Source: Caldifarciminota bacterium
GTDB taxonomy: Bacteria > Hydrothermota > Hydrothermia > LBFQ01 > DSFT01
Direction: 5' to 3'
Length of the DNA: 38,044 nt
Assembly: GCA_025060695.1 (NCBI GenBank)
Contig: JANXBH010000015.1
Span: 1-38,044 of the forward strand
Part shown: positions 1-38,044 of the stretch, piece by piece
Layout: every line of letters begins with the position of its first letter
How positions within the stretch are numbered: position 1 is the first letter of the stretch
The notes under the pieces: model-generated
Told to the model about the DNA's origin: nothing
Databases searched by the model: none
What the model saw: only the letters and a program-made list of their open reading frames with translations
Program-made: the position numbers and the translations under genes

Positions 1-396
1 AGGATTAGTTATTACATCATCTAAAGAACCATTAGACTTTTCGTATAGTTTTAGATTATAGCTATAACCTCCAATATTAAATAATGGATATACCAAAAGC
101 TTTCCTGAAGAATATATAACATATCCTAAGGAAAATGCACCACCTGACAAGCCATACCTTGCATACTTATTAGATTTGTTATCACTATTAGAGAATCCTC
201 CAAAACCAAGGCCACCTATTACAAAATTCCTAAAAATACCATATCCAAAGCCACAGCTTGATAAATCAACACTCTTTAGTTCAGGATATCCTCTATCTGA
301 GAGATAGTTAGAAAGTTGTTTATTATCCACAAAACTTATCCCTACTGAAAAACCTCCGAATCCACCATATATGGAGTTTATAAGATAAATCATCAT
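1..396 (-). CDS. Partial glycine-rich surface/outer-membrane-like protein
   Basis: This reading frame is open from its start to the window edge, so only the N-terminal 132 residues are visible. It begins MMIYLINSIYGGFGGFSVGI, a very short hydrophobic leader followed by a glycine- and aromatic-rich stretch with alternating hydrophobic residues (repeated GGFG and GYG patterns). That pattern is typical of beta-barrel or other surface proteins in AT-rich FCB-like bacteria. A good Shine-Dalgarno sequence (AAGGAGG) lies 7 bases before the first ATG, which supports that start over the second ATG directly after it. It is divergent from nadC. I do not recognise a named family, and the surface location is inferred from composition only. 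Confidence 0.6.
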   Translation of the reverse strand, partial: MMIYLINSIYGGFGGFSVGISFVDNKQLSNYLSDRGYPELKSVDLSSCGFGYGIFRNFVIGGLGFGGFSNSDNKSNKYARYGLSGGAFSLGYVIYSSGKLLVYPLFNIGGYSYNLKLYEKSNGSLDDVITNP

Positions 397-423
397 CTTT
401 CTTCCTCCTTTTTTATAAAAAGA

Positions 424-440
424 ACTTTGTAAAACAAAGT
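424..440. repeat. Inverted repeat in the nadC upstream region
   Basis: ACTTTGT-AAA-ACAAAGT forms a perfect 7-base inverted repeat between two divergent genes. It lies about 45 bases upstream of the nadC promoter-like box. Because both flanking genes point away from it, it is not a terminator for either and could be an operator. The binding protein is unknown. Confidence 0.4.
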
Positions 441-483
441 AATGAAAGTTTAAGGGATGATAATTAGACTTTACACAAAAATA

Positions 484-493
484 CTTTAAAATT
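484..493 (+). promoter_or_regulatory. -10-like box of nadC
   Basis: CTTTAAAATT is present, with its TAAAAT core 10 bases before the nadC ATG. No Shine-Dalgarno sequence lies between, so a very short or absent leader is expected. Confidence 0.5.
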
Positions 494-502
494 AGAAAAA
501 TT

Positions 503-1345
503 ATGGAAGTTCTTAAATCTGAATTAGATTTCTATATAAAGCTTGCACTATTAGAAGATAGTTTATATGGAGATTTAACAAGTGAAATTCTTGAGATAAA
601 TGCTAATGGTGAGTTTTTGCTGTTAGCAAAGGAAGATTTTATTTTATGTGGAATAAGCATATTTGAAAGGGTTTTTAAATTCTTAGATGAAAATATTAAA
701 TTTGAGACATATTATAAAGATGGAGATTTAGTAAAAAGTGGAGAAATTATTTCAAGAATTTCGGGTAATGTTAAAAGCATTTTAAGGGGTGAAAGGGTAG
801 CCTTAAATTTTCTTCAAAAGTTATCAGGTATAGCAACTAATACCTATAATTTTGTAAAGCTTGTTGAGGGGACTAAAGTAAAAATTCTCGATACAAGAAA
901 GACTACTCCACTATATAGAAAGTTAGAAAAATATGCAGTTAAGATAGGTGGAGGATATAATCATAGATTTTCGCTATTTGATGGAGTTTTAATTAAGGAT
1001 AATCACATTAAAGTTCTTGGAGGTATTGAGAATGCTATTAAAATAGCAATAAAAAATAAACCATTTGGAAAAAAGATAGAAGTAGAGATTTCTAATATAG
1101 ATGAATTGAAAATTGTCTTAAATTATCCAATTGATATAGTAATGTTTGACAATTTTGGTATTGATATGATAAAAGAAGCGGTAAAGTTAATAGATAAAAA
1201 GCTTGAAATTGAAGTTTCAGGTGGTGTAAATATTAATAATGTAAGAGATATTGCTTTGCTTGGTGTTGATTATATATCAATTGGTGCATTAACTCATTCC
1301 TCAAGGTGGGTTGATGTTTCATTAGAATTTAATCAACTATTCTAA
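503..1345 (+). CDS. nadC: Nicotinate-nucleotide pyrophosphorylase (carboxylating)
   Basis: NadC converts quinolinate and phosphoribosyl pyrophosphate to nicotinate mononucleotide, CO2 and pyrophosphate in cytoplasmic de novo NAD synthesis. The 280-residue length is normal for the family. Visible family segments are ALLEDSLYGDLTSEI near the N-terminus, LSGIATNTY, the phosphoribosyl/quinolinate-binding LDTRKTTP stretch, GGGYNHRFSLFDGVLIKDNH in the middle, and the C-terminal SGGVN...SIGALTHS barrel end. The ATG lies 10 bases after a TAAAAT box without a Shine-Dalgarno sequence. The 3' end overlaps the convergent lamin-tail gene by 17 bases. No nadA or nadB is visible beside it. Confidence 0.95.
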   Translation: MEVLKSELDFYIKLALLEDSLYGDLTSEILEINANGEFLLLAKEDFILCGISIFERVFKFLDENIKFETYYKDGDLVKSGEIISRISGNVKSILRGERVALNFLQKLSGIATNTYNFVKLVEGTKVKILDTRKTTPLYRKLEKYAVKIGGGYNHRFSLFDGVLIKDNHIKVLGGIENAIKIAIKNKPFGKKIEVEISNIDELKIVLNYPIDIVMFDNFGIDMIKEAVKLIDKKLEIEVSGGVNINNVRDIALLGVDYISIGALTHSSRWVDVSLEFNQLF

Positions 1346-2756
1346 AGTAAGTTTTTTTACTTTTTTTCGGACTTTTAACAAGAAGTATATAAATACCACT
1401 ACTTAAATTGTTCGTATTTAAATTGAAAACAATTCTGTTTGTATTTTCAGCACTATAGAGTTTACTTATAAGTCTTCCTATGTTATCAAAAAGTAAAACT
1501 TCTACATCAGTATTTTCATATAGATAAGCGGAAATTGTAATTATTTCTCCTTTTCTCACCCTTTTATTTGAAACAAAAATATCTAAATTTAGAGAACTAT
1601 CGCTAATATATACACTATTTAACCTATTAGGTGTACCATATTCAACAAGCGAACTTTTAAAACTTTCCTTAAGATATCCTTTTAAACTTGGGTTTACTTT
1701 TTCTAAAGTTAAATTTCCTTTTCCTCCATACGAGGAACTATAATATACACTATCAAAAATAAAACCGAACCTTGAATATAATACAAGACTTTCATAATTA
1801 TCATTTAGTGTTATAAAATCCTCTAAACTATCTGCTCTAAAGACTTTATAGCTATAAGGCTGAACAGTTCCCTTCAAATTTACAATATTACCTGATAGGT
1901 CCTTTAAGTAAAATTTGCTAAGGTCAATTGAAGTATTTGATACATTGTAAATTTCAATCCACTCTGGTCCTAAGTCATATTCTATCTCATTTAATACAAC
2001 AATAGGATAGTAAATGGGAACATATATGTATTCAGAAAAATCATTTGAGACTAACTCTATTTTTGGAGATTTGAGTTCGTTTAAATTTATAGAAATTTCA
2101 TAACTACCACCTTGAGGTATTTGAACTTGATATAAAAATGTATCTCCTGATATAACTTTCACTTCCTGAATATAGCTTTCGTTTGAGAGATTTTTAAGTT
2201 TAATTTTTAATTGAGAAAGTGTTAAATATGCACTATCTAATTTTATGATACTATTTGAAAATATTGAATTTTGATAATTTGGAGTTCCATTTAAAATTAA
2301 GCTTTGACCCCATTCATCAATTTGAAAATTTATTCTTTCTACTGAATAGCCTTGACTTATATTAGTTATTGGTTTTTGAAATTTTGAAATTGTATCGTTG
2401 CTTTGATTTAATATATAAATACTATCTGTTTTTGAAAGTCCATTTCCTATAGAATTATCTTCAGTAGTTAAAATATTTCCAAAAAGATTATAATTTATTG
2501 GGCAGTTTGACAGATAGTCTCTATCAATTATTAAAGCATATTCCTTTGGTAAAATATATAATCTGGAAAAAGTATTATTTGGAGGGTTTTGAATTTCAAA
2601 TATAAAATCAATGTCTTCACCATCCGCGATTCTAAAACCATTTAAAAATATGGTGTCATCCGAAGGATTATATAGTTCAACATATTCTCCACAAGTTTCG
2701 CTTATTGGATAGTTCATTACTTCATTTATAATAATGGAAATTAATACTTTTAGCAT
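1329..2756 (-). CDS. Secreted protein with two lamin-tail domains and a C-terminal sorting-like domain
   Basis: This is a 475-residue extracytoplasmic protein. A lamin-tail-like domain starts almost at the N-terminus (INEVMNYP, then GEYVELYNPSDDTIFLNGF). A second copy begins near residue 255 (LNEIEYDLGPEWIEIYN, then TSIDLSKFYL). The last 80 residues form a beta-rich FlgD/T9SS type A-like domain (VLLFDNIGRLISKLY, then LSSGIYILLV). The ATG sits 6 bases after a TAAAAT box whose TAA is in frame, so translation cannot begin further upstream. The apparent export leader is therefore only about MLKVLISI. The substrate or ligand is unknown, and surface localisation is inferred from the domains. Confidence 0.75.
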   Translation of the reverse strand: MLKVLISIIINEVMNYPISETCGEYVELYNPSDDTIFLNGFRIADGEDIDFIFEIQNPPNNTFSRLYILPKEYALIIDRDYLSNCPINYNLFGNILTTEDNSIGNGLSKTDSIYILNQSNDTISKFQKPITNISQGYSVERINFQIDEWGQSLILNGTPNYQNSIFSNSIIKLDSAYLTLSQLKIKLKNLSNESYIQEVKVISGDTFLYQVQIPQGGSYEISINLNELKSPKIELVSNDFSEYIYVPIYYPIVVLNEIEYDLGPEWIEIYNVSNTSIDLSKFYLKDLSGNIVNLKGTVQPYSYKVFRADSLEDFITLNDNYESLVLYSRFGFIFDSVYYSSSYGGKGNLTLEKVNPSLKGYLKESFKSSLVEYGTPNRLNSVYISDSSLNLDIFVSNKRVRKGEIITISAYLYENTDVEVLLFDNIGRLISKLYSAENTNRIVFNLNTNNLSSGIYILLVKSPKKSKKTYFRIVD

Positions 2757-2762
2757 GTCTAT

Positions 2763-2770
2763 ATTTTAAA
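2763..2770 (-). promoter_or_regulatory. -10-like box of the lamin-tail gene
   Basis: On the minus strand TTTAAAAT precedes the ATG with a 6-base gap. The TAA of the box is an in-frame stop for the gene. Confidence 0.5.
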
Positions 2771-2773
2771 CCA

Positions 2774-2783
2774 TTAAAATTTT
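2774..2783 (+). promoter_or_regulatory. -10-like box of the barrel gene
   Basis: TTAAAATTTT has its TAAAAT core 6 bases before the TTG start and contains an in-frame TAA. It lies back to back with the box of the divergent lamin-tail gene. Confidence 0.5.
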
Positions 2784-2786
2784 CTT

Positions 2787-3902
2787 TTGCATCTTATATT
2801 ATCATTTTGGATAATGGAAGAGGTTGATACATTTGGAAATAGTTTTATTTCTGACTATATAAAGGGTGTATTTTTGGAATTTGAGAATTATAAATTTTAT
2901 GGTATAAATTTTCACAATGAAAATATTTTACTTCAACTTGGAGGTTTTTATGAGAAGGGTACTTACAATAAAAGAAAATTCTGGAATTTATATGCAGGCT
3001 ATGAAAATGCATTTTTTATTTTAAATGTGAATGATTTTTTAATTACTATTGGAAGAAGAACTCCGAGGATTTCAAGGGCAATTTTATGGGATAATTTTGC
3101 ACTGGATGGATTTAATTTAATTTATAGAAAAGCCATATTTTCTTATAGTTTTTGGGTTAATAAAATAAATTCCTTAATTACTCCAGAAAGCGTTAGTGCT
3201 ATAGGAAAAACTTATCCTCCTGGCTACTTATTTGATAGATACTTGACAATTAGAAGGCTTGAAATTTATTCAAAAGTTGGAAATTTTTATATAACTGATT
3301 ACGGTATTTTGCCACTTCCATATGAAAGGTCTATACCCTTTAGTTTGCTAAATCCATTTATATCAAGTTATAACTTGCAATGGAATGAGGGCTACGAAAC
3401 TAATACAATTTTATCTTTTGGATATTATAATAGGAGCTTTCTTTTTGAGTTATCAATTGACGATTTTCAATATAGTAAAGAAACTATAAATAAAATTCCT
3501 CCAAAATTAGCATTTTGGACTTACTATAAATGGAAAAACTATAAGTTTGAATTACTATATGCCATGCCATATACTTTCAATAATAAGAGATTTATTTCAA
3601 AATGGATTATATACGATGAAACTCCATCTTTAATAAGTTCAGATGAGGCAATATTAAGAATTGCTTATTTTACATTAGATAATTTTTTTTCAATTGGAAT
3701 AAAAGCGAAAGGTAGTGTAGATGTATATCAAAAAGAAGAAAACTATGTATTTAAGCTTCCTCTAATTGAACCTATAGAATATTTTCCAATAGCTAAAGCA
3801 TATAGAGTTTTTCACTACAATTCTCTTGTTTTGAAATTAGGTTTTTACTATGATGAAAATTTTCTTATTGATATTAACTTTCTTTTTGGGTTTAGATACT
3901 AA
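2787..3902 (+). CDS. Probable outer-membrane beta-barrel protein
   Basis: This 371-residue protein is dominated by alternating hydrophobic, aromatic and polar residues throughout, and it ends in an aromatic residue (FLFGFRY), as outer-membrane barrels do. I see no enzymatic motif. The TTG start is preferred because an in-frame TAA lies 12 bases upstream inside the promoter box, and starting at the first ATG (MEEVDTFG) would remove the only hydrophobic leader. The leader is short (about HLILSFW). The gene is divergent from the lamin-tail gene and overlaps the convergent tldD by 11 bases. It could belong to a Wzi-like capsule-associated barrel family, but I cannot confirm that. Confidence 0.6.
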   Translation: MHLILSFWIMEEVDTFGNSFISDYIKGVFLEFENYKFYGINFHNENILLQLGGFYEKGTYNKRKFWNLYAGYENAFFILNVNDFLITIGRRTPRISRAILWDNFALDGFNLIYRKAIFSYSFWVNKINSLITPESVSAIGKTYPPGYLFDRYLTIRRLEIYSKVGNFYITDYGILPLPYERSIPFSLLNPFISSYNLQWNEGYETNTILSFGYYNRSFLFELSIDDFQYSKETINKIPPKLAFWTYYKWKNYKFELLYAMPYTFNNKRFISKWIIYDETPSLISSDEAILRIAYFTLDNFFSIGIKAKGSVDVYQKEENYVFKLPLIEPIEYFPIAKAYRVFHYNSLVLKLGFYYDENFLIDINFLFGFRY

Positions 3903-5328
3903 ACAGTTTTACTTTTCTAAATCTACAAGGACTTGAACCATGACTTACTCGCATGATTTGTCCTGGCTCACCTTTACCACAGTTTCTAACTCCCCATAGT
4001 TTCCAATATTTTTCATTAGCTACGCCGTCAAGACTGCTCCAAAAAATAGGTGATATTCCGTAATATACGGGATTTTTATATACTTCTTCTTTTATAAGTT
4101 TTCCGTTTTTTATTTTATACGCTATTTCGGTGGAAAATTGAAAATTTAATCTTTTTTGGTCAATTGACCAAGATTTATTAGTTTCAAGATAAAAACCATC
4201 CTTAATATCAGATATAAGTTCTTCAAGCTCTTTATCTCCTGGTAATAAATTTACATTTGTCATCCTTACTATGGGCATTCTTCTATATGAACTAGCTCTA
4301 GAGGCACCTGTTGATTTTTTATTAATAAATCCTGCACTATCCCTAGAAGATAAGTAATTTACTAAAATACCATTTTCAATAAGTATTTCTCTTTTAGCCT
4401 TTACTCCATCATCGTCATATCCAAATGTGCCGAGTCCTCCTTTAATTGTCCCGTCTTGAACTATATTCATAAATTCACTTCCAAACTTTATACCAATACT
4501 GTTAGCCCAAGATGTGCCTGCATAACTTGCTTCAAGACCTAAAACTCTATCAAGTTCTAATGCATGACCTACACTTTCATGTATTTGTAAGGCCATTTGA
4601 TGAGTCCCTATAATAATATCGTATTCTCCTTTCTCAATTCTCTTTCCACTTAAAAGTCTTAAAACTTCATCTCTAACTATATGTGCATTATCTTCCCATC
4701 TTTGTTCTAAAATAACTTCAAATCCTCCACTTTTCATATCTCCTCCATGGCTTGCAGGATAGGAGCGAAACTGGAAATCTTCGTCAGAAAATGCATATGC
4801 GGTATATCCACCACCACTATGGTAAATTACTTGATGTATAAATGCACCTTCAGTAGATGCAAAGAATTTTTCAGTCTTTATAAAATTCATATATTGTTCC
4901 ACAAGTTTAATTCTACTTTCACTTCTTAAAACTTTATCAACTCCTTCCATGATATTTAGTTTTTCCTCTAAAGGAACATTAAATGGGTCTATCTGGATAT
5001 TGGTTATATATTCATCAATGTGAACTTCTTCCTCTGTTAGTTTTAATCCTCCTTTTCCTATTGAATAACTTGCTTTTGCAATTTCAATAGCTTCTTTTAT
5101 AGTTTTATAAACACTATCTATTTCAAGACTGCTAGTGCTTGAAAATCCCCAAAATCCTCTGTACATAACCCTAATACCTATTCCTATTTCTAAATTATGA
5201 CTAATATTTTCAATCTCACCATTTTTATATTCAATAATTTCTTCTTCTTCGTTAATTAGTCTGATATCTCCATAGTCTACATTTTCCCTTTTTATCATAT
5301 CAATTGCAGTTTTTACTATTTCCTTCAT
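3892..5328 (-). CDS. tldD: TldD-type metallopeptidase
   Basis: TldD and its partner TldE (PmbA) form a zinc protease that trims peptides and processes some modified peptides in the cytoplasm. The zinc-site motif HESVGHALELD is intact near residue 255, and the conserved C-terminal segments CGKGEPGQ and VSHGSSPCRF are present. The length of 478 residues fits TldD. The start overlaps the end of tatA by 29 bases, making this the last gene of the nuoJ-to-tldD operon. No tldE gene is adjacent. The 3' end overlaps the convergent barrel gene by 11 bases. Confidence 0.92.
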   Translation of the reverse strand: MKEIVKTAIDMIKRENVDYGDIRLINEEEEIIEYKNGEIENISHNLEIGIGIRVMYRGFWGFSSTSSLEIDSVYKTIKEAIEIAKASYSIGKGGLKLTEEEVHIDEYITNIQIDPFNVPLEEKLNIMEGVDKVLRSESRIKLVEQYMNFIKTEKFFASTEGAFIHQVIYHSGGGYTAYAFSDEDFQFRSYPASHGGDMKSGGFEVILEQRWEDNAHIVRDEVLRLLSGKRIEKGEYDIIIGTHQMALQIHESVGHALELDRVLGLEASYAGTSWANSIGIKFGSEFMNIVQDGTIKGGLGTFGYDDDGVKAKREILIENGILVNYLSSRDSAGFINKKSTGASRASSYRRMPIVRMTNVNLLPGDKELEELISDIKDGFYLETNKSWSIDQKRLNFQFSTEIAYKIKNGKLIKEEVYKNPVYYGISPIFWSSLDGVANEKYWKLWGVRNCGKGEPGQIMRVSHGSSPCRFRKVKLFSI

Positions 5329-5491
5329 CTTCTATAACCTCCTTTATTTGTTCTTTTACTTCATTTAAATTTCTACTGAATTCACTATAAGCTTTCTTAA
5401 AGCTTCTTATTAGTTGTGGTATTTTATTAGGTCCAAATAGGATAAGAAATATAATCGCAATTAATAATATTTCCTGAAAACCTATATTCAT
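5300..5491 (-). CDS. tatA: Sec-independent translocase TatA/TatE-like protein
   Basis: TatA forms the pore of the twin-arginine system that exports folded proteins across the cytoplasmic membrane. The 63-residue protein has one N-terminal membrane helix (ILLIAIIFLILF), followed by the family hinge FGPNKIPQLIRSF and an amphipathic then charged tail. It overlaps rny by 4 bases and tldD by 29. No tatC is in the window. TatB is excluded mainly by the short length. Confidence 0.92.
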   Translation of the reverse strand: MNIGFQEILLIAIIFLILFGPNKIPQLIRSFKKAYSEFSRNLNEVKEQIKEVIEDEGNSKNCN

Positions 5492-7050
5492 CTTGCGTAT
5501 TCTATAGCTCTTGTTTCTCTAATTACAACAACTTTTATTTGACCTGGAAATTGTAATTCATCTTCTATTCTCCTTGATATACTTCTTGCTATTTCATATG
5601 CTTCGATATCTGAAACCTTATTGGCATCTACTATAACTCTTATTTCTCTACCTGCCTGAATTGCAAATGCTTTTTCAACACCACTATGTTCATATGCTAT
5701 TTCCTCAAGTCTTTGTATTCTTTGGATATATTTTTCAATACTTTCTCTTCTTGCACCCGGTCTTGAGCCACTAATTGCGTCTGCAGCTGCAACTATGGGT
5801 GCATATGGACTAATAGGCTCAACATCTCCGTGATGTGCCATAACTGCATTAACAACTATTTCACTTTCACCATATTTCTTTAAAAATTGTCCTCCGACTA
5901 TGGCATGTGGTCCTTCCTCGTCTATGACCTTACCTATATCATGCAATAATCCTGCTCTTTTTGCTATATTTTTGTCTAATCTTAGTTCACTTGCTATAAT
6001 TGCTGCAAGTTTTGCGGTTTCAATTGAGTGTAATAGCAAATTTTGTCCATAACTTGACCTATACTTCATTTTTCCAATATGATAGATAACTTCACTATGT
6101 ATTGGAGTTATTTCAAGGTTTAGGACAGTTTCCTCTCCTACACTTCTTATGTGATTTTCAAACTCTTCCTCTACTTTTTTATATATTTCCTCAATTCTTG
6201 CAGGATGTATTCTTCCATCCTCAATCAATCTCTCTATACACAATTTAGCTTTCTCTCTTCTTATTGCATCAAATGAGGATAAAACTATAACTTCTGGTGT
6301 ATCGTCAATAATAATCTCTACACCCATTATGCTTTCAAGTGCCCTAATATTTCTTCCTTCCCTTCCTATAATTCTTCCTTTAATATCGTCTAATGGTAAT
6401 TCTACTACACTTATTGTTGTTTCTGAAGTTTGACTACTCGCACATCTCTGAATTGCCTGTGCAATAATTTCCTTAGCATCCCTTTCTGCTTTTAATCTTG
6501 CCTCTTCCCTTATCCTGTGCGCAAGCTGTGCCGCTTCATATCTTACTTCCATTTCAATACTTCTTAATAATTCCTTCTTTGCTTCTTCTCTTGTCATACT
6601 TGCGACTTCCTCAAGTTTCTTACTAATTTCCATTAATTTCTCCTCTAATGTTCTTTCTCTAATGCTTATGGCTTTTTCTCTTTCTTGTAATTGCCTTTCT
6701 TTATTTTTTAATTCTTTTTCCCTTGTATCAATTTGTTCTGACTTTCTTTCAAGGTGTAGTTGTAGTTCTTCTAATTTTCTTCTTTCTCTGTCAAGTTCTT
6801 TTCTATCTCTGTAAATTTCATTTTCTAATTTCTTTCTTTCAGTATTTATAATTTCATTTGCCTTTATGTATGCTTGATTTATTATTTCGTTTGATTTTTG
6901 CTGTGCTTTATATATGAACTCATCCGCTTTTTTGATAGTTTCCTCATATTCCTTAATTTTCTTTTTAAGCTCATTTATTTTCATCCTCCCTACATAAAAG
7001 CCTAAAATAAATAAAATAATAGAAACTGCTATACAAACTATAAATTCCAT
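5488..7050 (-). CDS. rny: Ribonuclease Y
   Basis: RNase Y is a membrane-anchored endoribonuclease that initiates mRNA turnover. The 520 residues show an N-terminal membrane helix (FIVCIAVSIILFILGFYVG), a long charged coiled coil up to about residue 200, a KH domain (KGRIIGREGRNIRALES) and a catalytic HD domain (GLLHDIGKVIDEEGPHAI, then AHHGDVEP). The length is typical. A strong Shine-Dalgarno sequence (AAAGGAGG) precedes the ATG, unlike the operon-first genes of this window. The gap to zapA is 14 bases, and the gene overlaps tatA by 4. Confidence 0.97.
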   Translation of the reverse strand: MEFIVCIAVSIILFILGFYVGRMKINELKKKIKEYEETIKKADEFIYKAQQKSNEIINQAYIKANEIINTERKKLENEIYRDRKELDRERRKLEELQLHLERKSEQIDTREKELKNKERQLQEREKAISIRERTLEEKLMEISKKLEEVASMTREEAKKELLRSIEMEVRYEAAQLAHRIREEARLKAERDAKEIIAQAIQRCASSQTSETTISVVELPLDDIKGRIIGREGRNIRALESIMGVEIIIDDTPEVIVLSSFDAIRREKAKLCIERLIEDGRIHPARIEEIYKKVEEEFENHIRSVGEETVLNLEITPIHSEVIYHIGKMKYRSSYGQNLLLHSIETAKLAAIIASELRLDKNIAKRAGLLHDIGKVIDEEGPHAIVGGQFLKKYGESEIVVNAVMAHHGDVEPISPYAPIVAAADAISGSRPGARRESIEKYIQRIQRLEEIAYEHSGVEKAFAIQAGREIRVIVDANKVSDIEAYEIARSISRRIEDELQFPGQIKVVVIRETRAIEYAR

Positions 7051-7064
7051 AGCTAACCTCCTTT

Positions 7065-7343
7065 TTAACTTTCATCCAAGTTTTCAACAAAATTAAGAGC
7101 AGTTTCATAATCTTTTAACATTTGGTGAAGTTTTTCTATTTTCTTCTCCTTTTGTAATATCCTATGTGAAAGAAGTAAGACCAATAAAGCAATCTTTCTA
7201 TCTCTTGGCAGGGACTTATACTTTTCTTCAATATAGCTACTCACTTCTTCAATTATTTTTTTGATTTTATCTAATTCCTCCTGATTTTCCACTTTTATTT
7301 TAAAATTATACACACTTCCAAATATTTCAAATTCTACTTTCAT
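7065..7343 (-). CDS. zapA: Cell division protein ZapA
   Basis: ZapA bundles FtsZ filaments at the division site. The 92-residue protein has the family layout: an N-terminal beta segment (VEFEIFGSVYNFKI), a helix with EVSSYIEEKYKSLP, the hydrophobic helix KIALLVLLLSHRIL, and a C-terminal coiled coil. It overlaps the coiled-coil gene before it by 4 bases. A zapA-rny neighbourhood also occurs in other bacterial groups. Confidence 0.85.
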   Translation of the reverse strand: MKVEFEIFGSVYNFKIKVENQEELDKIKKIIEEVSSYIEEKYKSLPRDRKIALLVLLLSHRILQKEKKIEKLHQMLKDYETALNFVENLDES

Positions 7344-7564
7344 TTTTCAGCCTCTAAGATGTCAAGTCTTTCAATTATATGGCTTATTTTCTCTTCTAAG
7401 TTCCTAATAATTTTTTTTAATCTTTCATTTTCTATTTTTAGTCTTTCATTCTCCTCTTTTAATCTCTTATTCTCATCCATAAGCTTTACTATATTTCCCA
7501 TACTCTTTTTGTACAATCTTTCAAGTTTTTCTTCTAACTCCTTATCTCTTTCATCCATCTTCAC
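7340..7564 (-). CDS. Small coiled-coil protein, ZapB-like
   Basis: This 74-residue protein is almost wholly one charged coiled coil with regular leucine and isoleucine heptads (for example ENERLKIENERLKKII). It overlaps zapA and pheT by 4 bases each, so it is certainly translated within the operon. Its size, heptad pattern and position before zapA suggest a ZapB-like division factor that pairs with ZapA. Coiled-coil sequence alone cannot establish that function. Confidence 0.65.
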   Translation of the reverse strand: MKMDERDKELEEKLERLYKKSMGNIVKLMDENKRLKEENERLKIENERLKKIIRNLEEKISHIIERLDILEAEK

Positions 7565-9879
7565 ATTCTCCTTACTCTATAATTTTTATTTTCTAACTTA
7601 TTGATAATTTCCATTAGAGTGTAATTCACTTCTTCGTCTTTTAGTGTCCTTTCATCTGAACCAAACACTAATCTTATAGTAATGCTTCTATTTCCTATTC
7701 CAATATTTTCTCCTTCATATACGTCAATAGGATAGAAGTCTAATAAATGCGGTATGTGCATTTCTCTAATTAAGCCCTCAAGAGATGCATAGTAATCGTT
7801 TTTACTAAGAATAATGGAAATGTCCTTTTCTATTCTTGGGTATTTTGATATTTCTTTATAGATTGATTGCTTTGGCTCTATTAATTCAATCTCACACGCA
7901 AAAACAGGAAATTTAATATCATATTCCTTTAATATACTTCTTCTTAATTCTCCTATGAAACCTACTATTTTCCCATCTACATAAATATCTAAACACGTTC
8001 TTAAAAAGTCTCTACTTGAAACTTTAAATTCATAATTGTAATTTAAATATTCAAGAAGTGCTGATATATCTCCTTTTAACTCATAAATACTATGTTCTTC
8101 ATTACTTTCAAAATACCACCTTATTTTTTTTCCACCAATAATAATTCCAAGACTCTCAATTTCCATACTATTTCTATATACACTTCCATATTCCATAAGC
8201 TTTGTTCCATAACTATTTCTTCTAATATTAAGCGAAAGGCTTTCAAGTAATGAGGAAATAACGTAATTTCTATAAACATTCATCTCCGTGCTAATAGGAT
8301 TTAAAACCTTTAAATAGTTGTTTGAAAATAATTTTGCTTTTTTTTCAGATATTAAACTATACGTCTTTGCTTCGTAGTAGCCTCTTGGAAGTAGAAAGTC
8401 TATAGCTGTGCTATAAACATTATATCTCTTACTTTCTATAGCTGTATTTAAAATTTTTACTTCATAATTTGAATTGATATTTTCAATGCCTACATGTTTC
8501 ATCACTTCTTCTGCTATATCATAAATATTTTCAATATCGTCTCTATGATATGGTATTTCATATAAATTTTCGCTTAGCTTCTTAATACCTATACTCCTTA
8601 GTATTTCTAAAAGTTTTTCTTCGGTTATATCTGTCCCAAGTATACTATTTACTTCATCTAAACTTGCGTATATCTTTCTTTTCTCAATTTTCTTACTATA
8701 TACATCAATTGCTTTATATACCTTACCATTTGCATACTTATTTAGTAAATATCCTGCTCTCTTTGAAGCAATTTCTACGAAATCCCAATTTAGCCCTTTT
8801 TCAAATCTAATAGAGGACTGGGTTTTTAACTTTAGTATTCTGCTTGCCTTTGATATATAGCTTTTATTAAACAAAGCACTTTCTAAGAAAACATTCTTTG
8901 TATTTTCAGATATAGAACTTTCTAATTCTCCTATTATACCCGCAATAGCTATGGGTTTATTAACATCTGAGATTAATAGAACATCCTCAGGAAGTTCTCT
9001 TTCTATTTGATCAAGACATAGAATTTTTTCTTTTTCTCTTGATTTTCTCACGATTACTTTTTTGTATATTTTATCTAAATCAAATGCATGTAATGGCTGA
9101 CCTATTTCCCACATTACAAAATTAGTAATGTCTACCACATTGTTTATAGTATTAAAGCCAAGTATGTGAAGTTTATACCTTAAAAAGTCTGGGCTTTGCT
9201 TAATTTTAACATCCTTAATTATTCTTCCCATGTATCTATAGCATCCGTCATAGTCCAAAATTTCAATTGGAAAACCGATATGTTCCAATTCATCTTCATC
9301 TAACATGTCTGGTATTTTTATATTTAAATTTAAGTAGCTTGCAATTTCCCTTGCAATACCTAATAGACCCATTAAATCAGCCCTATTTGGAAATATATAA
9401 AGTTCGTAGATGTAATCATCTAATTGTAAATATTCTAAAATATTATCATCCAGTTTAAAGTTTTCTGGTAATTTAATAAGTCTATCTAAATTGGATATAC
9501 CAAGTTCTTTTTCAGAGGCTAACATACCTTCGGAAACATACTCCCTTCCTTGTCTTTTTATATATTTCTTTGAAATGACCTCTCCACTACTTAGTTTTGC
9601 ACCTTCTCTTAAAAATACCGCTTTTTCATATATATCAATTTGTGCTGTTGTTATTACTTGGAAATATCCAAATTTAGTCCTTATCTTGACTATTTTCAAA
9701 TTTCCGTCAATTTCTATGCTTTCTACTATTGCAGGAGATATATGTTCCTTCAAACCATCAGCTAAATATCTAAAACTTTCAACTTCTATACCTTTTTCTT
9801 CAAAAAGCTCTTTTAGCTCGTAAGGGCTAAGATTAAATTCTAAAATAGCATTTTTTAATTCTTTATATAAAATTTTCAT
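7561..9879 (-). CDS. pheT: Phenylalanine--tRNA ligase beta subunit
   Basis: PheT forms the alpha2-beta2 enzyme with PheS that charges tRNA-Phe. The 772 residues show the expected order: N-terminal segment (SPYELKELFEEKGIEVE), an EMAP-like tRNA-binding domain at about 40-150 (ending EGMLASEKELGI), B3/B4 editing region (NNVVDITNFVMWEIGQPLHAFD), B5 domain, catalytic-like core, and a C-terminal ferredoxin-fold anticodon-binding domain (YPRIEKDISIIL to the end). It overlaps nuoJ and the coiled-coil gene by 4 bases each. pheS is not in the window, so pheS and pheT are separated here. Confidence 0.96.
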   Translation of the reverse strand: MKILYKELKNAILEFNLSPYELKELFEEKGIEVESFRYLADGLKEHISPAIVESIEIDGNLKIVKIRTKFGYFQVITTAQIDIYEKAVFLREGAKLSSGEVISKKYIKRQGREYVSEGMLASEKELGISNLDRLIKLPENFKLDDNILEYLQLDDYIYELYIFPNRADLMGLLGIAREIASYLNLNIKIPDMLDEDELEHIGFPIEILDYDGCYRYMGRIIKDVKIKQSPDFLRYKLHILGFNTINNVVDITNFVMWEIGQPLHAFDLDKIYKKVIVRKSREKEKILCLDQIERELPEDVLLISDVNKPIAIAGIIGELESSISENTKNVFLESALFNKSYISKASRILKLKTQSSIRFEKGLNWDFVEIASKRAGYLLNKYANGKVYKAIDVYSKKIEKRKIYASLDEVNSILGTDITEEKLLEILRSIGIKKLSENLYEIPYHRDDIENIYDIAEEVMKHVGIENINSNYEVKILNTAIESKRYNVYSTAIDFLLPRGYYEAKTYSLISEKKAKLFSNNYLKVLNPISTEMNVYRNYVISSLLESLSLNIRRNSYGTKLMEYGSVYRNSMEIESLGIIIGGKKIRWYFESNEEHSIYELKGDISALLEYLNYNYEFKVSSRDFLRTCLDIYVDGKIVGFIGELRRSILKEYDIKFPVFACEIELIEPKQSIYKEISKYPRIEKDISIILSKNDYYASLEGLIREMHIPHLLDFYPIDVYEGENIGIGNRSITIRLVFGSDERTLKDEEVNYTLMEIINKLENKNYRVRRM

Positions 9880-10361
9880 TCTTCTTGCTTTCTACCTATT
9901 ATAATTGCAATTACTATAGCGAGTAAGAGTAATATTGAAGCTAACTCAAATGGGATGAGATATTTGGTAAGTAATAGCTCTCCTATCTTCTCAACTTTAC
10001 CCTCTTGCCCCAACTTAAAGTTTGGAAGTTTTGCAAGATACAAGCTTACAGATATTCCAATAAATAGTACGATTGTGATAATTAAGCCTAATAAACCCTT
10101 AAACGAAAAGTCAAAGTCAGATAGTGGTTCTCTTAAGTTTAGAAGCATTATAACGAAAAGGAAAAAAACTACGATAGCACCCGAGTAAACTATAATTTGT
10201 ATAATTCCTAAGAAAGGGGCGTTTAAAATAAAGTATATAACGGCAAGTGATATAAAGTTTAGTAAAAGACCAAGTCCGCTGTAGATGGGTTTTCTATGTA
10301 AAAGAACAAGCAATGCTCCAATTAAACCAAAGAGTGAAAATATTGTTATAGCTATCAGCAT
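9876..10361 (-). CDS. nuoJ: NADH-quinone oxidoreductase subunit J
   Basis: NuoJ is a membrane subunit of complex I, contributing to the proton channel region of the membrane arm. The 161 residues form about five membrane helices, with the family-typical segment GIIQIIVYSGAIVVFFLFVI followed by MLLNLRE. The ATG lies 9 bases after a TAAAAT box. It overlaps pheT by 4 bases and heads that operon. No other nuo gene is nearby, so it is detached from the usual nuoA-N cluster. The family assignment is strong; incorporation into a complex I is inferred. Confidence 0.88.
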   Translation of the reverse strand: MLIAITIFSLFGLIGALLVLLHRKPIYSGLGLLLNFISLAVIYFILNAPFLGIIQIIVYSGAIVVFFLFVIMLLNLREPLSDFDFSFKGLLGLIITIVLFIGISVSLYLAKLPNFKLGQEGKVEKIGELLLTKYLIPFELASILLLLAIVIAIIIGRKQEE

Positions 10362-10368
10362 AGTATGG

Positions 10369-10379
10369 AAATTTTAAAG
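10369..10379 (-). promoter_or_regulatory. -10-like box of the nuoJ-pheT-rny-tldD operon
   Basis: CTTTAAAATTT on the minus strand has its TAAAAT core 9 bases before the nuoJ ATG. It lies in the 20-base gap after the epimerase gene. Confidence 0.5.
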
Positions 10380-10381
10380 CT

Positions 10382-11452
10382 TTACTTAGAAATATTTAAT
10401 AGTTCATCTATTATGATTTTAGATGGATAGTATCTTGTGAATTCTTTTCTTCTTCTAAAATTGTAATAATTTTCAAAAAAGTAGTCTATTTTCTTATCAT
10501 CAAACTCAGAGAGCATAGCGGTTTCATTTAAACCTACTTCCCTTTCAGTTTTATTTCTTAACAGTAAGCATGGAACATTCAGATAGTAGGTTTCCTCTTG
10601 CAGTCCTCCCCCATCACTTATGACAAATGAACTATCCCTTACTAATTCCATAAAGGATATATAATCCAAATAGCCCATCATTTCTATATTTTTATTTTGC
10701 TTTAATATTTCAAATAGTCCATATGCCTTAAGTTGTCTTTCACTTGGCTTATGTAAAATGTACTTAACTTTCTTTAAATTTGATGCTTTTATAATTACTT
10801 CTACAGCCTTTTTAAATCTTTCTTTATTATAAATTGTTTCTTGTCTATGTATTGCACATACTATGTAGTTAGAATTTCTCGGATCATCTTCCTTTGGTTT
10901 TACAAATTCGCATAAAACATCGTAAACAGTATTTTGTTTAGTATTTATAATGATTTTTTTATTTTGATATTTTTTTAAATTTCCATATGCCCAGTCTGAT
11001 GGAGCAAATAGAAAATTTGAAAAGTGCATAGAGATTATCCTTATAATTTCCTCAGGAAAGGGATGAAGTAGATTGAAGGATCTTAAGCCTGATTCTATAT
11101 GAGCAACTTTTAAACCAAAGAGCTTTCCTATAAAAACTGCAAAAAGTGTAGAAATGGTATCACCTTGAGTTATTAAAATCTTATGTTTTTTTAACTCCTT
11201 GTAGTGCTTTAAGCTATTGAAAAATATTTTCAAAAGAAATAAGGGTATTTCATATATTTTTGAAAGGTCCTTTTTTGATCTGTTTAACTCAATATCAGGT
11301 GCTTTTATATTAAACTTTCTTTCAAGTATTCTATTTAGAGAAGGGTGCTGGTTAGTTTGAACATAAAGATAATCTATATTTCTTCTTTGAAGCTCTATCA
11401 TAACACCTGCAGTTTTTATTAATTGTCCCTTTGTCCCTATGAGAATTATCAA
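10382..11452 (-). CDS. wecB: Non-hydrolysing UDP-N-acetylglucosamine 2-epimerase family protein
   Basis: Members interconvert UDP-GlcNAc and UDP-ManNAc for surface polysaccharides. The 356-residue protein has the family signatures ITQGDTIST, GLKVAHIESGLRSF, the HPFPEE segment, AIHRQE, and the C-terminal nucleotide-binding SDGGGLQEE followed by ETAMLSEFD. The start is TTG, 8 bases after a TAAAAT box on the minus strand and without a Shine-Dalgarno sequence. It is divergent from lapA, so envelope polysaccharide and LPS-control genes lie together. The gene symbol marks the family; the exact sugar product is not proved. Confidence 0.82.
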   Translation of the reverse strand: MIILIGTKGQLIKTAGVMIELQRRNIDYLYVQTNQHPSLNRILERKFNIKAPDIELNRSKKDLSKIYEIPLFLLKIFFNSLKHYKELKKHKILITQGDTISTLFAVFIGKLFGLKVAHIESGLRSFNLLHPFPEEIIRIISMHFSNFLFAPSDWAYGNLKKYQNKKIIINTKQNTVYDVLCEFVKPKEDDPRNSNYIVCAIHRQETIYNKERFKKAVEVIIKASNLKKVKYILHKPSERQLKAYGLFEILKQNKNIEMMGYLDYISFMELVRDSSFVISDGGGLQEETYYLNVPCLLLRNKTEREVGLNETAMLSEFDDKKIDYFFENYYNFRRRKEFTRYYPSKIIIDELLNISK

Positions 11453-11458
11453 ATTTGC

Positions 11459-11469
11459 AAATTTTAAAG
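11459..11469 (-). promoter_or_regulatory. -10-like box of the epimerase gene
   Basis: CTTTAAAATTT on the minus strand has its core 8 bases before the TTG start. Confidence 0.45.
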
Positions 11470-11490
11470 TTTTTAAAATATAGAAAAAGC

Positions 11491-11501
11491 CTTTAAAATT
11501 T
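11491..11501 (+). promoter_or_regulatory. -10-like box of lapA-lapB
   Basis: CTTTAAAATTT has its TAAAAT core ending 6 bases before the ATG of lapA. This gap decides for that ATG over the TTG 6 bases upstream. Confidence 0.5.
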
Positions 11502-11505
11502 GTAT

Positions 11506-11802
11506 ATGACTTTCCTTCGTTTTATTGTAATATTATTCTTAAGTTTTCTACTATTCTTCTTTCTGTTGGAAAATACCCAAAATAGAGTGAGTTTTCACAT
11601 ATTTGGTGATATCTATGAGGATGTGCCACTGTGGATAGTTATCTTTATTTCATTTATTTTTGGTTTTGCATTTTCATCAATTTTAGGACTTATTGAAATT
11701 GTAAGGTCAAAAATGCAATTAAATCAAAAAGAAAAAAAAATTAGGCATCTTGAGAACGAATTAGATGAACTAAGGAAGTTTCTTATGGAGGAAGAACGAT
11801 GA
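11506..11802 (+). CDS. lapA: LapA-domain inner-membrane protein
   Basis: LapA partners LapB in controlling lipopolysaccharide synthesis in proteobacteria. The 98-residue protein has two membrane helices (ILFLSFLLFFFLLENTQ and PLWIVIFISFIFGFAFSSIL) with the family's N-x-V-x-F strand between them, then a charged C-terminal coiled coil. I choose the ATG that lies exactly 6 bases after the TAAAAT box. A TTG two codons upstream is possible but would be too close to the box. The 3' end overlaps the next gene by 4 bases, which strengthens the LapA-LapB reading. Confidence 0.8.
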   Translation: MTFLRFIVILFLSFLLFFFLLENTQNRVSFHIFGDIYEDVPLWIVIFISFIFGFAFSSILGLIEIVRSKMQLNQKEKKIRHLENELDELRKFLMEEER

Positions 11803-12941
11803 TATGGATTTACGTTGCTATACTCTTGATAATTCTGTTTTTTATATTTGGCTATTTAAGGGAGTTATATACACCTAAATATGCACCAAGTAGAGAAATT
11901 ATTAGAAAAGTAGATGAAATTTTAAAACATCCTGTAAATACTGCTATTAGTCTTCTAAAGGAACAGCTTAAGTTTTCAAAAATTAGCGATAAATACTATA
12001 TTTATTTAAATATAGCATTTTTATATATGCAAATGGGTCAGCTTGAAAAAGCACTCAGGCTTTCTAGATCATTGATAGTAGGCGCATATATTGACGAAAA
12101 CATAAGAAAAAGAGCAATTTTACTTGTCGGAGAGATATACTTGAAGCTAAATAGAGTAAAAGAAGGACTTGATTTTCTTTTAGAGCATAGAATTGAAGAT
12201 AAAAACTATTACTTTTTAATTGCAAAATTTTACGAATATCAAAAGGATTATAAAAATTCCGCTTATTACTATAAGAAAATCATCCATGATATGGAAAAAC
12301 AGCAATTTTCAAATATATTATCTAAGCTGTCAATTAGTGCTTCAAGAAATGGTGAAATGGAGATTTCTAAGAAACTAATAGCGGAAGCAAGTAAAATATA
12401 CGAAGATGGGCTTTTGATTTTAGCAAGGGGAATATATCAATTTTATAGTAATGATTTAGAAAGAGCAATAGAGCTGTTTAGGGAAGGTTTAAATAAAAGT
12501 CCGAATTTATATAGTCTAATAAAAGATGAGCTAAAAGAAGCTTATTTTGAAATTGGAAATTTTGAAGATTTTTTAAACTACCTTAAAAGTGTAGAAAATC
12601 CAGTGGCTAAGTTGGACTACATTAGAACACTTTGTAATATGGGTGAATTTGAATTGGCAAGAGATTTCTTTTATGAAAATAAACACGTTTTTTCATCAAA
12701 TTTAAATCTTATTTCAAAGGTATATCAAGTTTTAAGAGATGAAAGTGTAATAAAAGATATTCTTGAATTGGCAAGAAATACGAGTTTATATAGATGTTCT
12801 TCCTGTAATGGTGAATTTAGTAGCTTTTACATTGAGTGTCCGAATTGTTATAGAATAGGTACATTAGAGGTGATTTATGAGAGAAAGAAAGTCCTTTCTG
12901 AAGAAATAATAACTGAAATACCTGAGGAGTATATTGAATAG
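11799..12941 (+). CDS. lapB: LapB-like TPR protein with C-terminal zinc-ribbon motif
   Basis: In E. coli LapB (YciM) is an inner-membrane TPR protein with a rubredoxin-like metal domain that steers LpxC proteolysis and LPS assembly. This 380-residue protein has one N-terminal helix (WIYVAILLIILFFIFGYL), TPR-like helical repeats from about 50 to 325, and a C-terminal pair of CxxC motifs (CSSCNGEF and CPNC) just as in LapB. The gene follows lapA with a 4-base overlap. The order and architecture match; regulation of LpxC here is inferred, and lpxC is not in the window. Confidence 0.82.
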   Translation: MIWIYVAILLIILFFIFGYLRELYTPKYAPSREIIRKVDEILKHPVNTAISLLKEQLKFSKISDKYYIYLNIAFLYMQMGQLEKALRLSRSLIVGAYIDENIRKRAILLVGEIYLKLNRVKEGLDFLLEHRIEDKNYYFLIAKFYEYQKDYKNSAYYYKKIIHDMEKQQFSNILSKLSISASRNGEMEISKKLIAEASKIYEDGLLILARGIYQFYSNDLERAIELFREGLNKSPNLYSLIKDELKEAYFEIGNFEDFLNYLKSVENPVAKLDYIRTLCNMGEFELARDFFYENKHVFSSNLNLISKVYQVLRDESVIKDILELARNTSLYRCSSCNGEFSSFYIECPNCYRIGTLEVIYERKKVLSEEIITEIPEEYIE

Positions 12942-12964
12942 TAAAACCATAGCTCATGAAGAAT

Positions 12965-14566
12965 TCACTTATCTAAAAAGTATTCTTTTATTGCTTCTAT
13001 TATATGAGAATATCTTTCTTCATTTAGACTATTTAGTTCAAGTAATACTCTTGCTCCAAAGGGTTGGATAAGAATTTGATAGCTTGAATTGAAAACTGGT
13101 ATATTTAGTCTATTAGATAGTTTCTCTGAGAGCTTTTTGCCGTTTTTGTCCATTTCGTAAAATTTTATGCTTTCTTTCTGATTAGTGTATTTAAAGAATA
13201 TTAAAATATCGTTGTTAAACTCTACGGACTTTTTTATTGCTAAAAGTTCTTGTTCAAACCTAAATATGTAAACTTCAGCTCCAAAAAACCAAAGTCTTGT
13301 GGCAATTTCATGAACTTCATCAAAGTACTCATATAAGATGAGTATTCTTTTTTTATAAAATATTCCGTCATATAATTTGTTTAATTTGAAGAATTTCTGC
13401 TCCGAAAGGTCAATATCCATTGGTTGATAGCCCTTTGCTATAATCTTTAACTTTGGTCTGCTTGAAAATATATATTCATTAAATATTCTATATACTCTAT
13501 CTTCGCTTATACCATAACCTTCATCTACACCCTCTAATTTTGCCCAAAATAAAAATCCATCGTTTAATTGAATTTTCTCTTTAAATACTTGATTTGAAAT
13601 TTTTATTTCAATGTCATAAACTTCACAAGGTTCTTCATATACAAATGAAGTCTTTCCGTCTTTTGTGGCAAGACTATATTTTTTACCATTGACAGATATT
13701 TCTATTTCTAAATTATCAGAAATTCTCTCAAGGAAAATGTCATAAAAAACCACATTTATTAAATTTGGCATATTCTTATAACCAGGAAACACGTCTATTG
13801 CATAACTTCTTACTATGTTATTTATCTTTAATTCAAAAGTATGAGAAGGATAGCCTTGATAATTTCTAAGATTTAACCTTAAGTTTCCACTTCTTGTAAG
13901 ATATACATATGCTTTGTTTTCTCTTTTCTGTATTATTATCCTTTCATTGTCTATATATGCTGAGCTTTTTTGTGCATCCCACATACCTTCAATATCTAAA
14001 GTAAGCACATTATTTCTTATTTCAAAATTATTTATTTTTGGATAACTTATTTTTATGAATTCCTTTATAGCTTCATGAATTGCTTTTACTGTATTTTCAT
14101 ACAGCTCATCACTATAATATTTTATATAATACGACTCTACTAATACACTGATTGGGGCATTGTTTCTTAAAACAGTATAGAATGCGGGAAATGGCTTAAT
14201 TGATGGTATTTTTAGATATTTTTCTAAAAACATGGTAAGAACTTCTGCAAACTTTAGTGATGGTCCATCATCTTCCCACCTATAGTAAACTTCAATTCTA
14301 TTTCCAAAATCCTCATAACTACTATTGTGATGTATTGAAATGAATATATCGGGCATAACTCTGTTAGTAAATTCAACTCTATCTTTCAATGTTAATTCCC
14401 TGTCTTCGTATCTAGAGAGAATTACTATATAATTGTCTTTTTCAAGAAGTGATTTTAGTTTTAAAGCTGTTTTAAGATTTATTTCTTTTTCTAATATATT
14501 GCCGTAGAGTGCACCAGTTTCACTACCGCCATGCCCTGGATCTAAAAGTATTTTAACTTGTTTCAT
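12965..14566 (-). CDS. N-acetylmuramoyl-L-alanine amidase with a second, degenerate amidase-like half
   Basis: Amidase_3 enzymes use zinc to cleave the amide between MurNAc and L-Ala in peptidoglycan. The first 175 residues are a clear domain with DPGHGG (zinc His), the EKEINL Glu region, FISIHHNSS (zinc His) and VLVESYY (catalytic Glu). Residues about 185-360 look like beta-sandwich material. The final 130 residues resemble the amidase fold again (GAEVYIFRF; NNDILIFFKYTN where the IHHN motif would be; RVLLELNSL; then HIIEAIKEYF), but the zinc ligands are gone. No signal peptide is visible before LLDPGHGG. The gene overlaps the 3' end of gatA by 14 bases. Confidence 0.85.
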   Translation of the reverse strand: MKQVKILLDPGHGGSETGALYGNILEKEINLKTALKLKSLLEKDNYIVILSRYEDRELTLKDRVEFTNRVMPDIFISIHHNSSYEDFGNRIEVYYRWEDDGPSLKFAEVLTMFLEKYLKIPSIKPFPAFYTVLRNNAPISVLVESYYIKYYSDELYENTVKAIHEAIKEFIKISYPKINNFEIRNNVLTLDIEGMWDAQKSSAYIDNERIIIQKRENKAYVYLTRSGNLRLNLRNYQGYPSHTFELKINNIVRSYAIDVFPGYKNMPNLINVVFYDIFLERISDNLEIEISVNGKKYSLATKDGKTSFVYEEPCEVYDIEIKISNQVFKEKIQLNDGFLFWAKLEGVDEGYGISEDRVYRIFNEYIFSSRPKLKIIAKGYQPMDIDLSEQKFFKLNKLYDGIFYKKRILILYEYFDEVHEIATRLWFFGAEVYIFRFEQELLAIKKSVEFNNDILIFFKYTNQKESIKFYEMDKNGKKLSEKLSNRLNIPVFNSSYQILIQPFGARVLLELNSLNEERYSHIIEAIKEYFLDK

Positions 14567-15962
14567 TGAATTCTACTTGATGTGCAAGGTCCAATATATC
14601 CTTTTCTCTAAAGTAATTTCCCATTATTTGAATACTAATAGGAAAACCATTTTTTGAAATTTTTACTGGGACGGAAATTGATGGAATACCTACAAGATTT
14701 GCTAATACTGTATATACATCTGCTAAATACATCTTTATTGGATCATCAAGTTTTTCACCTAATTTCCAAGGAAATACAGGGACAGTAGGTGTTATTATTA
14801 CATCAACCTTTTTAAACGCTTTCATAAATTCTTCTTTTATAAGCCTTCTTACTTTACTTGCTTTTATGTAGTATTCATCGTAATATCCATATGAAAGGCA
14901 AAATGTCCCTATTAGAATTCTTCTTTTTACTTCTTCTCCAAATCCTTCACTTCTTGTTTTTATATATAAATCCCATAAGTTATCACTGCTTCCTCTATAT
15001 CCATATCTTATACCATCGTATCTTAAAAGATTACTGCTTGCCTCAGATGAACTTATTATGTGATACACACTTAATGCGTATTTCCAATATTCTAACTTAA
15101 TATCCTCTACAATATGTCCTATATCTACTAATTTACTTATTGCATACTCAAAACCGTCTTTGATTTCCTTTTCTACATCTTCTGTAATTATATCTCTTGG
15201 TATTCCAACTTTATATCTTTTATTTATAAAAATATCCTCAATTTTTTCTACCTCTATATTTACACTTGTGCTGTCCTTTGGGTCATATCCCGAGATTACT
15301 CTATAAATAAGGGCCAAGTCTTTTACATTTAAGGCAATAGGTCCAATCTGGTCTAAGCTTGACGCAAATGCAACCAGTCCATATCTTGAAACTCTTCCAT
15401 ATGTTGGCTTTAATCCAACTACACCATTAAATGCACTAGGTTGTCTTATAGAACCACCTGTGTCCGAACCAAGTGATGCTGGCACTTCACCTAATTTTAC
15501 TGCAACTGCAGAACCTCCTGATGAACCACCTGCTACGAAGCTATGATCTATTGCATTTTTTGTAGGACCAAAATATGAAAATTCAGTAGAACAACCCATA
15601 CCAAATTCATCTAAATTTGTCTTACCAATTATTATAGCTCCCTGATTTAATAGTCTTTTTACTGCTGTCGCGGAATAGGGACTTTTAAAACCAAGTAGTA
15701 TTCTTGAACCACACGTTAATTCCATACTCTCCACTGCTATATTGTCCTTTATAGCTATTGGAATACCATAAAGCTCAAATTCATCTACACTATATTTAGA
15801 GAGTTCAATTGCTCTATCTAATGCCTCTTCTTTGTATATATTTATAAATGCATTATAAATCTCTTCCTTTTCTTCAATAACCTTTATGTATTCGGATACA
15901 ATTTCATATGGGGTTGTTTCTTTTTTTCTATATAGTTCTAAAATTTGCAATATTGTTTTCAT
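14553..15962 (-). CDS. gatA: Aspartyl/glutamyl-tRNA(Asn/Gln) amidotransferase subunit A
   Basis: GatA is the amidase subunit of GatCAB, which converts misacylated Glu-tRNA-Gln or Asp-tRNA-Asn to the amidated form. The 469 residues are typical. The Ser-cisSer-Lys machinery is visible: the Lys in IPIAIKDNIAV, GGSSGGSAVAV and LGSDTGGSIRQPSAFNG, then the GLKPTYGRVSRYGLVAFASS signature. It starts in an ATGA overlap with glmU, and no gatB or gatC is beside it. Confidence 0.96.
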   Translation of the reverse strand: MKTILQILELYRKKETTPYEIVSEYIKVIEEKEEIYNAFINIYKEEALDRAIELSKYSVDEFELYGIPIAIKDNIAVESMELTCGSRILLGFKSPYSATAVKRLLNQGAIIIGKTNLDEFGMGCSTEFSYFGPTKNAIDHSFVAGGSSGGSAVAVKLGEVPASLGSDTGGSIRQPSAFNGVVGLKPTYGRVSRYGLVAFASSLDQIGPIALNVKDLALIYRVISGYDPKDSTSVNIEVEKIEDIFINKRYKVGIPRDIITEDVEKEIKDGFEYAISKLVDIGHIVEDIKLEYWKYALSVYHIISSSEASSNLLRYDGIRYGYRGSSDNLWDLYIKTRSEGFGEEVKRRILIGTFCLSYGYYDEYYIKASKVRRLIKEEFMKAFKKVDVIITPTVPVFPWKLGEKLDDPIKMYLADVYTVLANLVGIPSISVPVKISKNGFPISIQIMGNYFREKDILDLAHQVEFNETS

Positions 15963-16921
15963 CCTTTTATATATGTATTTCTAATTACTTCTCCTCTTTT
16001 TGTTATATGATTTTCTAAAACCACATTTGGTCCAATTTCACAATCTTCTGATATATATGTATTCCCAAGTAGTGATACAAATGGATATATTATTACATCA
16101 GGCTCAATTATTACATCCTCCTCAATGTAAACAAGACTTGGATTTATTATACTAACACCATTTTCCATGTGCTTTCTTATTATTCTTTCTTGTAAAATAC
16201 TATGTGCTTGCGAGAGTTGTTCTCTTGTATTTATTCCAATTACTTCTCTCCAGTCATCAATTTTATATGCATATACACCACCATATTTTCTTTGTATAAT
16301 TGAAATTACATCAGTTAAGTAATATTCACCTTGTTTATTATCGGGTTTTATTTCATTAAGTGCTTCAATTAGTATATTACTCTCAAATATGTAAATTCCT
16401 GAGTTTATTTCTTTTATTTGTTTTTCTTCAGGAAATGCGTCAGCTTCCTCTACTATCATCAAAACTCTATTACCACTGCTTCTGATTATTCTTCCATATC
16501 CTGTTGGATCAGGTATTTCTGTGGTTAAAATTGTAACGATGGCATCATTTTCTTTGTGAAATTTATATAGCTCTTTCATAGTATCAATCCTAATTAATGG
16601 AGCGTCTGCAGGCATTACTAAAACATCCATATCCTTGTCTCTAATATATGGTATAACCTGCATAACTGCGTGTCCTGTCCCAAGTGGTTCATTTTGATAT
16701 ACGAATTTAATTTCGTCTCCATTTAATATTTCTCTTATACCTTCAGTATTTTGACCTATAACTATGTAAACTTCGTCTGGTATTAAACTTTTACAAGCTC
16801 TTAATGAATAGTAAATAATTGGTTTTCCACATAATTTATGTAATACTTTACTTTTCTTTGATTTCATTCTTTTTGATTTTCCACCTGCAAGAATAATACA
16901 ACATAAAGGATATCTTTCCAT
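15959..16921 (-). CDS. glmU: UDP-N-acetylglucosamine pyrophosphorylase, GlmU without the acetyltransferase half
   Basis: GlmU makes UDP-GlcNAc for peptidoglycan and LPS. From the ATG (MERYPLCCIILAGG) the protein has 320 residues: a complete uridyltransferase domain (ILAGGKSKRMKSKKSKVLH, NEPLGTGHAV, MPADAPLI, EINSGIYIF, GEYYLTDVI) and only about 65 residues of left-handed beta-helix. Full-length GlmU has about 450-460 residues, so the acetyltransferase active site is absent. I choose this ATG because a TAAAAT box lies 8 bases upstream. The frame nevertheless continues without a stop into the truncated methyltransferase before it, so a 557-residue fusion is possible. The stop overlaps gatA (ATGA). 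Confidence 0.88.
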   Translation of the reverse strand: MERYPLCCIILAGGKSKRMKSKKSKVLHKLCGKPIIYYSLRACKSLIPDEVYIVIGQNTEGIREILNGDEIKFVYQNEPLGTGHAVMQVIPYIRDKDMDVLVMPADAPLIRIDTMKELYKFHKENDAIVTILTTEIPDPTGYGRIIRSSGNRVLMIVEEADAFPEEKQIKEINSGIYIFESNILIEALNEIKPDNKQGEYYLTDVISIIQRKYGGVYAYKIDDWREVIGINTREQLSQAHSILQERIIRKHMENGVSIINPSLVYIEEDVIIEPDVIIYPFVSLLGNTYISEDCEIGPNVVLENHITKRGEVIRNTYIKG

Positions 16922-16927
16922 ATTAAG

Positions 16928-16938
16928 AAATTTTAAAG
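16928..16938 (-). promoter_or_regulatory. -10-like box of glmU
   Basis: CTTTAAAATTT on the minus strand has its core 8 bases before the glmU ATG, inside the methyltransferase-glmU joint frame. It is part of the 14-base repeat flanking the R-M fragment. Confidence 0.5.
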
Positions 16939-16941
16939 TTT
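16928..16941 (-). repeat. 14-base direct repeat, glmU-side copy
   Basis: AAACTTTAAAATTT on the minus strand is identical to the copy at the other border of the R-M fragment. It overlaps the glmU promoter box and marks the point where methyltransferase similarity stops. It could be a target-site duplication or simply two copies of a common promoter motif. Confidence 0.5.
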
Positions 16942-17641
16942 TAGTCTCGGATATTTCTATAACTATAAAATTTCTACCTAATCTTCTTGCTACAACCGCA
17001 GTAGTTCCACTACCTGCAAATGGATCTAAAACTATATCGTTAGGATTGGAACTAGTAAGGATTATTCTTTCTATTAGTTTTTCTGGCATTTGGCAGGGAT
17101 GGTTTTTAACCCTTTCTTTAAAAGTTCCGCATATTCTTGGAAAAGTCCATACGTCATCCGGCACTCTACCCTTTGGATTTGCCCTTTTGTCTTTGTATAT
17201 TAGCTGTCTTGCAGATGGTACTCTTATAGCATCTGCGTTAAAGGTAAATTCTTTGTCATCCTTCGTAAAGTATAGTATGTGCGTATGAGCTCTTGTAAAT
17301 TTCTTTTTCTGGTGCTGACCAAACGTGTAATACCATATTATCCAGTTTCTCATATGAAGACCCAGTTTTTTGAGTATCAAAACTACTTCTGCGGCATATT
17401 CGTCTCCTATAGCTATGTATATGGAACCTGTTCTTTTTAAAAGTCTTACACATTCTCCTATCCATCTTTCTGACCAAGAAACATACTCTTCATATTTTAG
17501 CTTATCATTCCATTTATCGTATTTAATACCTATGTTAAATGGTGGGTCTTTGAATACCAAGTCCACTGACTCATCAGGAAAAGCTTTCATTATTTCTATG
17601 CAGTCTCCGAGATAAACCATATTGAGCTCCATAGCTTATAG

Positions 17642-18322
17642 CCTTAAAAATTTGACATGGTTTTATTTTAAACTGTGATTAAATTATCTGGCGTTCCACC
17701 TTTTCTTTGCATTGTTATCCTACCTATGTATAGATTCCCTCCTTTTGAAACCCTTACATCTTCACAGCCAAAGAAGTTCATGGCAAGGTTTATATCTGCT
17801 ATGGAAAATTGGGTTTCTTTGAGTTTTTTGTCGTATCTTGCAACCATAAACCAATCAGCAGAAAGCGAGCCCCTGTCTTTTATAATATCACTCATATTTT
17901 GTTCTGTTGAAAGAAGCGTATTATCTTGCTTACTATATTCTCTGGCATTTCATTTAAGTATAATCTTCTCTCGTCTCTTTGAGCAATATTTCTGGGAGGG
18001 GTAATTTCACCGGTGAAAAGCTTTAGCCAGTGATCTATTTCTTCATCAAAACCCCACATCTCTCTGTATTCAGATACCTTTTTACTGTTTGCCTTCTTAA
18101 CCGATATATTCTCTACGAAGCATGTATTACAGTATAGAAATTCTACTCTTAATTGAATATCTTTCTTACTTATGCGCGCAGGAATTACGTGAGAATATAA
18201 GTCTTTCACGTCTTCTGGAACATAGCCCATATATTTTAGCCAATATTTAGCTTCCCTATCTTTCTTGTAATTATTTAACTTTTGAGCTTTTCATGTGCAA
18301 ATCCACCCTTTGCAGCACTTTC
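17642..18322 (-). pseudogene. Decayed type II restriction endonuclease gene with three frameshifts
   Basis: Four reading-frame pieces line up as one protein. ESAAKGGFAHEKL comes first, then KLNNYKKDREAKYWLKYMGY running into YSHVIPARISKKDI and ending FFQQNK near 17893. Next is SDIIKDRGSLSADWFMVARY through GRITMQRKGGTPDNLI, and finally QFKIKPCQIFK in another frame after about 17677. The order and motifs resemble type II endonucleases found beside beta-class methyltransferases, and the overlap with the methyltransferase start supports pairing. Frame breaks fall near 18285-18293, 17893 and 17677. The gene also lacks its own start codon, because the sequence is cut at the native promoter copy. The specificity is unknown. 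Confidence 0.65.
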
Positions 18323-18333
18323 CTATTCAAAAC

Positions 18334-18345
18334 AAAATTTTAAAG
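18334..18345 (-). promoter_or_regulatory. -10-like box left of the R-M fragment
   Basis: CTTTAAAATTTT on the minus strand is followed 6 bases later by a TTG at 18330-18328. That TTG now opens only a short dead-end frame of about 19 codons. The box overlaps the end of the glycosyltransferase gene region. Confidence 0.4.
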
Positions 18346-18348
18346 TTT
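18335..18348 (-). repeat. 14-base direct repeat, glycosyltransferase-side copy
   Basis: This is the second copy of AAACTTTAAAATTT. Its last plus-strand base touches the stop codon of the glycosyltransferase gene. Confidence 0.5.
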
Positions 18349-19304
18349 CATTCCAAAATTTTATAAATCCTATTTTTCCAAAAAATTTCCTTCCTTATTT
18401 TATACCAATATATGGAATTTATTGAAATAGCAATAAACAGAATTATTCCGATTGTTGCAGAAAGAAGATTGTAAAAACCAAAAGACCTAAATTTCAAATA
18501 AAATTCAAGATTTGATAAAAAAAAGAAAATGAGTGATAAAAGAAATTTTTCTTTTGCAAAGGACAAAATGACTATGAAGTACCAAAATAGAATTAGTGAA
18601 AGAATTTTTAAGGTTGGCTTAAATAGTAAATATATTCTTTTATTAGCGAGAAGATACAGATTTTTTGACCAACCATAGAAAATCTCCTTTAAATTCCTAT
18701 ACATTCTTGTATAAATCTTATCCGTTTTATCAAAATAAATTCTATATCCATTTTTATCTAATAATTTAGCAAGCATCATGTCCTCAAGTAGCTCATGTGC
18801 AATTACTTTATGAGTTCCAATATCCTCATATACCTTCTTTTTTATCGCTATAAACTGACCATTCATTGCTATAGAGTGTGAGTATGGATATAAACTTTCT
18901 AAAAAATAAAATACTATTGGCTGAATACAAAATTCAAAAAATGAACCTGTTATTTGTTTTGGACTAAAAGATATTGCATCGTATTCTTCTAAAAGTGCTA
19001 ATGCTTGGCTTAAACCCTCTTTTGTAATCCTCACATCCGCATCTAAAAATACTAAAATATCACCCTTACTTTCTAAATATCCTCTATATAAAGCATAATT
19101 TTTACCGACTATGTTTTCTGGCTTTTCTTCAATTTTAATAAGTTTAATATCCTCTAATTTTTTTAATATTTCATAAGTTCCATCATCCGAATTATCATCA
19201 ACTACAATAATTTCATAATCCTTTTCTACCGAATTTTTTATGCTTTTTATGCATTCTACTATATTCTCTTTCTCATTTCTTACAGGAACAATAAACGATA
19301 TCAT
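18348..19304 (-). CDS. Family 2 glycosyltransferase, membrane-associated
   Basis: The N-terminal 220 residues are a GT-A fold: ISFIVPVRNEKENI, IIVVDDNSDDGTYEIL, the DxD-type ILVFLDADVRI, and a later HELLEDMMLAKLL segment like the E/D-D acceptor-site motif. Three or four hydrophobic segments follow (for example LSLILFWYFIVILSFA), as in processive or lipid-linked GT2 enzymes such as the CrtQ/HpnB type. It probably transfers a sugar to a lipid or polysaccharide precursor at the cytoplasmic membrane; the substrate is unknown. It overlaps ddl by 4 bases, and its stop abuts the border repeat of the R-M fragment. Confidence 0.82.
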   Translation of the reverse strand: MISFIVPVRNEKENIVECIKSIKNSVEKDYEIIVVDDNSDDGTYEILKKLEDIKLIKIEEKPENIVGKNYALYRGYLESKGDILVFLDADVRITKEGLSQALALLEEYDAISFSPKQITGSFFEFCIQPIVFYFLESLYPYSHSIAMNGQFIAIKKKVYEDIGTHKVIAHELLEDMMLAKLLDKNGYRIYFDKTDKIYTRMYRNLKEIFYGWSKNLYLLANKRIYLLFKPTLKILSLILFWYFIVILSFAKEKFLLSLIFFFLSNLEFYLKFRSFGFYNLLSATIGIILFIAISINSIYWYKIRKEIFWKNRIYKILE

Positions 19305-20218
19305 CTAATTGATAAACTATCATTTAGAATAAATTCTACTAATTTTTCATAGGACATACCAATTGCACTCGCGGATTTTGGCAAAAGTGAAGTTTCAGTC
19401 ATACCAGGAATGGTATTAATTTCTAAAACATATAAGGCATCGTCCTTTAATATGGCATCAACTCTTGAAAATGCTACACAATTTACCATTCTGTGAATAT
19501 TTAATGCTATCTCTTCTATTTTTCTGGTTAAAGTTTTATCTATATTAGGCAATATATACTCACTTCCTCCTTTCGTATACTTTGCTTTATAGTCATAGAA
19601 CTCACTTATAATTGGTCTTATTTCCAATATAGGCAGTGCAATCGCATCTTTTCCTGTCCCAAGAATCCCTATAGTTATTTCCCTGCCTTTTATGAATTCT
19701 TCAATAATTCCGAAGCCATATCTATTTGATACTTCACTAATTGCAATTTCTAACTCTTCTCTATTCTTAACTATGTACACTCCAACACTTGAACCTTCAT
19801 AACGGGGCTTTACTACTATAGGAAATTTGAAAAAATCCAATGCCTTTCTTAAGATATCATCTAACTTATCCTCTTTTGAAAATCCGAAAAATTTTGGAGT
19901 TAGTATATTGTTTTGAACTAAAAGGTTCTTAAATATTACTTTGTCTATACCAATAAAAGATGCAAATGGGCCGCTTCCAGTATATTTTTTATTTTTCAAA
20001 TCTAAGTAGCTTTGAATTGTACCATCTTCTCCAGGTTTTCCATGTAGCATAATATATACTATATCAAACTCCTCTAATTGTTTTTCAAAATTTCTCTCCA
20101 TATCAACTAAATGTGCATCATAGCCAAGTTTTTTTAGTGCACTATATACTCCAGCTCCACTTCTAAGAGATATTTCTCTCTCAGAAGACCACCCACCGCA
20201 TAAAACACATATTTTCAT
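19301..20218 (-). CDS. ddl: D-alanine--D-alanine ligase
   Basis: Ddl joins two D-alanines with ATP for the peptidoglycan precursor. The 305 residues have the family layout: CGGWSSEREISLRSG at the N-terminus, VYIMLHGKPGEDGTIQSYL, the ATP-grasp lysine region FPIVVKPRYEGSSVGV, GREITIGIL, and the Mg-binding end VLEINTIPGMTETSL. The ATG is 10 bases after a TAAAAT box and is divergent from yceD. It overlaps the glycosyltransferase gene by 4 bases, so envelope synthesis genes are co-transcribed. Confidence 0.96.
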   Translation of the reverse strand: MKICVLCGGWSSEREISLRSGAGVYSALKKLGYDAHLVDMERNFEKQLEEFDIVYIMLHGKPGEDGTIQSYLDLKNKKYTGSGPFASFIGIDKVIFKNLLVQNNILTPKFFGFSKEDKLDDILRKALDFFKFPIVVKPRYEGSSVGVYIVKNREELEIAISEVSNRYGFGIIEEFIKGREITIGILGTGKDAIALPILEIRPIISEFYDYKAKYTKGGSEYILPNIDKTLTRKIEEIALNIHRMVNCVAFSRVDAILKDDALYVLEINTIPGMTETSLLPKSASAIGMSYEKLVEFILNDSLSIR

Positions 20219-20226
20219 AATTCTTG

Positions 20227-20237
20227 AAATTTTAAAG
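20227..20237 (-). promoter_or_regulatory. -10-like box of ddl
   Basis: CTTTAAAATTT on the minus strand has its core 10 bases before the ddl ATG, next to the divergent yceD box. Confidence 0.45.
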
Positions 20238-20239
20238 AC

Positions 20240-20250
20240 CTTAAAATTTT
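20240..20250 (+). promoter_or_regulatory. -10-like box of yceD
   Basis: CTTAAAATTTT has its TAAAAT core 7 bases before the ATG, with no Shine-Dalgarno sequence between. Confidence 0.45.
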
Positions 20251-20254
20251 CTAT

Positions 20255-20755
20255 ATGAAAACTATATTAATAAATTTAAAAGAAATAAAACCCGGTAAAA
20301 CTACATTTTCCATATTATCAAACTCAGAAGACCTTGAACTAAAAGATATTGAATACGAGTTAGCATCCAAGATAAATACTCAGATAAACATTTACAAGAA
20401 TAGAAACAATTATGAAATGGAAATAGCTTCAATCTTTGACTTAAGACTTATCTGCTCTAGATGCCTTTCTGAATTTATAAAACAATTCAATGAAATTAGC
20501 CACTTTTATTTAAAAGAAGGGAAAGAAGATGTAGAAAAGGAGCATACTTTTTCAGATGAGGATGCATATACCATATTTTTTAGTGAAGAAAGTATTGATA
20601 TTGCTCCTATCATTAGAGAACAAGTAATACTATCAATACCAATAAAACCATTATGTTCTGAAAGTTGTCAATTACCAAGTTATAAAAGTGAATTTACGGA
20701 TATAGACCCACGCTGGCAAAAACTAATGGAACTAAAGGACAAACTTAATCAATAA
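20255..20755 (+). CDS. yceD: YceD/DUF177 family protein
   Basis: YceD proteins are small conserved proteins usually encoded just before rpmF (ribosomal protein L32) and linked to 23S rRNA and ribosome biogenesis. The 166-residue protein shows the family pattern of a central RLICSRCLSEF cysteine pair, an acidic middle, then IREQVILSIPIKPLC and a C-terminal PRWQKL segment. Unusually, no rpmF follows; the next gene is convergent and overlaps by 11 bases. Confidence 0.8.
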   Translation: MKTILINLKEIKPGKTTFSILSNSEDLELKDIEYELASKINTQINIYKNRNNYEMEIASIFDLRLICSRCLSEFIKQFNEISHFYLKEGKEDVEKEHTFSDEDAYTIFFSEESIDIAPIIREQVILSIPIKPLCSESCQLPSYKSEFTDIDPRWQKLMELKDKLNQ

Positions 20756-21860
20756 CATCAATAGGATAATTAGCTCCAAGTCGCATTGCTTTGTTTATAT
20801 CCTCCTTAGTCGCAATATTACTTTTATATACTTCATTCGCTTCAAGTTTAATAGCATTAATAATCTTTTCACTAATAGAAAATCCCAAATTATGTAATAC
20901 AAAGTGTTCAAAATCTAACTTTCTTAACTCCTTTATAATATTTTCATCTTCATAACTAAAAACTTCCGCTCCGTATCCAATAGTAAAAAACTTAAAATTT
21001 TTCATTTGATATGTTCCATATAAGTTTAGCCTATACTTAAATTCTAACTTCTCACTTTCTCTTGGATACTTGTAAAAACCCTTACCCACTTTCATTCCAA
21101 GAAGTCCATTCTTTATCATTTCCTCCTGAATTTTTGAAGGTTTAAGCCTTTCTAACTTAGTCTTTTCATATATAATTTTACTTACACTATAGTTTATGTC
21201 TATACCAATTAGATCCATTAGTTCAAAAGGTCCCATCTTAAATCCGATAACTTTTATTATTTTATCTATAAGTTCATAACTAATACCACTTTCATATAGT
21301 CTTAGTGCTTGTAGATAAAATGGTCTTGCAATCCTATTTACAATGAATCCGGGACTATCCTTACAAATTACCACCTCCTTTGATATATTTTTTGCTATTT
21401 CAACTACTCTATTTAAATATTCTTCTTTTGTCCAGTCAGATTTAATTATTTCTACAAGTTTCATAACTGCAGGAGGATTGAAAAAGTGCATCCCCAAGAA
21501 TCTCTCTTTATTTTCTAAACTTTCAGAAAGCTCGTTTATTGAAAGCGAAGAAGTATTCGTTGCAATAATAGTTTGCTTATTTACCATAGTTTCAATAGTT
21601 TTAAATAGTAATTTTTTCTTTTCCAAATCCTCTACTATTGCTTCAATTAAAATATCACTATCTTTATCTATTTCTTCTAAATTCTCAAGTATTTTTAACC
21701 TGCTCATATATTCTTCTTTTATATAACTATCAAAATATTTAATGGCATTTTCAACAGAAAGCTTATTTTCATCGTATATTTGAACGAAGTTTCCATATTT
21801 TAAAAATAAGTATGCAATACCTTTTCCCATAGTTCCACATCCTATAACTGCTACTTTCAT
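20745..21860 (-). CDS. 3-hydroxyacyl-CoA dehydrogenase
   Basis: This enzyme class oxidises 3-hydroxyacyl-CoA with NAD in fatty-acid or butyrate-type metabolism. The 371 residues contain the NAD-binding [13 protein letters not shown], the ATNTSSLSI stretch, the catalytic [14 protein letters not shown] and the [12 protein letters not shown] signature, then the C-terminal dimer domain ([18 protein letters not shown]). About 85 further residues, ending [16 protein letters not shown], look like part of a second C-terminal domain, giving a longer protein than the usual 280-residue form. It overlaps yjbQ by 4 bases. No thiolase or enoyl-CoA hydratase gene is nearby. Confidence 0.9.
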
Positions 21861-22270
21861 ATGCCTATAATTTTAACTATTACCCTTTTAGTTCTTTGTC
21901 CATCAAATTCACAATAAAAAATTTCTTGCCATGGTCCAAGATCTAACTTACCATTAGTAATTGGCAAAACCACCTGTAGATGAGTTAATAAATTCTTTAA
22001 ATGTGCATCCGCATTATCCTCTCCTGTTTTATGATGTTCATAGTCCTTTCTGTATGGGGCTAATTTTTCAAGCCATTCCATGATATCTCTATGTAGCCCA
22101 CTTTCATTGTCCTGCACAATAACACTTGATGTAAGGTGCATAGATGAAACAAGACAAATACCCTCGTTTATCTTACTTTCAGCTACAGCTTTTTTTATTT
22201 CATCAGTTATTCTTATAATTTCTCTCCTATTTTTTGTATTAAAAGTTAAGTATTTCGTAAAGCTTTTCAT
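21857..22270 (-). CDS. yjbQ: YjbQ/UPF0047 family protein
   Basis: The 137-residue protein carries the family signatures [35 protein letters not shown] and [16 protein letters not shown]. Some members show weak thiamine-phosphate synthase activity, but the physiological role is unsettled. The gene overlaps its upstream and downstream neighbours by 4 bases each, so it is co-transcribed with a heme-motif barrel gene and the 3-hydroxyacyl-CoA dehydrogenase. Confidence 0.92.
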
Positions 22271-23238
22271 AACATGAAGTGTAAGGAGATTAAAAAAAGG
22301 TTTAATTTTTGATTAAGATAGTAGTAGTATCTTGACATTATTTCTATATGAGGATTGTAAAAGAAAGAAAATCCAAGACCAAATCTCATCATATTACTTT
22401 TTTCATCAGAAAAGTCATAAGAAGAAACAACATGAAAACCTTTAACTGGTACATATCTTATAGTCCCGGTAAATACATTAAAGTTTTTAAATCTTAAGTA
22501 ATCGAAAATAAATGAAGTTTTTTCCAAAACTCCAAATCCAAAATATCCACCAAATATATGATTTTCCATATCTTTTAAAATACCACCTATACCAATTAAA
22601 AAATTATACTTGCCTATTGAATATATTTTATAATTGTTGCTTGATATTACTTGATTTCCCGATAAAAAAAGAGGGGAATTGCCAAAGCTATTCATTACCG
22701 AAATAGAAATAAGTTTAGTTTCATCCGCATATCCTAATTCAAGTCCGCCCGTTTCAAATCTTAGTAAATATCTATCTATAAAACCATTATCTAAATAATC
22801 TCTTGTAAAGTAGGTATGGTCCTCATATCTTAGTCCAATATTTGGTAAGAATAAACCTGCCTTTATATAACTATTTAAAAATAGTAAATTCCAAATAGTT
22901 CCATATGCTTCGTATATTCCTCTAAGACCTATTTCTCCTACTATATCAACCGAACTATTAACTTTGTAATTTACATAAAAACTAGTCTGCATAGGAAATA
23001 TATATGAACTATCTGCAATTTGTAAATAAAAAATCCTAACGTCGCTTCCATATGAAATTATCTCATTAATTTTATATTTAAAAACTTCATCTCTGCTTTT
23101 AAAAGATAAGTATTTTTGCTGTAAACCCCAACTGTTTTCATTTCTAATCCCTGAACCCTGACTTTCAGTATGGCAACTTGCACAACTTACACCATACATT
23201 ATACTAAATTCCGGAAGAGAAATAATTAGAATAAACAT
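22267..23238 (-). CDS. Outer-membrane barrel protein with an N-terminal CxxCH heme motif
   Basis: The protein of about 323 residues opens with a short hydrophobic leader ([11 protein letters not shown]) and then a single c-type heme site, [12 protein letters not shown]. From about residue 60 it consists of alternating hydrophobic and polar beta strands rich in Tyr, Phe and Gly, like a porin, ending SLHFML. The ATG was chosen because it follows the shared promoter box. The frame is open about 33 codons further upstream, across the sufS promoter, so a longer start is not excluded. The combination suggests a porin-cytochrome that holds heme at the outer membrane; electron transfer is an inference. 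Confidence 0.65.
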
Positions 23239-23241
23239 GAA

Positions 23242-23254
23242 CTTTAAAATTTTA
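23242..23254. promoter_or_regulatory. Overlapping divergent -10 boxes for sufS and the heme-barrel gene
   Basis: One palindromic stretch, CTTTAAAATTTTA, reads TAAAAT on both strands. The plus copy ends 6 bases before the sufS GTG, and the minus copy ends 10 bases before the barrel ATG. The two cores overlap by 2 bases. Confidence 0.5.
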
Positions 23255-23256
23255 TA

Positions 23257-24456
23257 GTGAATGTAGAAAAAATAAGAAATGATTTTCCACTTATAAAGCA
23301 AGGGTTTATCTACTTTGACAGTGCGGCAAGTTCCCAAAAACCTAAAATAGTAATTGATAAGATAAAAGAAATTTATGAAAGTTACTATTCAAATGTTCAT
23401 AGAGGCGTATATAGGATTTCTGCTAAGATTACAGAAGAATACGAAAGTGCAAGAGAAAAAATAGCAAGATTTATAAATGCGAAAAGTCAAGAAGTAATCT
23501 TTACAAGAAATGCAACAGAAGGATTAAATTTAGTTTCTTATATTCTTTCGGACCACATAGAAGAAGGAGATGAGATAGTAATTACTATATCTGAGCATCA
23601 TTCTAACTTAGTCCCTTGGCAACAACTTTCAATTAAGAAAGGAGCTATTTTAAAATATATTGACGTTTATAACGATGGAAGGTTAAATCTTGAATACCTT
23701 GAAAATACTATTACTGAAAGGACAAAAGTTTTGGCAATTGGTCATGTTTCAAATATCACAGGTATAATTCATCCAATTGAAAAGATTATTAAATTTGCAA
23801 GAAATTTTGAGCATATCTATATTGTAGTAGATGCATGTCAGAGCGTACCTCACATAAAAGTAGATGTAAAAAAATTGGATTGTGATTTTTTAGCTTTTTC
23901 GGCTCACAAGATGCTTGGTCCAACGGGCATAGGTATTTTATATGCAAAAGAAGAGCTATTAGAAAAACTTCCTCCATTTCTCTACGGCGGCGATATGATA
24001 GATACTGTTGAACTATATGAAACTAAGTTTAATAGAATTCCGTATAAATATGAAGCAGGAACTCCAAACTTCGTAGATGCTATAGCATTTGGCTATGCAG
24101 TTGACTATATAAATGAAATTGGAATGGAGAATATATATAACCATGAGAAGAAATTATTAGATTATTTTCTATCAAAAATGTTATATTTAGATTTTGTTGA
24201 ATTATATGGACCAAAAGATAGTAAAGATAGAATATGCGTGGTTCCATTTAATGTAAAAAGTCTACATCCTCATGATACTGCTTCATTTTTAGACTATAAA
24301 AATATTTGTGTAAGAAGTGGTCATCATTGTGCACAGCCTCTTTTAAAGAGAATGAAAGTAGGAAATTCAGTAAGGGCAAGTTTATATCTTTATAATACGA
24401 CTGAAGAAATAGATATTTTCATAGATGCTTTAAAGGAGATTTATAAATACTTATAA
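23257..24456 (+). CDS. sufS: Cysteine desulfurase, SufS type
   Basis: SufS takes sulfur from cysteine, using PLP, for iron-sulfur cluster assembly. The 399-residue length fits group II enzymes. Visible are FDSAASSQKP, the EHHSNLVPWQ active-site His segment, DACQSVPH, the PLP lysine in SAHKMLGPTGIG, and the catalytic cysteine in SGHHCAQPLL. The GTG start lies exactly 6 bases after a TAAAAT box. No other suf gene (sufB, C, D or U) lies nearby. The 3' end overlaps the convergent OsmC-like gene by 6 bases. Confidence 0.93.
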   Translation: MNVEKIRNDFPLIKQGFIYFDSAASSQKPKIVIDKIKEIYESYYSNVHRGVYRISAKITEEYESAREKIARFINAKSQEVIFTRNATEGLNLVSYILSDHIEEGDEIVITISEHHSNLVPWQQLSIKKGAILKYIDVYNDGRLNLEYLENTITERTKVLAIGHVSNITGIIHPIEKIIKFARNFEHIYIVVDACQSVPHIKVDVKKLDCDFLAFSAHKMLGPTGIGILYAKEELLEKLPPFLYGGDMIDTVELYETKFNRIPYKYEAGTPNFVDAIAFGYAVDYINEIGMENIYNHEKKLLDYFLSKMLYLDFVELYGPKDSKDRICVVPFNVKSLHPHDTASFLDYKNICVRSGHHCAQPLLKRMKVGNSVRASLYLYNTTEEIDIFIDALKEIYKYL

Positions 24457-24843
24457 GTCAATAATTTCAATTTCATGGTTTATATCTGAATTTAAACTTG
24501 CCTTTACTGAGCAGTATTTTTCTTGTGAAAGTAAAACTGCCCTTTCTATCTTTTCTCTATATTCTGACAACTTCTTTCCATAGAACTTATAAATAATCTT
24601 TATATACTCATATCTTCTTGGATGTTCACTTGCTCTTTTTCCGTCTACAAAAATTTCAAGTTTTTCGTATGGGACTTTCATTTTACCCAAAATTTCGACT
24701 ACATCTATACCTGTGCAACCTGAGAGAGATATTAACAGCAATTCCATAGGTCTTGGTGCATTTTCATCCATAGTATAAGTTTTTCCACTTTCTGTTTCAA
24801 ATATAAATTCTTTTCCTAAGCTATATGATAGTTTTATTTTCAT
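24451..24843 (-). CDS. OsmC/Ohr family protein
   Basis: OsmC-fold proteins reduce organic hydroperoxides with two cysteines. This 130-residue protein has the order expected: an N-terminal strand region, APRPMELLLISLSGCTGIDV with the first Cys, and the second Cys in EKYCSVKASL near the C-terminus. The spacing and length fit the YhfA/OsmC subgroup. It sits tail to tail with sufS. The start is preceded by a TAAACT box at a 6-base gap. The substrate is not known. Confidence 0.85.
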   Translation of the reverse strand: MKIKLSYSLGKEFIFETESGKTYTMDENAPRPMELLLISLSGCTGIDVVEILGKMKVPYEKLEIFVDGKRASEHPRRYEYIKIIYKFYGKKLSEYREKIERAVLLSQEKYCSVKASLNSDINHEIEIIDL

Positions 24844-24849
24844 TCTAAA

Positions 24850-24855
24850 AGTTTA
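24850..24855 (-). promoter_or_regulatory. Possible -10 box of the OsmC-like gene
   Basis: TAAACT on the minus strand lies 6 bases before the ATG, a one-base variant of the common TAAAAT core. Confidence 0.3.
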
Positions 24856-24873
24856 AAGATAAATTATTATTAG

Positions 24874-24886
24874 CTTTAAAATTTTA
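24874..24886 (+). promoter_or_regulatory. -10-like box of the transhydrogenase alpha gene
   Basis: CTTTAAAATTTTA has its core 4 bases before the first TTG and 7 bases before the second TTG. The spacing seen elsewhere favours the second. Confidence 0.45.
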
Positions 24887-24889
24887 TTG

Positions 24890-25978
24890 TTGAAAATAGG
24901 TTTTTTAAAGTCTGAAGTTAGTCCAATAATGCCACATGTTATAAAAGAATTAAAAAAAATTAATTTAGACGTTTTCTTTGAAGAAGGAATAGCAGAAATT
25001 GCAAATATCTCCGATGAAGAATTAGAGCAAGAAGGTGCAAAAAAACTATCAAAAAAGGAAATTCTTTCACTTTGTGATATTCTTGTTTATTATAAGTTCA
25101 ATTACGAAGATATTGAGTATATAAAAAGAGAAAGTACAATAATAGGCTTGTGCGACCCATATATAAACAAAGATAAAATAAAACTACTATTGGAAAAGCA
25201 GTTATTGGTCTTTTCTCTTGAGTTAATACCTAGAATTTCAAGGGCTCAGAATATGGACGTTTTAAGTTCAATGGCTACAATAACTGGCTATAAAGCAGTT
25301 TTGATAGCTGCATACCACTTTAATAGGATTTTCCCAATGTTAATGACACCTGCAGGAAACTTATTGCCTGCAAAAGTATTTGTCATAGGTGCAGGTGTTG
25401 CAGGTTTATCAGCAATTTCAACTGCAAAAAGGCTTGGTGCTGTGGTTTCTGCATATGATATTAGACCAGCGGTAAAAGAACAAATTGAAAGTCTTGGGGC
25501 AAAGTTTGTGGATTTTGGTCTATTTGGTCAAGAAACAGGTTATGGCTATGCGAAAGTAATGGATGAAGAGTTTTATAAGAAACAAAGAGAATTAATGAAG
25601 GAATACATAAAAGATATTGACATTATAATAACTACCGCATCCGTATTAGGAGCGAGAGCCCCTATCTTGATAACTAAGGACATGGTAGAAGTAATGAAAA
25701 AAGGAAGTATAATTGTAGACTTAGCAATTGAGAGAGGTGGAAATTGTGAGATTTCAAAATACAATGAAATATACGATTATAATGGAGTAAAAATTATAGC
25801 ACTACCAAATTTACCTTCATCACTTCCATACCATTCAAGTTTCCTATATTCAAATAATATAAAAAACTTCCTAAAAATAATAGCAAAAGACGGAAGACTT
25901 AATTTGGACTTAAACGATGAAATTATAAGAGAAACCATTTTAGTAAATAGAGGCAAGATAAATGAAAAGTTTAATTAA
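24890..25978 (+). CDS. pntA: NAD(P) transhydrogenase subunit alpha-like protein, without the membrane subunits
   Basis: PntA/PntAA binds NAD(H) in the proton-pumping transhydrogenase, which transfers hydride between NAD and NADP. The 362-residue protein matches the soluble alpha-1 form: an N-terminal alanine-dehydrogenase-like half, PRISRAQNMDVLSSMATITG, the Rossmann GAGVAGLSAISTAKRLGAVV followed by SAYDIRP, and NLPSSLPYHSSFLYSNNI. Differences are SSMAT where the family usually has SSQA, and a shortened N-terminal RVAL-type segment. There is no membrane part and no pntB nearby; a lipoprotein gene overlaps its 3' end by 17 bases. A second TTG start one codon upstream is possible. Confidence 0.82.
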   Translation: MKIGFLKSEVSPIMPHVIKELKKINLDVFFEEGIAEIANISDEELEQEGAKKLSKKEILSLCDILVYYKFNYEDIEYIKRESTIIGLCDPYINKDKIKLLLEKQLLVFSLELIPRISRAQNMDVLSSMATITGYKAVLIAAYHFNRIFPMLMTPAGNLLPAKVFVIGAGVAGLSAISTAKRLGAVVSAYDIRPAVKEQIESLGAKFVDFGLFGQETGYGYAKVMDEEFYKKQRELMKEYIKDIDIIITTASVLGARAPILITKDMVEVMKKGSIIVDLAIERGGNCEISKYNEIYDYNGVKIIALPNLPSSLPYHSSFLYSNNIKNFLKIIAKDGRLNLDLNDEIIRETILVNRGKINEKFN

Positions 25979-26390
25979 ATTTTTAATCTTTTTTGTATTC
26001 ATAGTATCCTGTGGTAAAAAAACCACAGAACCTGAAGAACCAGAAGAAGGAAATGTTTATCTTATTGACATACATCACGGGGCAATTAGCTTAGGTCCTC
26101 AAAGTTATTGGTACGTGAAATTTAGAGTATTAGAAAATGATTCACTATATTTTGAGGCTTTGGTCTATAGCGGAAATGATATAAGCTATGCATTCTGGTG
26201 CGATAGTATTAATTTTGAAAAGTGGAAAAATAATGAAAACCCTCAGTTAAGGGATTATCAGTCTGCAATTTTAAATTATAGTATTAGAAGAAAACTTTCG
26301 GCTGGTGTATATTATATAGTCCTTGGAAACAGTGCAATATTTAGTTCCAAAATATATTGGGCAAGAGGATATTTAAGGGGGATAAGATGA
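25962..26390 (+). CDS. Lipoprotein of unknown function
   Basis: A 142-residue protein with a clear lipoprotein signal: MKSLIKFLIFFVFIVSC gives a positive n-region, hydrophobic core and lipobox Cys at 17, followed by an acidic and proline-rich linker (EPEEPEEG). The rest is a compact beta-rich domain with several Trp and Tyr residues. It starts within the end of the transhydrogenase gene and ends in an ATGA overlap with the protease gene, suggesting it works with or near that protease. No known domain is recognised. Confidence 0.75.
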   Translation: MKSLIKFLIFFVFIVSCGKKTTEPEEPEEGNVYLIDIHHGAISLGPQSYWYVKFRVLENDSLYFEALVYSGNDISYAFWCDSINFEKWKNNENPQLRDYQSAILNYSIRRKLSAGVYYIVLGNSAIFSSKIYWARGYLRGIR

Positions 26391-27709
26391 TAAGCGTTTT
26401 TGTGAATTTAACTGATGCTTGGCAATACTGGGATAAAAAGAGTATAGTAGTGAAACTAAAAGCAGATAAAATGCCAAGTTCTATACAAAAATATAAAATA
26501 GAACCACTTCGTCTAAAGAATGCATACTTAATATATCTGAATAATTCCGACATAAATAAGGCAAAGCAGTTAGTTCAAGCATTAAACATAGATAGTACTG
26601 TTCAATACGTAGAACCAAACATACTCTATAAATTACAATACGAACCGAATGATCCTCTATACGATGAGCTTTGGGGGTTATACGTAATGTACCTTAATTA
26701 TGCTTGGAATATTACAAAGGGAAACAGTAGTATAAAGGTTTGTGTTGTAGATACGGGTATTGATATATATCATGAAGATTTAAGTAATAATTTTATTGAA
26801 GGGTACGATGAAGTTAATAACGATAATGATATAGCTCCTCCATCTGCGAGCGAAGATCATGGGACACACGTTGCTGGAACAATTTTAGCTGTAATGGATA
26901 ACAATAAAGGCATAGTAGGAGTAGCACCAAATACAAAACTATTAGGATGCAGAGCTCTTACTAATGAAGGTGGAACTAGTGCTGATATTGCAAACTGCAT
27001 AATGTGGTGTATAAATAAAGGATCGAAAGTTATAAATATGAGTTTAGGTAGTCCTTCACCAAGTCAAGTAATTAAGGAAGCTATAGATAGTGCCTATAAA
27101 AAAAACATAATATCAGTAGCTGCAGCGGGTAATGACGGAAGTTATGGTATTAGATATCCTGCTGCCTATGATAATGTAATAGCTGTAGGAGCACTTGATA
27201 AGACTGGAGAAAAAGCGAGTTTTAGTAATTACGGACCTGAAATAGACTTTATAGCTCCGGGAGTAGATATTTTATCTCCAGTTCCATACTATAATCAATA
27301 TGCGAAGCTTCAAGGAACGTCTATGGCTGCTCCTCATGTTGCAGGAGCGGTTGCCTTAATACTTTCTATAAATCCGAATTTAAGCTTTAATGATATATAT
27401 AACATCTTAGCAAAATCCTCAATTGACATAGGTCCTTCTGGAAAAGACGATAAATATGGGTATGGTCTTATTCATGTTCAAAGAGCTTTATTGAATACAC
27501 CACAACCCACCTTTACGAACCTTGAATTAGATAAAATTAAAATAAACATATCAAAAAACAAAGTAATAATAGAAAGTAGTAAAGACTTTGAAATATATTC
27601 TTCTGATGGCAGGAAAATATTTAATGGTAGTAAGTTTGAAGGTATTTTAAATTCGGGCTTTTACTTTGTTAAACAAGGAAGATATTATAAGAGGTTTATA
27701 GTATTTTAG
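26387..27709 (+). CDS. Subtilisin-like serine protease (S8) with propeptide and C-terminal sorting-like domain
   Basis: The catalytic triad is visible: Asp in CVVDTGIDIYHED, His in EDHGTHVAGTI and Ser in GTSMAAPHVAGA, with the oxyanion Asn in AAAGNDGS. Residues 1-85 resemble a fervidolysin/subtilisin propeptide ending PNDPLYDELWGL. The last 65 residues form a beta-rich FlgD/T9SS-like tail (EIYSSDGRKIFNG, then LNSGFYFVKQGRYYKRF). I choose the ATG in the ATGA overlap, with AAGGGGG just upstream, over a TTG 30 bases earlier. Neither start gives a signal peptide, which is odd for a protease with a surface-sorting tail. Confidence 0.88.
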   Translation: MISVFVNLTDAWQYWDKKSIVVKLKADKMPSSIQKYKIEPLRLKNAYLIYLNNSDINKAKQLVQALNIDSTVQYVEPNILYKLQYEPNDPLYDELWGLYVMYLNYAWNITKGNSSIKVCVVDTGIDIYHEDLSNNFIEGYDEVNNDNDIAPPSASEDHGTHVAGTILAVMDNNKGIVGVAPNTKLLGCRALTNEGGTSADIANCIMWCINKGSKVINMSLGSPSPSQVIKEAIDSAYKKNIISVAAAGNDGSYGIRYPAAYDNVIAVGALDKTGEKASFSNYGPEIDFIAPGVDILSPVPYYNQYAKLQGTSMAAPHVAGAVALILSINPNLSFNDIYNILAKSSIDIGPSGKDDKYGYGLIHVQRALLNTPQPTFTNLELDKIKINISKNKVIIESSKDFEIYSSDGRKIFNGSKFEGILNSGFYFVKQGRYYKRFIVF

Positions 27710-27798
27710 TTTATATTTTCAAATAAGGAAGTTTTCTTGAACAATATGAAGTGTTTCTGATTATCTAAAATTCTCTCACTAAACTCTATTCATTTATT
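27710..27798. other. Convergent intergenic gap
   Basis: This 89-base AT-rich gap between the convergent protease and lipoprotein genes is the longest clearly empty stretch between intact genes. I see no strong hairpin with a T-run, no repeat and no open frame of note. Confidence 0.4.
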
Positions 27799-28647
27799 TT
27801 ACTCAACAACTTCAACCCTAATAAATCCTCTATTGTATTCTAAAACTTTCAATTTATACACAGAATTATTAGAAAGCTTTATGTAATAGACTATACCTTT
27901 AGGAGTAAAAGTATGGACATTTAAGTTATAGTCTTCCCACCAGTTTTCACCTATTATAGATTCGTAGTAATCAGTTCTAAAACTATCACCGTCATCATTT
28001 TCACTTTTTAGTCTAAATATATCAATGCCAGATGATAATCTTTCAGGCACATAAACATCAATTGTATCCTTTCCGACTTTGACTGGATACTTTCCATATG
28101 CACTTATATTTAATCTGATATCATTTATTCCACCTATATAAATATCCCAGCTTGTGTCTCTATAAACTGATTGTAATTTATAACCTTTTTCTTCAAGATT
28201 GATATACGAACCTATAGGAAAAGTTATATTTTGGTTATCTATACTAAGCCTAATGCTATCGGATATAGAGAGAAATTTTACCTTTATAAATTTCCTATTT
28301 CTTGTTTTAAAGATGTAAATACTATCTAATTGGATTTGATTTATAGCCCTCTTATATTCGTCATATTTATAATTTAAATTGTCCAGACTTGCGGAGATAT
28401 TGTTATTCAGTAATATTGTAGGGTTTGGAACTGTGCCTATAACTATACCACTTCCTAAATCAAAATCTACTTCTAAGTTTGTTGCTATAAATTTAATATG
28501 CCATTCTTCATTTGGATTATTTGTATATGACCTGGTCTTTATATTGTAGTAGTATTCCTCTTTTTTTAAATCGTAAGTTTTTTCGGGTATAGTTTCTTTC
28601 TTTGAGCAAGAAAATAATATTATGAAAAGGGGCAAGATAGCCCACAC
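27799..28647 (-). CDS. Lipoprotein of unknown function, beta-rich
   Basis: A 282-residue protein beginning MWAILPLFIILFSCSKKE: a hydrophobic leader with a lipobox ending in Cys 14, then a charged linker. The body is beta-rich with many Asn, Tyr and Ile residues and no enzymatic motif. The start is GTG with GGGGGC upstream, 2 bases from the end of the preceding lipoprotein gene, so the two are co-transcribed. I do not recognise the family. Confidence 0.7.
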   Translation of the reverse strand: MWAILPLFIILFSCSKKETIPEKTYDLKKEEYYYNIKTRSYTNNPNEEWHIKFIATNLEVDFDLGSGIVIGTVPNPTILLNNNISASLDNLNYKYDEYKRAINQIQLDSIYIFKTRNRKFIKVKFLSISDSIRLSIDNQNITFPIGSYINLEEKGYKLQSVYRDTSWDIYIGGINDIRLNISAYGKYPVKVGKDTIDVYVPERLSSGIDIFRLKSENDDGDSFRTDYYESIIGENWWEDYNLNVHTFTPKGIVYYIKLSNNSVYKLKVLEYNRGFIRVEVVE

Positions 28648-28649
28648 TT

Positions 28650-29294
28650 TTATTGCCCCCTTGTGTATTTAATTAGTTTTTCGTCTTGAACTGAATTGTT
28701 TGGATAGTAAGTATTCGTTCTGGCTCTTACAAAGATTGGATTTTCATTTATGTAGAATTTAATTTCCATATATTTTATACCTTCAGGTGGTGTCATGCCA
28801 CGATGAATATACCAATATTCTTGTTTTATTTGATTAATTGTGAAAGTTCCTGCAGGAACGCTTTCTTGAACATCGACTGAATCGACTTTTGTAATAACTT
28901 TAATTACAATAGTATCAGGTTTTATAATAGTGCTATCTGTCCAGCTATCGCCCTTATTTACAGTTTGCCTTATTAATCTTGAGATTATGTAGTATGTTTT
29001 ATTACCAAATGTATATGAAGATGCCATAATGATGGAATCAGATGCATTTATATATGCTATATTTATTTGAAGTGTAGTATCAAAAAATGGGTGAAATTTT
29101 ATATTATTTATAATAGTTTCAGGTCTTGCTATAACCTTAGTTGTATCAGTAGTATTGTTCCTTGTTCTTAGAAAGAGCCAGCTATCGCCTGCCTTTATTG
29201 AGTATTTAGGAGTTGGTGTGGGTGAAGTTGTTTCCTCTTTTCTACATGCAAAGAAAGTTGAAATTACAAGCAAACTTAAAATATACCTTCTCAT
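28650..29294 (-). CDS. Lipoprotein of unknown function
   Basis: A 214-residue protein with a textbook lipoprotein leader (MRRYILSLLVISTFFAC), a Thr/Pro linker (TTSPTPTPK), and a body resembling small beta-sandwich lipoproteins: YSIKAGDSWLFLRT, then VNKGDSWTDST and VPAGTFTINQIK. The repeated GDSW motif and VPAGTF are common in FCB-group lipoproteins of unknown role. The ATG lies 9 bases after a CTTTAAAATTTT box, so it heads a two-gene unit with the next lipoprotein. Confidence 0.75.
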   Translation of the reverse strand: MRRYILSLLVISTFFACRKEETTSPTPTPKYSIKAGDSWLFLRTRNNTTDTTKVIARPETIINNIKFHPFFDTTLQINIAYINASDSIIMASSYTFGNKTYYIISRLIRQTVNKGDSWTDSTIIKPDTIVIKVITKVDSVDVQESVPAGTFTINQIKQEYWYIHRGMTPPEGIKYMEIKFYINENPIFVRARTNTYYPNNSVQDEKLIKYTRGQ

Positions 29295-29300
29295 ACCAAG

Positions 29301-29312
29301 AAAATTTTAAAG
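29301..29312 (-). promoter_or_regulatory. -10-like box of the lipoprotein pair
   Basis: CTTTAAAATTTT on the minus strand has its core 9 bases before the ATG. Confidence 0.5.
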
Positions 29313-29318
29313 GATAGA

Positions 29319-29732
29319 TTATTTTTTATTTTTGGATTTTTTTTCTAATAATTTTTTATAGTATTCCACTTGCTCTTTAAGTCTCATTTTTTCATAATTA
29401 ACTAACATTCCATAGTATACACTGTCTAAGAATTTTTCTGCATTCGGTGTTCTTTTTATATATTTTAATAGTTCATTGTACACCAAAATAGCCAGTTGAT
29501 ATTCTCTCCTTTCTTCTAAGCTCTTTGCAAGTAGAATATGTGCATTTATTATTTTTTCAGAAAATTCTTTATATCTTGGTACTTTTCTAAGAAATGACTT
29601 TAAATAAAAAATAGAAGAATCATAATTTTTTATGTTATAAAAATACACACCTTTTTCATAATCTCTAATATCTATGTCTTGAACTTTACCGCAAGAAAAA
29701 GCGAAGATAAAAAATACTTTAAAAATTCTCAA
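29319..29732 (-). CDS. Small TPR-like lipoprotein
   Basis: A 137-residue protein: leader MRIFKVFFIFAFSC with the lipobox Cys at 14, then helical repeats resembling TPR or BamD-type units (YEKGVYFYNIKNYDSSIFYL, then YQLAILVYNELLKYIKR) and a Lys-rich C-terminus. The start is TTG, inside the end of the receptor gene and 6 bases after a TAAAAT box. It may be a periplasm-facing scaffold; BamD itself is longer, so I do not assign that name. Confidence 0.65.
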   Translation of the reverse strand: MRIFKVFFIFAFSCGKVQDIDIRDYEKGVYFYNIKNYDSSIFYLKSFLRKVPRYKEFSEKIINAHILLAKSLEERREYQLAILVYNELLKYIKRTPNAEKFLDSVYYGMLVNYEKMRLKEQVEYYKKLLEKKSKNKK

Positions 29733-31344
29733 AATTAAATTTTAAGGTCATCGTAAATGTTCTTCCTACAAAATATGGTAGATATACGCTTGCAGTATTA
29801 TCTAAGACGTCGTCAACTCTGAATTCCATATCCAAAAGTTTAAATTTATAACTATACATAATATCAAAAGAAGACAATCTTGGAATAAGCTCAGTTTTAT
29901 CCTTTGTCCAAAAGCTCGCATTAAGTCCCTTATATTCAATCCCTATCTTTAGTTTATACTGTGGAATGTCAATAGGAGTTTTACCAATAAAAAACGAACC
30001 AGATATCAGATAGTCTTTATATTTAATCGTTCTTTCAAAGTTTATGCTATATATCTCTAAGTTTTTTATATTTTCATATGAATAAATGACATATCCATCG
30101 CTATAACCTGCATTTGCAAAACCTATATAGTTAAAAATTTTACTATAGTTTATCTTGGTTCCAAAAATTTCAACGCTTGCTCCAAATAAATATTCATTTT
30201 CTAAATTACTATTTCCAACAACTTTATACTTAAGCTCAGGATATATAAAATTCATATACAATTCCTTTATGGAAGGAAACTTTGAAATAAGAAATAGTTC
30301 AAAGTTTTTATATTCAAAACTTATAGATGGCTTGGTGTTTTCAAAGCTTAATTTAAATAAAAAGTCTCTATAGAATTCTATTGAAAACTTTGACCTTATA
30401 ATTCCTACTGGTTTTAGTAAGTTATTTCCACCAAGATAGTCTACATAAAATCCATATTCTAAACCATAATATCCCCAGTTCTTAAAAGCTACATTTCTAT
30501 TGTTAAAATCAAACAGGTACTCATAATTTTCATTTTTAAAATTTCTTGAACTATTACTATGTCTATATATCTGTAAGTTTATAGGATGAAAGTTAATTAA
30601 AAGTCTTGTATCTGAAATTCTTTCTGAATGTAAAACTTTCTTTTCACTATGGATTTGTAAAAAAGAAAATTTCTCAAACTGATATTTGCTATAAAAAATA
30701 TCATTATTTATGTAATTATAGGTGTTTCTTAAAAGTTCGTATTTAATGTTCTTATGGTTTAAAACTAAACCATAACTTCTACTTGTTTTTAATGTTAACC
30801 ATAGTCCATTTTTTTGCTCGGTTGAAACATATAAATTTAGATTTTTGACGTTTATTTCTTTTATAGAATTTAAAGGTATTGTTGAAATATCTATAACTTC
30901 AAATGTTCTTCCTATTAGGTTTATACCGTCTAAATAGATATTAGTAAATTTAGAAGGAATACCTTTTATTGAAACTGACAAGCCCGATGGATTAAACTCC
31001 ACATCTGTTATTGAAGAATTTAATATTATATCATTAAACTCAGGATTTTTTATTTTATGTCCAGCATCTATTTTGTTTGATATAACTTCCTGTTCTTTTA
31101 ATGGGTATTCCTTGAAGTTCAAAATTATAAGAGGATTTTCTATGTTATTTATAAATGAGGTATCTTTATAAAGTGGATGTTTTATTTCCATTTTGCATGG
31201 TATTTTTGTTTTTAAACTAAAATTTCCAGAACTATCAGAGATTGCCCTTTCATTATTACATTTAATATATGCATCTTGAATTGGTTCGTTAAATTTGTTC
31301 AATATTTTACCATTTATTTCTAAATTTAGAATAATATTCAACAT
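29719..31344 (-). CDS. TonB-dependent receptor-like outer-membrane protein
   Basis: The 541-residue protein has an N-terminal carboxypeptidase-regulatory-like beta domain (INGKILNKFNEPIQDAYIKC, then SDSSGNFSLKT). A plug-like region follows (SVSIKGIPSKFTNIYLDGIN, in place of the usual VxIRGxxS...VYIDG). The long barrel includes a PSIKELYMNF...GNSNLENEY stretch like the receptor consensus, and the protein ends in Phe (FNFENF). It probably imports a ligand with TonB energy, but no TonB box is clear. The ATG lies 11 bases after a promoter box. The leader is very short (MLNIILNL). Confidence 0.75.
   Translation of the reverse strand: MLNIILNLEINGKILNKFNEPIQDAYIKCNNERAISDSSGNFSLKTKIPCKMEIKHPLYKDTSFINNIENPLIILNFKEYPLKEQEVISNKIDAGHKIKNPEFNDIILNSSITDVEFNPSGLSVSIKGIPSKFTNIYLDGINLIGRTFEVIDISTIPLNSIKEINVKNLNLYVSTEQKNGLWLTLKTSRSYGLVLNHKNIKYELLRNTYNYINNDIFYSKYQFEKFSFLQIHSEKKVLHSERISDTRLLINFHPINLQIYRHSNSSRNFKNENYEYLFDFNNRNVAFKNWGYYGLEYGFYVDYLGGNNLLKPVGIIRSKFSIEFYRDFLFKLSFENTKPSISFEYKNFELFLISKFPSIKELYMNFIYPELKYKVVGNSNLENEYLFGASVEIFGTKINYSKIFNYIGFANAGYSDGYVIYSYENIKNLEIYSINFERTIKYKDYLISGSFFIGKTPIDIPQYKLKIGIEYKGLNASFWTKDKTELIPRLSSFDIMYSYKFKLLDMEFRVDDVLDNTASVYLPYFVGRTFTMTLKFNFENF
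29737..29746 (-). promoter_or_regulatory. -10-like box of the TPR lipoprotein
   Basis: CTTAAAATTT on the minus strand lies inside the last codons of the upstream receptor gene, with its core exactly 6 bases before the TTG start. Confidence 0.4.
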
Positions 31345-31352
31345 ATTGAAAG

Positions 31353-31364
31353 AAAATTTTAAAG
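31353..31364 (-). promoter_or_regulatory. -10-like box of the receptor gene
   Basis: CTTTAAAATTTT on the minus strand has its core 11 bases before the ATG, the longest gap in the set. Confidence 0.45.
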
Positions 31365-31381
31365 TAATTTGATGCGCATAA

Positions 31382-31393
31382 CTTTAAAATTTT
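31382..31393 (+). promoter_or_regulatory. -10-like box of the ftsK operon
   Basis: CTTTAAAATTTT has its core 6 bases before the ATG and contains an in-frame TAA, so this start is fixed. Confidence 0.55.
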
Positions 31394-31396
31394 GGT

Positions 31397-31978
31397 ATGT
31401 TAATAATTTTTCTTTCTCAAATTTATAAAATAGCGGATGAAAGGCAGGTTTACGACGATAATAGTTTGCTAACTATAGCGTACGATAAAGATGAAGTCTC
31501 AAAAATATTCTCAGTAAAAGATAAAATAAATGTGACTAATGATATAAAAAACCAAAAGAAAACCTTTGGTAATATCTCTCTTGATTACTCCGGTTCTCTA
31601 ATAAAGGTATACTATAAAGGTAGTTTTACGGGTTGTGCATTTGAGAGGAAAAATGACTTTAATGCAGTGTACTATCTATATAATGGAGCGGAGATTTTAG
31701 TAATAGATAATGCGGTATTTTTATATAATGGTAAAACTATAGGTTGTTATAATCTCTTGGAATATAGAGGTAATAAGCCTACTATTAGTATTGGGATAGC
31801 GGAGCATAGTATAAGACTTGAAGGTAGTAAAGAAAATTGGACTAAATTGCCACATTTTGTAGTATATTTGACCGATAAATCTGACTATTCAGAAGGCTAT
31901 AGGTATCTATTTCCAATAGGTATAAACGACAGTAAATTAGAGAAGAGATTTATTACGAAGTACAAGATGAAGAAGTGA
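31397..31978 (+). CDS. Unknown exported protein encoded before ftsK
   Basis: A 193-residue protein with a minimal hydrophobic start (MLIIFLSQIYKIADE) and a beta-rich body with two isolated cysteines (FTGCAFER and IGCYNLLEY). An in-frame TAA lies 12 bases upstream, so no longer leader is possible. It overlaps ftsK by 4 bases, implying coupled translation. In other bacteria the LolA-type lipoprotein carrier is often encoded beside ftsK, and the size and beta-rich character would suit a LolA-like fold. I see no diagnostic motif, so this is speculation. Confidence 0.6.
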   Translation: MLIIFLSQIYKIADERQVYDDNSLLTIAYDKDEVSKIFSVKDKINVTNDIKNQKKTFGNISLDYSGSLIKVYYKGSFTGCAFERKNDFNAVYYLYNGAEILVIDNAVFLYNGKTIGCYNLLEYRGNKPTISIGIAEHSIRLEGSKENWTKLPHFVVYLTDKSDYSEGYRYLFPIGINDSKLEKRFITKYKMKK

Positions 31979-34155
31979 TAGGTTTTATATTAGTCGCTTC
32001 ATTCTTATTTCTTTCATATTATCTAAAATATATAAACCGCAACGATATTCTATATTATGTTTTTTCTGCGCTATGCATATTATCTATTGTCGGGCTAATT
32101 TCATACAACGCTAATCAGGAACCTTACTTAAATTTTATAGGTATTGTTGGTTTTGAAATCTCAAAATTTTTAACCTCCATATTTACAAAGTTTTTCTCCA
32201 TTGTAATTTTAATATCCATTATGGTCTTTCCAAAAATAGACAACATGTACCATAAGAGGTTATTTTTACTTTTATTATCTCTTTTTCTATTTCAACTTCC
32301 ATTTAAGTCTCCGTATTTTATAGACGAATACATAGGATTTTTTAAGTATCCTGTTTTCTTTATTTTTTCAATTGCCTTGATATATCTAAATTTCAAGGAT
32401 ATGTTATTTAGAAAAGAAAATAATGAAATTACTAAAAAAGAGGAGGACAATTACGAAGTAGTTGCTTACGAAAGTGAAAAGCATTTTACACCTACTAAGA
32501 TAAATGAAAATGAAGAAATAAAAAAACCTCAACTTGTATATAGAAATGATATTTTAAGTGTTTTGTATAGTGAAGAGGAGGAAAAGGAGCAAGAGGTGGA
32601 AGATTTATCAAAATTAATAGAAGATAAATTCTTGGAGTTTAATATAAGTGGTAAAGTAGTTAGTAAAACTGTTGGACCTTTAATTACAAGATACGAGTTT
32701 GAACCTGCTGCTGGAGTAAAACTTTCTAAAATTCAATCACTTAGTGATGATCTAACCCTAAGGCTAAAGACCGCTGATGTAAGAATTACATCTCCTCTGC
32801 CAAATAAGGGGTTAATTGGTATAGAAGTGCCAAATAAAAGGAGAAAAATTGTATATTTTAAAAAATTAGTCCAAACCGAGGAATTTAAAAACTCAAAAAA
32901 ACCTCTTCTATTTACTCTTGGTGTTGATGTAGAAGGTAATGTAAAATACGAAGATTTATCTAAAATGCCACATCTTCTTATTGCAGGTTCAACGGGTTCA
33001 GGGAAATCCGTTTGTATAAATACAATAGTTGCAAGTCTTTTAATAAAGAATTCTCAAAATACGGTAAGGTTTTTACTTATTGATCCAAAGATGGTAGAGC
33101 TTTCATTATATGAAGGAATACCTCATCTTTTAATGCCAGTAATTAGGGATAGAAAACAAGCGGTAAAGGCACTAAAGATGGCAGTCGCTTGGATGGAATA
33201 TAGATATACACTTTTAGCAAAAGTGGGTGCAAAAAGTTTAGAAAGTTATAATATGAAAACAGGAAATTACAAACCTTATATTGTAATAATAATAGATGAA
33301 TTTGCTGATTTAATTTTAACTCAAGGCAAGGAGGTAGAGGGACCAATAGCAAGACTTGCTCAAATGGCAAGAGCGGTAGGTATCCATTTAGTAGTAGCTA
33401 CCCAAAGACCTTCAGTAGATGTAATAACAGGCATTATAAAAGCAAACTTTCCAGTAAGAATTGCTTTTAAAGTTCCTTCTAAAATAGACTCAAGAGTTAT
33501 ATTAGATACGATAGGTGCCGAAAAATTATTAGGTATGGGTGATATGCTATATATTCCGCCCGGCTCTTCTGAGCCTCAAAGATTTCATGCAAGTTTTATC
33601 TCAGAGGAGGAAATAACTAATATTGTAAGTAAGATTACATTTGATTATTTAAATCAAAAGTTTATAGAGAAATTTTCAAAAACAAATCAAGATTTAATAT
33701 ATAAAATCATGCAGAACAATTATATAGGCGTGTTTTGCAGAGAGGACGAAGTAGCACTTGAAGAAAAGCAGAGAGTTGTTTCAGAATGGATTAAAGAGTA
33801 TCTAAATTTAAACCTTTCAAATGAACAAATTATTCAAATGATTGATGAAATAAGAAGTGAATATTACGAGCCTATTGAGGAATTTAGTGCTTATGTTGAA
33901 GAGGACGAGGATGAAGTCAGTGAGATATCTGGAAGTTATGACCCACTAATTAAGGATGCTATAAAGCTTATAGCTGGAAGAAAAACCACATCCGCTACAT
34001 TTTTACAGAGGAAATTAAAAATAGGTTTTGCAAGAGCAGCAAGGATAGTAGACCAACTTGAGGAGCTTGGTATAGTTGGACCTGCTGACGGACCAAAACC
34101 AAGGGAAGTAAGAATATCTCCCGAAAAGTTAGATGAAATCTTAAGGAGGTTATAG
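31975..34155 (+). CDS. ftsK: DNA translocase FtsK/SpoIIIE
   Basis: FtsK pumps chromosomal DNA through the division septum and helps resolve dimers. The 726 residues show four or so N-terminal membrane helices (to about 140), an acidic linker, and the alpha domain (KTVGPLITRYEFEPAAGVKLS). The motor has Walker A (LIAGSTGSGKSVC), Walker B (VIIIDEFADL) and the ATQRPSVDVITG sensor region. The C-terminal winged-helix gamma domain (SATFLQRKLKIGFARAARIV) reads DNA polarity. It starts with GTG in an overlap with the upstream gene. Confidence 0.97.
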   Translation: MIGFILVASFLFLSYYLKYINRNDILYYVFSALCILSIVGLISYNANQEPYLNFIGIVGFEISKFLTSIFTKFFSIVILISIMVFPKIDNMYHKRLFLLLLSLFLFQLPFKSPYFIDEYIGFFKYPVFFIFSIALIYLNFKDMLFRKENNEITKKEEDNYEVVAYESEKHFTPTKINENEEIKKPQLVYRNDILSVLYSEEEEKEQEVEDLSKLIEDKFLEFNISGKVVSKTVGPLITRYEFEPAAGVKLSKIQSLSDDLTLRLKTADVRITSPLPNKGLIGIEVPNKRRKIVYFKKLVQTEEFKNSKKPLLFTLGVDVEGNVKYEDLSKMPHLLIAGSTGSGKSVCINTIVASLLIKNSQNTVRFLLIDPKMVELSLYEGIPHLLMPVIRDRKQAVKALKMAVAWMEYRYTLLAKVGAKSLESYNMKTGNYKPYIVIIIDEFADLILTQGKEVEGPIARLAQMARAVGIHLVVATQRPSVDVITGIIKANFPVRIAFKVPSKIDSRVILDTIGAEKLLGMGDMLYIPPGSSEPQRFHASFISEEEITNIVSKITFDYLNQKFIEKFSKTNQDLIYKIMQNNYIGVFCREDEVALEEKQRVVSEWIKEYLNLNLSNEQIIQMIDEIRSEYYEPIEEFSAYVEEDEDEVSEISGSYDPLIKDAIKLIAGRKTTSATFLQRKLKIGFARAARIVDQLEELGIVGPADGPKPREVRISPEKLDEILRRL

Positions 34156-34157
34156 CT

Positions 34158-34583
34158 TTGTTTATTAAATATTTACAAGACTTCAAGTGGGAAAGTGTAG
34201 AGGAAAAACCATATAAAACTAATGATGGTTCATTTCTAAATGTAAAGAGATTTGAAATAGTAAAGGGAAAAGATATTGAATTTAGATATTTTGAAATAGA
34301 AAAAAATGGTTATTCAAGTCTTGAAAAGCACGAACATGAGCATATAGTTATGTTTATAAAAGGAAGAGGATTGGTTCTAATTGGCTCAGAAATATACGAA
34401 TTTAAACCATTTGATATAGTATATATTCCTTCTTGGATGCCCCATAGATTTATTTCAAAAGATGAAAACATTGGATTTATTTGTATTGTAAAGTCAAACC
34501 GAGATAAACCTCAAAAATTAACTAAGGAAGAGATAGAAGATATTATTTCTAAAAATCCAAATTTAAAGGATATTTTAAAATAG
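34158..34583 (+). CDS. Cupin-domain protein
   Basis: The 141-residue protein is a single cupin barrel: EKHEHEHIVMFIKGRGLVLI carries the first metal-binding motif with three histidines, and PSWMPHRF the second. Such proteins bind a metal and can be enzymes or sensors; the function here is unknown. The TTG start is decided by an AAGGAGG Shine-Dalgarno sequence located in the last codons of ftsK, 8 bases upstream. It overlaps the next gene by one base. Confidence 0.85.
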   Translation: MFIKYLQDFKWESVEEKPYKTNDGSFLNVKRFEIVKGKDIEFRYFEIEKNGYSSLEKHEHEHIVMFIKGRGLVLIGSEIYEFKPFDIVYIPSWMPHRFISKDENIGFICIVKSNRDKPQKLTKEEIEDIISKNPNLKDILK

Positions 34584-35443
34584 TGGAAGTTATTGGTATT
34601 GACGAAAATGGCTTAGGTCCTATTCTTGGTCCATTTATTATAAGTGGTATTAAGGTAAAGGTAAATGAACCTATCTTTTTTAATTCAAAATTAGAAAACT
34701 TACGGACAAAAATAAAGATAGATGATAGCAAAGAAATATTTAAAAGAAGTGAAATGTGGACATATTCAAAAGGTGAAATAATTTCTCTTTCTATTTTAAA
34801 GGCTTTTACTTTTACAGAAATAATAGAAAAATACGTAAAACTGTTAATTACTGACTTTGAAAAGAATTTTTATATCCAAAACTATAAACTTCCAATTTGG
34901 GCAAAGTATATATCAGAAGATATAGACATAGGAGAAAAAATAAATTTTATAAACTATAGGGCTTTTGCAGTATTTCCAAAAATATTCAATAATATGCTAA
35001 AAGATATGCATAAATTTCAATTGGGGATTAAATTATTTATAGAACTTGCTAAAGAATTATCAAATAGTGATTATAATGTTGTTATGTGTGGTAAAGTTGG
35101 AGGCTATACTTACTATTTAAAACCATTTTCACTAATTGGTGTAAAAACATACGAAATAATAAAGGAAACAAGGGGACACTCAGCGTATAGAATTTTTTAT
35201 ATGAATAAAACATTTGAATTTCACTTCTTAATGGATGGTGATAAAGTATACTATCCAATAGCCGTTGCATCAATTATTGGAAAATATCTTAGGGAAATTT
35301 TTATGAAATCTTTAAATGAGAGATTTGGTCTTTATGATAAAATACCATATAGTAGTGGATATAAGCATGATTATAAAACCGCAACTTTAATTGAAAAAAT
35401 TCAAACTATGTATAAATTAGAAGACTTTGTCCGAATAAAGTAA
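34583..35443 (+). CDS. Divergent RNase HII/HIII-like protein
   Basis: The N-terminus GIDENGLGPILGPFIISGI corresponds to the RNase HII motif GIDExGRGPxxGP, with the first catalytic Asp-Glu intact. Later, YPIAVASIIGKYLRE corresponds to the ISAASIxAKxxRD motif, with Glu in place of the last Asp, and SSGYKHDYKTATLIE matches the GY...H region. The 286-residue length exceeds RNase HII (about 200) and has a large insert in the middle (CGKVGGYTYYL, then TRGHSAYRI). It may process RNA-DNA hybrids, but substrate preference is unclear. The GTG start overlaps the cupin stop by one base. Confidence 0.7.
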   Translation: MEVIGIDENGLGPILGPFIISGIKVKVNEPIFFNSKLENLRTKIKIDDSKEIFKRSEMWTYSKGEIISLSILKAFTFTEIIEKYVKLLITDFEKNFYIQNYKLPIWAKYISEDIDIGEKINFINYRAFAVFPKIFNNMLKDMHKFQLGIKLFIELAKELSNSDYNVVMCGKVGGYTYYLKPFSLIGVKTYEIIKETRGHSAYRIFYMNKTFEFHFLMDGDKVYYPIAVASIIGKYLREIFMKSLNERFGLYDKIPYSSGYKHDYKTATLIEKIQTMYKLEDFVRIK

Positions 35444-35449
35444 TTGTAG

Positions 35450-35460
35450 TTTAAAATTTT
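35450..35460 (+). promoter_or_regulatory. -10-like box of the interrupted native gene
   Basis: TTTAAAATTTT has its core 6 bases before an ATG and contains an in-frame TAA. The gene it served is now cut off after about 28 codons. Confidence 0.5.
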
Positions 35461-35463
35461 TAT

Positions 35464-35547
35464 ATGATTTTTCTTTTAATATCTAATTCTACGTATCCAC
35501 CTGATAGTTATTGCGGGGATCCACCAAGTAATAGATATTGCACTAAA
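35464..35547 (+). pseudogene. 5' stub of a native exported protein, interrupted by the island
   Basis: These 28 codons begin with a native promoter box and a short leader typical of this genome (MIFLLISNS), then [18 protein letters not shown]. The Tyr/Pro/Cys-rich stretch resembles the start of secreted proteins in which a CxxCH heme site follows, with the second half of the motif missing. The frame then runs directly into sucC-like sequence of different character, so the native gene is truncated at or near codon 28. The identity of the lost protein is unknown. Confidence 0.5.
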
Positions 35548-35869
35548 ATGAGCTATATTACAAACGATGCAGGCCTTGTCATGACCACCATTAACATAAT
35601 AAAACCGACAGGTGGTGAGCCGATAAATTTCTTGGATGTGGGTGGTGTCAAAGTAGAGCAAATAGCAAATGCCTTTAGGATAATCATGATAGATTCCAAT
35701 GTAAAGATGGCATTCATTAACTTCTTTGGCGGTATTCTTAGATCACAGGAAAGGAACAAACACGGAAGAAGACACAAGGTTTCTTGCGGAGCCTGGGCTT
35801 AACTTCATAAATGCGGTGGATATGTGGGATGGAGCTAAAAAGGTGGTGGAACTGGTGGGAAAGAGGTAA
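35548..35869 (+). pseudogene. Remnant of succinyl-CoA synthetase beta subunit (sucC) or a related acyl-CoA synthetase
   Basis: Two pieces of the C-terminal half of an ADP-forming acyl-CoA synthetase beta chain are visible in different frames. The first contains [20 protein letters not shown] followed by NFLDVGG and ends INFFGGILR. The second, from about 35747, reads [19 protein letters not shown] and ends GAKKVVELVGKR at a proper stop. About 40 codons that should lie between FGGILR and the GTN motif are missing, as is the entire first half of the gene. It is therefore a doubly deleted, frameshifted fragment carried in with the R-M genes; no activity is expected. Citryl-CoA synthetase subunits are close relatives. 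Confidence 0.75.
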
Positions 35870-35881
35870 AATAGAAAAACC

Positions 35882-36715
35882 ATGAAGTTTTTTGAACAAG
35901 AATATTTTTCAGGTGAAGAGCTTTCTGATGTGCTGGTTGAAGGTGACTGCATTCAAATTATGGACAGACTTCCTGATGAAATTTTTGACATGGTTTTTAT
36001 AGACCCGCCCTATTACCTTCAACTTCCAACAAGTAGAAAACTAAGGCGATGGGGTGTTAAGACGGAGGTTAATGGTGTAGACGAAGAATGGGACAAATTC
36101 AAGAGTTTTGAAGAATACGACAGTTTTGTAGTAAAGGTGCTTGAAAGAGTGCAAAGACTGATGAAACCTGATGCTACTCTTTGGGTAATAGGCACATACC
36201 ACAACATACATCGCTGGGGGAAAATTATGCAAGATATGGGCTTTTGGATACTGAACGATGTAATATGGCTTAAGACAAATCCTATGCCTAACTGGTTGGG
36301 AGTTCGGTTTACCAATGCTACAGAAACGCTCATATGGGCAGTAAAGGATAAGGGTTCAAAAAAATATACCTTTAACAAAGAGTATGCAAAGCAGTTTGGC
36401 ATAGGTAAAATTTACGAAAATGTTTGGAGAATACCTATATGTTCTGGAGAAGAAAGGTTAAGGGATGAAAAAGGAAATAAGGTCCATCCAACACAGAAGC
36501 CCGTTGAGTTGCTAAAGAGAGTAATTCTTACTTCTACGAGAGAAGGAGACCTTATCCTTGACCCCATGGCTGGTGTAGGAACTACAGGTTTTGTTGCTAA
36601 GATGCTTCGCAGACGCTTCTTCATGATAGAAAAAGAGAGAATCTACGTGGAATGGACTAAGGCAAGGTTGAAAAAGTTTTCAAAAACAGCTTATTCACTC
36701 AAGAATGATGTGTGA
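35882..36715 (+). CDS. DNA adenine methyltransferase, CcrM/HinfI-like (probably GANTC)
   Basis: This 277-residue beta-class N6-adenine methyltransferase has the catalytic DPPY (DMVFIDPPYYLQLP), the target-family stretch LWVIGTYHNIHRWG, the NDVIWLKTNPMPNW segment and the AdoMet motif LDPMAGVGTTGFVA. That combination matches what I know of M.HinfI and CcrM, which modify GANTC; the specificity is inferred. The C-terminal domain of CcrM is absent, as in R-M enzymes. It starts 12 bases after the sucC stop and overlaps the next gene by 11 bases, as R-M pairs often do. Confidence 0.88.
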   Translation: MKFFEQEYFSGEELSDVLVEGDCIQIMDRLPDEIFDMVFIDPPYYLQLPTSRKLRRWGVKTEVNGVDEEWDKFKSFEEYDSFVVKVLERVQRLMKPDATLWVIGTYHNIHRWGKIMQDMGFWILNDVIWLKTNPMPNWLGVRFTNATETLIWAVKDKGSKKYTFNKEYAKQFGIGKIYENVWRIPICSGEERLRDEKGNKVHPTQKPVELLKRVILTSTREGDLILDPMAGVGTTGFVAKMLRRRFFMIEKERIYVEWTKARLKKFSKTAYSLKNDV

Positions 36716-37607
36716 TGATATTATAACGATACTTAACGAGGCTATTTTTTCAAAGGATAAATACGAACTCCTAAGGAGGATTGTGGATAATCCTGAAAGA
36801 TTTACTGGTCTATTACGACCTACGAAACCATATGGTAAGGTTATACAGTTTCTGCTTCAATCGCACGAAATAAAGTTTGGAGGTGCTCTTCAGAAAGTTA
36901 TAGGTCACGCAATTGAACAGCTTGGATACAATGTTGAAATGGAAAAGGAATATGAACTGAATAATGAGCCTCTCGTTATTGATATGATTATATCCAGAGA
37001 TAGAACAATAATAGTGGAGATGAAGATTAGAGATGACCATGATTCTACAAAAAAGAGGGGACAAATTAGCAATTTCGAAAAGAAAATAGAAGCATTTATT
37101 AGGCACAGTCCTGAAACAAAAGTGGAGAGCGTGCTATATTTTGTTGACCCTACAATAAGAAAAAATGAAGCCTTCTACAGACGGGCTTTCGTTAACATAT
37201 CAAACTTTTACAACATAGATGTGCATCTTCTTTATGGAGAGGAGTTATTTAAATTTTTGGGACATACAGATGTATGGCATAGCATAGTAGAGTGTCTAAA
37301 GTTGTGGAAGAAAACCATTCCTGACTTACCGAATGTGGACTATGACAGTGATATAAATGATTCTGTAAACATACTTAGAGGTTTGTCGTTGGCAGACTGG
37401 CGTAAGCTAATTGAGAACGACGAACTTTGGGAAGAAGATGGTATAATCTCTCGCCTCTTCAAAAATGGTGACTCTTTAAGGGTCACATGTCAGATGTTTG
37501 AAAACCATGGACAAGGTAGGTTGAGTGAACAATATAAGAAAATAGCTAAGGGGCTTAAGATGAGATTGGAAAAGCTATACGGAAAGGTGAAAAATGAGTC
37601 TAATTAA
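36705..37607 (+). CDS. Type II restriction endonuclease, probable partner of the GANTC methyltransferase
   Basis: The 300-residue protein carries a PD-(D/E)xK-type core: PLVIDMIISRDRTIIVEMKI provides the Asp and the ExK, followed by RDDHDSTKKRGQISNFEKK. I associate that stretch with HinfI-type endonucleases, from memory. Before it lie a helical region and KVIGHAIEQLGY, typical of the nuclease helix that precedes the core. It overlaps the methyltransferase by 11 bases and the SWIM gene by 14. No frameshift is visible, so unlike the other R-M locus in this window this one looks functional. Confidence 0.75.
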   Translation: MMCDDIITILNEAIFSKDKYELLRRIVDNPERFTGLLRPTKPYGKVIQFLLQSHEIKFGGALQKVIGHAIEQLGYNVEMEKEYELNNEPLVIDMIISRDRTIIVEMKIRDDHDSTKKRGQISNFEKKIEAFIRHSPETKVESVLYFVDPTIRKNEAFYRRAFVNISNFYNIDVHLLYGEELFKFLGHTDVWHSIVECLKLWKKTIPDLPNVDYDSDINDSVNILRGLSLADWRKLIENDELWEEDGIISRLFKNGDSLRVTCQMFENHGQGRLSEQYKKIAKGLKMRLEKLYGKVKNESN

Positions 37608-38044
37608 CATAAACAAAAAGGACCTTCAAAAGCTTATGGAGGAGCAGTTTGAAGCGAGGGTAATTCAAAGAGGCAAAGATTATGCCAATAAAGGGCATGT
37701 GCTAAAAAAGGAATACTTAAACCCCAACTATCTTTATGGTGTTGTGGAGGGGACTGAGCTCTACACTACGGAGGTTGTCCTTTACGAGGGAAAGCTCTAT
37801 GCAAGATGCACATGTCCTTATGGGGAATTCTGCAAACATGCAGTGGCACTTCTTCTTGGAGAGCCTAAGAAGAAAAAGCCTGCAAGCCTGAAAGAATTCA
37901 GGAGAAGGCTTATTCGAGAGTTAAAAAATACCGGTTTTATTGAGTTTGACCCAGAAGAATGGAAAGAGCTTATAAGTTCTAACTCAAAAGAAGAGATATC
38001 CTCTTTTATTTTAGAAGTGGCAGAATATATAGTGAGAGGCGACC
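37594..38044 (+). CDS. SWIM zinc-finger protein, partial
   Basis: The visible 150 residues start MSLININKKDLQKLMEEQF, continue with VIQRGKDYANKGHV and contain a SWIM motif, ARCTCPYGEFCKHAVALLL, with the CxC...CxH zinc ligands. SWIM domains bind DNA or protein and often sit in or beside SNF2-type helicases. An AAGGTG Shine-Dalgarno-like sequence precedes the ATG, which lies inside the end of the endonuclease gene. The open frame continues beyond the window. Whether it belongs to the R-M system or to a following helicase cannot be seen. Confidence 0.8.
   Translation, partial: MSLININKKDLQKLMEEQFEARVIQRGKDYANKGHVLKKEYLNPNYLYGVVEGTELYTTEVVLYEGKLYARCTCPYGEFCKHAVALLLGEPKKKKPASLKEFRRRLIRELKNTGFIEFDPEEWKELISSNSKEEISSFILEVAEYIVRGD

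Follow-up and report, generated by a model that had tools for sequence, protein, structure and literature searches.

A 13-letter box against start codons and probable leaderless expression in an uncultured WOR-3 bacterium

Boxes beside start codons in the window

The window, that is, the whole stretch of DNA analysed, comprises positions 1 to 38,044 of JANXBH010000015.1, from an uncultured bacterium of candidate phylum WOR-3 near Candidatus Caldipriscus. A sequence-only reading of this DNA had reported 18 copies of a recurrent box next to start codons, with a gap of 6 bases between the TAAAAT core and the start in at least seven cases and of 7-11 bases elsewhere. All 18 boxes are present in the sequence, and we measured a gap of 6 in eight of them and of 7-11 in the rest. 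However, the claim that each box stands at a gene start does not hold throughout: the frame beginning at 18330 on the minus strand has only 19 codons, and we therefore recognize no gene starting there in the present sequence. The box at 18334..18345 is likely a promoter, but a leaderless start at 18330 is not supported. A 19th site, before 24843 on the minus strand, was absent from the earlier list. The sites, with the gap from core to start, and one contrasting Shine-Dalgarno (SD) sequence are as follows.

484..495, plus strand: box CTTTAAAATTAG, gap 10, before nadC (ATG 503), assigned by TIGR00078
2760..2771, minus strand: box GTTTAAAATATA, gap 6, before ATG 2756
2772..2783, plus strand: box CATTAAAATTTT, gap 6, before TTG 2787; start unconfirmed, the gene caller having put it at 2814
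10368..10379, minus strand: box CTTTAAAATTTC, gap 9, before a NADH dehydrogenase subunit J-like (nuoJ-like) gene (ATG 10361); the L001 orthologue has the same box
11458..11469, minus strand: box CTTTAAAATTTG, gap 8, before a UDP-GlcNAc epimerase-like gene (TTG 11452); family match from residue 2
11491..11502, plus strand: box CTTTAAAATTTG, gap 6, before ATG 11506 (98-codon frame)
16927..16938, minus strand: box CTTTAAAATTTC, gap 8, before glmU (ATG 16921); box conserved in L001
18334..18345, minus strand: box CTTTAAAATTTT, gap 6 to TTG 18330; 19-codon frame only
20226..20237, minus strand: box CTTTAAAATTTC, gap 10, before ATG 20218
20239..20250, plus strand: box CCTTAAAATTTT, gap 7, before ATG 20255, the divergent partner of 20218 (36 bp between the genes)
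23246..23257, minus strand: box CTATAAAATTTT, gap 10, before ATG 23238; forms one palindrome with the overlapping plus-strand box
23242..23253, plus strand: box CTTTAAAATTTT, gap 6, before sufS (GTG 23257)
24847..24858, minus strand: box CTTTAAACTTTT (core TAAACT), gap 6, before ATG 24843
24874..24885, plus strand: box CTTTAAAATTTT, gap 7, before a pntA-like gene (TTG 24890); start unconfirmed, the gene caller having placed it further downstream
29301..29312, minus strand: box CTTTAAAATTTT, gap 9, before ATG 29294
29736..29747, minus strand: box CCTTAAAATTTA, gap 6, before TTG 29732; within the end of the upstream gene, a candidate sub-operon promoter
31353..31364, minus strand: box CTTTAAAATTTT, gap 11, before ATG 31344
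31382..31393, plus strand: box CTTTAAAATTTT, gap 6, before ATG 31397
35449..35460, plus strand: box GTTTAAAATTTT, gap 6, before ATG 35464
7051..7066, minus strand: for contrast, SD sequence AAAGGAGG before rny (ATG 7050); conserved in L001

A longer frame, fused to a DNA methyltransferase, encloses the glmU start, but a relative confirms 16921 as the gene's own start. Ahead of both glmU and the nuoJ-like gene, the box is kept in L001 while the sequence upstream of it differs. The genes at 23238 and 23257 (sufS) are 18 bp apart, and a single palindrome would serve both.

Abundance and placement of the box

The consensus is [AG]CTTTAAAATTT(T), and motif discovery in four genomes of the family recovered the box de novo. 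Whole-genome pattern counts were made on the 1.5 Mb genome, where the exact 12-mer occurs 198 times, against 22 for the reversed pattern. An ATG follows CTTTAAAATTT by 4-8 bases 209 times, against 6 for the reversed pattern, and CTTTAAAATTT-N3-ATG was found only 4 times. Although 89% of the 654 kb sample is coding, 163 of 171 exact 11-mer boxes (95%) lie outside coding sequence. The reversed 11-mer proved a contaminated control, as TTTAAAATTTC overlaps real boxes, and the controls we used were therefore the reversed gapped pattern and the reversed 12-mer, together with placement outside coding sequence. In the window itself only six sites have the exact 12-mer consensus; the other listed sites have one or two mismatches, and 2756 on the minus strand has more. 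Matches with 2 mismatches number 64 in the window, near the shuffle mean of 53.6 and uninformative by themselves, so the significance of the box rests on its placement and on the whole genome. That the motif is an artefact of the 70% A+T composition would agree with this count, but the idea has a negligible chance of being right and is already refuted by the whole-genome counts, the position of 95% of boxes outside coding sequence, and the occurrence of the box in Caldipriscus, whose tRNAs carry it at 49-51% GC.

The distance from box to start could be followed without gene calls. After exact boxes, ATG was found 2, 3 and 4 times at core distances of 3, 4 and 5 bases, then 27, 29, 14, 22 and 11 times at distances of 6 to 10, and then 4 times. 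Thus the distribution, far from being flat, has a sharp peak and a cliff at 6 bases from the TAAAAT core, as expected if transcripts begin about 7 bases past the hexamer. Gene-placement statistics were taken from 654 kb, with gene starts called by a simple script. There, the box lay within 12 bases of the start in 95 of 156 divergent-first genes (61%), compared with 54 of 363 internal genes (15%), and so was about four times rarer before operon-internal genes. The earlier reading had named a flat distance distribution and an equal motif frequency before internal genes among the outcomes that would refute it, and neither was observed. The boxes before that 15% of internal-class genes we explain, without proof, as sub-operon promoters. 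Among the 96 first genes with neither a near box nor an SD sequence, 39 have a box further up; some called starts are therefore either wrong or truly leadered.

A promoter rather than a translation signal

Because the box takes the place of an SD sequence close to start codons, it could be read as a translation-initiation element, namely an A/U-rich ribosome or S1 site within a normal leader, comparable to the non-SD sites of Bacteroidetes type. AT-rich non-canonical ribosome sites have indeed been described for the FCB group (PMC9581028). However, the box also stands at promoter distance before genes that are not translated. In every one of the 13 unit-first tRNA genes found it lies 6-14 bases ahead of the mature 5' end, and a copy precedes the 16S rRNA gene by about 60 bases. 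Moreover, internal genes also require translation signals, yet the box is the rarer before them; the cliff at 6 bases is one-sided, and boxes occur upstream of SD leaders as well. The tRNA and rRNA boxes appear already to refute the translation-element reading, to which we give very little credence, and indicate that the box is a promoter.

The relation to SD sequences is consistent with promoter function. No SD sequence was found among 188 box-proximal genes, compared with 93 of 410 others, in line with the earlier remark that none fits in the gaps, though the box occupies the SD position, which makes some of this exclusion unavoidable. The 16S RNA has a normal, intact anti-SD, and in four SD genes the box lies 19-27 bases upstream with the SD between box and start. 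Two modes of initiation thus coexist, as had been proposed; the SD sequences cited in that proposal, at 396, 5328, 7050 and 34158, are correct in the sequence.

A further possibility is that the box is the operator of a global DNA-binding protein, or marks an alternative sigma regulon, and is not a general promoter. The box is palindrome-like and the genome encodes three sigma-70 region 2 proteins, but we consider this improbable: the box is directional and at a fixed distance to starts, it precedes tRNA, 16S rRNA and unrelated housekeeping genes, its TAnnnT core is the sigma-70 -10 pattern, and only 86 of 530 copies are self-palindromic.

The reported lack of a consistent -35 agrees with the upstream columns, which hold at most 0.2 bit each, except for the base next to the box. 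A TTGACA-like sequence 16-18 bases upstream is in slight excess (22.9% versus 16.1%), so a weak -35 contribution is conceivable. Loss of sigma region 4.2 was rejected as the cause of the missing -35, the RER-RQIE residues being kept. CarD was likewise rejected as a stabilizer of such promoters, as its domain sits in frames long enough for the Mfd protein; there is one extra match to the CarD domain in G033 and no clear separate CarD in the genus. RNase P RNA, sought as a natural start-site ruler, was not found in the family. In the laboratory, T440I in the E. coli sigma factor suppresses -12 mutations; here the change is seen in nature.

Probable leaderless expression and comparison with known systems

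If the box is a promoter -10 element, most transcripts might still have a short leader, of about 3-10 nt. Many core gaps are indeed of 8-11 bases and the start-site position may shift by a few bases, but the commonest gaps are 6 and 7, the cliff stands at 6, and no SD-like sequence fits in such leaders; we find this unlikely. With a fixed transcription start, gaps of 9-11 would imply leaders of about 3-5 nt. Since the box is apparently a promoter and not a translation signal, leaderless mRNA (0-4 nt) is the best reading for the box genes. In most operon-first genes the 13-letter box thus abuts the start codon, and the mRNAs of these genes are very probably leaderless; the widespread leaderless transcription proposed earlier is supported.

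We regard the following model as highly probable. The box would be the -10 element of the lineage's primary sigma factor, the hexamer at -12 to -7 being TAAAAT, in a promoter that functions largely without a -35 element. RNA polymerase would initiate about 7 bases past the hexamer, placing the start codon of most unit-first genes at the initiation point or within a few bases of it (0-4 nt leader), and ribosomes would begin on a 5'-terminal AUG, GUG or UUG without SD pairing. Operon-internal genes and the minority of first genes with longer leaders would use SD sequences or translational coupling. The near symmetry of the box would allow a single palindromic copy, CTTTAAAATTTTAAAG, to fire both ways for a pair of divergent leaderless genes. 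Among 78 divergent gene pairs, eight have one palindromic box in common and start codons separated by 14-26 bp, a geometry that would fit opposed, overlapping -10 elements. Self-palindromic boxes numbered 86, compared with 37 when columns were shuffled and 74 when intact downstream 5-mers were reshuffled; the enrichment therefore concerns the downstream TAAAG word as a unit, with no coupling to particular boxes. More tentatively, and with some leaning against it, we suggest that in this genus the primary promoter has been reduced to a single 13-bp box without a -35, recognized by a sigma factor in which T440, the residue contacting -12, has become I or M, and that the genome has been compacted to the point where a single 16-bp palindrome makes up the whole shared control region of two divergent leaderless genes.

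The proposal that the box is specific to this lineage holds in part: strong enrichment of the exact 12-mer is confined to this genus, but the box itself is also present in Caldipriscus. A WOR-3 strain in culture, sy37, with 60.6% GC, has been suggested to belong to one cluster with Caldipriscus T1.2 (PMC12285271). Looser TAWWWT boxes occur near starts in other families of the class. Orthologues of box genes in G032 have a box or a TA-type element in 10 of 10 cases, and none has switched to SD.

TA-led leaderless genes are known in bacteria (Zheng 2011, PMC3160421), as is an ORF-adjacent -10 motif in Deinococcus-Thermus (PMC12340547). The present genes resemble these in having a -10 box of the TAnnnT type some 6-7 bases ahead of the start, no SD and SD genes alongside; core gaps of 6-10 match the placement at about 10-12 bases of TA-led genes. 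In contrast, the box here is a longer, nearly fixed 12-13 bp word, RCTTTAAAATTT, and not just TAnnnT; it is found before tRNA and rRNA genes as well, and the organism belongs to WOR-3. Actinobacteria such as Mycobacterium tuberculosis likewise have many leaderless mRNAs with TANNNT (PMC3898074), as predicted here, but here the GC content is much lower, the box is more rigid and divergent start codons are as little as 14 bp apart. The archaeal arrangement, a TATA box 25-37 bases before the start of leaderless genes, differs from the core gap of 6-10. As in extended -10 promoters (TGn-TATAAT; PMC2613000), the hexamer is preceded by informative bases and a -35 would contribute little; however, TG was not found at -15/-14: position -15 is C in 91-93% and position -14 is T in 82-92%, with T also at -13, and a TTT run follows the hexamer. 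Bidirectional promoters of Escherichia coli and Salmonella have symmetric -10 elements and divergent start sites 7-25 bp apart, most often 18 bp (Warman 2021; PMC10268837). The near-symmetric -10 DNA here would similarly act in both directions, but the predicted separation for the palindrome is 15 bp, and both predicted products are leaderless mRNAs, whereas the divergent RNA of the known cases is often non-coding.

A literature search found no paper joining 'leaderless' and 'WOR-3'. What is new is a lineage-specific form of bacterial leaderless expression, as predicted from the genome. With it, leaderless expression on a wide scale would reach a deep-branching phylum that is mostly uncultured and includes many thermophiles, and it provides a promoter motif precise enough for correcting gene starts and operon maps in genomes of this phylum. 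A single-box, often shared promoter would also probe the minimum DNA needed by a primary sigma factor.

Box sites in the window and across the genome

All 18 sites at which the sequence-only reading placed a box with a TAAAAT core before a start codon were found in the window, with 6 to 11 bases between core and start; the gap is exactly 6 in eight of them, where seven or more had been claimed. The boxes are all present, but not every one adjoins a gene start, as that before 18330 opens a frame of only 19 codons. A further site, before 24843 on the minus strand, had been overlooked. Beside the 18330 box (17892-18330, minus strand), the frame of a 112-aa ORF stays open past its first start codon on the upstream side, with no further start, and adjoins the 19-codon frame, an arrangement that looks like a frameshift, real or assembly-derived. 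Since a degenerate motif (up to 2 mismatches) gave 64 matches in the window against 53.6 in shuffles, which is not unusual, testing was shifted to the whole genome.

This 1.5-Mb genome (G000) was placed in candidate phylum WOR-3/Caldipriscota from the nearest named relatives of its RNase Y, MAG JZ-1.bins.166 (77%) and Candidatus Caldipriscus T1.2 (59%). The analysis covered 616 kb of its sequence, taken as separate stretches, which together with the window makes 654 kb, and samples of nine relatives. The 11-mer followed by N4-8 and ATG occurs 209 times in G000 and 293 times in its congener (G032), against 6 and 8 for the reversed word, and 26 and 25 times in the sister genus, each against 0; with N3 the G000 count is only 4. 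In the 654-kb sample, 163 of the 171 exact 11-mers lie outside coding sequence. ATGs following exact boxes there, counted without any gene calls, numbered 2, 3 and 4 at core distances of 3-5 and 27, 29, 14, 22 and 11 at distances of 6-10, with background beyond. The distribution is thus not flat and jumps at 6.

Gene classes and Shine-Dalgarno sequences

With coding potential as the sole criterion for gene starts, and the box counted at up to one mismatch within 12 bases, it was found at 95/156 divergently transcribed first genes versus 54/363 operon-internal genes. A Shine-Dalgarno (SD) sequence precedes none of 188 box-proximal genes versus 93 of 410 others, a difference partly forced because the box fills the SD position. 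The 16S RNA keeps a full anti-SD, so that the two initiation modes coexist, as had been proposed; in four genes the box lies 19-27 bases before the start with an SD in between. At 34158-34583 (plus strand) in the window, a TTG start stands behind a strong SD (AAGGAGGTTATAGCT); SD genes therefore use TTG too.

Among the 78 divergent pairs (median intergenic distance 53 bp), both genes have a box in 37 and one gene in 32. Eight pairs with start codons 14-26 bp apart, including 23238/23257 in the window, use one palindromic box for both sides. By sequence geometry these fit the published definition of bidirectional promoters, with start sites 7-25 bp apart (PMC10268837). The perfect palindrome CTTTAAAATTTTAAAG occurs at 7 places in G000, 10 in the congener and none in the 19 other relatives searched.

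Relatives and the primary sigma factor

The box had been thought specific to this lineage, which held in part. In a scan of 147 phylum genomes the exact 12-mer was strongly enriched over its reversed word only in the two genomes of the genus (198/22 in G000, 315/57 in the congener), but motif discovery found the same box in the congener and also in two sister-genus genomes (G033, pooled with the Caldipriscus T1.2 locus, and G034), a genus in which 12-mer enrichment is weak (19/2 and 17/6). From kinship, we infer that G033 and G034 are Caldipriscus. In relatives' samples, which are small (12-42 divergent-first genes each), the sister family has a CCTTAAAAT-like form and two further families have TAWWWT raised near starts (66% and 64% of divergent-first genes); motif discovery found no such box in an outgroup genome, which has an SD on 8 of 12 such genes. 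Eight of ten box genes with congener orthologues keep the box there (up to one mismatch), two have a weaker box, and none changes to an SD.

Comparison with a related locus (L001) shows conservation spanning glmU and ending at glmU's box. In the window (15959-17632, minus strand), a DNA adenine methyltransferase (residues 4-230) is in frame with GlmU (from residue 238), and the junction holds glmU's own box and ATG. The methyltransferase therefore appears to have been placed upstream, its reading frame running on into glmU.

In an alignment with the E. coli segment, the T440 position (region 2.4) of the primary sigma is I in G000 and M in the congener; relatives mostly have T, one has S. Region 4.2 is retained, as are the extended -10 residues H455 and E458. 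Q446 is H in G000's family and its sister family. T440 is reported to be conserved across phyla (PMC8407463), and T440I in E. coli suppresses -12 mutations (PMC2613000). The -12 T is invariant among our boxes; that the T440 change is matched to the box is speculation.

Promoter identity and predicted transcript ends

The box is a promoter rather than a translation signal. It stands 6-14 bases before the mature 5' end of all 13 unit-first tRNA genes in the 654-kb sample, about 60 bases upstream of the 16S gene, and at most first tRNA genes of the sister genus (49-51% GC); an outgroup genome has an ordinary TTGACA-TATAAT tRNA promoter. Aligned boxes give the consensus RCTTTAAAATTT(T). No information comparable to the box was found upstream of them, where a slight excess of TTGACA remains.

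RNase P RNA (RF00010) was not found in the whole genomes of G000, the congener, G033 or G034. All four have TIGR03875, named an RNA ligase partner, which we take to be the family of RNA-free RNase P; tRNA processing is therefore likely protein-only in these genomes. The G000 match (C22:7718-8149, minus strand) has one in-frame TGA and no counterpart to model positions 1-38.

Precedents for leaderless expression from an adjacent -10 exist in Actinobacteria and Deinococcus-Thermus (PMC3160421, PMC12340547); our literature search found no paper linking it to WOR-3. If TAAAAT occupies -12 to -7, transcription would be expected to start 7 bases past its last T, and the start codon would fall at, or close to, that position. 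The cliff at a gap of 6 would arise because a nearer start codon would be missing from the RNA. By established promoter geometry, the mRNAs of box genes would be leaderless or near-leaderless.
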